Positions 1 through 64,000 of a stretch of DNA of 64,000 nucleotides are shown here, piece by piece (positions within the stretch are counted from its first letter, which is position 1; each line of letters begins with the position of its first letter). The stretch comes from Blattamonas nauphoetae. Taxonomy: Eukaryota > Preaxostyla > Oxymonadida. The translations under genes were made by a program, and so were the position numbers. The notes below the pieces were generated by a model. It saw only the letters and a program-made list of their open reading frames with translations. It had not been told where the DNA came from and ran no database searches. The DNA lies in assembly GCA_033064195.1 (NCBI GenBank), contig JARBJD010000095.1:171716-235715 (forward strand), read 5' to 3'.

Positions 1-2061
1 CTCGGACGAGATTGTTGATGAGGGCAGAATCCGAGGTTGGGGTTGGCGAATCCTCCACCGACTTTGGGATGAAGCAGAACGGATTCACAAACCGGCCGTA
101 TCGATTGAAGAAGTGGGAATATCGATGCATGTTGATGTATTCGTTGGTTGTGATGTTCCGAGTCATTTGGTAAAGATGCGAGGAGAGTAAGTTGATAGTG
201 AAGTAGATCATGAGAAACCCAACACCGACAAAGAGGAGAGAGAGCGGACGGCGGACGAGTGAGTAGAAGACCATCTTGATCACCCTGATGAAGTACGAAT
301 CCCACAGCCACTTCCAGAATCCCTTTCGCTCGGTCGGAACCGGAAATCGGATTTTGAATTTGTTGCTCATGTCTTGCCAACACATGAACTGCCACAGAAC
401 GAGGAGGACAGTGACAGTCACGACGAAGAGGAGGAAATAGTGGTAGTTCTTCTGCCCAACACAATTGTTCAGCCAGCCGCAGTGATGGTCAAACCGACTC
501 ACACAGCAGCCGCAGATGGAGCAGTGCTTCGAGCGGAGGGGACGAGGAGTGCGGCAGGTGAAGCAGAGAGGGACTGGGCACCCTGCATCGAGGATCGCGT
601 TGAACAACTCTCTTTGGTTGGCGTGCTCGTAAATGTTGAATGACATGGTGTCTTCTTGCGACAAGAGGAGTGCCTCGCTGTTCTGCGGTTTCTGCGTGAA
701 CGGCCCAGGAAGAGCTTCTGAAGTGAAGGGTTGGTAACGCTCCCGATTCGAATACTGCGACACAGAAGAATGGGGGACATCGACGTGGCTTTGGCCCATG
801 CTGCATCGAAGAGGGAGGGAAGCAGAAGGATTGGTCGACGCTCGAAGTGCGTGACGACTCGTGTGTCGACGAGAATTCGTGAGGTTGTGTTCGTGTGGAA
901 TCTTTCGTTTGACGCAGGAGTTTGGGAGTGACTCAGATGATGATCGTGGGATGCGGCCTGGGTCAGCGAAGACAGCGAGGAAGAAGAAAGAGACTGCGGG
1001 AGGAATGAAGAGAAAGAAGACGATGCGAACAACCAAATCGAGTTTAGTGACCATCCTTTGGAGAAGAAGGAAGTGAATCAGAAACGCGAGCGACATCACA
1101 AATGCAATGAATGCTGCCGATGAGAAAAGAGAACGTGTTGTGCCTTGAAATTGGAAGATATTATCATTTTGAACAAGTTTTATGGTTGAATTTTTAGACT
1201 TTTGTGTTTTCTCTTCGTTTTTAGCGAACTCCATAGGCGTCCGTCCTTGCCGATCAACTGAGGAGAGGGAGGCTCCATTCTCCAGAAGAACACGAGTGCA
1301 CAATGTAAGATCTCTTGATAGAGCCAGATGCAGGGGCGTATGGCCTTGTGAATCTTGGTGCTCGACAAGCGTTGGAGGAGGAGCAGTCTCATCCTCGTTG
1401 GGAGGGGGGTCGGACGGGGGAAGGGAGAATGTTCGTGCTTGAGGGGCAACTGACCAAGAAAACGCACGAAGAATGAGAAGAACTGCAGCTGGGTTCCCAG
1501 AAATAACTGCATGGTGCAACGGTGTCCGTTTCATGGTGTCACGAGTGAAGCGAGCTCCTTTCCGAATCTACAAGAGAATACAGAACAGAAATCGAAATAA
1601 ACCAGATATTCACACGACAAAACATTACCAGCGTTAGCAGCGTGCATTAAAAGCGTTCTCCGCTTGTGATCTGTGTAGTGAAAATCACCTCCATGTCCAA
1701 GGAGAAAATGAAGAACAGGAACGGTTCCACTTTTGGCAGCTATAGAAACAGGTGTTTCTGATAGTTCGTGTGAATATTTATTGGGATCTGCACCTAGGTT
1801 AACGAGGTATGAGACCATGAAGAGATTGTCTGCTGCTGCTGCCCAATGGAGTGCAGTCCAGCCTTTTAAGTCAGTAGTATCCAAAGAAACACCATTTTGA
1901 AGTAGAAAATCGATCATTGACTTGTTTCCTCGTTTAGCAGCCCGGATAAATGACTGTTGTTTTTGAAAGATGTTTTGCCGAGAAAGGATTTCAAGTTCGT
2001 TCTCCAAATCAGGTACATACTCAAAAGGATCTTCATTTTCGTCGGTTTCTGACTCGGTCAT
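1..2061 (-). CDS. Ankyrin-repeat DHHC palmitoyltransferase (C-terminus beyond window)
   Basis: Predicted S-acyltransferase that transfers palmitate to cytosolic cysteines of membrane proteins; the ankyrin plus DHHC layout resembles HIP14/ZDHHC17. From the ATG at 2061 the exons are 1624-2061 and <1-1567, with a 56-nt intron (donor GTTTTG, acceptor GTAG). Ankyrin repeats fill about residues 50-250 ([25 protein letters not shown]). Two membrane segments and the family's DPG motif follow (about 290-345). The Cys-rich domain with its HC..C pattern leads to the catalytic DHHC at about residue 504 (complement of 479-490), then NNCVG..NY and two more membrane segments. The position after DHHC is Gly where Pro is usual. 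The ORF is still open at base 1, so the C-terminus is missing. The 5' part is AT-rich and the 3' part GC-rich. Confidence 0.9.
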
Positions 2062-2252
2062 TCCAGTCTCGTCAAGATGAGGAGAATTTTGACAAAAAAA
2101 TGAAGTGGGCCATTCACATGGGGTGATGGGAAAAATGAGAATAAAATAAACCAATTTTCGCTTGTCTTGACAATGAAGAAGAAAATGATAATTATTTCTG
2201 AAAAAAGAAGAAGAGTTCCATGAAATTGACAAATACAAAACAAGGAGTGTTA

Positions 2253-2942
2253 TCACTTTGCCAGACTGGAATCCCATGACCGAGAATCATTATTTCTAAT
2301 GACAAGCGAGCCACTTTCTTTGGAATATGTCATCCGGAGAAGGCAGCAACCAGCAAAAATTTCTCGGCCATCGAGGTCTTCCCGTGCCAATTTTGCATGT
2401 TCAGGAGTGTCCAATTCAATTAAAATCTGGACTCCGTTGGCGTAGAATAGAACTAGACGCACAAGTCCGTATGTATCAAAAATTGTTCGGATGAGTGGAA
2501 TTGTTATTGGATGGATGGGGTTGTGGACAGTTGCGAGAAGAACTTTTTCACCACGATGCTCAATTACATCTAAATAAGAAGATCCGGAAACAAAAAATGA
2601 CAGACGCCTGAGATATGGCTTTTCTCTGTTGACTGTTTTTGTTTTCGAGAATTGGATGTTGTAAACGAAACCATCAATTTCAAGTGGTGAAGATTGAATC
2701 ATATTGATCACATTTTGAGCAATATTTGCGTTTTCCATTTCGATAAGTGCCTGTCGGTTCTTCGGAACCGGAACAACATAAACCACTTTTCCGTACATTG
2801 ATAAGAAAGAAATGATCGGGGGAAGATATGTCGCGCAATCTGCGTTTGTTTCACATTTGATATGCAAAACTTTAGAAGACTGATTCTGCATGCGACTATG
2901 GAAAACACTTGTCACTGGGTTGATCTTTGACTGATCAACCAT
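2253..2942 (-). CDS. PTB/hnRNP L-like protein with two RRMs
   Basis: Single-exon 229-aa protein. RRM1 lies at about residues 25-105 and RRM2 at about 128-215. The end of RRM2 (CCLLRMTYSK, then NNDSRSWD) matches the PTB/hnRNP L signature, in which an RRM ends with LRI.FSK and is followed by a NNDKSRD-like stretch. Such proteins bind pyrimidine-rich RNA and act in splicing, polyadenylation or translation; here the target is unknown. It has two RRMs where animal PTB has four, so it corresponds to the N-terminal half of the family. It ends 191 bp before the start of the DHHC gene on the same strand. A role in the short pyrimidine-rich introns of this genome is possible but unproven. Confidence 0.75.
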   Translation of the reverse strand: MVDQSKINPVTSVFHSRMQNQSSKVLHIKCETNADCATYLPPIISFLSMYGKVVYVVPVPKNRQALIEMENANIAQNVINMIQSSPLEIDGFVYNIQFSKTKTVNREKPYLRRLSFFVSGSSYLDVIEHRGEKVLLATVHNPIHPITIPLIRTIFDTYGLVRLVLFYANGVQILIELDTPEHAKLAREDLDGREIFAGCCLLRMTYSKESGSLVIRNNDSRSWDSSLAK

Positions 2943-3076
2943 GGATATCCTGATTAACGATAGATGAATGAGTAATTTAGGTTTAAAATAAAAAGGTCAA
3001 GAATCAAGATTATCAAGTCTGGAAAAAGAAGACAAATACGCAAAACAAGAGTAAGTTTACCTCTCATCCACTCTCA

Positions 3077-4633
3077 TCAATCTGGATCAGGTGGAGGTTG
3101 AGCGGCGGGACGTGCTGCTTGCCGCTGTCGTCGCCTCACAAGGTTCACATATTGCATCGGTTGCTTGAAAAAGTCGACAACGTGGAACAAAAAGTTGTCG
3201 ACCTTCTTCTCTTCCTCCGGCCGTTCGCCAATTTCGAACTGTCGGTCGATGTCCTTCATCTTTTGCTGATCGAGCGGCTGGTCCGGATGGTTCCGTGTCC
3301 ACTCCTGGATGAACTGCTCCCGAGCCCTGGTCAGGCGCTCCATGCGGTCCTTCTCCTCGTTCGAGTACATCGGACACTTGCCTGTCTCTTCCTGTTGGCC
3401 GGCTTCAGTGAAGTGAGCATACGCGTCGTTAGAAGGAAGATCAATGCCACAGCGAAAGCAGAAGTTGGTCTTGCAGCGCGGACACGTCATTTTGTTGCAG
3501 CCAACTGATTTCTGCACAGGCACTTTGCATTTTGGGCAGTTTGTGATCAGCGCCTCGCTGAGACAGTTTTGATACTCAGCCACAAAAGAAGGGGCTTCGA
3601 GGCGAGGGCAGTTGTGTTCGTCCTCGATCTTCTGCTGGCAGAGTCGGCAGAACTTCACTCGACAGTTCTGGTTCGGACACACAATCTCTGTCGAGTCGAA
3701 GCCTTCGGTGTCGATGAGGGCCTCGCAGAACGGGCATGACACGATGTTCTCCATCATCGAAATGATCTTCTGCTGAGCGTTCTTGTCCAGCCGTTCTCGC
3801 TCTTCCTCCGACAGCACCATCAGGATGACTCCCTCGACGTATGTACCTTCGCAGCCGGGTTCTGCTCCGCAAATGAATGGGTCTGCTTGTGAGTCGAGTT
3901 GACTGATGATGTAGTCGTGTGTGCACTGCTTGCAGAGGATGTGCATCTCTGAACATTGGACAACATCGTCGTAAGGTTTGTCTTCGTAACAAATAGGGCA
4001 AGTCACAAATGTCCCTCCTGCTTCGTTGTACTGCCTCACAATTTCTTGCCGTTTTATGTATCGTGAATGAATCTTCTCGATGAATGAAAGTTCTTCCAGG
4101 AATGCATCACTCGGGACACCTGGAATCTGTGGCTTCCTATTTCCTGTAATAAATTTCCCTTTAAATTCTAGAATGGAAAAGGTATCCCCGTCAATTTCGA
4201 TGTTCTGGTCGATATATAGGACTGTTTTCAGAAGTCGGAAATTATTCTCGCGAAAGATTTGTAAGAGGAGGAGTGTTTCAATATTCGGGTATAAATTGGT
4301 GATATAAGATGCAGAAACATTTCTATAGGAAATATCATCCATTTCTGTCGCCTCCAGATACTTCTCATAGTCTGACGGGTTGGGATCTTCCGAAACAGTG
4401 ATGCGTGGATAGTCTCCATTCATTTTTTCCAAAACAGATCCAAGTTCTCGTGATAGTGCAATATTGAATGGGAAAATTCCAATCATTTGACGGAGATAGG
4501 AGGTGTCGATTAACGGGAACTGAATTCTGAGGAGAGAGACAAGTGTGTCTGGATTTTGATCAAGAGTCGCTGGCGCAGCTGGAAATGAAAGAGTGGAGAG
4601 AAGTCCAGATGGAACAGTCTCTCTTCGTAACAT
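3077..4633 (-). CDS. RBR (RING1-IBR-RING2) E3 ubiquitin ligase, RNF216/Triad3-like
   Basis: Single-exon 518-aa RBR-type E3, which passes ubiquitin through a catalytic Cys before the substrate. RING1 starts with CPIC at about residue 212 (complement of 3990-4001). The IBR region contains CPFC and CPNQNC..KFCRLC. RING2 begins CPKCKVPVQKSVGCNKMTCPR and ends NFCFRCG. The Cys in KSVGC (about residue 379) aligns with the catalytic RING2 cysteine of the family, so the enzyme looks intact. The C-rich spacing resembles RNF216/Triad3 more than parkin or HOIP. The N-terminal 200 residues are not recognised. The tail after RING2 is charged and Pro-rich (ends PPPDPD). The first 600 nt are visibly AT-rich, the rest GC-rich. 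Confidence 0.9.
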   Translation of the reverse strand: MLRRETVPSGLLSTLSFPAAPATLDQNPDTLVSLLRIQFPLIDTSYLRQMIGIFPFNIALSRELGSVLEKMNGDYPRITVSEDPNPSDYEKYLEATEMDDISYRNVSASYITNLYPNIETLLLLQIFRENNFRLLKTVLYIDQNIEIDGDTFSILEFKGKFITGNRKPQIPGVPSDAFLEELSFIEKIHSRYIKRQEIVRQYNEAGGTFVTCPICYEDKPYDDVVQCSEMHILCKQCTHDYIISQLDSQADPFICGAEPGCEGTYVEGVILMVLSEEERERLDKNAQQKIISMMENIVSCPFCEALIDTEGFDSTEIVCPNQNCRVKFCRLCQQKIEDEHNCPRLEAPSFVAEYQNCLSEALITNCPKCKVPVQKSVGCNKMTCPRCKTNFCFRCGIDLPSNDAYAHFTEAGQQEETGKCPMYSNEEKDRMERLTRAREQFIQEWTRNHPDQPLDQQKMKDIDRQFEIGERPEEEKKVDNFLFHVVDFFKQPMQYVNLVRRRQRQAARPAAQPPPDPD

Positions 4634-4826
4634 GTTGATGTGATCCTTTCCACAAGAAATTCCAATTCGGATTCAAGAGTGTGACATCAGAAATTATGAA
4701 TTATTCACTTTCACACGATATAGACAATAATTTAGAGGTCATAAGAGATCAAAATACGAACAATTGGATGGTCGAAGTGATTAGAACAAAGAAAAAGTAA
4801 GATGATGCGTGAAACGATTGAACCCA

Positions 4827-7544
4827 TCAATAATCACTATCTTCGTCGTCCATCTTCCAAAGAGACAAAATCTTGTTCAATTCTCGTTGGCGTGCCTGCT
4901 CAGTCGAGGTCTCTCTTTCATGGCGATCATTGAATGGTCGCTTTGGAGGAGACCGCTCGGCTTTCAGCGGGCTGTCCCGTTTGACTCCGAATGTCCGTCT
5001 TGGCATGAGCTGGACTTTGGACTTCTCCGCACGAGGAACATTTGACCGAGGCAGCAATCGTCCATCGTCGAAATCAGAGCTGGGAGAGCGAGAATGTGTC
5101 CGAGGCTCGTTGAACGAGACACGAGGGGGGCTGCGGAAGGGAGAATTGGACGAGACTGATTGGTGACGCAGGGGTTTCGCTTGGCGAGAAGGTGAGGAAG
5201 AGTGAAAGTGTGAAGACGCACTTTGAGAACGGCGTTGTGGTGAAGATGAGTGGTGTGAGTGGCGAGACGGCGTGTGGCGAGAATGAGACGATTTCGAACG
5301 CCTGCTGTGGTTGGAAGGGGATCGCTGAGAGTGCGATGAGCCCGAGCGATGTCTGTGCGACGACGAAGAGTGATGCTGAGAGGACGGTGATTTGTGTGGA
5401 GATCGTCTGTGCGGGACTTGGCGGTGTTCGCTGTGTGACGTGTGGGTTCTGTTGACATTCTGCTGTTGGGAGAGACGAGATGGCGAGATTGGGGGACGAG
5501 CATGCGAGGGGGAGACAGGAGGCCGATGTTTGGTGGGAGAGGTGGAGATCGCCCGCCGCGTGGGAGTGATTGTGGTGGTGTGTCGAGGAGGGGTGATGGA
5601 GTGAGGGGCGTAGTGTGGAGGGTGTGGGTGTGAGGACGTGTACAGGCTGTTGATGAACGACCTGCTCAGAGAATGGCTGGGAGGTGTGGTGACTGGCCTG
5701 AGTGTCGTTCGAGGTGGAGTGAAGCGTGCGGGGAGTGGCGAGGGCGAGAGGGTGAAGGTTGATCCGAGTGTGTTCATCGTCGAATTCTGGGCGACCCTGT
5801 GTCGATCGGGACTGGCGTGTGTTTCTTCTAGAGAAGGCGGGTGGTGTGGAAGCATCTCATCCAACACCGAAGGGAGATCCGACAGAGGAACCTCCAGCGG
5901 CTCTGTTGCATCATGCTGTGGACTGGGTGGTGTCTGAACGAGCGAGGACGGGAGAGGCGGCGGGCTGAACTGCCGATTGAGTGGAGGAGTGCTGTGCTGC
6001 AGACGAGAGGAGAACTTGGCGAGCAGCTGGTTGAGTGAATCGTTCACAGTGGACAGGTTTGCGTGGAGATACTCTCCGCGCGTGTCGTCGTTCATGAAGT
6101 GTCGGGAATACGGCGGAAACACAGGAGCACGGTATTGGGTCTGAGTTTGAGGGGGAGACGTTGAGAGTCGTGTTGGGCTGAGCGCTGCTGGGAGAGAACC
6201 TTCGCTGGGAGGGTGCTCAGAGAGGAAGGAAATTTGAGGGTTTGGCTGTTGGACAATTCCCACATCTGGTTGTGGTTCCATCGAGGCAGGAACCTCGAGC
6301 TGCTGTTTGATGTGCCCATCCACAGAAATTCGGTTGAGTTGAGACGGCGTTGGCATTTGGCCCAATTCTCCATCCTGCTGGGCCTTCTTCAGAAGGGGGT
6401 GCTCCCGAAGAGGGAGAATTTGGGACGGATCTGGAGGGGAGAATGGCTTGGGGGCGAACGAGATTTGGATCTGTGGTTTTGGTTTGGTGGGCGATGGCGA
6501 AAGCTGTCGTTTGCGGGTTGGAGTTGAAGACGTCGATGGTGTTCGCGTTGGGGATTGGGATAGCTTTCGTTTCTGCTTGCTTCGCTTCGGTTTGGATGGC
6601 TTTTTCTTGGGAGGCTCTTCTGCTGTCCAAGCTTCAGGTATTTCCTTCCAAACTCGTTCAGCATTTGATGGTGTGAGATCCATCGCTGGGGGATGAGTCA
6701 TTGTCTGAAACGGGACCTGATAATCCTTCTTTTTCTTCTTCGGTTTGTCAAGACCAGGATCTTGATAAGTGACTTGATTTCCCAGAAAATAATCAGTAAG
6801 AGCCGGTTCTGTTCCAAGGTGAAACACTAGTGAGAGTTTGGGAATGATGTCTGTGTGATTGGGAGAGAATTCAAAGCAGCTTGGAGAATGCTGATTATTC
6901 AATGGATTTCGGAGAGGTATAATTTTCTCTGTTTCAACAACAGTGGCTTCTATTTGTTTTTGCCGTGCTTTGTCGTTTTCTGCTTTTCTCTTTTTGTTTT
7001 TGGAAGACTTTTGTGTCATGTTGTCAAAAGCTTCTAATAAAGAAATCCCAGAACGAGTTACAGGAACTTGAGCAAGTCCAAGGAGGATATCTATCAATTG
7101 ACTCGATGAATTTGAATTTTCATTCTCAGACAATTCGGGCTCAGAGAATTGTACATCATGGAAGGTTGGTCGGCGAACTTTCCCCCAAACTTCAACAATC
7201 ACAATGTGTTGATGAACTCCTGGAATAGTTGAGGTTGAGTTCAATGACGAGTTCATTTTTCTCACATTATATGCTTCAATGAGATGATCGGCTGTGAAGA
7301 CGACGTTATGGTAGAAGAGTGGTGATTCAGCCGGGGTGAGTTGTGATTGAAGTGACGGTATGGCGTATTTCGGTTTGATGTTACTTTTTATTTGAGTATA
7401 GAATGAGTCAATCGTACATTGGATAATCTCCTCATTGTCAGGATCGATGTCAGGGAAAAGAGTAGATGGGAGAGAAACATGGAGAGGTTGGTCAGCAAGT
7501 GTGGTTATCGTCAGAGAAAAATGCATTGTTCCGATTTGTTTCAA
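4827..7544 (-). CDS. Unknown 905-aa protein with long Ser/Pro/His-rich disordered tail
   Basis: Not recognised. Uninterrupted 905-codon reading frame. Residues 1-150 look folded (alternating hydrophobic stretches, ending HIVIVEVWGKV). The remainder is low complexity: Lys-rich patches at about 180 and 270-340, then Ser/Pro/His/Thr-rich sequence with many SP, TP and RS/HS dipeptides at about 600-830, and a short conserved-looking acidic C-terminus (LWKMDDEDSDY). SP/TP density suggests proline-directed phosphorylation, and the RS-like stretch resembles splicing or nuclear-speckle proteins, but composition alone does not set a function. It lies between the RBR gene (194 bp) and the next minus-strand gene (144 bp). 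Two other ATGs within the first ten codons are possible starts. Confidence 0.65.
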   Translation of the reverse strand: MKQIGTMHFSLTITTLADQPLHVSLPSTLFPDIDPDNEEIIQCTIDSFYTQIKSNIKPKYAIPSLQSQLTPAESPLFYHNVVFTADHLIEAYNVRKMNSSLNSTSTIPGVHQHIVIVEVWGKVRRPTFHDVQFSEPELSENENSNSSSQLIDILLGLAQVPVTRSGISLLEAFDNMTQKSSKNKKRKAENDKARQKQIEATVVETEKIIPLRNPLNNQHSPSCFEFSPNHTDIIPKLSLVFHLGTEPALTDYFLGNQVTYQDPGLDKPKKKKKDYQVPFQTMTHPPAMDLTPSNAERVWKEIPEAWTAEEPPKKKPSKPKRSKQKRKLSQSPTRTPSTSSTPTRKRQLSPSPTKPKPQIQISFAPKPFSPPDPSQILPLREHPLLKKAQQDGELGQMPTPSQLNRISVDGHIKQQLEVPASMEPQPDVGIVQQPNPQISFLSEHPPSEGSLPAALSPTRLSTSPPQTQTQYRAPVFPPYSRHFMNDDTRGEYLHANLSTVNDSLNQLLAKFSSRLQHSTPPLNRQFSPPPLPSSLVQTPPSPQHDATEPLEVPLSDLPSVLDEMLPHHPPSLEETHASPDRHRVAQNSTMNTLGSTFTLSPSPLPARFTPPRTTLRPVTTPPSHSLSRSFINSLYTSSHPHPPHYAPHSITPPRHTTTITPTRRAISTSPTKHRPPVSPSHARPPISPSRLSQQQNVNRTHTSHSEHRQVPHRRSPHKSPSSQHHSSSSHRHRSGSSHSQRSPSNHSRRSKSSHSRHTPSRHSHHSSSPQRRSQSASSHFHSSSPSRQAKPLRHQSVSSNSPFRSPPRVSFNEPRTHSRSPSSDFDDGRLLPRSNVPRAEKSKVQLMPRRTFGVKRDSPLKAERSPPKRPFNDRHERETSTEQARQRELNKILSLWKMDDEDSDY

Positions 7545-7688
7545 ATTGGATCAAAACGAAAAGAAAGAAAGATGGGTTCTCGGATCAATAATCATGATGA
7601 TTCCCGATACTTTTGCAATAATTTATCTCAGAAAATTGGAAAATAACGAGGCCACCAGGAGAAAAGGAGGTGAGGAGATGAATTCAAG

Positions 7689-9952
7689 TTATTCCTCGTG
7701 GTCCCTGATAGTGAGATCACTGTACGAGTCGAGGAGCTGTGTGGGATCGTCACACGATCCAAATTCCAGATCACGGAGAAAATGATCATCAATATCGTTT
7801 TGACTTGAGGAAGAAAGAAGCCCAGTTTCTGTCTGTTCGTCACTGCTGAGTGTAGACTGGTGAAACTGTTGTTTGTCCTTCTCTCCAACCCGACGAGATG
7901 GGGTTCGTTTTTGCTTCTTAATTTTCTTTTTCCGCTCTGTACGTGTGTCTATCACATCATCATCCTCTGAATGAGATGATCGCACTCGCTTCTTCTTTGT
8001 GATGGGTTCCTGGTCCTGTTTTCGTTTCCGTGCTGTCTTGAGCGTGGCAGTGTTGAGCCATTCGAGTGACAAGTCTTCCATTCTCCTCAAAGTCTCCTCT
8101 CGGATCCGATCCACCTTCAGAGAAAGAGGTGCAAAGAGTGTTTCTTCGTCAACTGAGCCGCCTGTCGTGAGTTCCAAGAGGCTATCAATGGTTCCCTCGT
8201 TTCTTCCGTTTTGGATGATCGTGCAGACACTCTGGATGAGAGACGGGAGGAAGACTGTTCGGTCCAACAGTTCGCGACGTTCATTGCCACTGAGGAAGAG
8301 TTCCGGGTTTCTGTCCTTCAGAATAACAAGCGACGATTTGAAGAGATCTTGACAGACAGTGTCAAATGAAGAAAATGTGAGGGGGTGAGTTATGAATGGT
8401 TGCGTGGTGTCAAAATTGCTGAGATTGACGTTCACAGAAACGAAGAGTGATGCTCGTTGTTTGAGCTGGTCGAGAACACGAGGAGTGGAAGCTGCTGGGA
8501 CGTCGTTTGAATCTGGTGAAGTAGATATTTGCTGGAGAATCTGCGGTAATTGAGATTGGATGTTCAGAGATGATGACAAAGTGGACATTTGAGGGGATAT
8601 TGGAAGATTGTGCACGAGGTCAAAGAGATCTGCTGTTTCCATCGCATCATTATCATCATCTTCCGACAAGACTTCTGTTGGTTCGACATTCACTCGATTT
8701 GGCTTTCTGACGGCAGTACTGCTTTCTTCAACAATGTATCCTGTGAAATTCACTCCGAGTGCAGACTCTCCACGTGGAAGGGGAGAAGACAACAGTTGTG
8801 TCACCGCTTGTCTCGTCGAATCAGAAAATTTGATGGACAGTACATCCGAGAGAAGTGGAGATTGTCCTCCAAGTATCTGTGTGAGGATGTCCTTGAAAAT
8901 AGTCTCCGGACAAACGGAATTCTCAAAGAGCGAGACACAATACCCAGCGAGACCCATCGCAAGGGCTGAGAGGCCGTTGAGAGAGACAATCAGGGTGATA
9001 TCAACTGGAGCGTAGCGTTGGTTCATTTTGACGGGAGGGAGAGCGTTTGGCAGATCGTCACTCAGAAAGATGCATGATCGAGTAATGGCAGAAGTGGTTG
9101 ACGAACTCAGCACAATCCCAAAATCAACCGAACATGCAATGTTGTTTGTTGTTCGGAGGAGGGATGTGAGAGAGATTGGTTGAAATGGTGGTGAACTCTT
9201 CATCACAACGTCGAAGAGATCATCTGATGAACTATCGAAGAATTGCATGATTCTGTCGCATCTTGTCGAAAAATGGAGTGTTGGATCCGGCTCACAGGCA
9301 GCTGAGAAGGCTGCCATTGGTGTAATATCTGAATTGATGTGAATATTGATTAATGGGTTTATCATAGTCAAGGTCGGGATGTAGGATTGAATTGAATCGA
9401 GAACATTATGACTAAGAACCGCAGGGAAGACTACAGAGACCGCTGTGCTGAACTTTCTGGAGATATTGATATTCTTCGATGAAGATGCAATGTTGATTTG
9501 TTCTGTTATGGTATCAGCCATAAGGTCGTACGATGCAACGGAACCAGTGTGTGGATCTATCCAGAAAGATAAAATGACGAAGAAATGAAACTCATTATTG
9601 AGACACAAAGTGTGGACAGATAAGACGTTGCACATGCTAGAGCAACTTGTTTGATGACCGCACTTCGTGTGAGTGAAGAAACAAGTGGAGAATCGCTCAT
9701 AGGTCTTGATGTTTCAGTTACTAGATAGCGAAAATAGATCAAATTATGTTCGAACGTACCTGTCACACTGACAAGAGAAGTCGGATGATCTAACATCACC
9801 TCCAAAGAGAAAACATCAGCGACTATTTCTGGTGGTGTCTCAAAACATTCTCTGTTGCAATGGCAGCAAAAAAGAAGGAAAAGCTTGAGGGGTTTAATCT
9901 GGAAAAAAAGGATTACCTCTTCACAAATCTCTCCCACAGACGGTAAACTCAT
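7689..9952 (-). CDS. Unknown 724-aa protein, N-terminal folded domain plus basic tail
   Basis: Not recognised. Inferred exons are 9760-9952, 9607-9720 and 7689-9556. The introns are 39 nt (donor GTACGT) and 50 nt (GTGTCT), and the sum gives exactly 725 codons. A further possible 18-nt in-frame intron (9899-9916, GTAATC..CCAG) cannot be decided. The N-terminal 330 residues alternate hydrophobic strands and helices in a way that could be a vWA-like fold, but no motif proves it. About 500-620 is Lys/Arg-rich with a clustered nuclear-localisation-like signal (KTARKRKQDQEPITKKKRV), followed by an acidic Ser-rich end. A nuclear role is therefore likely. Confidence 0.6.
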
Positions 9953-10215
9953 CGTGTACCACGATGAGACTGTGTGCAGAGCGAATACTTCTTTTGTAAG
10001 TTCTGATCATTTTCCGGCCGACCCATGATACTATTAAAAACTTCATCTCGATTACCCCTCCTGTATCTGATCAAGGTTCATCCCGTATTTTGTCACTCTT
10101 AGCCTCCTTTAAGGATTTCGTTCATTTTTCTTCGAATATAATCGTTAGCCTCTCGGATTGATCATATTTTCCTTCGTTTACCTTAGCATCGGCACTTTAT
10201 CCATCCATATCCGCT

Positions 10216-13014
10216 GTGATGGATACACATACACTCTCAAATCCATCTCCAGATAACTGTTCGTTTTCATCACAATATCCTCCGAATCCTCACGAATCAA
10301 CTCTCACATCAAGGCCAAGACCGAATAAGACTAAAACACAACAATCTTTCAAAACAAATGATCAGATTTTGCAGTATTCTCCGCTTTCAAACCGAAAGAA
10401 CCATCCTTCCTACTCTATTCCATCAGCCCGTTCACGTTCACATTCTCATTCTTTGAATGACCCGCCATATGTAACTCGGGAACGACCAGCATATGCATTT
10501 CAATACGCATTTGAACATCATCCATCAATACTCACATCTTCGCAGACAAAAGGCCTTCTCGACGGCCACGTGATGTCTGGACGCTCTATCAATCCTCTTC
10601 TTCTTTCTCGAGCTGAACAGCGAGCGCGCCCAGATACTAGTCCCGCTACTAGTACGTTTTCTTTTGCGGATTCTCCGGTTATCCGTGCAAGAACTGCAAA
10701 ACAGCTCACCCAGAGGCAACTCCACATCCAATCACTCTCCCTTCGTGAATCTGCGAAGAAATCGCAAACTTCGCGCACATTTTCCCCAACGCGATCCGAT
10801 TCTCCCGCTTCATTGCGACGTAGCATCTCACCGAATCTTGATTCTGAACGTTCTGGTCAGTCAACCGCACAGACCAACATTAACCTCCCCTCGGAACTAA
10901 CTCCATCTCACGTCTCCGATTCCACAGATTACATCTATCAGGGTGGATTCCAAGGATCAGCTACTCGGCCAACAACGCAGGAACCGACAAGACGCCGCCA
11001 ACTCACTTCACCCGATATTGAAAGAGAAAAGATGAGAATGACGTCAAAATCGCAGACATTTCTGGATAATTCTACTTCAATGACAATACCTCACAGTTTC
11101 AGAACAACTCTTCCTCAATTCACGTCGCAAATCCCCGTCGATCTCCCCGTCAGCTATCCTCCGTCTGTTGCGTCTATCCCTTCACGAAACACAATCCAAC
11201 CTCAATCCAAAACTCTCAGAATGACAAACACACCCATTTCAGCGCCAAAAGAGTATCCAAACTCTCCGATGACAATGAAGAAGGTCTTCACGTTTCTGTC
11301 GAAGCACGACGAGGAGGGCGAGGTCCCTGTCTCTCGTCGCAATTCACTCACACCTACCGACAACAGCTCTCTCTCCCCACACAGCTACGACTCGCCTGTC
11401 CTCCGCTCTGCCCATCTCTACAACCAGCCTCTCTCGCCTGGACCAAACGGATCGTTCGCAAAAACAAACGCGGACATGCAACGGCGATTGGCGAAGGACG
11501 AGCAGATTGTGGCCGATCTGAAGAACAATCTGGAGACCCTTTCGAAAGGACAACGCGAGGACGTCATTCAATACACGCCTGTCCCTCCGCTGCGGATGAC
11601 CTGGCAGCTCAGCGCGAACGACTTCGCCGACCTCGCCCAAGTCAAGTTCCTGACAGACGTGAACACGCCCTTCGTCGACCTCATCGACAACAACACAGAG
11701 CGCCTCCACTCGTCCGTCCGGCGGAGGAGGCTCTCGTCGCGCGAAGACCTTCGCCGGTCGAACCAGTTTGCTGTCACACGCGAACGGGACGACTCAACGA
11801 TTGTGAGACAGCCCACCTTCCTCTCGTCCAACTCGACCATCCGTGTGGGGTACCTCAGGCGGGGACGACTCCCATCGTCCAACGTCCCGTCCATCAGCCG
11901 CTCCCACGACTTCTATCCCGACGGACGGGCAGAACGGAAGCGGAGCATGTCGCTTGACAGGCACCCAAAGTTTGCGCCTCCGAAGCAGAACCACAAGTCA
12001 GTCTTTGGATCCACAGTCGACATCACTCGGAAGGATTCGGTGACACCGACGCGAAAGACTATCTTTGCTGAGCTCACCGCGAGACCAAAGAAGAGGAGGG
12101 CACAGCAGTACCATCCGTTGGAGCCGACAGACTCCAAACAGTACGCGAGGAAGAGCAAGATCCGACGTTCTCTGATCGAATCAACCCCGGCCGAGTTGAT
12201 GGTGCAGCAGCTCTTGGACGAAACGCATCCTTCGCACAGTGAAGGGACTCAGAGGAGAACTCACACGTTCACACCGCATCACACATCCCCACATCTCCCA
12301 CAAAGGTCAGCACAGAACAGCGACGATGACTTCGATCAGGACAAGAAGTCCTCCACCATCGCGTCTCCTCATCAATCAGGGCAATCCCATCCTTCTCATC
12401 AGGACTCGTTGGAGAACCCGCCAAATCCAACATCATCCTCCGACGATTCTGCCAGCATCACGTCCGACCCAGCAATCGTCACCGAACTGTCCAGCAACTC
12501 GTCGCTGGAACCTCGCCCGGCAAGTCAGTCGTCGTCGTTCTCTGAAGTCCTCCAACGCAAACTTGGACACTCCGCCAGCATCCCTCAGCCAATCAGTGTG
12601 GATGAGATCCACGAAACGTCGCCTCCCAGTTCACAGCCTCGCCAGTCTCACCAACTCATCCCTGACTTCATCTCACCCAAACTCCCCCAATCACCCAGCC
12701 TCGGCAGGGTCAATGTTCCCTTCCAGAGTGCACCGTCGCCTCGCCGGTCTCAATCCCCACACTCAAAGAAGAGCACAGTTGAGGTCATCTCCACCATCAG
12801 ACAGATCAACTCGGAAATCAACAAGCAGCGCGAAGAGGCCGAGCTGGATCTGGTCGAGCAGGAGCAGTGGTGGGTCGAGAAGACAATCTACAAACCACCA
12901 AAGAAGGTCCAGCAGTTCATCTTTGAGGTATCCTTCATCTTTTATCACTGCCTTTAGCAATCTCCACACAGAAACCTTCGCTCTCACCTACTGCCTCCCA
13001 ATAGCACTGATTGA
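10216..13014 (+). CDS. Unknown 922-aa Ser/Pro/Arg-rich, mostly disordered protein
   Basis: Not recognised. The frame runs from 10216. A 30-nt intron (12928-12957, GTATCC..TTTAG) is inferred because removing it gives a smooth end at the TGA at 13012-13014; without it the frame stops at 12957. The protein is rich in Ser, Pro, Arg and Gln, with numerous SP/TP sites. One short part (about 415-480) is more ordered and predicted helical (DEQIVADLKNNLETL), and a helical segment with repeated Glu/Gln/Trp closes the protein (about 860-900). Such composition is common in cytoskeletal linkers, but no function is claimed. Base composition changes sharply near 11280 from AT-rich to GC-rich in mid-gene. 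Confidence 0.6.
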
Positions 13015-13222
13015 TGACATGGTAACTTGATTCCTCTTTCCTTTCTCTCCTGATTTCATTTATTTGTTATGGTTTAGTGATTCTATCGAGGTCTTTGTTT
13101 TCAGTTGAGTTTCTCTTTTCTCATCTCGCCTGTTTTCGGACGGTTGATTTGTTGGGAAAGGCTATACCACACAAACAAGGAAACAGATGAAATGAAAAAT
13201 GAAGAAGAATGAAGATATGAGC

Positions 13223-14527
13223 TCATGAGAGTTGGATAAGACTGATCAGGGCTCGTCTGATTGCTCTAAAGTGGAAGAACTTGATGCGACCATCCGAAGA
13301 GAGCGACACATCTTGAGTATTGAAGTTGACCAGATGATACGCATCAATATTCATTGCCATGGCCTTTTTAACTTCAGAAAGAAGTCTAAAGAGCACAGGA
13401 GACACAACGTTCCATTGAACAGGATTCATTTGGACAGGGTCGTCGTCAGGAGGCTCGTCATTATCTGCATCATCATCGAGCCGGAATCCATCGCGTTTAA
13501 GTTGTTCTTTATATGACAAGAGCTGTTTGGTGGGATTTTGAGGTATTTGAAAGGATTTTGTTGATTGAGTATGATCTGTTAAGACATCTGAGGCTTCAAA
13601 TGGATCGATTGCTAGATTTTCAAAAACTTTGGGATATGAAGGCGGATGAGAATCCTGTCCAAGAAGTTTTCGTGTAGGAGCAACGTATTGAGTCGTTTGG
13701 TCAGGAGAACGAAAAACAGGAGGTTTGGAGAGTGAATCAAGCAATTGTTTTGGTATCATGGCTTTTACAATTTCAGCAACTCGTTCAGGAACAAAACAAA
13801 TTTTGATGGTATGAATTTCTGCTCGAGTCAAGACGAATGGAGGAGACATTTCAAGTTGTATTGTGTTTGGTGGCGTTTTCATTAATTTCTTGGATTCCTC
13901 CAGGTGAACTATGAAATCCTGTATATCACTGGATTTAGAATGAGCAGTTGATGGATTTTGAAGCGGATCCATGTCCTTCGAAATGGTGTCTTCTCCAAGT
14001 GGTAAACAGAGGAAACGTTCTGCAAGTGAACGCATTTCAAAAGGCGATAATTGAAACGGCATAACATGACAATCATATGACTTTGTAAACCATCTTAAGA
14101 ATGACATGGATAATGCACGTTCCCCAGAGATCAGAAGCAATGGATAGAACCTTCAGAAAAAATGTGAAAAAAGTCAAGACACAGACTCACTACCAAGTGA
14201 CGGATTTTTTTCCGAGGCCCCACCACATAGAATAGCTGTCATGACCCTGCTAGTCGGATCATCTAAGGAGAATCCATGAATTACAACTGATTCATTGAAC
14301 GAGGGATCGAGTCTCGCGAGGGTCCGGACACAAAGACTTTGAATTTTCAAAAAAACATCTGCTTGTGTGGTTCTTTGTTCATTTCGAAAGAAACTAGCGA
14401 GGTCTCTGAGATATAGGGGTTCATGACCAGGCTTTGAGAATGTAGCTCCAAAGAGCGGACTTAGACGAAACATCGACCAGGTTCGATTGAGAACATCCAG
14501 CCAACAATAAATGGGGTTGTACTCCAT
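13223..14527 (-). CDS. CENPL: CENP-L (Iml3) homologue, inner kinetochore
   Basis: Inferred exons 14187-14527 and 13223-14150 (36-nt intron, donor GTCTGT, acceptor GAAG) give a 422-aa product. The similarity I see is to CENP-L of the constitutive centromere network. An N-terminal block (WSMFRLSPLFG..) matches the family's R.tPLy start. A central block, FYPLLLISGE..LRWFTKSYDC, matches the conserved LPLfL..G....W...tFDC segment, followed by PFQLSPFEM. The C-terminus, VSLSSDGRIKFFHFRAIRRAL, matches the DGkiKi....l..vL ending. CENP-L pairs with CENP-N and contacts CENP-A nucleosomes. The length slightly exceeds animal CENP-L because of a disordered loop (about 290-350). Its start codon is 91 bp from that of DNAAF11 on the other strand. 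Confidence 0.75.
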
Positions 14528-14618
14528 ATCGAATCTTGGCAGGTGTGATGGATGGCGTGATTGGTGTGTTTTGCAGATCGACCCGTTACAACTTGTTTTA
14601 TACTCCCTTCGTTATAAA

Positions 14619-16174
14619 ATGGTTAGAATCACAGAGGACCTTCTGAGAAAGCGAAGTGAACATAATGAAGGAGTTCTCTCTGATCTTGTCTGTTTCTTTT
14701 GATTTTTTCAGCGGTACAGGAAGAAATAGCTCTCCACCAGTTCGATATCGAAAAGATCGAACTTATTGACAGAGCCTGCCCCAAACTTCAAATATTGCTT
14801 ATGCAGAACAACCTTGTTGGGAAGATTGGTTTTTGCCAGATTATTTTTTCATTGTTACTCATTTTGATGATGAAGAGGGATTGAACCGCTTGCATCAGCT
14901 TAGATACCTGAATCTGACGTTAAATCTCATCACCCGGATCGAGAATCTCGGAAGTTGTGAAGATCTCAATAAATTAGATCTGACTTGCAATTTTATTGTA
15001 GAATTAACCACCGTCGAATCTCTATCGCATCTACACCACTTTCAGATCCTGTACTTCCCTTATTTATCATCATTATTTGAAGATATCTAACGGGTAATCC
15101 ATGTACCACATATACGGATTATCGAGATTACGTAATTAGTGTTCTCCCTCATCTCCAAGAACTTGATGGTGAAGAGGTCACCAAAACCGAAAGACTCAAG
15201 GCCGAATCAAACAAAGATCGTCTTAGAAGTTCTATTGTGGTCCAGCAGGAAGAAGGTCTAAAGAAATTCAATCATGCACGAGAAAAGCAAAAGCGAATCC
15301 TTGAAAATGAAGAACGGAAGGCAAAGGAAAAAGAGCAAAGAGAAATGGACCGTCTATTAGGAAAGCCTGTTGTTGAAGAGCCAGCCGAGGTGGAAGAAGG
15401 CACAATTGAGAAAGAAGAAGATGAAGACGATGGTCCCCCTCCACTCGAAGAGCCCGATCCGTCTGTTCCCTTCTTTGCATCATCGACTCTCATCTCTCCT
15501 CATTTCCAACAGGTTCAACTATGTTCCTGAAGTGCGTCTCCAGGCACATCATGAAATTCAGCGGAAAAAGGAAGAGGAGGATCCAGAGACAAAGAAGAAA
15601 AAGATGGAAAAGGAGAAGCAGGAGAGGGAGCGAGAGGAAGCAAGGAAGAAACTTGTGAGGGACGATGGGACGATTATTCAGAAGAACGAAGGGCAATGGG
15701 TTTGACTCCATGACTGTTCATCCAATCCCTCTCGTCTTTCAGGATTTCCGATTCTACGAAGACACGCCGCCAGGGACGATCACACTCGAAATCAAACTCA
15801 GCAGATATTTGGACGTCTCGCTCATGAAGACGGAAGTCCACCCGTCACACGTGATGGTCGAAGTGAAGGGGAAGGTGCTCCAACTCAAATATCCGTTCGA
15901 GGTCCAATCTGACAAAGCCGAGGCCTCTCGCAGCGATGCAACGGGCGGTATGCCACTCCCTCTGATTCATCCATCTTTGTTGTCCACAGTGCTCAGAATC
16001 ACTGTTCCCAAAGTCAACCCGAAAGACTCCTTCTACGGCGGAATAGACCACACTCCGATCAACCTCACGGGGAAGCCAAAGAAGGAGTTGAAGGACATGC
16101 CCCTCCACTCCACATCGGTTCGTGGGGAGTTCTCAAACGCTGCACTCGACTCTCGTCAGAGGCGGCGTTTCTGA
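14619..16174 (+). CDS. DNAAF11: DNAAF11 (LRRC6/tilB), axonemal dynein assembly factor
   Basis: Cytoplasmic factor that works with co-chaperones to preassemble axonemal dynein arms. Six exons: 14619-14691, 14712-14828, 14876-15050, 15083-15460, 15513-15699, 15743-16174. They sum to exactly 454 codons (453 aa, about the animal length). The N-terminus ITEDLLRKRSEHN is the family signature. SDS22-like LRRs follow (ILLMQNNLVGKIE, LRYLNLTLNLITRIENL, KLDLTCNFI), then an LRR cap (LTGNPC..Y..YRDYVISVLP.L..LDG). A charged coiled coil precedes a C-terminal CS/p23-like domain (ITLEIKLSRYLDVSLMKTEV, VMVEVKGK..QL). Introns are 20, 47, 32, 52 and 43 nt. The presence of this gene argues that the organism has motile cilia. 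Confidence 0.93.
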
Positions 16175-16299
16175 ACAGGGCAGAGACTCTTCATTTGTTT
16201 CATGTTTTGTTTGTCTTGATTCAACCACTCGAAAAGAAGAATTTGCAAATCAAGATGGTGTTGGAATGAAGAGACAAACAAGAGTTTTCAAAGACTGAA

Positions 16300-19200
16300 T
16301 TAAGTTGAGAAATCATCATCTTCTGCGATGGGCTCTGTGTTCTGAACCATCCTGCTGAGAACCGAAGAATGTCCTTCAATGACCTTGTACAGATCCCGCA
16401 TCTCTTCATTGAGAGAGTTGAAGAGCTGGATGAGCTGTCTCTCCCACTGGTTCAGGACTGGTTTTCTGGCTGAGCGAGGTGATGGGAAGACCACGGCTGG
16501 TCCGTCCGTGGCGACTGTCGGAGAGTGAGGGGCAGTGACTGTGTCCAGTGATTCTGTTGGAGCAAGTGCCGATGGGATTTCTGGAGAGAGTTCTTCGTTC
16601 TCTCCTTCCGGTTGAGGTGCTTCGATCGGGGTGGTTGGAGGCGGGAGAGCTTGCGGTTCGTCTGTCAAGCTGTCTGGAGCGTTGTCATTCTTTTCCATAT
16701 TCTTTGTAATTGTGTCGATGAGGTTCTCTTCGTACGAGTTCAGAGTCTCCATCATTTTGATCATCAGAAGACGATATTCCCGCCCAAACTTCACGCCAAG
16801 AACTTCAGCCTTGTCCGATATCTTTGAAGCTGCATCCGTCGTCGACGATGAGACGTTGTGAAGAGCTTGTTGGACCACGCCCATCTGCTTCTCAATCGCG
16901 CCAACATTCCCTCCGTTGAAGCCGGACTCCTCCATCACCGAATCGAGCTGCTTGAGGAGCGGGATGGTGCTTCCATTCACTTGTTCTTCGATTCGAGACC
17001 ACGTGGCTGTCCACTTTCCAGAAATCACGCTTTTCCACTCCGAAAAATCCATCGTTCCATCTGCTGGTTCTTTTGCTCCTTTGTCGATGGCATCTGTGAT
17101 TGACTTGACCGACATCTTCATTTTGTTTCTTCGTCGCCGTCGCTTATTCGTCTGCTGGAAGACCTTGCCCATCGCAGCATCTTCCATCAGATGGTCGAAC
17201 CCAACCTCCGTTCTGAGTGAAGACGGTGCTCTTCGATTGTCCCTCCCCATCGATCGGTGGATGGTACTGAACTGTGAGGACACAGACTGCTGGAAGAGTG
17301 AATTTAGTGTCAGGATGTACGCAAAGCGGTGGAAGAAAGGGGTGTGTCTGTCTGACAAATCGGATGAGTGCTGATCGGCAGCAAAGATTGCGTAGAGCGG
17401 GCTGCCGTCCTGGAGGAGCGTGTCCATCTGACTTTGAAGCTTGCCTCTGCGTGTGTGAAATTGGGGCTCGAAAGGATGGAGGAGGGTGGAGATGAACGTC
17501 CTGACCGAGAACGGTGATTGAGAGACGATGAAAGACCCGAGCACGTTTTGAGAGAAGAAGCCGCCATCGAAGACGATTTGGAGGATGTGGTTCTCGTTCA
17601 AGTCTGTTGACTTGAGGGAGGGGAGGATCCTCCGGATGAGTTTCTGGAAGAGGGTGAAGTTGAGAGTGGGGGAGGCTGTTTTGAGGAGGGACTGTGCTTC
17701 CTGGAACGACACGTAGCCGTCGTCGTCGGTGTCGTGTTCTCTGAAGAAGGTGTCGACCTGCTGGATGAAGAGCGAGCGAGAGTTGTTGAAGAGGCCGAGC
17801 AGGATTCGGTAGAAGAGTTGGATGTGCACGAATTGAGGAGGCTCCGGGTCAGGAGCTCTCGACCTGCGTTGGAGTGTGTTTGTGTGATCTGGAATTGTTA
17901 TGCTCGACTTCAGCTTGGAGTCTCTGGGTGACGGGAAGGCTGTGCTGTCGAATGTGACGTTTCCTGAGCGAACGTTGTTGTCTGCTACAGTTGACGGAAG
18001 AATCGGGCTGAGAGGAGCATCCATGAACGATCTGGCGCTTTCAACGAGAGTGTGGATGTTTCGTCGCTCAAGGAAGTCAGTTGACTTGTTCGCCGCCTGC
18101 TTCAACAGGACGACTAGTTCGTTCCAGCTTTCCTCAGACAAAAAGGTGAATAGGAGTGATGTCAGCATGAGTGCGAGTTCGAGGGGGATGAAGGACTGCA
18201 CCACGCGGTTGGGGGCGTCTGAGAGGACGAGTGGATGAACAGTGCGGTATTGGATCATGGCTGTCTCCGTGACTGTCTTCAGAGTGGTGTAGAAGTTGAT
18301 GTGGTCGGTGTGGTATGTTCCATTCAGGAAAAGGGAGAAGATTGCGATTTCGTCGCTGATCCCTTGGAACCGCGACACTGCATCGTTGATCTCACTCATC
18401 TGCTGCTGGACGAGACTCTTCACGCCGTACTGCTGAGTGACCCACGAGGTGAGGTATTCGGCGAGGGTGGGAGGGATCGAGCTTGTCTTTCGTGCAGTCA
18501 CTGCTGTCGCTTCAAGCTCATCCATCACCATCCGAGACAGCCGTTGGATCCAGAAGAGAGATCGCTGCTTGGGTTTTGTTTCAGACTGCTTCTGTTTCTG
18601 TGGTGCCTTGTTTTGGACTGGAAGAGACCCTGTTCCGATGAGCGTTGACGAGATCACCGAGAACCCTCCCACGTGGCTCACATCGTTCTGTGTGATGGCT
18701 GATAGAGAGAAGGGCTGTGATGTGAGATTGGGGAGTGAGACTGGCTCTGCGTCACGAGGAGCAAGAGGCGGGATTTCGATCTGAGGAACAGACAGCATCC
18801 GCTCCATCCGATTCAGTTTGTCCCAAACTGCCGTCATTTTCGATTCAACTGTGTTGAGCTTCTCGATTTCGTCTCGGTATTCCATCTCTCCAGAGTCTGC
18901 CCTGATCGGCGTGGTCAACTCCTGCTGTGGTGTGGACAGAGGTGCGAGCCGACCCGGTGTGGCCTGTCTTTCAGTCGGGAGCTTCCTGTCTTGTGCCGGA
19001 GTTCGTTCGGGGAGAGGTGTTGCGTTGTTAGTGACAGGTTGGGTCTTCTCAGCCTTGTCCACATCCACACCGAGAGAGGATTCGATTGTTGACAACTTCT
19101 CGTTTGCCAAAATTGTGGCTTTTATCAAATAATCAAACAATCCGTGCGTCTGCGTCGACACTGTCACAACATCTCGTTCTGTCTGTGACCCGCTCTGTTC

Positions 19201-22200
19201 GACGGTTGGAGCTGGTGGTGCCTTCTGCGGAGGCGACTGCTCCCGGGAGAATTGCCGCAGACTGACTGGGAGAGGTCGGTTCTGCATTTGAGACGAAGTG
19301 CGAGATCCAATTTCACGGCGATCCACTTTGTGTTTGGTTCGCTTCCGTTCTCCAGACGCTGGTTTCTCGACGGGAGGATCGCCATCCTCAAAGTTCACAT
19401 TCACGCCGACTGATGTCTTTGTCCTCGCTGGACTCAGTTTGAGTGCTTCGTCCATCTGCCAGTCAGGAATGTCTTCGGCTGGCCCATAACCGATGACGAC
19501 GATGCTGCTGTCGTTGGAGTCTGCTGGTGTTCCGTCGAAGCTTCGTCCGTACACTTTGTGCAGTGTCTGGCTTCCCATCGTGTCGTTCAGTTTACTTTCC
19601 ACAGTCATCGAGCGTTGTCGAGCTGCTGCGTAATTTCCTTCAGCATCAGCCGTGTCTGATTCGGATCCTGAGCGAATTGTGTCTGAGAAGGGAATGTTCG
19701 ACGGTTGGAGTGGAGAACGAGGGGTGACTGACGTGGGGAGGGGAGATCGGAGAAGCTTTTCGTTTCTCGACCGATTGAAAGTGTCCGAGTGAGTGGTCAA
19801 CTTTGGACTCACCTGCGTTGAGACGGTAATCCCGACGGATTCGATCCGGATTGGGGAGGGGACTCTTGGCGACACTTTCTTCGGAGCTTCGAATGATGGC
19901 TCCGGTTCTTCGACGGCTGACTCATCGAGTGAGCGTCGAGCAGCGTCAAAGAGAGAGAGGAAGGCCACCCCAACCAGCGTGTCTGTCATCATCTCTCTGT
20001 CTGTTTTGGGGACGTCGATTGGTTCAGAGAATGGTCGGACTTCGGGAGTCACGGCCACAGCGCCGGGAGTGACTGAGTCAAGATAGAGGTGATCAGCAAG
20101 AAGAGGCTCTGGTTGGAATGAAACAGGCGATGTCACCACACCCACACTGCTCGAAGGGACGGGAGAGGTGATCAAGCCAACGCTGTTCGAAGCGACGGGA
20201 GAGGTGGTCTGGCCAAAACTGTGTTGAGAGAGACGTGACGTCATTGGGTCGTGCGAGTTGTCCACCATCTCTTCTCGTTCTGTGATGGCTCCAGCTGACA
20301 ATCCGTCCCCAAACGAGAAAGGCGATGACGTCGGAAGAGGCAGCCTGTGAGACGATGCCGTGGCGACTGGTTGGAGAAGATGTTTGGAGCTGACGCGGGA
20401 AAGGACCTTTTCCTGCTGCTCCTTCAGATCGTCCTGCAGTTCTTCCTTCTCATTTTCGAAAGACGCCAGAACATTCTTCAGATTCGCGTTTTTCTGCTGA
20501 ATCTCTTCGATTTCTTTGGCCAGCTTGCTCATTTCCGCGTTGGCACTGTTCTTCATCTTCATCAGATCCTCCATGGCCGAATTGTTTTCTGTGAGTTGTT
20601 TGACCTTCTCTTCCTCCTCCTTTCTCAGAAGCTCTTCGTGTTCTCGTGCGGCTTTCTCTTCGGCAGCATCTGCGTTGGCTTGCTCAAGTTTGGCTGAGAG
20701 TTTCGCGTTCTCTTCGGCCATTCTCTCCATCTCTTCTTGCATTTTCTTCTGCTCCTCATCAAGCTTGGCTTTCGAGTCTTCAAGTTCCTGCTTCCACTTG
20801 TTTAGTTCCTCGCGCTTCTTGTCCAGAATCTCTTCGACGCCCTGCTGCATCGACTTCTCTCGCTCAGCATCCAACTCGGCTCGGATTCGTTCTTCCTCCA
20901 TCCTGTCCTTCGCTTCTTCCATCCTCTTTTCCTGCTCCTTCTTCTTTCTGGCATCCTCCGTGTTCTTCATGTTTCGAATCTCGTTCTTCAACTGTTTGTT
21001 CTCCAACTCAGACGCATCCAGTTCGGTTTTGAGTGTTGTTGAGAGGTCTGTCAATCTCTGATTTGTCTCGCTCAGGTTTGTCACACGACGTTCCAGCTCC
21101 TTCTGCTTCTTCTTCGCGTCGACGAGTTGTGTCACCATCGGAATATCGGTCAGGTCGGTCTGTGCTTCGACCTCAACACAGTCGTGCATGATGGTCGTCA
21201 GATGCATTCGGAGATCGCGCAGATAGTCGTGGCTCATGTCACTCTGCAATCCGACGTCGGTCATTGTCTCCATCCGCTCCTTCTGAATCTCGTCGAGCTT
21301 CCGTGCGACCTCTTCTTCGATGTCTTCAGCGATTTCGTCTTCTCTTTCCAAAGCACGCAGTTCAAGATTGGCCTTTGCAGCCATCACACCGCGGATTCTG
21401 CCTTCCATTCCGATGATCACACGAAGCTTGCTCTCCAGTTCGCTCCGGAGATTGACAATCGTTTTGGAGAGTTGGTCGACTCGCTGCATCAACTTGACAT
21501 TTTCGTCTTCGTAGAACACGGCCTGTTGAGACTGTGCGAAGGCGCGCTTGACGGCCTCGTCACGTTCTGTTGAGAGACGGTCGTTGGTCTTTTGGAGGGC
21601 CTGGTATTGAGCAGCGAGGGTGTAGAGGGAGGTGTCAGCAGCGCGGCTGAGATGTTCGTGCTCGGCAGCAGTTTCGATTCTTCGGATGATACCGTCCTTC
21701 TCGGCAAGCGCAGCGGCATGTTCAGCTTCGACAGAATCCAACTTGGTGTGAAGGGAGATGTTCTCCTCTGTGAGCGGAAGGATGTCGTCCGAAGACTGTT
21801 TGTATTCTGCGATCAGCCTCGCAATGAGTCGAGCACGCGGCGCAAACTCGACACTCATCTGTCGAATGAGCTCTTCGGAGACAGAGTCGAGAAGGTGCAT
21901 CTTCTGTTTGATGAGGAGAGTCCTCTCTGCGTTGGCCGCTTTCCCCTTCCGCTCCTCAATGTCTGCAATGTCGGCGTCGAACTGTTGCAAAAGGAGGAGG
22001 GTTTCGGAGCGTGAAGACGGCGTTCGTTCGATGAACATGCTGCGATTCCACTCCGCCTGTTCCTGTTCGAGTGAGAGGACAGTCTCTGTTCCTCGTGTGA
22101 GTGTCTGGTCCTTGTCGAGCTGTCGTGCCTTGACAGGGGAGCCGACTCTGACTTGAGAGGGGAGAGGAGCGATGGTGGCACCGTGCGACTGTTGGTCCTG

Positions 22201-22889
22201 TTGAGTTTTGAGGTTGGCTCGCTTCTCGTTCAAGATCTGCTGACGCTGTTCTCGCACTTTCCGTCGACTCGTTGTTTCCATTTCACTGTGTGCTCCCTCC
22301 CGCTGATAAGAGTTGCCTGTGATGATTGTATTATCTGGAGATTCGGCCGTCCGCAAGCTTCGAGTTTTGTTGGCCGAACGATAGAAGTATTGGAGAGGAC
22401 GATGCTGAGCTCCATCGGAAGCATTCTGAGCAATGCGGTCTGCTCGAGATACATATGGCTGTGGTGAGGACGAAAACTCGAGAGCGGTATCCTAGAGGGA
22501 AGAATTCAGCCTTGAAAAGAAAACCTTTACAAATTGATCAAAAACATTATCTGGTGTATCTGCTCCTGGTAAAATCATTCTAGCAACATATTCCATAGCT
22601 GTGTCATCTGGTGTCCTATTCTTTCGTCTAGATGACGAGGAATTCGCGCCTGTTTTCAGTGATGGGAGTCTTTGATATGATGATGAATTCTTGTCAGATT
22701 TCGTTGATCTACCGGAACAAAATAACATAATAAAGCCGAGAAAGATCCAAACGGCGATTCATCGATTCCAATATCGACGATTCCGTGAGAGGTGAGAAGG
22801 AGAGGTCTGTTGGAGAATTGTGAGCTTTTCACAGGTGTCGACTGTTTGAGATTGTCTCCAAAATCGACCGGAGCATCCACCACACTCAT
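16300..22889 (-). CDS. Giant coiled-coil protein (2159 aa) with EF-hand and axonemal-dynein p33-like segment
   Basis: Best exon set: 22727-22889, 22525-22649, 16300-22491 (introns 77 and 33 nt), 2160 codons in frame; the first junction is less certain. At about residues 250-280 a stretch (SVSEELIRQMSVEFAPRARLIARLIAEY) resembles the start of the axonemal light chain p33/AXDND1 family (pattern eLiRQv...c.eRg.Ll). A long Glu/Lys/Gln-rich coiled coil runs to about residue 800, then Ser/Pro/Thr-rich sequence with repeats of the type SVGxxTSPV, then a helical domain. About residue 1700 there is a canonical EF-hand loop, HDTDDDGYVSFQEA (Asp at 1, 3, 5, Gly at 6, Glu at 12). Ca-binding is likely. A ciliary or basal-body role is inferred from the p33-like part only. 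Confidence 0.65.
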
Positions 22890-23061
22890 AAATTAGGAGA
22901 ATATCGTTTGAATATAGTGATCACAACTGACGTTGACCATCATGAAACTTTCTCAATCAGATGAGTTGGCATAACTCATGAAAAATGTTTAATAAAAGAG
23001 GAGAAATCAATCAAGAGAGTAAAAATTAAAGTATGCATTAAAATAAAGAGGAGTGAAGTGT

Positions 23062-26000
23062 TCAATGAAGAGCTTTCCCTTTGGCTCTCGTGATGTAAAA
23101 CAAAATAATCTGGCGGCGTGACTCCTCCAAAACATCCAAAAACGGAATCAAAGCATCATTAATGATCGAATAGAACGCCACAATACAATCAACAGTTGTC
23201 TTTCGGACTTCTGCACTTTCGTGTTTCAAAAGAATAAAAAGGGCAGTGAGGAGGGTGGGAAGCATCTCGATACGCTTCTCAGGCGGGTACTGACGAACAA
23301 CAAGCGGACAGATCCGGATGATGTCGCAGAGCCCGTCTGGAGCGGGAATAATCTCACGAGAAGCTCGTTTGGGAGCTGGAGACATGAAAGAAGAAAAAGT
23401 CAAACTTGAAAAGGAATTACTATGGATGTACTCGTTCAGCAGCTCCACAACCACCGTCGTGATCCGATCCAGCAGTTCTGTCGAACTGAAATCGTTTTGT
23501 GTTGGAGTGGCAGCTGTCAGCGTGGCCTCCAAACACGACGACGCCATTGTAACAAGCGGTCCCATTGATTTCCGCGAAGTGCAAGTGAGGAGGACTTTGA
23601 AGAAGGGCTGGAGAGTGTCGTATCTGAAGACAGATGTGAGGTGGTGGGAGAGGAGAGCACTGACTACACATTCGATGTCGCTGAGCTGTGTTTGGAAGGC
23701 ATGAATCGAATCAGGCTCGCGTTCGAATCGGTCCATCAGCTTTTCGAGCGGAGCGATGACCGACTTTTGGATGACGTTGGCGACGTCGGAGTGGGACAGC
23801 GTGGACGACGACGGAGAGCAGAGCAGGTCAACAAGCTTTTGGATTCTGGCGGACGTTGCTTTCTTCATCGTGGCTGGCTGTGGAATGGGGGAGATGATTT
23901 CGGGTGAGTGCGGCGGAGATTCCAAGCTGTCGTTTCTTCTGAGGTGGGTGTCTGTCTTCGTGTCTTCGTCTTTGAGAAGCTTTTCAAACCTCTTTTTGAT
24001 CGGACTGTGCTGCTGGTTCTGCGTGACGATCTCTTCAAACCGCTTTCGTTTGCTGACACGTGTCTGCTTCGTCTGGACCATCTGCGACGACTCCTCAAAA
24101 GCGAACGACGGGCCCCGCTGTTGAAACGAGTCGTTCGATCGAATGCTGTGCGAGCGCTCGAACAGCATCTCTTCCTGCTCCGACTCGGTCGGATTCTGGG
24201 AAGGGATCTCATACGGCATGTTCAGAGATGTCTGTGGATTCTGCTCGATCGTGTCCTCGTCCAGGAAGGCATTTTGGGTCGGAGCAGGCGCCAGCGAGGG
24301 GAGGGCATCGGACGAGCGTGTTGATTGGGAGCTGTTCGACCTTCCCTGCCGAGCCATCAACCGCCGCTTCTTGAATGATGGAGTCGTTGCCATCGGCTGC
24401 AGACCCGGACTGGCCTGTGGGGAGGGAGTGGGCTGGACGTTGATGAACGGGTCGGGGCTCTCCTCCGACACCGTCGAGTCGCTTGTGTCTTTCCGCGTGT
24501 ACATCCGCGCTGTGAGCGGGACGTTTCGTTGGGGCTGGAAGGACTGTTCGGGGGTGGCGTCTTCGGCCAGCCGTGATGTGATTTTGAGCGGCTTGAACGT
24601 CTTTTTGACTGTCTTTCGATCGGCTTGGCTGTCTCGCGAGGTTTGGATAGGAGTGAGTGAAGTGATGAGAGGACTGGCTTCGTGCAGGTGCGGAGAGGAT
24701 GGGCGTTCGCTGTTCGATGTCGTAGTGCGCCAGTTTGGAGCTCGCTGGATGGTCTCTGTGATCAGCGCGTCTTCCTCAGCTTCGATGAGCTGCTCAATCT
24801 TGTCCCGGTCAGCCTCAATTGCCCTCCACGCGTTCTGCTCCACGTTCTTCTCTCTGAACAGCTGGTCAGCGCGTGCAGGATACGCTCGTTCGAACAAGAC
24901 ATACACAATCCGCACAATCGACCGAGTTTCTGGGTCAGGGTCAGACAGTCCAGCTCCGATGGCTGATGCAATCTCGTCCAGGTTCTTGTCGCTGAGGTGG
25001 GTGACGTAGGGCTGGGCAGCGATGACATCTTCCTGCGCGACGACGACGTCATGAGCCTCCAAAATCAATTTCAGAAATGTCGCTGCTCGCGTTCGCTGGA
25101 CAGTCGCACGGTCTCGTTTTTGCTTCAAACACGCACTGATCGGTGCCACCATTCGACTGCACGAACAGCTCTTCAGAAAGGCAGTGATGGCCGCAGTTGC
25201 TCCGTCGCGCATGATCGGGTTGGTCGACCCCGTCAGCTTGAGAAGGTCGTCGAGGAAGACGTCCTGGATGTACTCGCACTTGTCGAGGGAGTTGATGGCA
25301 ATCGCTGCGACTGTCTCGCACAGCTCTTTGATGAAGGCCGACCGGCCGTCCAGAAACTGGTTGGAGATGAGCGGCCGAAGTTGGCGTTGGATGTAGCTGA
25401 TGAAAACAGGGTGTGAGCAGCAGTCTCCGCTTGCTAACGACTTTAGCCGCTGAATGGCAGTCAACCTTTCGTTCCAGTTCTTGTCTTGTACGTGGATGGT
25501 CTTGAGAGTGTTCACAATCGCGTCCAGTTCGGCTGTCAACTTTTTCTCATTGGTGAACCAAGTAATATTCATCGGATTTCTTGGCATGGCAGGAGAAGGA
25601 GTTGAAAATGGGGTTGTGCGTCCAGATCGGCCTTGAGTCATTGTTGGAGGAGTGGGAGGTTGTGAATGACTTTGAACGTTTTGAGGTTTACGATGCTGGG
25701 CTTCAATTGGTGGTGGGACGGTTGAAATGATTTCTCGTATCTGTTCAAGAGATTTGGGCGAGCCTTTGAAACGGGGAGAGACAATATGACTCTGTAGTGA
25801 GTCGACGAAAGATCGATCACAATTGATGCAGAGTGATGATAACACCGTCACAGAAAGAGTGCGCACTGGTTGTGTAGAATCCCAAATGCATGGGACAATG
25901 AGTGGAATGCATGGGGCGAAGAGTTTCGAGAGCATTTTGGGGTCATACTCTGAATCGGGTTCCTCAACTATGTTTTGGATTAAATGGAGACCCTACAAGA

Positions 26001-26621
26001 AAAAAAACATGCACAATTGATAAGGTTGCTTCAGAAGATGGTGAAAATCAAACATTAAGTTTGGAGTTTGGTGATTTCTGGTCGAGTGCTGATTTCAAGA
26101 CTCTGTCCAAGACTTGAGAGGGATCGCAGAAAGATAAAAACGAGAGCACAAGCGAGATTGACTTGTTCTTTGTGGAATCTCGGGAATTTCCCATGCAATC
26201 TTTCCCAATAGCCACAAAAATCTGTGGGATGACAGAAGTGAAAAGTGCTGGTGTTGGGAATGAAGTTGTGATTATCGTGATGCAATCAAGAGCGGAATCA
26301 ACAACGCGGAAGTTGCTTGATTTCAATAGTGTTGAGAGGGCATCCAATATCTGGTGTAGAGTACCCTATGAGAGAAAGGAAGATGATTACCATTGAGATA
26401 GGTTCAAGAAAGAAATTCATTTAAAAAGGAACCCCGTCAAAGAAAATTACAAATTAATACATCTTGAGGGATTTCTTCTAATGCAGATAACTTTTGTTCC
26501 AGCCTTGGAAGGGCTTCCAGCTGTCGACGAATTTCTAGATGATATTTGTGGAAATCATGATAAATGGAGATTGAAAAAAACCCTTTGACTCTAAGTCTGG
26601 AAGGAAGGAAGCAAGGCTCAT
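23062..26621 (-). CDS. CLASP: CLASP-family microtubule-associated TOG protein
   Basis: TOG-domain protein that stabilises microtubule plus ends and kinetochore or cortical microtubules. Exons: 26582-26621, 26461-26534, 26054-26365, 23406-25992, 23062-23375; introns 47, 95, 61 and 30 nt; 1109 codons. The 30-nt intron (23376-23405, GTTTGA) is in frame and stop-free, so it could be retained. HEAT-type helices in the first 200 residues form one TOG. A second begins near the motif NWNERLTAIQRLKSL (compare DWEQRVNALKKLRSL in CLASP TOG2) and continues with MRDGATAAITAFLK and VQRTRAATFLKLIL. After a Ser/Pro-rich basic linker (about 450-750, lattice binding in the family) a C-terminal HEAT array ends the protein. 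Confidence 0.85.
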
Positions 26622-26690
26622 TGAATATAGTGGAACGACAGAATTTGACTCAAATCTGAGAAAATAAGTCGGTCAGATCCTTTTCATTAC

Positions 26691-27776
26691 ATGAGTGAAA
26701 TTGAAGTTGTATTATCAACGATTAAAGAAGGTCTTGTTTATAGAATCGGTCCCCGTCCATCGGTTGAGGGATACATGTGTGTTCATCAAATTTTCGCCTC
26801 TCAATCGTTATCACTCTCTTTCAACAGATCACAAAACTGGAAGGCTGAGGACAATGTATGGACTGGAAGGGTGACAATTATTGCCAAAGGATCAAAGTGT
26901 TTTGTCAAATTAGACGATCCCATCAAAGGTTTCGTTCCTATCAAATTCAACTGATCCTAAAACGATGATTCTCATCCAGGAACTGTCTTTGCGAGAACGG
27001 AAGTCACCGAAACTGGCCCACAAGCCTTTGAAAAAGTTCGTGATTCCATGCGTTACTTTGTATTGCGTCTGGACGATGGAAAAGGTATTTCTCACCTGTC
27101 TATATTCCAAATGTCGGTAGGTCATAGCATGCCAATTGGACTCGGATTTCAAGATCGTCAGGATGCGTTCGATTTTTCACATACAATCTCGAAACACTTC
27201 AAGTTTGTTTGATTTCACGTCATCCTTCGCAGACAACAGAGAGATTTACAAACAGTCAGTTCAGTACCGCTAGATCAAATTCCTACAACAGATTATTCCT
27301 TGAAGGAAGGAGAAAAGATCCAATTCAATCTGAAACTCAAGGTTTCATTTTTTCCACAATTCATTCCCTAGCCATCAAAATCAAAGGATACTCCTACCAC
27401 CACGTTGCCTGCGGACAGTGGATTTCTCCCTCCTCCTGATACAGAGGCCCTTGATCCCGTTCCAACGAAACATGTCCCAACGCCAATCCCTTCGCCAGAG
27501 GCGCAGGCCTTTTATTCTCAACAAGCTCAACCTTCTGCTCAATCATCGGATTTTGATTCATTTTTCACCAGCCAACCATTTCAAACAGCACCTCCACCTT
27601 CTCAGCCCGGAACTCTCAGTCAGGATGACTTGATGGGCTTTTTTGGGCAAACATCAACAAAATCAACAACTGGACAAGAACAACAACCCTCCACGCAACC
27701 ACTAAACGTTGATTGGTCGGCATTCACTTCAGCATCAACTCAGCCAAGCACGACGGCAAACGATTTTAAATGGTAG
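26691..27776 (+). CDS. NECAP: NECAP, clathrin-coat/AP-2 associated endocytic protein
   Basis: Endocytic accessory protein that binds AP-2 and clathrin coats. Six exons: 26691-26776, 26828-26928, 26980-27084, 27121-27202, 27233-27341, 27372-27776, giving 296 codons exactly. The N-terminal PH-like NECAP domain is easy to follow: VYRIGPRPSVEGY, NWKAEDNVWTGRVTIIAKG, YFVLRLDDGKG, PIGLGFQDRQDAFDFSHTI, then LKEGEKIQFNLK. All are close to animal NECAP. The C-terminal half is disordered and carries short aromatic-acidic peptides (SDFDSFF, VDWSAF, NDFKW at the end) in the place where animal NECAP has WxxF motifs for adaptin ears. Introns are 30-51 nt. Start codons of NECAP and CLASP are only 69 bp apart, so both promoters share that gap. 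Confidence 0.92.
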
Positions 27777-27925
27777 ATTTCATTCGTAGTTCATTTCATC
27801 TCACACTTGACACAACATTTATTGATAGTACATTACCGAAACAAGATGTTTTTCCAATGAAGACAAACAAAATGTGATATGTATGGAGAAAAAGACACTT
27901 TCAAAAAATGATAGACAAAATAGTC

Positions 27926-29376
27926 TCAATAGTCATCTTCCTTCTCCCGTTTCTTTCTATGATGGTAAATAATGAAGCTCACGATTGATGCAATCAGAAT
28001 AATTTGGAACACAGCGGCTCCACCTCCGGCGAGGCCGATCATCAAGAAATGGCCATGGACTCTCCAAGTGATAGCTGCGGTTAGTTTTGTTGTTGCCTGT
28101 TCCAGGGTCATGACAGGTTTTCCTTCATCATCGACGCAGTTTTCCACACTTGCGAATGTACAGTATGAAGTATCATTCATGTGGAGGGATGATTGAGAGG
28201 CGACCATAAAGACATTGTGCACATCGGAAACATAAGGTGCGTTTGCTGCCAAGAATGAATCGATATCTTTTTTCAGGTTGTTGATGTATTGGAGGAGGAA
28301 AATGATGACTACAGCGACAATGAAAGCAAGAGAGATGATCTGAACAAATAGTGTCATTAAGGCCAAGCCAGAGCTGAACTTGGTGCGCATAGAAACGACA
28401 CATCCATATATGGCGACGATAGTGAGGACAATTGCTGCGACGATCATCATAATGAGACTGGCTGTGGCTGAGGGGAGACTAAGACGGGTTGGATCATCAG
28501 ATTGGTCTGGGAAGGAAATAAGAAGAGAGGGAGTTCATACAACTTCCGTTGAGATAGAATGAGATGATGAGTGTTGCGACTCCGAAGATGAGGAGGATGA
28601 GCGAGCCAACAAATTGCATAGTCTATCCCGAAAGAAAAATGAGAAGGGCGAAAGTGACAACATACCTCTATGAAATGCACAGTGCCCAAGAGTTTCCAAC
28701 AGAAGAAGGGTGACAGAAGTAACGCGACTCCAGCAAGGATATCTGCAATTGGTCCCATGAGTTGTGACTCCTCATATGTTGTAATATGGAGAAATACACT
28801 GTAGGTCGTTTCTTCCGTTAAATCCACTTCACCGTAGTAGAACACATCCGGCAAGAAATAATCCCATCGCATTAGAATCTTTGAACTTAAGGCTTTTGTG
28901 TAGAATATGCCATAGCCACCAATAAGAATGAATACCAAGCCGAGAGCGAGGGTGAGAAGGAGGTACACCTGGAGACAGACAAAACGAGTCCGATATGTTT
29001 TTCGATCAAATCTGGCGCCAAAAATACCGATTGGAACACACAAAATCATAGCGATCCCGAGTGCTATCCCCAGTGGTGGAACGTATGTGTAATTTTTGCT
29101 GTTGGTTTGGCAAATGGCATTGATGACGATTATGACGACAGCCAAAACTGCATAAACAATATTGATGATAATAACTGCAATCCCAATGCACTTTTGTCGT
29201 TTAACGGCTTCTTCATCGGACATGCTTTCTGATTGAGTCTCGTCTTCCGATGACGAACTCTCAGAAGCGGAAGATGATTCCTCGGAGCTTGAATCGTCAT
29301 CTGAACCCAAAAAAAATCAGTAAAAACAATAAAAATGGAAGCCTTTCCTTTTGCCCTTCGATTTCGACTTCCCCAT
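27926..29376 (-). CDS. Double tetraspanin-like membrane protein (about 8 TM)
   Basis: Exons 29328-29376, 28666-29300, 28541-28622, 27926-28506 (introns 27, 43 and 34 nt) sum to 449 codons. The N-terminus is basic and Ser/Glu/Asp-rich. Eight hydrophobic segments are visible, in two sets of four. In the first, a larger soluble loop lies between TM3 and TM4 (FYTKALSS..MRWDYFLPD..). In the second, a loop of about 70 residues lies between TM3 and TM4 with paired Cys (SYCTFASVENC). This layout matches tetraspanins, although CCG in the large loop is not seen. It reads as a tandem fusion of two tetraspanin-like units. A basic-acidic tail (YHHRKKREKEDDY) is cytosolic. Function: membrane organisation or traffic by family analogy only. 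Confidence 0.65.
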
Positions 29377-29440
29377 CTGGTTCGATCGAGCAACCCACAC
29401 TTTATATGGATCGATTAGGACCGTTGATGAATAAGGTGTA

Positions 29441-30714
29441 TCAAAACAAAGAATTCCGATTGGGATATAAATTAAGTAATGAATCGTAATAATCACGTCT
29501 CCTGTGGAGTTCTTTCATTAGCTGGTCGTCTTTGGAGTATGCATGAGTTCCCATGAGCCACACAATCTCTGACTCGACACGATCCCGTTCCTCCCGAACA
29601 CGTTCAACAGGAGGCAAAGTTTCTGGAGGTGCGATGGGGAGAGATCCAACAGGGACATTTGGAACGAATCCTGTGGAGAAATGGAGGGTCCTTGGTAGTG
29701 TTTGGGGAGAGCGAGCAGAAGTGGCCGATGACCGCAGAGAGGAGTGGGTTGATGGGAGATGAGATATCCGAGAGTCTGTGTGTGAGTCTGAAGCAGGCGG
29801 GGTGTGTGCGATGGAGGGCTTCCCGTTGTGTGGGGAGGATGTGGTGTGTGATGGAGTTGACTGCTCGTCGTCGTCGGATGAGGGACTAAGGGGAGGGGTT
29901 TGGCTGCGTTGTTTGCGCTGTCGTTTTGGAGGCGGAGGGGTTGGTGTGCGCTCGGCCTGTGCCTGTTGTGCTCGGAGTTGAGCTTCGTGCTGCATCTTCA
30001 GAATGAGTTCGAATTGTTCGTTTGCACGGTCTCGTTGCGCCGTTGCGATGAGAAGCGATCTTTCAAGTTGCTGAGCTTGTTGATCAAGGGCATCCTTTTC
30101 TGCCTGAAGGGCTGTTTCGGGATTTGCACGAAAAAAGGCAATCATGTTCTCTTGCTCGTTGATCTGCTTGACAAGTTCTGAATGTTTTGGCTGAAGGGCA
30201 GCCTGTCTCCGAGCTAGAAGCTGCTTGCAATATTGGGAATACTGAAATATTAAATTAGGTTTCTGGAAAAGACATACGACACTGTGTTGAGAACTGAAGT
30301 TGTCAATATCGTGAGAGAGACGAACTCTTTCTGATTCGATGGATTGGTTCAATTTTGTCTTCTGTTTCAGAAGATCTTCATTCTCTTCTTCGAGTTTATG
30401 ACATTGTTTTTGTTGGTTTTCGATTTGCTCATGGATTGAAGCCAACTCTTTTTCAAGCAACTGCTTTTCCGGTGTCCACGCAGAATAGAGTGTATTAAAT
30501 GCGTACTGTTTGCTTTTTTTGAGCTCTTCTTCAAATTGGAGTGAAACTGCCTTCTTCCAGGCTTCAATCTACGAAATGGTTGAAAGAAAGAAACTCTCAG
30601 ACCTGAAGAGCTACATTATATTCTGCCGAAAGTCGACCTAGATTTGGAAGAAGAATGGAGAGAGGAGAAATGAATGGTAAGTGAGATGATTGGCATCGAG
30701 AAGAACAGACTCAT
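29441..30714 (-). CDS. Coiled-coil protein of unknown function with 4-nt first exon
   Basis: Exons 30711-30714, 30603-30637, 30278-30568, 29441-30241 give 377 codons exactly. The first exon would be only ATGA, followed by a 73-nt intron (donor GTCTGT, acceptor CTAG). No upstream ATG in the needed phase was found, and joining gives MSRLSAEYNVALQIEAW. Helical coiled coil covers about residues 20-190. A Pro/Ser/Thr-rich linker (PTPPPPKRQRKQRS) follows, and a final helical segment of about 50 residues (VREERDRVESEIVWLMG..) ends the chain. I do not recognise the family. The stop is 65 bp from the start of the tetraspanin-like gene on the same strand. Confidence 0.6.
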
Positions 30715-30890
30715 TCAATTTGGCCCAAAAGAAATTTTAGATTTTCAAAGGTGATCGAAATGGAACAAATACATGTTGCGAGTCAACGAAGATGAAGTTC
30801 ATCCAAAATATGAGAAGAAAAAGCAAAATATTGAATAAAGACGCCACAACAAATGAATGGATGTTCAGGCTAGTTGAAGGAGAATGAAGA

Positions 30891-31722
30891 TCAATCATCA
30901 TAAGCACTATCTGACCAGACATTGTCCTCATCACTTTCTTGTTCGGGAGCAGGTGACGGCTCCTGAATCTCTTCCTGGAGAGACTGAGGAGATGGAGACG
31001 ACAAACCTGTGTGAGTTGATATGTTCGGATATTGGGGAAGACAGGCAAATGTGGAAGGATGGCTGTTCTGTGGGATGAGATGAATGAGGCATTGATGTCA
31101 GTGATTGGCGATATGAATGGGTTGAATGGAAGTTGTTGGATGTTCGAAAGAGGGGTGACGTCGTATCTTGAATAATGTGGAATATCTTGATAAAGGCATC
31201 ATAGGAAAGCGAGAGAAGTCAGACTGTAGGGGAAATGAACATCATCATTGACGAGGCGGGCTCTGAATAGGAAGAGTTCTTGGAGATTAATTCCAAGTTC
31301 ATCGAACCCAACAATAACATCTGTGTCATTAATTGTATCTCTTGACTGAAATTGTGCAATTCTTCGAATGGTTCGTCCAAGAAACCGGACATCTACACGG
31401 TTGAAAAGATGTGGCGAATAAAAATGAGTAGAAAGAAAAAAGTGGAAAATAAAGGACTCAAACAGTGACGGACTAACGATATGAGGACATTAAGAGGTCT
31501 TTGGTTTATAGAAAAGAAGTTAGCGTTCTTTGCGAGCGTCGCAATAGTAATAGCACAGAGACGAGAATAGAACTGTTCGATCAGTCTTGGTTTCACGTCA
31601 ATGATCTCAAGATCAGTGCAGTCATCTTCATGTTCTTCTAGAAGTGGTTTTTGGGCGCTGAACATAAGAGTAGCCCTTAACACAACTTTCAAGTTCACAA
31701 ATTTGTGAAGGGCTGGCCACAT
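30891..31722 (-). CDS. TAF3/TAF8-like protein with bromo-TP histone fold
   Basis: Predicted TFIID subunit. Exons 31464-31722, 31225-31392, 31007-31185, 30891-30983 (introns 71, 39 and 23 nt) sum to 233 codons. The joined sequence gives a BTP histone fold: an early helix (about residue 50-75), then LNVLISLVRHYVRFLGRTIRR, then a DVIVGFDELGINLQEL segment. That last part parallels the TAF3 arrangement DDVGEAFQLMGVSLHEL. Shortly after comes a VHFPYNIPHY segment, like the FPHQIP part of TAF3. The acidic C-terminus (ESDEDNVWSDSAYDD) is short, and no PHD finger is encoded. TAF3 versus TAF8 cannot be decided. The start codon is 46 bp from that of the acyltransferase gene on the other strand. Confidence 0.65.
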
Positions 31723-31768
31723 TCTGGAAACAAGATTGTGATATATAAGAGATCATTTTTTGTTGACA

Positions 31769-33019
31769 ATGGGTCATTCACTCTTGTATCGCATCGCCAC
31801 CAGAGGTAAACCAAACAATGAACTTTACCAAAAAATACAAAGCCACCCAAAATTAAGTGCATATCTTCATGTTTACCATGATCTTGTCTGCTGTTTTCTA
31901 TGTCCGCATGGCTGTTTTATTATCTTGTAACAGAGACCAATTGATTACTTCAAACGCATCATTTTCCCTGGTCCAATCATCGCTATCATTCGAATTCTTT
32001 GGTATATATTGCATTTCGTTTTGCTCGCGATCCTTCAACGAATTGTTTACATCGGTGTAAATGTATGCATTTCTTCTTTCTAGAGTTCTCTCCTGCTACA
32101 GCTGAACGATTTTAATGTTCCTCCCCCAAAATGGCGCCGACGCCTTTCACAATGGATGATGTGCTATATCTCAGCGATTACGTTCCCAGCTGCAGGCATT
32201 TATCGCCCTAAGATCATCGACCACACGAAAGACAGGCCAAAATCTACAGAAGCAAAAGATCTGCCAAGATATGAATGGGACCAGCCATGGTGCATTGTTG
32301 CGAATCATCAGTCATTTCTTGACGTTATCCATGCAACAGCTGTTCTTGGATATCCATCTACAATGACAAAAGACGTTCTCTACAACGTTCCATTTCTTGG
32401 CATTGTTTTAAAGGCCTCTCGTAACTTTGTTCAGTACAGGAGCAAAACAAAGGGGGATAGGCCGTCTTCATTTGCCCAACTTCAAGACAGGATGAAAAAC
32501 CCGCAAGAAAGTATCCCATTCTTCATCTTCACCATTCTTCTTTGAACAGACGATTTCTCTCCTCTGGTCTATGGTGAAGGAACTGTGGGGAATGGAACGT
32601 GTATTGGCAGATTCCATAAAGGCCCATTTACTGCAGGGCTCCCTGTTCGTCCAGTCGCCATTTCGTACCCGTCTAAGCATTGTTCATTGAACACAGACAC
32701 CATTGAGTTCCTTCCCTGCGCCTATGATATCACCACCCAGTTCGTTAATCGATTCCAGCTTGAAATATTCGATCTCTACATCCCAAGCGAAGCAGAAAAG
32801 AACGACCCACAGCTGTACGCAAACAATGTGGGGACACTCATCGCCAATTCACTCAACATTCCATACAGGCCAGATATCGATTCTCGGTACAAGTTTATCA
32901 CAAGGGATCTCGCGCGAGGGAAGATCACATGGGAACAGGCGATGGAGAAGGTTGATGAATTGGAAAACGGCCAAACTGTGTCTCCAGCTGACACTCAACT
33001 CAACAAAAAAGTTGACTAA
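31769..33019 (+). CDS. LPCAT/AGPAT-type lysophospholipid acyltransferase
   Basis: Membrane enzyme of the PlsC superfamily, transferring acyl-CoA to a lysophospholipid. Exons 31769-31885, 31934-32062, 32084-32510, 32550-33019; introns 48, 21 and 39 nt; 381 codons. A hydrophobic segment (IIAIIRILWYILHFVLLAIL) at about 55-80 anchors the protein. Motif I is NHQSFLD (HxxxxD) and motif III is GEGT where PlsC enzymes have PEGT. The region GRFHKGPFTAGLPVRPVAI and the later YIPSEAEKNDPQLYANNV resemble LPCAT1 (FKPGAFIPGAPVQPVVL; SPSEEEKRNPALYASNV). The C-terminal EF-hands of animal LPCAT1 are absent. Both catalytic motifs are intact, so it is likely active in phosphatidylcholine remodelling or a similar reaction. 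Confidence 0.85.
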
Positions 33020-33130
33020 TCATTTTTGGTAAGTCTCTGCCAGAGCTGTTCCATCTCACTTGATCCTCTCAGAGCTTTATTTGTCAATAACGTCATTTCG
33101 TTCATTCTCCGTCAAGCAATTGAAATGTTA

Positions 33131-34302
33131 TTATGGCACATCAATGCTTTCGGTCATCTTGCAAGTGATGCCTCCATTCGTAGTCGTCGCATCGAAGATG
33201 AACGAGTTGTGGATTGGATAATTCTGTCTTGTGATTGAATTTGCGATGTCTTGGGAGAGTAAACCTCCCACAATCGATGATAAAGCTGGAATTGGTGGAT
33301 TTATCGGTGGTACTGCTTGTGTAATGAGCGATGAGAGTTCATTGGTATCTAGTTCTGTGACTTGATTTTGTGGAAACTTACGAATGTATTCTAGTGTTCT
33401 ATCGGCTAGATGAATGAAGAAGGATGAAAGTCTAAACCTCGAATTGACGTAAGCATCTTATTAGCTGCTATGAATTGACTGTTTTTGAGTCTGGGTGGTT
33501 GTGTGGCTGTTCGTTTTTTGAGAAGCCACATCTCATGAAAGGGCTGATAAGAGAACGAGTCGAGGGTGATATCCCATTTGAGTCTGGAATTATCGATGAA
33601 GACGATGTCTGAGTCTTCATCAGACTGTTCATCCTCATCATCATCGTCGATAACAATAGCGTCCTTAATAAGTACTGGATTGGTGTTAGCTTGTCGTTTT
33701 CCTGTTCGGGGTTCGATAAATTTTTCGTTGAACAACTTTGTTTTCTGTGGGCTGTGATACGAGACGAAAAAGCTGAGAAGAGAGCGAGTTTCGGCATAGA
33801 AAAATGACTTTCCATGATCAGTACAATGGAGGGACAGTGTAAAAGCATATTCTTGTGGAAGATTGACGCAGGCCACAACAGTAGCAGACGAGAGTGTTGT
33901 GATGATATCTGGATGTGTCGGTGGATATGTCCGAAGGTCTTCAAATGAATGCTGAAGCGACGTCACAGAACAGAATGTGTTCATGCTAGCAAGCCTATTT
34001 GACAGAATAGAAGCCCGCTGGAGAGGGAATGAAAACGGGGATGAACAAACCGGACTTCCAATATCTTCTACCGTAAAATAGAAGTTGGTTTGGACATCGT
34101 CATTATCAATCATTCCAGGATCCCAGAGTACAATAGAGTGGACTCCGGCTAGAGTGAGATTTTTGGCTGTTTCCATTGAAAGACCATTCACACCAACAAT
34201 GAGAACAGAACTTGCTCGAAGATCATGTTGTGCTTCAACACCCCAGAGTCTTATCTGTCTATCGTATATTGCAGCCTCAGCATCAGTAATGTCTCCACTC
34301 AT
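33131..34302 (-). CDS. SAE1: SAE1/AOS1, SUMO-activating enzyme subunit 1
   Basis: Non-catalytic half of the SUMO E1, partner of UBA2, which adenylates SUMO. Exons 34051-34302, 33438-34017, 33131-33405 (introns 33 and 32 nt) make 369 codons. The N-terminus EAAIYDRQIRLWG is the E1 family hallmark, followed by the nucleotide-binding stretch VLIVGVNGLSMETAKNLTLAGV and the crossover strand. The last third carries the family ending: IVGGLLSQDIANSITRQNYPIHNSFIFD, equal to VVGGIL.QEIVKALS....NNFFFFD in animals. An acidic run (DDDDEDEQSDEDSD) sits in the linker that is acidic in other AOS1. The 33-nt intron is a multiple of three without a stop. The gene ends 111 bp from the convergent acyltransferase. 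Confidence 0.88.
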
Positions 34303-34572
34303 GAGAAGATTTGGGAACTTTTGTTATGGTGCTTTAAACTAAGGTGTGTCGAACTGTCTGGTGAAATAGGTAATAACTCAATGAAATATTAGGTTGTCGG
34401 ACTCACTAAAAAGCCACGGAGGTCAGGTTGTCTGAGAGAAAGGTCAGTTTCTCAAAACCTTCAGAAGTCAGTGATTAGTGCCTCTCCAACCCCAAGATAT
34501 CGCGTATCCAAGCTTCATTTCAACATTTGAGTCATAAATCCATTTCTCATGCTGATATTTCAGAGCTAACAC

Positions 34573-36138
34573 TCACCCAGTTTGATCCCTCCCGCCCCTC
34601 CTCTCCCTCTTCGCTCGCATGAGGTCGTCCATCAGTGTCTGGTTCGGGAGAGCAGTCTCGGGGAGTCTCGTGATGGTGTGCGCCTTCTTCTCCGTCGGCA
34701 TGAACACAGCTGAATACAGTCTGACCACAAACTCCTCCTCGCTGCTCTGTGGACTCGCAATCGACGTCGGGAGCGTGGTCGTCGCTGACAACACCGACGC
34801 TGCTGTCGACGTGTTTGTCTGCCGCGATCGAACCGACTTGAACGCCGTCGGGTTCACAGCAGCCTCGAGAGCGTCTGACGGGACAGGAGCAGTGTAAGTG
34901 GAGAGAGGGTTGGAGGCAGTGGAGGAGAGGGGGACGTGGAGGGAGACAGGCAGACTCCGCCCACTCCAACTCGCAGCCATCTCGCTCGTCTGCTCTTCGT
35001 ACTTGTCCTGCTCGATCTCGCGTCGGAGGTCGGCCACACACTGCTGGAAGAGCAGACGCAGCCACTCCCGCTCTTCGATGTCGCGAGCCTCTGTCTTCTG
35101 CAGCATCTGGTATGTTTGGTGCAGCTCGGCAAGTTCTCCGCGCAGATCATCCAGCGTGTCGTGCAGCTCTTCCGTCGTCGCTTCCTTCATCGATTGTGAG
35201 AGTGACGTGTTTGTCGATGACCGACGCGATGTCTGTTCCATGCCACGTGTTCGTGCTTTTGGTGTCTGGCTGAGCTTAAATTGTCTGCTGACAGCGTCGA
35301 TGAGGTTTTCAGAAACAGCAGTTGGAGCAGGAGAGCCAGCTGTGCTGCTTCGTTTTGTTGTTTGAGTTTTGGGTTTGGAGCGAGTTCTCGTCTTTCTTTC
35401 CACAAAAGTGGACGACTGATCCATTTGTTCGTATTGAGACGATTCCAGAAGTCTGTTTGTCATCCTTTCTTTGAGTGCTTCTTCAAGTTTCGCTTCAAGT
35501 ACGATATTCTGTCTTTCCAGCTGAAATGAATAATGGGGATGAAAATTGGATACATTTTGAACGGTCTCTTGCATCTGCACCATTTCTTCACGAATCTCGT
35601 TGATGGACATAATTCGCCGGCCGAGTTCTTTGGACATTGTGTCACTGAGTCCATAAACCCTTTCAATTTCCATCTGTGTAGCCGCTAAGGTACGACGAAG
35701 TTCCTGATACTTTTTGAGCCAGAAATCTGTGTCAGTTGTGCTTTCTTCGGGGGGCCTGTTGGCAGGATCAGCCATCTCTCTCAATCGATCCTTAAAAAGA
35801 GCCATGAGTTGGCGTTTTTGTTTTTGTGCCTTCTGAGAGTATTTATACTGGAGCGCATCAATTTTATCATTGATATCTGTGTGGAGTGTCTTTATTTGTC
35901 CAACTTCATCAAGAGGAGCCTGGGTTTGCTTTTCAGGACTATATTCTCTTTCTCTCAACTCAAAAGGATAGTCGGGGATAACAGGGTCTGTTGGAACTAC
36001 CCATTGATACTTTGAAGGGTCATGTTCGTTGAGTGATTGAGTCTCTTCAAGGCGGTCGTTCATTGACGGGGTACGTGGTGTTCCAATTCGATTTTTAATG
36101 GAAGAACTCGATTTAACAGGGGTTGCAAGAAATGTCAT
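34573..36138 (-). CDS. Coiled-coil protein of unknown function (521 aa)
   Basis: Single exon. Two predicted coiled-coil regions are separated by a basic Ser/Thr-rich linker: about residues 85-230 (many K/E/Q heptads, ending LERQNIVLEAKLEEALKER) and about 325-390, ending with the stretch EEREWLRLLFQQCVADLRREI. That last pattern, a helix with E-R-x-x-L-R-x-L-F-x-x-C, occurs in several ciliary coiled-coil proteins, but I cannot name the family. The N-terminal 60 residues are disordered with SP/TP sites. The C-terminus is Arg-rich. The 5' half is AT-rich and the 3' half strongly GC-rich, with the change near 35280. Confidence 0.6.
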   Translation of the reverse strand: MTFLATPVKSSSSIKNRIGTPRTPSMNDRLEETQSLNEHDPSKYQWVVPTDPVIPDYPFELREREYSPEKQTQAPLDEVGQIKTLHTDINDKIDALQYKYSQKAQKQKRQLMALFKDRLREMADPANRPPEESTTDTDFWLKKYQELRRTLAATQMEIERVYGLSDTMSKELGRRIMSINEIREEMVQMQETVQNVSNFHPHYSFQLERQNIVLEAKLEEALKERMTNRLLESSQYEQMDQSSTFVERKTRTRSKPKTQTTKRSSTAGSPAPTAVSENLIDAVSRQFKLSQTPKARTRGMEQTSRRSSTNTSLSQSMKEATTEELHDTLDDLRGELAELHQTYQMLQKTEARDIEEREWLRLLFQQCVADLRREIEQDKYEEQTSEMAASWSGRSLPVSLHVPLSSTASNPLSTYTAPVPSDALEAAVNPTAFKSVRSRQTNTSTAASVLSATTTLPTSIASPQSSEEEFVVRLYSAVFMPTEKKAHTITRLPETALPNQTLMDDLMRAKRERRGGRDQTG

Positions 36139-36257
36139 TCCAATTCAGCGATTTCTAGATGAAAACGTTGTGTTGAAAAACCAGTGATGGGAAGATCAGA
36201 ATCTTGCCACGAAAAAACTGTGACTTATTCAGATATTATCCTTAACACACATACTAT

Positions 36258-36669
36258 TTGTTTCATTTGCCTCAACGTGCAATGACTCTACATGATCAAT
36301 CGACCGTCAGTACTCACGAAAGCCACTCCAAACTAGCTCTCCAAAAAACGCTGTCTTCTTATCTTTCTCGTCTTGACTGGTTTTTTGGAACGGCATCTAC
36401 TCGTTCAGATCTCGTAAATCGCGTCATTTTTGGTTTTTCTATGTTCCTTCTAATCAGTATTCTTCTCATGTACTCGTTGCTTATCGGACACGAAATTGAC
36501 AGGCAAGTAGATGTTGTTCCTTATTCAGACTTTCCTCTCATTGACGGGTTCATCCCTTTGCCGAGTCGAGCTTTATGAAGAGCAAGCTCTGGTTCCTTGT
36601 CTCAGAACGAAAAATGATGGAGAGCAAAAACTTGTTCCTTCTGATTGGATGGTGCTGATTTCTCTATGA
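36258..36669 (+). CDS. Small single-pass membrane protein, unknown
   Basis: Exons 36258-36506 and 36529-36669 with a 22-nt intron (GTAGAT..TTCAG) make 130 codons ending at TGA 36667-36669. Without splicing the frame would stop at 36578 in Pro/Leu-rich sequence; the spliced tail is more protein-like. One clear hydrophobic segment lies at about residues 53-75 (VIFGFSMFLLISILLMYSLLI), and the N-terminal side is Ser/Thr-rich. After the membrane span comes a Cys-containing segment of about 45 residues (SSLCRVELYEEQALVPCL). A second ATG at codon 9 is an alternative start. I do not recognise the family. It could be a small ER or tail-type protein. Confidence 0.5.
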
Positions 36670-36765
36670 TAGTAATCAGATTACTTCCAAAACATAACGA
36701 CATTTCACTTTTATAAAATGGATGACCCATCAATTATTGTCGTGGAATGAATGAAATGAATCGGC

Positions 36766-38040
36766 TTACGCCCCTGTCTTGGTGAGGATATCGGAGCCGA
36801 CATTCGTGTGGATATCTTTCGGTTGTGCTTCTCCAAAGGGATTAACTTTCGCCTTCTTTTCAATCTTGACAGTGAGATCCATCTTCACTTTCTCACCAGG
36901 TGGACCTTCTTCACGTGGTGGAGCATTAGGTTCTCTTCGTTCGCCGTACCCTCCTCTTCTTTCACCATATCCTCCTGAACGTTCGCCATAGCCTCCCCTT
37001 CTCTCGCCATACCCTCCACGTCGATCTCCATACCCTCCCCTTCTCTCGCCATATCCTCCTCGATCTTCACCATCTCGATCATCGTCTCCATATCTTCTGC
37101 CACCATATCCACCTGATCGTTCGCCGTATCCCCCTCTTCTTTCACCATACCCTCCTGAACGGTCGCCATATCCTCCTCCTCTTCTGTCTCCATATCCCCC
37201 TCCTCGTCGATCGCCATACCCTCCTCCTCTTCCACCCCCATACCCTCCTCTTCGATCTCCATATCCTCCACGCCTTTCACCGTATCCGCCACGATCTTCA
37301 CGTGGTTCACGTGGTTGAGGCTTTGGCTTCTCTTTCTGCTCAAGATCGACAGAGATGGAGCATCCCTCAATGACTTTGCGAGACTGTTCGAGGGCACGCT
37401 TGAGAGATTCCTGGTCTTCGAAGGTGAGCTTGAATCCAGGCTCGTGTCCATCGTATGGGTCGATGTCGACGATCTTCAAATGAAATGAAGGGCAACGAGA
37501 ATGAACATACTGCGCAACCTTGATCCTCAAAGAACTGTCCGGTTTGCAGCATATCGTAGTTGGATGGAAGGCGAGTGGCAATCACGATGAAGGGCCCCTC
37601 TGTTGGAAGTGCGTCTTCTTCCTCTGCTCGACCCCAGCTCACGTTCTCATGGCGTGTTCTTTCATAGCGAGGAGGTCCATCAGCATTTGAGAAGCGATGA
37701 CCACCATCTTCGCGCTGACTGCGGATCATTTGGTCTCGACGACGCAAATCTTGGTTTCCACGGGAGCCGTAATTGTCACGACCACCACGATAGTAACCAC
37801 CACCGCCACGTTGGTCGCGGTCATCATAGCGTCTGTCGCCTCGGTCGTAGTCGTCCTCTTGGTGGCGCGGTTGGGGTTGGTATTCTTCTTGTTGGTCGCC
37901 TTCGTCTACAGGGAAAACGAAGGAAGATTTCAGGGAAAGGAAAGCACAATGAGCAATCCAAAACAAATACCATCTCCCCAATTTCCGGAACTATCTCCAA
38001 AAACATTGATTGGAGTTTTGATTTGTTTTTTGGTTGACAT
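36766..38040 (-). CDS. EIF4B: eIF4B-like RNA-binding translation factor
   Basis: Predicted stimulator of eIF4A helicase during ribosome scanning. Exons 37971-38040, 37511-37905, 36766-37473; introns 65 and 37 nt; 391 codons. The N-terminus ends in SSGNWGDDEGDQ, a short acidic patch like the eIF4B start. An Arg/Gly/Tyr-rich stretch follows, then an atypical RRM ([20 protein letters not shown], then [20 protein letters not shown]). About residues 190-330 are near-perfect repeats of [14 protein letters not shown], comparable to the DRYG repeats of eIF4B. The end, [17 protein letters not shown], corresponds to the NPFG.A.PR motif of eIF4B. The nucleotide sequence at about 36950-37300 is correspondingly a run of 18-21-bp repeats. 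Confidence 0.72.
36940..37300. repeat. Coding tandem repeats (GGYG[E/D]RR) in the eIF4B-like gene
   Basis: Irregular copies of an 18- to 21-bp unit, read on the minus strand as [14 protein letters not shown] or GGGYGDRR. Copies differ at synonymous and a few non-synonymous positions, so the array is not fresh. It codes for a disordered RNA-binding or condensation-prone segment. Confidence 0.85.
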
Positions 38041-38165
38041 ATCCCTACGGCTTAAGGATCATTGAGAAAAGTAAAAATGAACCAAGAAGCATCAGACATT
38101 AGACAGAAATGGCATACAGTTTTGAGTCAGATCTAAAGAAAGATCAGACAGGGTCAGCCCATAAG

Positions 38166-39248
38166 TTGTGGGAAATGGGACCCAATCTTCTTAACTTTGT
38201 TCCCTCCATAGTTACACTCCTGAAATTGTATCATGCAACTTTCCGTTGTCCATTTCTCAATTTCGCTTCTAAATCACAGAGCCATGTTACCCATATTTCA
38301 TTTTTTGGGCTTCACAAAACACGCGAATTACCAAACCGAAACCCAAAAGTGAAGAAGAATGAATAGATGATGAAAGAACAGAATCGAAGCGAAGCGGGAT
38401 TGCGACGGATCAAAGGTGGTCTGGACAAATTTTCTTGTTTCATTGGTTGATCTGTCTTTTTCATTATTTTGCTCGCTTTTCTTCATTTTTAGACTTTTAT
38501 TGTAGACCTGTCTTACAGGAACAATATACTTGAAGGAATTTCCGAAACATCACGGAAACAAGGAAAAGACAAACTGGGTTGGAGGGATCGCGGACAGAAG
38601 ACTGTATCAAGCACTTCCAGAGTAAAGCATATCTTCATCAACAGGGTATTCTCTTTTTTTCTTCCATAATCGAATCAATATCGTCAAAGAAAACAGGCTC
38701 AAGTGCGGCAGTCACTCGTGAAATGAGCCATCCCTATCTCACGATCGCTTCAGTGGAAGTTTCTAATTTTCTAGAATTGATAACGATGAACAGTATTAAT
38801 CAGTTACACACCATATTTAGCACTTTCTACTGACGAGTTTCCACGGGGTGAAACCGCCTCCAATTATCGCTACACATCCGAAGATCAGCGTTGATGACTA
38901 CGCCAGCTTCTTGACTTCGAATGCAATAGTCTGACATTCTTTTCTCATTTCCTCACTCTCCTTTTATCAAAAAGTGAAGATCTTCCGTTGATGCCAATTT
39001 CCTCAAATAAAAGGAATGTCATCTCGACAACTAGAATTTTGGAGAACATTAACCTCTATTTCAACAACAGTGCGGGCTAAAATACTTTTACAATTTTTTG
39101 TGGAGAAAAAGTCTCATTTTCAGTGTTCGATTTCTGGATATTAAAGCATTTTCACGTTTAATGGACACTATTTCTGAAATAGTCATGAGTGATTAGTGGT
39201 CTCCAAAAAATTAGGAAGGATACAAAAGTTGGGTCCCATTTCACACAG
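38166..39248. repeat. Inverted repeat pair (arms 38166-38185 and 39229-39248)
   Basis: The left arm reads TTGTGGGAAATGGGACCCAA. The reverse complement of the right arm reads CTGTGTGAAATGGGACCCAA, so 18 of 20 positions agree. Weaker similarity continues outward on both sides. The arms are about 1.04 kb apart. No transposase-like frame lies between them. Confidence 0.6.
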
Positions 39249-39250
39249 TT

Positions 39251-39773
39251 GACGGGAATGAATTCTGGGCAAGGGTGGACTTTCTGGGCCAAAAAACTCT
39301 AAGTAGTGGCAAAAAAGTTGTGCTCGGCGGGAGTCGAACCCCGAGCACAACAGTCGACAGAGGGGTTGGCTACCGCTAGGCCAAACGCGCCGCACGTTCA
39401 TTTCCAAAAAATTGGTGTCTTGAAGGGAAAACGACCATAGATCGTCACTTCACGATACATCATGATTAATCGCAATGTTTTGATAAATTTTGTGAAAATA
39501 CCAGTCATAATAGTGAAATGATTCAAGATAGCGAAAAGGTGAAGTGATATAGTTCGCCGATCGCCCACATCAAACATGATCGAATGAGCGTGACAGTCTC
39601 TGAGACGATCTTGACACTATTCTCACCATTTTGAAACGAATACCCGTTTTCAACTTTATATGCCACATTATTTCGAGAGAATAGCCTAGTTAAACAATAA
39701 AGTCACAACGCACCTCGATCACCTGTGGCCCAGAAAGTCCACTCGTGCCGAATTCTGAATGACTGTTCCCGCA
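39251..39773. repeat. Inverted repeat pair flanking a 520-bp segment
   Basis: The complement of 39251-39290 and the plus strand at 39727-39773 both start GGCCCAGAAAGTCCAC, then diverge slightly before a shared GAATTC and TTCCCG. The enclosed segment holds the tRNA-like element. The arrangement resembles a non-autonomous DNA element or a segment with duplicated ends. No target-site duplication could be recognised by eye. Confidence 0.55.
39317..39397 (-). tRNA. tRNA-like element (pseudo-tRNA) with intact A and B boxes
   Basis: On the minus strand an A box (TGGCCTAGCGG, within 39369-39386) and a perfect B box (GGTTCGACTCC, complement of 39330-39340) are present at tRNA spacing. The D-arm forms a 5-bp stem (UUGGC/GCCAA). 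The middle loop reads CUGUCGA, which would give a GUC (Asp) anticodon, but its stem does not pair. The T-arm is abnormal: an 11-bp perfect hairpin, GTTGTGCTCGG (39317-39327) against CCGAGCACAAC (39341-39351), encloses the B box. A 5' GUGCGGC could pair with the 3' end only with a GA bulge. It is best read as a tRNA-derived or decayed tRNA locus that pol III might still transcribe. Confidence 0.5.
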
Positions 39774-40029
39774 GTAATTGTGGAAATACAATTTCAATTC
39801 AGTGAGAGAAGAAAATTAAACAAATGTATCAAGTTGCTATATTACCAGTCATGTATATTAAGTGAAGTGAGCGTCGATTCCAGTTATGTATCGGAATTAA
39901 ATCAAGATAATGAAAATTATAAAACGAAAACTGTAGAAATTCGGGAACATGAGAAGAGTCTCGGGGAAGTTGCAGAGAGTTCGAATCAGTCGATCGAAGC
40001 AACAATTCATCTCGACTCGGCAATAGGCA

Positions 40030-43000
40030 CTAGTCTTTGCCGCCGTCCTTGCTGCCGTCCTTGCCCTTTCCGTCTCGTTCCTTGGTCGACCGCTTCTTCT
40101 TCTTCTTCACTTTGAACGTGAGATCCTCCGGAATTGCGAAGCGCCTCAGGTCTGGTCTCCTGGTCCTTGGATCTGGCGACTCAGTGTCCCGATGGGTATT
40201 GTCGTCGGAGGGAGTCGGGGCAGCGTGAGACGAGTCGTTGTGTGCAACGGTCTCGTCAGCTTCGAGCCTCGACTCCAGCTCTTCGAGGGTGGTCGGCTGT
40301 GGCTTCGATTCCTTCGGCGTCTTCTCCGAATCCTCCTTCTTCGACGACGACTTGTCTGATGGGATAGATAACCGCTCGCTCGACTTTGTGGAGTCGATCT
40401 TCGTCTCGCTCTTCTTCTCTTCGTCCGCCCTCCCCTGCTCCTCCGACTGCATCGGGAGTGTGGTGATCGTGTCGAAGGGCACGGTCTGCTGTCCGTCCTG
40501 CAGTCCGTCCTGCAGTCCCAACTCCTCATTCATCTTCTTCTGGTTCATCCAGTCGCGATAATAGTCAACCACAAACGTGCGAACGGGATCTGTGAACCCT
40601 TTCACACGCTGCGGGGCAAGCTCGATGACAATGAATTCAGGCTCGAACTCCGTCTTCCCCTCCGCTGCCTCCTTGTCCTTCCGGATCTGCTCGGCCTCGT
40701 CAATCATCTGCTTCGTCGACTCGCTGATCACAATCTCGTCAGTCTTTGCGAGCGAGCTCAGCCGCGACGCCAAGTTCACATCATCACCCACCATCGTCCA
40801 CTCCAACCTCTGCCTCGCCCCCAAAAACCCAGCGATGGTCCTCCCGGTGTTCAGCCCGATGCTGACACTGAGTGGGGTCGGTGGGAGGCACATGTAGATG
40901 TTCTGTGTGGAGTAGTTTGAGATGTCGTGTGCCGGAATCGGCTCGGGTGGGGCTTTCGGCTTTGGGCCGCGATCGGGAGCGTCCTTCGGCTTGGCCTGGT
41001 ACTCCTTGACCCTCCGACGGTACTCTTGCCGCTGCTTGTCTGCCTCGGCCTTCCGCCGCTGGAAGTCCTCCGCCTCCTTCTCGTAGTGGGCCTTCCTCTC
41101 CTGGTTCCACTTGTTGATGGCGAGCCTGACGTCGAGTGCTGCTCGCACGGCTTGGATGGTGGTCAGTGCAGGCGACTTTTGGATGATCCGCTGCTCCCTC
41201 CGAATCTCTCGTTCGATGCGTTCCTGCTCGATCTGGTCCTTCGTCTTCTTCACTTTGAACTTGGCGAGATTCTCTCTCCCGTCCGTTGTTTCCTTTTCGG
41301 CGCTTTTGGTCAGATTGCCCGACAATTCGTCCTCTTCCTCCGACTCGTCGCTTGAGTCTTCGTCTCCGGCCAAAATATTACCTCCCCAAGTTGCCATCAT
41401 GCACTCGTCGATGAACTTGTCCAAAATCCCGTTGTGCTCGAAAACAATCTTCACGCCTCGTTCAAAGAATGCATTCAGCAGGGAAAAGAGAAGGGTGGCA
41501 TTGGTGACTCCCTTGTGCTCAACAGAGTGTACAAATTCGTCGACGTTTTTCAGCTTTGCGAAGAGGATGGTAGCGTGCTTTACTTCCATACTTTCGCGAT
41601 GAACATGCTGCAAACCTTGCAGCTGATCTTTGTCGTTGAAGTGTCGGTCGTGGTCGATCGACATTTCAGCATTAAATGAAGAATTCCGGAATGTGGACGA
41701 GCTGAGAGATATCGAAGGGTGGAGGCCACGTTGGCTTCCAGTTTCCTTTCCTTCCATTTCATCGTCCTCTTTCTTTTTGGCTTGACGTTTGGCATCCTCT
41801 TTCTTGTTCTTTTTTGCGAACTGCTCAATTGTTTTTGCAGGCAAGAAACGACCAAGCATCTGGTGTTGCCTTTCTTCGTTAAGCATACGTTGGAGAAGCT
41901 GCTGAGATGATATAGCTTTTCCAATGGGAGCAGCAAGTGTCGACACCAGGGAGAGATCTTTGTGATTGAATGCATCCTGGTTGGATGAAGCAAGAAACAA
42001 GGCACCGACAACACTCAATCCATTTTCTGCTCCGTGCTCGTTCCGTTTCGAGTCGAGTTCGTTGAGAGACTGCTGTGAAGCAAACTCGGTGCTTTTGTTT
42101 GTTGATTGGGTGGATCCTGATGAAGACCCGATTAGGGGGACAGCGAGCGCTGAATCGTGGGATTGTGTATGAAGAGATATAGAAGAGTTAAATTTCTCGT
42201 CGCTGCGGGTATCATCGGAGAGGACGGCCTGTTTTCGCTTTCTGGCATAATCAATCAATTTCTTGTCAATCGGAACCTCTGAGCTATCGCCGAGGCTCGA
42301 TTGTTTGTTACGGCTAAAGGCAACTGCCTGTAGTTCATCCACTCCCTCAGGGGTCAGGAAAATAGCTGCACTTTCAGCTTTTGGGAGGAGTTTAAAGATG
42401 ACATCCTGAATAGGAATTGATGATGACAAAAAAGCATACTATGGCTTTTTTGGCCATTTTTTCAAGGTCAGAATCGATTCCAGAGCGATGAAACATGTAT
42501 GTTACGCGTAACCGTTCGTAGTCGCGCTTGAGAATCTCGAGGTCATTGATCTCGTTACTCGGCTTGAAATCTAAATCCGTTTCTTTGATATCAACTCCTC
42601 CACGAACATTTGGGAGTCCTTTTGATCCTGGATCCTCTGACGACGATGATACATGTTCCGTTTTTGTTTTAAATGTGAGGAAGCATGAACCAAGTGCAAT
42701 CCTGTCGCCCGATGTTAGTCGCTCACCAGGAGAGGCTTTATCATCAGGATCCATTTTATTTCTGGAATGCTTGCTTTGTTTCTTTCCGTTTTGAACAAAT
42801 CGACCATCTGGTCCGACAACTTCATAGACTTCTACAGGTTTGGTGTTGACAGTCGTCCCGTTTGAACTATTGCAATCTTTGATGTAGCATTTATGACCGT
42901 GACGATAAATAACTGCATGGAATTTCGATATAGTATTCACATCAATTTTCACGGTGCATCGTTTACTTCTTCCAATAACTGTCCGGGTATCTCTCAATTG

Positions 43001-43352
43001 GTAACTGATTTCTTGGTCTTGATCGCTCCGATAGACTAAGATTCCGATCGTCCGGACGGTATCTCGTCCTTCAAAAGAGGCGCTTCGTTCCTGGATGAAA
43101 GAGGTATTGAGTGATTAGAGCGAAATTTCAACGGTAAAACAAGATGATATCAAAGAGGAATGAAAACACAAAGATTTTAAACCATGGAAAGAACTCGAAG
43201 CGCTTATGAAGCCTTTTGATGTAGGATCTCGGTCAATGATCAACCCACCCCAGAACTTTTTGGTTCAAGAAAAATGACTTTGGGAGATATGCATCATACA
43301 AAGCTGACAGACACTTCAAGGTCTCATCGGATTCCTGTTTAGTGACTGACAT
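40030..43352 (-). CDS. FHA-GAF-class III nucleotidyl cyclase-like protein, cyclase probably degenerate
   Basis: Secure exons are 42440-about 43100 and 40030-42405 (34-nt intron, donor GTATGC). A first exon at the ATG at 43350-43352 is likely, but its joins are unresolved. Order: FHA domain (TVIGRSKRCTVKID..ISKFHAVI..DCNSSNGT), a GAF-like domain (AESAAIFLTPEG..ALAVPLIG), then a class III cyclase core. In the core the metal-binding Asp motifs are altered: ILFAKL stands where ILFADI is usual, and KFIDECMMATWG where KFIGDAVMAVFG is usual. The NLASR stretch (MVGDDVNLASRL) keeps the Asn/Arg transition-state residues. A charged insert of about 165 residues splits the core. The C-tail is Lys/Asp-rich. 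A regulatory or scaffold role is more likely than catalysis. Confidence 0.78.
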
Positions 43353-43374
43353 GATGGATTTTGCTTGGTAAGAA

Positions 43375-44605
43375 GTGAGAGCAAACAGTACCTCTCCAAC
43401 ATGGGTCGATCAAAATCCCAGCCATCTCCATTCAATGTCTCTCACAAAAAATAAATCGTACACATGCAATTTGCCAAGTCCTAAACCATTTATCACACGA
43501 TACTTCAAGCATAGATTCGTCACTGGTTCTCTCTCCTTTCTCATTAAATTCACTTATCTCTCAGATGTATCGGCAAAATATTGCCTCGATCAGTACCAAT
43601 TCATCCATTCTAATGGGTATTTACCTCCATTTTGTTCATCTCTTCCAATTTCTCTTCATCACAACTCTTCTTTCAGTCTAATCGTTGTCGGTCTCGCACC
43701 AACTCATCCTGCACTCCTTCCACCACAATATCGCTTGCAATACAATGTGCATCCAAAAACTCCAGAACACTTCTCTAATTTTGAATATCTTACTCGTCTG
43801 GACTTTCTCAATGTGTTATGATCTTTATCTCTTACAGAAGAATCTTACGAAGGATATTCTATTACTAAAGTTGATTTTGGAGTTGGTTCAGCAAACCGTG
43901 AGCAACAAACAATCCGAGGAAAGAAGAAAAGAGTATCTCCCCCTTTTCATTCATTCACTGGCAGGGCGCTCTCTTCATCGAACCGAATACCGTCATTTGC
44001 CACATTCACACGTCTGGTGGGGCCGTCTACTCGTTCCACTCGTGCATTAGTGGGAACCTGTTTGAGATCAACACCCAGCTCACCCACAATCCGAATCTAC
44101 TCCTCACAAATGTATGCTCTCTTCCTCGCTCATGCCACAGCCCTCTACGATTGGATATATTGCCATACTCTCGCCCAGACGGGGATTTTTGGATTCTGTT
44201 CGATATCTCTCTCCATTTGAGTATCTCCACCACACCACGAGGCATCGCCATCAAAAGCACATTTCTCCTTTCTTTGAACCATCTATCCTCGCTGCAGCTG
44301 AGCGCAGACTCGCTGAACTTCCCCAGGAACAACCTTTGGAAGAAGCTCACGCCACACTCCAACCACAGCCGCCGATTGACGATTCGACCCACCCCAACCA
44401 GCCCATCAAACGAGAGGAGTCCTCGTCTGAGACCACTTTCGATGTCGTTGCGGCGAGTGCTTTTGCGTGTCCCCGGACAGATTGTCCGACACGACTCACT
44501 CACGAGTCACTGTTCCAATTTTTCAGCAATAAGGGAAACAAACAGTGGCAGAAGAAATGGATGAATGGTTTGGGGATGTTTGAATCTGAGAAAGCTTCAG
44601 GTTAA
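43375..44605 (+). CDS. ABITRAM: Abitram (FAM206A/Simiate) homologue
   Basis: Six exons: 43375-43525, 43565-43616, 43677-43795, 43838-43932, 43965-44111, 44141-44605 (introns 39, 60, 42, 32 and 29 nt), 343 codons from 43375. A second in-frame ATG at 43435 is closer to the family's N-terminus and leaves 83 bp to the divergent cyclase-like gene instead of 22 bp. Family blocks: ITRYFKHRF..DVSAKYCLDQYQFIHSNG, then APTHPAL, GRALFIEPNTVICHIHTSGG-like core, ISGNLFEIN, and PSTIGYIAILSP. Animal Abitram is a small GcvH-fold protein linked to actin binding and transcription. This one has about 100 extra disordered residues at its C-terminus. Confidence 0.82.
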
Positions 44606-44780
44606 GAATGCTTTTTCGATCAATTTGACCATTTCCCGACAATCATTCTGTCCATTCATCTTTCTCAATATCAGTTTAACAACAGTGATCAAACTTTCAG
44701 CGTTTTTTGATCGTATTCAACTGTTTTTTTGCTTTTCGTATCATCTCACCCACACTTTTTTTGAAAGTGGTCAGCTGTGA

Positions 44781-45736
<956 letters not shown>

Positions 45737-45947
45737 GAGAATTTCGCTACTCTTGCTCTTATGCCACCAGATATGTATGGACTTGATCCAAAATTTTTCA
45801 AGTTTACCTCTTTTTTCAATCGATTCATTACAAACAGACTATCATCCATTGGATCCTGTGGAACAGTGAGCTTCTCGCCTAAAAAGACCTGTTTTCTCAA
45901 TGCTTATAGATGCAAGGTTGTGAAATGAAGACTGAAAAGAAACAAAA

Positions 45948-46947
45948 TCATGGTAGCTTTCTATATGTTGTAGATTCACCAACTAAAGACACTTTTCCAT
46001 CGAGAATTCTGAGTGATAATATGTATGCGACGACCACTAGAAGAACGGAATAACCAATAATACCAGAGAAAGCACCAATCGAAACTCCAACCAGACTTTT
46101 TGGTGAACTCCCTGTGAGCTCAGTACTATCGATGAGATCAAGCAGAGTTGTTCCAGTTTTTGGAATGAGCGTAGATTGAACTAAAAAGAGCTAATTTCGG
46201 CTGAAAACAAAAAGGTGAATACTAATCCACGGGGAATCCCGGTGAGGACAATTCCGAGCAGACATGAAAGGATGATGAAGACGACATTTCTCGATGACTT
46301 GTTGAAGAGCGTCCATGTGATGATACCCACAGATGCGTGAATAAATGAGAATCCGACACTCAGAAGGGCTGAGAGGGAATCAGAAACAAGAGATAGCATG
46401 CCCATATAAGGAAATAATGGGATTCCAGCTAGAGAAGTGTAGAGAGTCGCCCAACTAAATGATGGATTTGTGAATGGTGCCATCGTTTGAAATGCTTGCA
46501 TGATTCCATAGCCACATCCGGCAGCTAGAAGATGTAAGTTCAAAGAAAAGCAGACAGAAAGCATGAAGGAGAAAAGTGCGTCGTGAGAAGTAGTTCAGGT
46601 TGGAATCCTTATATGGAAGAGAATGACGGAGCTTGCTAGATGAAAAAAGTTATGAGGGAGTATGAACTCTACGAAAGGACGGAAAACCTCATGAGGAAGA
46701 AGAGGATGTAACGGCCTGCCTCAAGTGTGATTGTACCGAACACTGCGTAGAAGATGGAGCCATATCGTGCATTTCGGAATATCATGGAGAATCCAGAGTT
46801 CGGTATGAACATTAGAATCCAGAGAAAAGCGGATGAGAAGAGCAATGCGATTGTTGATGGTCGATTGCTCAGAGCAAAATAAAGAATGAGGGCTATTGAC
46901 GGTCCAAGCCCAAGAAACATCGACCCGACGAAGAGCTGATATCCCAT
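45948..46947 (-). CDS. APH1: APH-1, gamma-secretase scaffold subunit
   Basis: Multipass scaffold of the gamma-secretase intramembrane protease. Exons 46688-46947, 46556-46635, 46231-46524, 45948-46180; introns 52, 31 and 50 nt; 289 codons. The start was chosen because MGYQLFVGSMFLGLGPSIAL matches MGAAVFFGCTFVAFGPAFAL of animal APH1. Further matches: the GCGYGIMQAFQT segment at the GxxxG helix (animal GLSFGIISG), and HASVGIITW with its helix His (animal LLHTFWGVVFF). Seven hydrophobic segments can be counted, as expected. The acceptor of the last intron was picked by frame only. Presenilin, nicastrin and PEN-2 are not in this window. The start codon lies 69 bp from the next, divergent gene. 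Confidence 0.82.
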
Positions 46948-47016
46948 TGGAGGGATACAGAATGATGACGCCAGATGTGGTCCGATCGAAATCGATCCAA
47001 CCACGATAGATCTGAA

Positions 47017-47815
47017 ATGGCTGATCAAGAAGCCCTCATCGGAATTCCGAATTCAGAACGAGAGGTCTTGCAATATATTCTCTATTTGTTCAGGCTCATC
47101 GCCTCAGGATGCGAAAAATTGTGGAGGAAGTGACTAAATCAATTCCACACCACACCGACCCTGAAACAGGTGAAATTGTGTATGAGACAAAGAAAAAGAA
47201 AAACGGACCATGGGGCTGCCGTATTTTCGCGATTCTTATGTTGGTAGCTCTCTTCTTCATCCTGAAATATACGCCGTACATTGCGATCGTCACAGATGAA
47301 GAGAAAACTCACAAGTGTCTCTTTTTTTAAAGATGTTCAAGACTTCAACCTCTCTCTAATCATTTCTAGAATTCCAATGCGGATCGGACAACTTGGGTTG
47401 TCTATTTTTGTGATTGCTGAATTGTACATCCAATTCAGAGAGAAGAAGACATTCAAAGATACCGACGTTTGCATTATCTTTCGTACACGATGATCAGGAT
47501 CTTATGGAGAAGTATTATCCGATAATTGTTTTTGCCACCATCACAGGTCTCGTGACAATTGTCAGGTCTGCCATTCATTTTCTCAGACGGTTCAGTTATA
47601 TAATTGCACTTTGGCCTGCGTTCAGTGGATTGTAGGTTCATTTTTACTCTGATTTTTCTAGTTCTATACTGATCGTGTTTGGATTTGTCATACTCATCAT
47701 CGCTTGCACTTTTCTCCTTCCGCGGAAGGCGAAGGAGACCACAGAAGAGGGGCAGACAAATCAGGATATCACTGATGTTCCTTTGGATGACCCTAATCAT
47801 GAGGCAACTCAATGA
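47017..47815 (+). CDS. Unknown multipass membrane protein (217 aa)
   Basis: Exons 47017-47064, 47094-47314, 47370-47466, 47498-47631, 47662-47815 (introns 29, 55, 31 and 30 nt) add up to 218 codons. Four to five hydrophobic segments: FAILMLVALFFILKYTPYIAI, IGQLGLSIFVIAELYI, YYPIIVFATITGLVTIV, and a long C-terminal one (YIIALWPAFSGFSILIVFGF..LIIACTFLLP). Both ends are charged and probably cytosolic; the tail is acidic (TDVPLDDPNHEATQ). No family is recognised. It shares its upstream gap with APH-1 and lies head-to-tail with another membrane protein, but a joint role is only a guess. Confidence 0.65.
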
Positions 47816-48046
47816 TATCTTCATTTCATTATGTCGTTTCAAGCTTGCCCTGTTTTCTTTCTTTTTGGATCCTTTGAGACCTACAACGAACAAAGCTTCT
47901 GTTGAACGTGAATCGGGAATTCCGAACACTAATCTCAGGTGCCCTTAGCTTTTTTCTGAGTTCATCATTTCTTCACTCATACAAGTTAATAGAAGGAAAA
48001 ATGTCTGATATCTCTGTTTGTTTCAAAGTTGTATGTTTCCTTCCAG

Positions 48047-49143
48047 GGCAAATGATAATCGCGATTGGTGGAAGCCGACAAAGAAGACTTTGAGGAGAAC
48101 TTCCCTCTGCTGGGTTGTTCTTGGACTCATCCTCATTGTTAGCCTTGTGTTGTCATTCGGATTCATTTTCCGCCGGCCCCTAAATGAAGAGAATATCTTC
48201 GCATATTGGCCTTTCCCACTCCTCTTTTCAGTGAGAGGATCGTACAAGCCGTCAGTTCGACACTTGTTTTGTTTTGATGAACTTTTCGGTTATAGATCAC
48301 TACTGATGATTGCATCATTTATGGAAGTCGTGAAGACTTCTCTACAAAGCTCGTAAATCTGACTGCAAACAAACCACTTCCGGCTCAATTAGAGACACGT
48401 ATCTCCTTCCATTCCACATTATTCTTCAGGTGGTTCAAATTTTAGTTATTGTGGAAGCATGCATTTCCGATCGGGACACACGTTTATGGTCACCACCCCC
48501 GAACTTACCGAATCAACCTCGTTCACATTGAAATACGTGTGCTCACGCATCATAATTCATATTTTGTGTAGTTCAATGGAACTATCAGAGAATTTGATGG
48601 GGAAAAAGGCAAACCACTGAATTTTAGCTTCAGTATTCCGGATGCATCTCAAAAGTTGGAAATATGTGCAGTCAACCTCACCGAAGAACAAATCGCAAGC
48701 AGAAAGAAAGAAGATCTCATTTTCACGATCGACATTCCTTACGAAGGTCTTACTTCTGAAACATTGTCCACACTCAGACAATGTGGAAAGCCGTCGTGTA
48801 CAGGCGATCTATATTATTATGCATATGCTCCAGACAACCGCGACTTCTGCCTCTTTTATTTCGCAGTTTGTTTCTGCTCTTTTTTCAGCCATTCAAACAG
48901 GAACGAGTCCCCATATCCATCGTCCTTCTCCTTGGCATTGCCCCATTTGCTGTGGCTGTCCTCCTCTCTTGCATCTTCTCATTCAAAACTACAGTTGGTT
49001 GTATGGCTTATCCATGCTATAGTCGGATGGGGTCGAACAGGGGAGAGTTTGTCCGTCTCGCCGCCTTTGAAGAACCAGACTTCGACGGAACCCTTCAAAT
49101 GTCGGAGATTCAGGATGAAGACCTCCCGCTGGACCACGTGTGA
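48047..49143 (+). CDS. Unknown two-TM protein with Cys-containing lumenal domain (start unresolved)
   Basis: Five exons are consistent: 48047-48254, 48296-48398, 48430-48536, 48572-48865, 48889-49143 (introns 41, 31, 35 and 23 nt). The first exon begins in phase 2, so an upstream exon with the start codon is missing from my model; an ATG at 48001 is in the wrong phase. The order is a basic segment (KPTKKTLRRT), a TM helix (WVVLGLILIVSLVLSFGFIF), about 180 residues of beta-rich, Asn-X-Ser/Thr-containing lumenal domain (LVNLTANK, AVNLTEEQ, FNGT) with scattered Cys, a second TM (ISIVLLLGIAPFAVAVLLSCIF) and an acidic cytosolic tail. It looks like a glycosylated membrane protein of unknown family. 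Confidence 0.6.
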
Positions 49144-49288
49144 GACTATTCGAGAGATTATGTTCTGTCGTGCTCTCAAGACTTGACGTTTTTGTTCTCA
49201 TTTCACGTGAAGTGTCTTTATTTGAATGGATTCCCTCCAATTCGAAGTGAAATCCATGCGCTCTTCTGTCTTCGCTCTCCTTCTTCTT

Positions 49289-50748
49289 TCACCATCGGAA
49301 TTCTTCCTTATTTCGAGCTGGTTTACTGTATGACGGTTCAGATCCTTGTTGGAATCGAAGAATAATGACCTCAGTGCCCACCATGCCGCATCGTACAGCA
49401 GCGGCCATCCTCGCATACGGCAGATCCACGTACGACGTGCCAAGTTCCTCTCCGTTCGCAAAGAATCGAAGTCGGCGCCCGTTCCGCGGATTGGGCCTGA
49501 GATCAAACTCCATCCCAACAAACATGACAGACGTGCCCGCGCCTGTCTTCGAAGGGAAGACCTCCCATCGCGGCTGGCGTGCAGCAGACTTCCCATTGTG
49601 GATGAGTGCGCCGTTGAGTTGGAGACGGACAGACATTGGGTCTCCGCCGAGCACAGTGTTGAACGCAGACGAGCCTGTCATGGCTGGTGACCCACTATTC
49701 GAGACCGTCTCGATCAGACGAGACATCGTCGCGCCGATGTTCCACTTCTCCATGCTTGCCTTGTCCGCACTGCTCGCGTTGCTTGGAAACTGGATGCGGA
49801 GAAAGATGGAGTAGACTGAGCCTGGCTCGAGCAGCGGGAGGAGGAAGAGTGTGCGGGTGGGCGCGCGTGCCCAGACGATGGAAGGAGAGTGAGAAGACGT
49901 GCGGAGGTCAAACTCTTTTGTGTTTGGGACGAGGAAGGAGCTGTTCAGTGTGGCTCCTCGAAAGAAGGGGATGGAGGTTGGGTTGCGGAGCGAGGGGGGC
50001 GGTGATGGGAGAGCATGTTTGGTTGGCGTGGGTGCTTTCCGGGAGGATTCTGATGAGGAAAATGTGTGTTCTTTGGCAGCGGCCTTTAAAAGGGTTGCAA
50101 CATGTGGGTTGGATGACGAATCCTCCAAATACGAAGGAAACTCGTGTTGGATCGCCTCGAATATCGTGAATTCGGACATCTTTGTGCGTGAAGTTGGTTG
50201 CTCAGGAGCAGGAGTAGAATATTCTATCCCAGATGATAAGCTTGAAGCCATTTTTGCGTCAAGGAAAGACAGGATGTGTGGATTGAGAAGAAGGCGAAAT
50301 GAATCCCATGGAGAGCTGTACATTGGTGGATTCGAGATTGTAGAGGTTGAATTTCTTGACTGAAGTGGAAAGGATTGGCTTCTATTTTGAGTATCATCAG
50401 AAAGGGCGACAGAAGCTTGATGAGGCTGTTCATCAATAAAAGAGGATTGAATAACAAGATCACCAGAATCGGGCAATACGTAGTCTCCTGAACCTATCCA
50501 TGAAATGAGAAAAATGGACACAGATCATAAATAAGAGAAAAGACACCGAAGGATTGGAGAAGATAGTTGCTCAAATTCTGAGCAAGATGGGGTTCAACGT
50601 GCAGTCTTTCTTGCAGATATGATTGTAACTTGGCATCTCCAAGAGGAGTTAGGTAAGGCAATATGAATGTCTGTCCCTGTTCGACGAGGGAGAGGACATG
50701 TTCCAACTGGGAATCATCGAGGTTATCCAGAAGATCATCGAAGCTCAT
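49289..50748 (-). CDS. SPRY/concanavalin-like domain protein
   Basis: Exons 50547-50748 and 49289-50493 (53-nt intron, GTGTCT) give 469 codons. The N-terminal 60 residues are helical (DDLLDNLDDSQLEHVLSLVEQG). A disordered Ser/Pro linker follows, and the last 220 residues form a beta-sandwich resembling the SPRY-like domains common in protist proteins. Typical elements are MEKWNIGATMSRL near the start, PRWEVFPSK, then SVMFVGMEFDLRPNPRNGRRLRFFANGEELGTSYVDLP, which corresponds to the SPRY pattern D....tv.f..Ng...g....lp. Such domains are protein-binding modules. Substrate and partner are unknown. Confidence 0.65.
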
Positions 50749-51068
50749 GACATGAAAAGATCCGTTAAATACTAGAATATTTCAAGAGATAGAGTCTGAA
50801 AGTGCGATGTCTCGAAAAGAAGTTTTGTGACGAAAAAAAACAATTGTGGATTTTCTTTCCATTCTAACGTGCCCTTGAGAATAAATCTGAATTTGCATCA
50901 AAGGACTCAATGAAAAAGGTTCTCTTGGATGTGAAGCAAAAAATCGGAAATTCACACATGAAATGTCCCGATAAAGAAAAGATGAGGAAGATGACTTAGT
51001 CCTGTCTATTACGTAAAAATCCTTGTTTCAATTTTAGGTGGTATTCTGATTGAGGACAGTGAGATGAA
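50749..51068. other. AT-rich intergenic stretch
   Basis: No gene, RNA or repeat could be supported. The sequence is AT-rich and A-tracts are frequent. It lies between the start of the SPRY-like gene and the remnant proteasome gene. Confidence 0.6.
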
Positions 51069-51500
51069 TTAGATGGCAAGCAACATGCAGATTACCGATC
51101 CCCAGTCTGATGAAGAATCTCGATCAATTTCAGCCAAAATAGCGTGATATGTCGTCGCAAATAATCCAACTGTGCCCTGAATTGAAGAAGTGAGAACAAG
51201 AGGTGGGATGCTCAAACAGGGTCCTCGTCCCTAATCGATTCTGCAGGACCAAGAATGTTTTTGGCAGCTGTGTCGCAGACAAGGAAGTCATCGGGTTCTG
51301 TCAAGCATCCAATGGTATTCGCATGAGTTGTATAGGGCGTGTTGTGTCCATCCAGTCCAATGAGTATTTTATCAGTGGCAGGAAAGATTTTGAAGATTTG
51401 CCCTTAGTGTGGCATTCCTATATCGAATATTGAACCAGAACCGATCGAAATACATTCTTTACTCATCAAAGCGATCATGACCGCGCCATTATGGATCTGA
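51069..51500 (-). pseudogene. PSMB3: Proteasome subunit beta-3 (PSMB3), degraded: internal deletion and in-frame stop
   Basis: Read on the minus strand, 51500 to 51069 gives pieces of a beta-3 20S subunit. The N-terminal strand IHNGAVMIALMSKECISIG matches SYNGGAVMAMKGKNCVAIA. After an in-frame TAA near 51412, the frame resumes with KILIGLDG..IGCLTEPDDFLV, equal to the part EP.VIAGLD..IGCPMVTDDFVV. After a 41-nt intron (51177-51217, GTTTGA) it ends with FATTYHAILAEIDRDSSSDWGSV, equal to [23 protein letters not shown]. About 60-90 residues in the middle are missing, and no start codon is found. The 34-nt stretch GTTCAATATT..CTAAG could be called an intron and would remove the TAA, but not restore the missing core. 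Confidence 0.7.
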
Positions 51501-51557
51501 ATGTGAGAAATGTGTGATGACAATTTAATGTGGTTGGATCAATTTCTGAATCCTATG

Positions 51558-52103
51558 GAGTCACTCGATACCAAGCAATCTAAGCAAAAAGTTATTGTTT
51601 TCTTTGGCCCTTCTGACCCTTACCCACAATTCAATCAGTGGGCCACTGCCAAGTTCGAAGAGGATGGTTTGAAATTCTCTTGTGCCGAACAATATATGAT
51701 GTACCGAAAGGCAAAACTGTTTAATGATCAAGAAATTGCCGACAAAATTCTTCGATGCACAAATCCGAACGTGGCGATGGCTCTTGGCCGTCAAGTCAAA
51801 AGATTTCAGAATGACATTTGGGAACAACACCGATTTGATATTGTTGTCCGTGGAAACTATCTCAAATATTCTCAAAATCCACATTTCCGCGATGTTCTCC
51901 TCAAAACAGGGGATAGTATCATTGCCGAAGGATGCGATTATGATAAGATCTGGGGGACCGGCTTTGCGACAGGAGATGTCCGAAATCAAGATCCTAATCT
52001 GTGGCCAGGGATGAATCTCCTTGGAAAGGCTCTCATGGAAGTCCGTTCTCTGATTTTGAAGGAACAAGCCGAGCGCCTTGGAACAGAATCGATTAAAGAA
52101 TAA
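51558..52103 (+). CDS. NADAR-domain (YbiA/RibX-like) protein
   Basis: Intronless 181-aa protein (an upstream ATG at 51510 would add 16 residues but overlaps the flank of the proteasome remnant). NADAR domain hallmarks are in order: VIVFFGPSDPYPQFNQW, FSCAEQYMMYRKAKLF, DKILRCTNPNVAMALGRQV, then LLKTGDSIIAEGCDYDKIWGTGF and the end block WPGMNLLGKALMEVR. In bacteria YbiA cleaves early riboflavin intermediates, and NADAR proteins elsewhere act on ADP-ribose linked molecules. The acidic catalytic area (AEQ and DKIWG) is present. Lack of introns in an intron-rich neighbourhood and the bacterial family distribution suggest acquisition by gene transfer, which is an inference. Confidence 0.85.
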   Translation, partial: ESLDTKQSKQKVIVFFGPSDPYPQFNQWATAKFEEDGLKFSCAEQYMMYRKAKLFNDQEIADKILRCTNPNVAMALGRQVKRFQNDIWEQHRFDIVVRGNYLKYSQNPHFRDVLLKTGDSIIAEGCDYDKIWGTGFATGDVRNQDPNLWPGMNLLGKALMEVRSLILKEQAERLGTESIKE

Positions 52104-52344
52104 CCCTCGCTCACCCGTCCATAAACTGATCAATTGTTGTATTTGGAGCTCATAAGCGACCTTTTCGCGACAGACGCACCAGTAGAAGCCTCTTTCTTTT
52201 TTTCAACACAAATCATTGTAATTATCAAGATAATGTCTCGTTACATTCCCTGTGTCAGGTCAATGACCGGCAGCGTCCATCTTGTTGGTGCGATTGTTTT
52301 TCTTGATCTGTCAAACATATCGATGGGTTTGATCAAGAACTAAG

Positions 52345-53025
52345 ATGGTACGCACATTTACTCTCTGATTTTCATCATTGGTGATGCTTCACGTCCATTT
52401 GTAGGATTATTACACCATTTTCTTTTCATGTACATCTCTAATTCCATCTTTTTTTCGCCCAGAAAATTTATAAGGAAAGATGGACTGGGGACGAGATTTG
52501 CTCTGATGCCTTCGAAGTTGAGATGCACAACTCTGCTCTCATGAGAGCTACCGGTCGTGTTTGCCTTCTTTCTCTTGGTAATCCTCAATTCTCACCAACT
52601 CCACATCACAACTCCCTCCACTTCAGATCATTGAAGAAAACGATGGCGAAATCGACATTGGCGCCAACCCCGGCGAAGGTGAAGCTGAATGGAAATCTGA
52701 TGCCACCTACGTCAACTCCATCATCAAATCGTTCAACCTTGAGAAAACAGAGATGACCAAACAACAGTTCCTCGGGACCGTCAAGAAGTACCTCGGAAAA
52801 ATCAAAGCCTACCTCACCGAAAACCAGCCCGATCGTGTTGAAACTTTCATGAAGGATTCAACTGAAGCCATCAAATTCCTCGTCGCCAAATACAACGACT
52901 GTGACGTGTACGTTGGCGAATCAATGGACCCAGAAAGCATGCCAATCATCTGTGAATACAGCGATGATGGTAAGTCAACATACTTCTACTATCTCTTTGA
53001 TGGACTCAACGAAATCAAGATGTAA
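52345..53025 (+). CDS. TPT1: TCTP (translationally controlled tumour protein)
   Basis: Exons 52345-52347, 52463-52577, 52637-53025 (introns 115 and 59 nt) make 169 codons (168 aa, normal for TCTP). The first exon is the ATG codon alone, followed by donor GTACGC; the second exon continues KIYKERWTGDEICSD, matching the conserved MIIYRDLISHDEMFSD start. Other matches: SLENDGEIDIGANPG, LTKQQFLGTVKKYL-like helix region (EMTKQQFLGTVKKYLGKIK), PDRVETFMKDSTEAIKFL, and the end MPIICEYSDDGKSTYFYYLFDGL. TCTP is a small abundant Ca-binding chaperone-like protein tied to growth control. Acceptor GAAG of intron 2 is non-pyrimidine-flanked but forced by frame. Confidence 0.9.
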
Positions 53026-53189
53026 ATGTCACAGCCGAACAGAACGAAGAACACTTCATTTTCATCAATGGGTCAGTTTTTCTACAAAAATGTTTAGCGA
53101 CCAATTTTGCAACGAGATTAAACTCTTGAATTGAGCTTTTCTTGAGATCTTGACTCGTTTCAAGGGTTGATCGAGTTTCTCACCATTGT

Positions 53190-56100
53190 ATGAGCATGTA
53201 CCACCCATCCAAATATGGCGTTAGGTTTTTTCACATTGTTCTCAAGATATTCTCCTTGTATTAGACCGTATCAATCATCTAAGCACAAAGGGAAGAAGTC
53301 AGTCGCTCAACAACAACTTCTTCAGGAAGAACTGAAACAACAAGAAAGACGAGGGGAGATCCAGAAAGCAGAAGAAAAACTTCGATCTATGAGTGATCCA
53401 AAGTACCTCCAACCCACATATTTCAGTCTGACGGAGGCCCTCACAATTGTGAATGCTCCTGACAGAGATGCACGAAGAGCAAAACTCCAAGACAGTTATA
53501 ACTCTGTCACTGAGTATCTCAAAGAAGTTGTCTCGGGTATATTTTTTCCGCTCTGACTCATTTTCACATCAATTCCAGGAAATTATCGAATGTTTACGGA
53601 TTCCATCGGCAATTTCACAAACATTTTCAACAATATCTCCACTATCTCTGAAAATCTTGGTACCCTCGACAGTAGATTGTCCCAATCAGAAAAATTCTTC
53701 TCCTTCAACGCTGGTGGACTCGAATCAAGATTCAAAGATCTTCTTTTGTCGGAAACAATCGAGCGATTCATTGGAACAATAAAATCGCTATTCAAAGCCA
53801 AAGAGATGATTCAGGCATTGGAACAATCTTCGCTGTTCTTTACATCTGCGAAGCTGATCAACTTGGCCTCACAAGAATTAGATCGTACTCCCCTCAAGTC
53901 CTTGAATCTGATGAAAGAAGCAAATGAATTCTTTGCCATGGAGCCTCAGAATCTCAAGTCCGAGATTCTTGAACAATACCTCAGCTTCATCTTCCGAAGG
54001 CCCCAATGGAATCTACCTGACTACCTCCCCAATGAAGAAACGAGCTCCATTGAAAACGATCTCGATGCACTGCATCTCTTCCTATTTTTCCTGAGTCACA
54101 CTCCTGTTGGACAGAAAATGAATCTCCCAATGGATTTATCGTTCCCACAACTTCACATCTTGAGATCCTTCACCCAGGCACTCCAAATGGCGAATTCGTA
54201 CGCCTACATTGAAGGATCAACAACCACCCTTAATACATGCATTTCTTTCCTCTCTTCTCAAGTTGAGACTCACATTTCGGCACAAGACCTCTCCTTCTCC
54301 CGTCTCGCTGCCCAACTCGACTCTCCCAAGAAGTCCGGAGAATGCAATTATCTCCTATCATTAATGCGTGCCCTTGTTGAGCTCGGAAATGCTCCAAGCA
54401 CACTCGCTGGAATGGGACCGGTCCTCCAAAATCACATTACATCCAGTTTAGCTGAAATTCTCCAATTGTATTGTGCACTCATGACTATGTCATCCACTGC
54501 TCTTGGAGCTGCTCCGTTCGCTTTTAGTGCTGATGAGACGTTCTCTCGCCATGAAATGCTCCTCATCATGAAGGATCTGACAGACACCTTCCAAACTCTT
54601 GTATCGGATAAACAGGCTGTTATTCTACCAGGCCTCCGTCGTATGACCCACACTGACGTCATTCAACGCATTCTAAAGACAGTCCTGTCACACTGTAAAA
54701 CCGGTCGTGATCGCTGCTCTATCCTCTATTCCCTCATCTTCTCCCATTTCACCCGCACTGCCATTCTTCTCAACCACTCCCTGATCGGTTTTGAATCCTT
54801 ACTCACCCCAAATAAGCGCCAGGGCTTTCACAGCAACGTTCGAATGGAACAGTATTCTGGATCGCTTACAGTCAATCTTATGGGTGAATTTACACTGATG
54901 GTGTGCACACTCTGCACGCAGGTTTTCGATGAAATACTTATGGTTCCCATAACCACCTCCTTGAACACTAAATTAAACCAACTCAAAAAGTTCGTTTCTG
55001 CCACTTTTGACTCAGCTTACCGAAAAAGTCTCGACCTTAGTGCAACCACATTCGGCTCCCTCCAAGCCAAGTTTGGTGATCCCTTCGCACTCGGCCTACC
55101 TGACGCCCCATCCAACTCCGACGATGTCAGCGATGCCGACGACGAGAACGACTCGCTCAACGGTGATGCCCTGGAGGACGACGACTTCTTCCTGGATCAA
55201 GAAGGCGCCATGCCATCGGGAGGCGGCTCATTGAAATCGTATCGTTCCACATACACACAGAGAGTGTCGGGCTTGTCGGGTTTGTTTCGGCTCAGCTCGC
55301 ATTCGTCGGGGGGATCCGGGCAGCTGGAAGTGGCTGTTCCCGGAGGCGGCCCAATCTCATTCAAACACGCTGTGACCAAACAGCACTCGAATCTGAAGTT
55401 TGTTGTGTCGACGTGGATCCGGCAGTTGTACAAAGGGTCGCCGAAGGCGTTTCTGATCATCACGAGGCGGATTGTGACGAAGTCCCTTCCTCCGTTCCCT
55501 GTCACCGAAGTGATTGAAGCCACACTTCCTGACATCAGCCCGGTCACTGCCAACCCTGATGGGAAGCGAAGTGTGATGACGAGAATCAATGCACGCATGT
55601 CAGTTCGTCCAAGCACAGGCGGCATCTTTCAAAGAATGAAGCTGGCCAAGTTCGCTGGAGTGAATTCAGCCTCGCCTGGGTCGAATGATGGAGAGAAAAC
55701 ACCGCTCTTCACATTCCACAACGCTACACAACCAGCATCGACCTCTCTGGAGATTTGTGGGATGGGAAGGAGTCCCAATCTGTCATCAATTGATTTGAAC
55801 AAGTCAGACACAATCAAATTCAACACACTCTCTCGACGCAGGCGAGCAGAAGACGGTCATTCCGTGTCACAACAACAAGAAATGATGCCGTCAGGCCACA
55901 TCCGAACACTCCGCTCCAAGTTCGGTGACAACGAAAGCGAAATGTCTGACGATGAGATCAGCCAGTACAGGGTCACTCCTCAATCAGAGACAACCACCAA
56001 CGACCATACGCGCTCGAAATCAACAACCACTGGCGATGCGATTGGGAAACACCAGCCAAACGCAATCATCGCCATCCGAACGATTCTGAACAATCCTGAC

Positions 56101-58025
56101 TCGGTCGGCTTCAAGTTCAGTTCGTCGAACGAAGCGTTTAAGACAAGCCGAATGTTCTCGTCAAGGCATCTGAAGCAATTGTCGAGCACATCAAGCGCTG
56201 TCACGCATGCCACGACACTCGCGTCTGCTCTTTTCAGCAAGCGACCGCCGCCTCCAAAGAAGGGACAGAAGGCACATGTCTCGTCGTTGGATGATTTGTC
56301 GAATCGATTTATGATTTTGTCATCTCCTTCCAATTCTCTGCCGCTTCTCGCTGCAACCAACATTTTCTTGTCAGTCACGGAGCATCTGCAGACCTCGACA
56401 GACATTCTCTACACAACCGACGACTCGTCAGCACAGGGAAAGAAGGAGTTGATTGGAGTGGTTGGGATTCGAGACGACTTGGACGACTACACACAAACAG
56501 CACTCCCAGCTTACCTTCGAAACAGTCTCCAGTTCCACGCAGAGACATTCATTTACTCAAAAGACGCCTTCACTGGACGCGGCAGCCGAACAGCGATGGC
56601 GGTCGAAGACGTTGGAGAAGAACACCTCATTGTCCGATCGTCGCTTGGAGTGATTGGGATGCTCACAGCTCTCTGCAGCTTGTCGTCTGACTGTCCTGTT
56701 GCTTTCGATTCGTTGAAGTACTCTTATCGAGCTGTGCTGAAGATGTTTATGAATGAAGTTCGTTCCTATGCGATCACTCCACTCGGAAAGAACTTCTCGC
56801 AACGAATGAAAGCAATGGACAAGACGAAGCTGACGATGATGATTCGAGAGGGCAATGTGGAGGGGGAAGGAAAGGTGATTATGGACGGGTTTGGGAACTA
56901 CGGTCACAGAACATGCAAACCGATCGATTTCCGAAAAATGTACACGTGTGCGTTGCTTGTTCGCAGCATTGGATGGATGACACGACGACTCCTCTCTCTC
57001 CCTTCCATCCCAGCATCGGCTCTTCGCACCCTCGCTTCGACACACTTTTCGAGATTGGACTCTTCATCGATCTGGTCGGCACCAGCGTTCGTTCTTCAGC
57101 CTCCACTCAATGTCCCTCTTTCTGTGGCTGGACAACAAGCAACAGCAGCGTCAATCATTTCGGGTGAGCTGGACTCAGCACAAACAATGGCTCGTCGTCG
57201 TCCAGAATCGATCCAAACCAAAACAGGTGCTTTCCGATTGGGAGGATCACAAGGACTTCCAGTTCCCGTCAATCCACTCATCCCACAACCATCGGCCACG
57301 CAGATGATTGTGTCGCTGTTGGAGATGCTGACACCTGACATCGAAGAGATGATTCAGCTGCAGCAGGAGTTGTTGACCATCATCCGAGTGGAGATTCGCT
57401 TCTTCATTCTGTCGCAGCTGCATCTCGCGAATAAACAGGTATCTCTCCATCTCTTTTCATCCACCCCTCTCTTCTCTCTCCCCATCTCCACTCTCCTTCC
57501 CCCTTCATTCCCCTCTTCTCGCTCTCTTTCTTCAGGAGGACAATTTTCTCGAAGAAGACGCGACTGTCGAGCCGCACAAGCAGGTCGTTTCGTGTGTGAA
57601 GACGCTGATGCAGTACGGCGAGGATCTCACCCCAACCATCCTTCCTGATTACGCCGAGTATGACGCACATCCTTCTTCGCTTTTTCTTTTCGACTTGGAG
57701 TATCTTGAGTCAATCACTTCTTACTCGCCGATATTCTCGAACGTGTCTCATTCTCTCCCTCTTCTCTCCCACAGCGAAATCTTTGGAGGCCTTGATGACT
57801 TCATCTGCTCGTATTGCATCACGTCCACCCAAAACATTCAGAGGATCAATTCGAAGGGTCTTCAGAAAGTGTGTTTTCAGTTCAACCGTTCACCCATTCT
57901 TCACACAGCTCCGTGGCAATATCTACACTCTGCAGCAGTCCCTCAATACAATCTACCCGCAGAAGTTCCATAACTTCGATCCGGCGCACAAGTACTACAA
58001 CAAACTGGCGCTGGATCTGCAGTAG
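53190..58025 (+). CDS. EXOC4: Exocyst subunit Sec8/EXOC4
   Basis: Component of the octameric exocyst, tethering secretory vesicles to the plasma membrane. Exons 53190-53224, 53247-53536, 53579-57438, 57536-57657, 57775-57868, 57909-58025 (introns 22, 42, 97, 117 and 40 nt) give exactly 1506 codons. The N-terminus is helical (SVTEYLKEVVSGNYRMFTDSIGNFTNIFNNI) and matches the Sec8 start region with its small vesicle-tether helices. The C-terminal blocks QLQQELLTIIRVEIRFFILSQLHLA, IFGGLDDFICSYCITSTQNIQRINSKG and NIYTLQQSLNTI parallel the family's [40 protein letters not shown] and NIFVLQQNLTNI. A disordered acidic insert (about 560-640) and other spacers make it about 500 residues longer than animal Sec8. 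Confidence 0.8.
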
Positions 58026-58429
58026 TGATTGCATCAAGAGGGAACCATGAAGCAAGTGAAAAGATCTTCACGCCGATTCAAGGAACCAGTTCATCAACGC
58101 ATTCTCTGGTAGAACAAGCCATTATCCAGCTTCGTCCTCTGTACAGTCATCTCGTGTCGAAGGAACGAGCTCTTGAAACCCGTCCAACTTTCCGTTTCTG
58201 ACATAAATGACACTAGCTTCATCGAGCTTGTTGAATCAACACTGACAACTTCCATCCGTGATGGGCGTCTCTGAGTCTTGGACGATCTGTGCAGACAGAC
58301 CTGCATCAAAACAGACTGTACACCCTTCACTGCCTCATGACAACATTTGCGATGAGGACGACAGTGAATGAGATGAGGAGCTCAAAGGTCCAATCCCCTT
58401 CTTGTTTATTTTAATATTTTCTTTATTTG
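58026..58429. other. Intergenic, no supported gene
   Basis: No recognisable gene. Short minus-strand frames exist but have no family resemblance. It separates the convergent Sec8 gene from the 58430-62939 region. Confidence 0.5.
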
Positions 58430-61400
58430 TCAAGAAATATTACTTTTATTGTCTGTAACTGCAATTTGAAGTGAAAAGTCAAAGGCGACACCCTCCTTCG
58501 TCGCTTGCGAGAGGAATGTCTCCATCTCTCTCATAAAGTCCCGATTCTCTTCCTCCTTCCACCGAGATTCTTCAGCTCTTCCCTCAATAGCCACCATGTC
58601 CATGACAAGCACCTCCGACGAAGACATGATCGATCGAGTTGAGAAGGAGAGTTGTGGAAGGGCTGTCGGATGAGGAGTTCCCCCTCCAGTCACGTTGCTC
58701 CTTTCCTTCATCCTGTTGTAATCTGTTGCGCTGGTGAGGAGGGAGGAGTTTGGTTGGGAGAGGAGAGAAGGCCAGTGACACGATCGGCCGAGGGGTTGAC
58801 ACAGCCAGTCTGCTTTCTGAGCAGACTGGGGCTTGCGAGGAGTATACCAGCGTGGCACTTCGAGCGTTCAGAATCGAGATGAACGAGCGAGGGCCGACAC
58901 ACACACAATACAGCCAGGTGTGGGGTGGGTGTGGATGTGAACCATGCGGTTGATGGCTGGAATGTCGTGTGCGGAGTGGTGTGTCAACAGTTGGAAGTGG
59001 CTGGATGAGGGCATGATGTTGTTTGTGCTGAGTATCAGCGTGAAAGTGAAGACATTCCACGCCAATACCATCCCATCACTTGTTGCAACAACGAGCATGT
59101 TAATCGGAACGCACAGACACACAGCGGTGATTGGGCCTGCACACAGCGCTTCGAACGATGCAAAGAGACTTTTAGACGCACCTTCAAAAGTGCGCACGAT
59201 GTTCTTCTCGTCGAGAGTGACAAGAGCAGTTTGAGATGCTTGTAGAAACACGAAGCAAATAAGAGTGGGAGGGGAGATGCTGACGACCTGTGTTTTCAAC
59301 TGCTCTTTCTTCGGGATGGTTGAGACATCTTGGAGGAGCTTCGGCTGCGAGGCGTGGATCCATCCAGACACATTTTGGGAGCAGAGGAAGAGGTGTTCTG
59401 TTTCTGTGGGTCGTTTTGGCAATGCAGAGTGACAATCTCTGAATGAAGTGACTAAATCTGACGGATGACTGCGTCTGGAGGGTCCCTGTCCTGAAGTGGG
59501 TTGATGTTGATATCCATTGAATTTGGTTTGGCAGCTGGAAACTGCCTGCATTTCCGAACTTCTTCCAAAACAGTCACATCGTCCTGTGGAGCATTGATTT
59601 CAGCTGTCCTCTCTCGCTTGTGCCCTTTCATCCCACTCTGGAGTCTCTCCTCTTCCACTCTCTTGTTCTCAGTGATCATCGCGAGACCCTTCCTCTTCTC
59701 CTCCGACCCCTTTCCGCTCAGCTCCAAGAGCAGAATCTTCAGCGCCGCTTCCTTCTCTCGCAACGAACGCTGCATCGCAATGATTGTGTCTTCTTGGCTG
59801 GTCGGATTGAGCAGGGGGTCCTTGGGTGGGGGAACAGGATCGTTCGGGGAGAGGAACGAGGATTGTCCAGCGAGCTTCTTGTTTTCTGTTTTGACCCGTT
59901 TCCAGTTTATTTTCAACCTCATCCAAATATCCGCTCAGTCACTCGCTCATCTCAGCTTGCTCCACAAAAGTGTTGACAACGTTGCTTGTGCTCATGCTTC
60001 CAAACTGGTCTGTGTTCTGGCTCACTCTCTGTGAGGCTCTGATCGCATGACAGTTGGTGTTTGCGGTCTCGTTCTGGATCCTATCCCGTATTGATGCAAC
60101 GAGAAATTCTATCTCGTGCTGTTAGTGCAGCAGTAGTCGTCCAAGTTGGGCGAGGTCGTGCAACAGGCCCTCGTTGGCAGCCGTCTCGGGTTGAGAAGGA
60201 GGAGGGTTTGGGACGACAGTGTTGTGGAGATTCTGCAGGCGACTGACCCGAAAGCTTCTTGTTTTCCGTTTTGATCCTGTTCCAGTGTTGCATAACTTTG
60301 TCCACAGGGGTGTGTGCTTCTCTTTCTTCAATCTCTCCTTCGCAGCCTGCCGTTGAGCCTCTTCCCTCTCGTCGCTATCGTCGAAGTAGTCTTCACTCGC
60401 ATTCTCCCCACCTGCCCCACACTTCGTCAGTTCCAGTCTCGCTTTGGATAATATCTTTGTTACCATGTCTGTCATCTACTTGTCTTAGTCGATATCCATC
60501 TTTGTTTTGTGTCTTGCTTCTGTTTATTCAAACCCATGCTCCGATCTGAGAAGACACTTTCGGACGATTTTGGCAATTTTGGAGTGGAGGTCGACGGAGA
60601 GTGCGTGGAGGGCACGTGACGTGGTCTGTCCTGGTCCAAACTGTCCAGAGAAGGAAGAGTGAGGCTGCGATTTGAAGTGATGCTGCTCGTGTTTGTCCAG
60701 CTCCTGTTGATTAGTTCTTGTTTTATCCATCTCTCTCTCCTCCGAACTGTCGCTGTCTGAGGGGGCATTGTCAGGCGTGAGCATGCTCAGTTCAACTCTC
60801 AGACGCTCCTGTGCCTCTTCCATCACTTTCTACTTGTTCAGGTCCACCAGCTCTGCTTCTCTCTCCACTTTCGAACTGCCTTTGATTCGAGCTCGAGCGA
60901 CTTCGGTTTGGCTGTTTTAGTTCGGGGATGGGGAAAGATGAAGATCTGTTCCTCTCCCGAGGGATGAGGTGGAGGATGTGGGAAGAAACTGTTCACAGAT
61001 GAAGGATGACTGTGCTGGGAGGATCCTGAGTGGGTGGTCTGCTTCTGTTTCCTCATCTTCTTCCACGTTGGAGGAGGAGTCGGTGGATGTGATGTGCGAG
61101 GGACTGGTTTTCGTGTGGGATGTGGAGGCGACAGTGATGATGCGGAGGGCTCTGATGGATGGGGGTTGATCGTGATTGTGTTCGGAGTTGGTTTTGTGAT
61201 TGTTTGGAGAAAAGGCTGTTGTCGGTGCGCTGTCTCCTCGTTTGGCCCATCCTTCCACTGCCGCTGGGAACGGAAGGGAGGATGATGTCTGGCCTGTCAC
61301 TGCTCCGGATGTGGACGCCTCCAGTTTGGATGACACGGTTGCTGTCTTCTACTGTGGACATTCCCGCATGGCGAGTATCGAGTAACTTTCGAACATCAGT

Positions 61401-62939
61401 GACTTGGTACGAATTGCGGATTGTGGACGAGAGAGCATGTTCTTCGGATGGTGGAGTTTTCAGAGCGGAAAGGGAGACAAACGATCGAACTGCTGTCGTG
61501 ATGTCAGAACGGGACAAAGAGTCGGGCTTGTTGCGATGTTGATCAAGAAATGGCTTGAGAGTGGCATTCAACGGTGTCAGCCCTCAAGACGGAGGCGTGT
61601 TGGGAGGAAATCAGTGGGTGAGAGAAGCTCTAAAAGGACACGAAGAACACGAAGATGCTGCAACGACGAAAGAGATTCAATTTTTGTTGGAACACATCGA
61701 GTTGAGTGGAGTGTGTGGCTGTGCGTACTTGCGATAAGTGGGATACGTTCGGAGTGGTGCGTGGATGCGATGTGGAGCGCGATTGTTGAGATGCTGAAGT
61801 GGGTGACATTGGAAGGCGAGCCATTCGGAGATGAGAATCTTCATTGAGGGAGACGAAGAATGTCGATGGAAAGGGTGTCAGTCGGGTTATGGAGGCAGAG
61901 AGTGTCAGATCGGAGCGACGAGGAGAGAGGAGCTCTCGAAGCGGAGAGATGATCGATTGCGATTGGCGACGGAGTGGAGTGCCAGTGAGGAGTCACACTT
62001 CTATTCAACCATCTGTGTGGGATGGAGTGAGACTTTGCGATGAGGTGTGAGGTGTTTGGAAGGTGGTCACGCTGGATTCTTCGAGAGGAGGATGGGGTGG
62101 ATTCCGTGTTGTCACGCGAATGGGGAAACGTGGAGTTTCTGATGGAGCGGGTGTGGAGTGAGGTGAGTCAGGTCTGTTTGGTGAACTTTGTGAGTAGATT
62201 GTCATTCGTTGAGGTTGAGAAGTGGGGCTCGAATGTCTGGTAACATATACAACTTCGTCTCTTCGTTCGTCTCTCCATCCATTCCTCCTTCCCTCCCTAC
62301 AACCACTTTCAACGAGCAACCTGAGAATCGTGACGACGAACGACAAACAATCGGAAGCGACTCCTCTCCAACAATTAGCGCTCCAACAACTCCCTCTCCA
62401 GTCACCACTACTCGATCTGACGACATAATTGGAATTCCATTCAAACGACGAAAAGGATTCCCACTCACCCTCGTTTCTTCCATCTAACAGTTCTCAAACC
62501 ACCTGCACACCCCCGACGACGCCACCACTACCACTCCTCCTCCCTCGCTCCCAAACGGCATGCTGTCGATCATCAGACAGTCCTCAAAAAGAACATCCCC
62601 TCCTCCGACCCTCCCCACTCCCACAATCAGCACTCCTCCCAAATCTCCTCCATCTGACAATCTCGTCGTCTTGCTTCCTTCAAAGACGCATCGGAGAAAG
62701 CTTGTCTCACGCTGGCTAGTCCTCACTGACATCACTCCTCCTTCCTCCATTCTCATCCTTTTCATACTCACTTCTCGTGTCGTCTCCAAAAGAACGATCG
62801 ACTCCATCTTCACCCCCAACTCTTCCTTCTGAGACCAAAACCGAACAGCAGGCTTTCTCGATGGAGCTGTTGGCTGAGCGACTCGGTAGCACATCCCCAC
62901 GATCACCATTTCAGACTTGAGTGTGATCAAGATATCCAC
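58430..62939 (-). CDS. Unresolved coding region: WD40-like, coiled-coil and Ser/Thr-rich segments, possibly a decayed or multi-exon gene
   Basis: Coding character is clear on the minus strand but changes frame many times, and I could not build one model. Order from the 5' side: MDILITLKSEMVIVGMCYR (62939), Ser/Thr/Pro-rich stretches (62346-61053), acidic and Lys-rich coiled-coil pieces (60826-59452), a WD40-like part (59300-58868: GPITAVCLCVPINMLVVATSDGMVLAWNVFTF), a further blade split between frames (RSFISILNARSATLVYSSQAP, SLAFSPL..LLTSATDYN), then an acidic helix ending at 58430 (MDMVAIEGRAEESRWKEEENRDFMREM). Some frame changes have no GT-AG pair near them, hinting at decay. Two copies of a W.R.KTENKKL segment occur (59870-59905 and 60240-60300). 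Confidence 0.45.
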
Positions 62940-63780
62940 ACCGAATCAAGAGAGAGAAATAGAAAAATACGAGGGTAAAAACAAAGGAGAGGCATACTGA
63001 CATCGTGAATCTTCCATATCTCATTTCTTTCGGTTAAGTTGAGAACTTGATTTGAACAAGACAACTATTCCAGACTAATGAAGAGAAAAACACAAATAAA
63101 AAATGACAAAAACAAAGGTAGTGCAAACGAATATTGCGAGATTTGCATCTATCAAAGGAGTTTGCAATTCTTGATAGAGAAGAGGAGAGTGAATGATGAG
63201 TCGAGCAGATCTCCACAAATTTTGTTATGATGGAGACAAAAATGAGATAGTACAGGACAAATGAAGTGTTGAATGGATTACTAAACTTAAATCACTGTAT
63301 GACAGGTCCTGATAGAAAATGTCAGACGAAAACATCTTGACATGGGTGTGAGGATCAGATCAGATGTCATGTCGGATTCGTCAGGGTTTGAGATAAGGAT
63401 AGAAGTTGGATGAACTAATTGAGAGAAAACTATTGTGTGAATATAAGGTGCTTGTCCGATTTATCATCCTCTTCGTTCTTTCTTGGGCCGATCGTCGTCG
63501 AAACTCCCACTTAGGAGTTTCTTTGACAGAGCCCTTGAGACTCGTAATTCGTCGACAAGCTGATTTTCTCGTCCTTTATTGTCGTTTGAGGCATTATCTC
63601 GCCTTGTACAGAACAGAATGGAGAAAAGGAGTGATTGATAAGTGGAGTGGAGGACGAGAAGAGGACAACACCAACACAGAAACAGAGAATTGGATCGTGG
63701 GCAAGATCATTCGTTTCTCATGAACATTTTACTTCTTCGACTGGTTCGTCCAAAAAAACTGATACGGTTAATGAAAACAA
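62940..63780. other. Intergenic/unknown, no supported gene
   Basis: AT-rich with no convincing gene. A short plus-strand frame (63406-63723) has no recognisable features. A gene running out of the window on the right could begin or end here, but nothing supports it. Confidence 0.5.
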
Positions 63781-63795
63781 TTACAGTCTGAATAG

Positions 63796-63915
63796 TTCAA
63801 AGTCGAGCATAAATCATTCAAAGTCGAAATGAAATAATTCAAAGTCGAAGTGAAATAATTCAAAGTCGAAATGAAATAATTCAAAGTCGAAGTGAAATAA
63901 TTCAAAGTCGAAATT
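63796..63915. repeat. 21-bp tandem repeat, six copies
   Basis: The core TTCAAAGTCGA recurs at 63796, 63817, 63838, 63859, 63880 and 63901, exactly 21 bp apart. The units read roughly ATTCAAAGTCGAARTGAAATA, with R alternating between A and G in consecutive copies. No spacer variation is present, so it is a minisatellite, not a CRISPR array. Confidence 0.95.
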
Positions 63916-64000
63916 CAGATTTTTTGTCTTTCGCTTCCGAAAGCAGTATTTTATACACTCTACATCTACTGTGAACTTTTTGTACCAATGTGCTTTATCG

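Follow-up and report, generated by a model that had tools for sequence, protein, structure and literature searches.

A U-at-+4 donor bias and a changed predicted U1 snRNA 5' end in the oxymonad Blattamonas nauphoetae

The introns of Blattamonas nauphoetae raise the question of how a spliceosome recognizes donor sites that carry U at position +4. The 5' end of U1 snRNA is among the most conserved of eukaryotic RNA sequences, and an initial annotation of the window (the whole 64,000-nucleotide stretch of DNA analysed) predicted that donors of this kind would be mismatched to a normal U1 and would call for a compensating snRNA change. We consider it likely that these are U2-type introns with a GUHU donor and that position 5 of U1 has changed to A to match them.

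Donor sites in securely placed introns

Our evidence begins with a set of 15 secure introns whose placement ignored the donor hexamer beyond GT. For eight, placement relied on deposited proteins belonging to two genes in the window, which mapped exactly with GT-AG introns; the other seven were placed by homology (five in ADAT2, one in U1C and one in an acyltransferase gene). On the minus strand, the deposited protein P0001 gave three introns of SAE1/AOS1: 34018..34050 (GTTTGT, 33 nt; an exact map), 33584..33625 (GTCTGA, 42 nt, in frame and stop-free, and missing from the protein) and 33406..33437 (GTTTAG, 32 nt). The GTAAGT hexamer at 33376..33381 on the same strand, which had been left unspliced in the initial annotation, is indeed retained in the exon, as P0001 translates through it. 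On the plus strand, the deposited protein P0028 gave five introns of BLNAU_11953, at 43526..43564 (GTTCTC, 39 nt; the sole secure donor without T at +4), 43617..43676 (GTATTT, 60 nt), 43796..43837 (GTCTGG, 42 nt), 43933..43964 (GTATCT, 32 nt) and 44060..44178 (GTTTGA, 119 nt).

The five ADAT2 (TAD2) introns, also on the plus strand, have gapless junctions against solved ADAT2 (3dh1, 7nz7). They lie at 44835..44881 (GTATAT, 47 nt), 44987..45019 (GTCTTC, 33 nt; an in-frame upstream donor, GTAACA, would remove aligned residues), 45381..45410 (GTATAC, 30 nt), 45490..45535 (GTCTGA, 46 nt) and 45637..45668 (GTTTCT, 32 nt; gapless, but with about three aligned residues past the junction). The acyltransferase intron at 32511..32549 (plus strand; GTATCC, 39 nt) joins exons matching Pfam Acyltransferase: without splicing, the frame 32084-32545 scored 31.8 bits (profile positions 9-90 of 132), and the spliced protein reached 42.6 bits (9-132). 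Its junction is the least exactly fixed of the set, and comparison of this protein with solved structures gave no useful match.

T occupied +4 in 14 of the 15 secure introns (13 of the 14 inside the window, and 13 of 14 when the acyltransferase intron is set aside), an excess with a binomial p of about 4e-5 given a T content of 41% within these introns. This confirms the donor bias noted at the outset. G was found at +5 in 5/15 and A at +3 in 6/15, and none of the 15 began with GTAAG or GTGAG. Lengths ran from 30 to 119 nt with a median of 39. The acceptors were CAG (10) and TAG (5); AAG did not occur in the set.

A second line of evidence comes from a hidden Markov gene model that required GT and AG at the intron ends but otherwise favored no donor or acceptor (the flat model). 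Over 315,873 bases it called 194 introns; 4 were repeat-derived duplicates, which leaves 190 distinct ones. T was present at +4 in 114 of the 190 distinct introns against 44% T in intron bodies (p 9e-6), and in 42 of 67 in the window alone. Restriction to required introns gave 103/171, and addition of a flank filter 70/117. GTNTG stood at 38 of the 190 donors, whereas 326 internal GTs included 22 (p 8e-6); GTAAG or GTGAG stood at none of the 190. Training from a flat donor and training from a GTAAGT start both finished with T at +4 (89 and 91 of 140, respectively).

It is most improbable that pyrimidine-rich introns, combined with the GTNT preference of the initial annotation, produced the donor bias as an artefact. 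The introns are 41-44% T and GTNT had been picked where two donors fitted; nevertheless, the bias reached 14/15 where the hexamer played no part in donor choice, and in the flat model T peaked at +4 rather than at +3 (70), +5 (56) or +6 (81).

The trained model called 225 introns, 12 of them duplicates from repeated sequence. The secure introns were recovered exactly in 6 of 15 cases by the trained model and in 4 of 15 by the flat model, and the model counts therefore serve to locate the bias and not as a gene annotation. The original figure of about 60 introns in the window is plausible beside the 71 of the trained model, but must be read with that low exact recovery in mind. The results used here were obtained with a T-rich starting intron composition, taken from introns placed by eye and not from their donors. 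A first version with genome-average intron composition performed poorly, missing obvious introns and giving T at +4 in 35/94 untrained and in about one half when trained from each of seven starting motifs. A first flank coding-score filter was too strict (19 of 162 introns retained, T at +4 in 8/19; trained, 10/17). A protein search with the predicted product of 47017-47815 found no match, so that gene model is probably wrong.

Introns of 20-23 nt in the window, several of which had been reported, are weakly supported. The trained model kept two of the six that were named, the 23-nt candidates at 30984..31006 (minus strand; GTTTGT) and 48866..48888 (plus strand; GTTTGT), and nothing other than this model keeps them. 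It dropped the 21-nt candidate at 32063..32083 (plus strand; GTATGC), putatively the first intron of the acyltransferase gene, which keeps the frame and is not fixed by homology. The candidate at 36507-36528 starts with GTAGAT and thus has no T at +4, and for that at 53225-53246 there is a competing model. Among model introns no longer than 24 nt, T was at +4 in 24/45 and pyrimidines were fewer (fraction 0.56 versus 0.68-0.73), so that many of these are probably false.

We also considered avoidance of GTAAG in exons as a clue to donor identity. GTAAG occurred 5 times in long reading frames, where about 31 occurrences were expected after synonymous shuffling, and GTGAG and GTNTG were not avoided. 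This clue was rejected, since CTAAG, ATAAG and TTAAG were likewise scarce; the pattern seems to reflect a shortage of words with TAA in general rather than donor avoidance, and taken alone the rarity of GTAAGT donors accordingly says less. Among words near intron ends, no TACTAAC-like branch site was prominent. TCAT and ATTCA were enriched close to intron ends.

The U1 snRNA genes

In place of the Rfam consensus AUACUUACCUGG, each of the three U1 genes found carries (U)AACAUACCUUG. Position 5 is A and not U, such that ACAUACC replaces ACUUACC in every copy found, and this is a change of the kind that had been predicted for an snRNA facing +4U donors. The predicted 5' end, AACAUACC, is placed by the Rfam alignment and by a TATA spacing common to U1 and U2. 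The RNA aligned to the model over its full length, retained UGCACU and gave a fold of U1-like stem-loops that leaves the 5' end free, its folding energy being modestly better than that of shuffled sequences (z -1.8; 9 of 200 shuffles at least as good).

Could these three loci be variant or silent copies, the main canonical U1 having been missed by the assembly or the search? We regard this as improbable. Their score of 67.6 bits is slightly below the Rfam cut-off of 69.5, and scoring covered only 41 of the 1128 first-look candidates. On the other hand, a canonical 5' end should raise the score of a U1 gene and not lower it. Furthermore, the three genes are identical over the body (147/147 bases), and in two of them this identity of the RNA region holds although the flanks beyond -40 share 33-34% ungapped identity. 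In common with U2 and U5, all three also have a GTATAAAGGT-like element upstream and a TTTGTCTGT-like box downstream, and U6 has a relative of the upstream element. At the two U1 loci inspected for it, bases 1350-1700 contained no ACTTACC.

With A at position 5, Watson-Crick pairing of U1 with +4U becomes possible. Given how infrequent A at +3 and G at +5 are in the secure set, many donors would pair poorly with the changed U1 as well. For the 15 secure donors the duplex energy was -2.75 kcal/mol with this U1 and -2.47 kcal/mol with U at position 5 (better in 6, worse in 5), and -2.84 with a human-type 5' end. For the 225 introns of the trained model, which had learned +4T, the values were -2.97 and -2.18 (better in 134, worse in 53). 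The energetic advantage of this U1 is thus confined to model introns, and the secure donors barely separate the versions.

U6 and the remaining spliceosome

The two U6 matches (88.1 bits each) both contain ACAGAG. In the U6 ACAGA box the central A lies opposite the donor +4 base, so that +4U forms a Watson-Crick pair there; the initial view that T at +4 disrupts pairing with U6 must be reversed, and compensation by U6, which is canonical, is ruled out. Three U2 genes and three U5 genes scored over the cut-off, with the branch-pairing GUGUAGUAUC canonical in three U2 alignments and loop 1 GCCUUUUACU canonical in 3/3 U5 genes. As U2, U5 and U6 are canonical at their intron contacts, a different intron class is unlikely. 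A genome search for U12 snRNA (RF00007), which had no positive control, gave no match.

The U1 snRNP proteins U1C, U1-70K and LUC7 were matched in the genome, as was Prp8, and the spliced U1C protein scored 66.7 bits. The METTL16 family (PF05971) gave no match and no first-look candidate in 88.3 Mb, the control being prokaryotic genomes without split genes, of which 5/14 had matches and 4 were above the cut-off. The search for SNRNP27K (PF08648) also gave no match in the genome and had no positive control of its own; the same tool did detect the U1C finger, which is 38 positions long and split by an intron.

In the reading we favor, the introns of B. nauphoetae would be ordinary major-class (U2-type) introns, mostly of 30-60 nt and pyrimidine-rich, whose donors have converged on GUHU (H = A, C or U), a motif in which +4U is conserved more strongly than any other base apart from GU. 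Position 5 of U1, normally a U (pseudouridine) opposite +4, would now form a Watson-Crick pair as A with +4U, provided that U1 is expressed, matures as drawn and forms these pairs. The donor would then be handed to U6, whose ACAGA box is unchanged and would pair with +4U through its central A. The usual spliceosome has a conflict at +4, where U1 wants A and U6 wants U; here both would want U. A loss of U6 adenine methylation may have favored the shift to +4U, METTL16 not having been found in the search above.

Comparison with other lineages

Giardia, like Blattamonas, is a metamonad, and Entamoeba histolytica has GUUUGU-like donors that resemble those of Blattamonas. In contrast to Blattamonas, Entamoeba is reported to have no U1 snRNA.

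There is precedent for GTNT donors in baker's yeast, whose donor is GUAUGU. Blattamonas resembles budding yeasts in its +4U donor and in a canonical U6 ACAGA, and the METTL16 and SNRNP27 families, lost in those yeasts, gave no match here within the limits of the controls above. It differs in U1, which is ACUUACC in every yeast species where U1 was found; a survey of Saccharomycotina proposed by name exactly the change described here and found none. The yeast switch to +4U goes with fewer than about 600 introns, whereas Blattamonas appears intron-rich, as judged from a single 64-kb window of the 88-Mb genome, where four genes hold 14 secure introns. Giardia lamblia likewise has +4U in its donor (UAUGUU), with 11 introns identified only. 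In Cyanidioschyzon merolae, too, an snRNA is changed at the site of +4 pairing, but there the central A of U6 is U and U1 is missing, whereas Blattamonas has an unchanged U6 and a changed U1. A further precedent for GTNT donors is another oxymonad, Streblomastix strix, in which A, U and G are conserved at +3 to +5 in 21 introns, with intron lengths of 46-229 nt; Blattamonas has no clear preference for A at +3.

These comparisons bear on a second explanation, namely that donors moved to +4U for U6 reasons alone, with METTL16 and SNRNP27K lost in the manner of budding yeasts, and that the A in U1 arose by drift under relaxed constraint and has no role in donor choice. We think this unlikely, though less so than the variant-copy explanation. 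It would fit the two protein searches without a match and the weak U1 pairing at other donor positions, and baker's yeast and Giardia do tolerate a U-U mismatch between U1 and +4U. However, precisely these organisms have kept ACUUAC in U1, as has the cryptophyte nucleomorph, and in the chlorarachniophyte nucleomorph the U1 recognition motif is fully conserved despite introns with no donor motif beyond GU. Moreover, the change in Blattamonas, present in all three copies found, is at the very base opposite +4 and brings pairing back there.

A change of U1 that matched the +4U donors, which remains our preferred explanation, would in effect be a natural double mutant of U1-donor pairing, combining a U-to-A change opposite +4 with widespread +4U. 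Such a case opens the questions of which snRNA drives the evolution of donors, whether U6 methylation is lost first, and whether METTL16 and SNRNP27K are dispensable to an intron-rich genome. We lean, with some reserve, towards a scenario in which the change of U1 position 5 to A removed the conflict at +4 in oxymonads, METTL16 and probably SNRNP27K were lost, and introns shifted to +4U by the thousands, with none of the intron loss that accompanies the switch in yeasts; if so, Streblomastix and Monocercomonoides should share this U1.

Placement and sequence of the secure introns

Splice donors of B. nauphoetae were read from a secure set of 15 introns (14 in the window, C833:171716-235715), which were placed by deposited proteins or homology and without regard to the donor hexamer beyond GT. 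Two genes in the window match deposited B. nauphoetae proteins, and exact mapping of these proteins gave three GT-AG introns in SAE1 (P0001) and five in BLNAU_11953 (P0028). The published gene models for this organism are reported to come from Augustus after retraining on genes curated by hand, using mapped transcripts plus conservation, and to include RNA-seq intron hints (PMC10703272). A GTAAGT hexamer in SAE1 that the initial annotation had left unspliced is indeed translated in the deposited protein (33381-33376). Five ADAT2 junctions were placed by gapless alignment of the spliced protein to two solved ADAT2 chains (3dh1 and 7nz7), with only about three aligned residues beyond the last junction; the third alignment shown, to TAD2 (7bv5), contains gaps. 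The gapless alignment also excluded an in-frame ADAT2 donor, GTAACA, and favoured GTCTTC. Between its two conserved halves ADAT2 carries approximately 70 extra residues (45101-45313) that are absent from solved ADAT2 proteins. In the acyltransferase gene, splicing raised both the Pfam score and profile coverage, evidence that links the exons and places the exact junction less firmly. A 95-nt intron with the donor GTATAT (1553-1647 of the retrieved stretch L038) interrupts the zinc finger of U1C, a gene found by genome search; the spliced finger aligned without gaps to solved U1C (2vrd) and scored 66.7 bits, versus 30.4 and 27.8 for its separate halves. For all 15 introns, no GT-AG alternative of the same length exists within 20 nt.

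Position +4 of the secure donors is T in 14 cases and C in one. Position +3 is A (6), T (5) or C (4) and never G, while +5 is mixed (G 5, A 4, C 3, T 3). Immediately before the acceptor AG, ten introns have C and five have T, and intron bodies are 41% T. The shortest secure intron is 30 nt and the longest 119 nt (median 39). Support for the several introns of 20-23 nt in the initial annotation is weak.

Gene models also put the T bias at +4. A flat model with no donor or acceptor preference, run on 37 sources (315,873 bases), called 194 introns, of which 190 were distinct; 114 of these had +4T (42/67 in the window and 72/123 outside it), 52 had +5G, 38 had GTNTG and none had GTAAG or GTGAG. 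GTNTG occurred at 22 of 326 internal GTs of the same introns (Fisher p 8e-6 versus donors). A trained model called 225 introns (213 distinct), with +4T in 153, +5G in 100, GTNTG in 73 and GTAAG or GTGAG in 2. In an earlier run, the final +4T count was 89/140 or 91/140 from a flat or a GTAAGT start. Since the trained and flat models exactly recovered only 6 and 4 of the 15 secure introns, respectively, these percentages are rough and probably low.

Spliceosomal RNAs and proteins

We searched 837 contigs (88,311,006 bases); the published assembly is given as 879 contigs, 88,537,989 bp and 44.96% GC (PMC10703272). Three U1 genes were found; the body of U1, used as a DNA query, recovered these three, each identical at 147/147 positions, and no further copy. 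The U1 5' end reads UAACAUACCUUG, where the Rfam consensus is AUACUUACCUGG, placing A instead of U at position 5. The predicted fold contains U1-like stem-loops and leaves the 5' end free; its z-score, -1.8, is modest. Both U6 genes have an intact ACAGAG, and U2 and U5 are canonical at their intron-contacting bases.

Comparison of snRNA loci outside the window (L001-L005 and L032-L037) revealed an upstream GTATAAAGGT-like element common to U1, U2 and U5 genes (GTATAAGGGT in one U5 copy) and a related element, CTATAAACGT, at U6; CTTAAT lies farther upstream in both U6 and U1. Shortly past the RNA, U1, U2 and U5 have a 3' box resembling TTTGTCTGT, with one U5 copy differing. The U2 TATA lies 29 bases upstream of A1, and this spacing applied to U1 would put its start at AACAUACCUUG. 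Between two U1 copies the RNA region is identical and ungapped identity is 33-34% beyond -40. All three U1 genes lie on another contig, C61: two are inverted relative to each other with about 750 bases between them (86709-87774), and the third is 50 kb off.

U1C, U1-70K (two loci), LUC7 and Prp8 are present by genome search. SNRNP27 had no match in a search run without a positive control. The METTL16 domain had no match in the genome; the same model matched in 5 of 14 control genomes, and as these are prokaryotes without split genes, loss of METTL16 is likely but not proven.

Among 18 stretches retrieved from the genome, five (L013, L014, L015, L017 and L019) contain a protein family of about 400 residues, possibly a lineage-specific expansion, with no Pfam match in the three members scanned. 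Words with TAA that span codon junctions, such as CCTAA, TAAGG, GTAAG and CTAAG, are rarer in the long reading frames sampled from the genome than synonymous shuffling predicts.

Precedents and pairing at +4

Donors with +4U are already known from yeast, Giardia and the oxymonad Streblomastix. For Streblomastix they were described in 21 introns, with a conserved U1 interaction assumed (PMC1501061). In Saccharomycotina, a shift from +4A to +4U is reported to accompany loss of METTL16 and SNRNP27K with U1 and U6 unchanged (PMC10581693, PMC11732430), the species concerned having under about 600 introns each (PMC11732430); ACUUACC was invariant wherever U1 was found (227/230 Saccharomycotina genomes and 9/10 outgroups; PMC10581693). 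Giardia U1 is described as keeping ACUUAC, leaving a U-U mismatch (PMC3510501), whereas B. nauphoetae U1 has A at position 5. Nucleomorph U1 is likewise reported to keep ACUUAC in cryptophytes and a fully conserved motif in chlorarachniophytes (PMC6461891), and U1 is reported absent in Entamoeba (PMC13292270). In Cyanidioschyzon a U6 base is said to be altered instead (PMC10581693), unlike the U1 alteration seen here. Candidates for all five Monocercomonoides snRNAs are cited as data not shown (PMC6679479). ACAUACC together with U1 snRNA was not found in the full texts covered, and no such U1 change was described among the matches listed, judged by title or abstract start. Given that sequences in figures are unsearchable and most subscription journals fall outside this scope, priority for the U1 change is not proven.

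The +4 base is reported to lie opposite U1 position 5 when the donor is paired with U1, and opposite the central A of ACAGA when it is paired with U6; in humans and S. cerevisiae U1 position 5 is a pseudouridine (PMC10581693). Pairing at +4 is possible for 14 of the 15 secure donors if U1 position 5 is A, and for none if it is U. At other positions B. nauphoetae U1 fits the donors no better than the usual U1, and free duplex energies over the 15 donors do not clearly separate the two. It is position +4 that carries the case for U1 having changed with the donors. The initial annotation expected +4T to upset pairing with both U1 and U6 and to require compensation; U1 has changed as that idea would have it, but U6 is unchanged and would itself pair with +4U. 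With A at U1 position 5 also able to pair with +4U, U1 and U6 would favour the same base.
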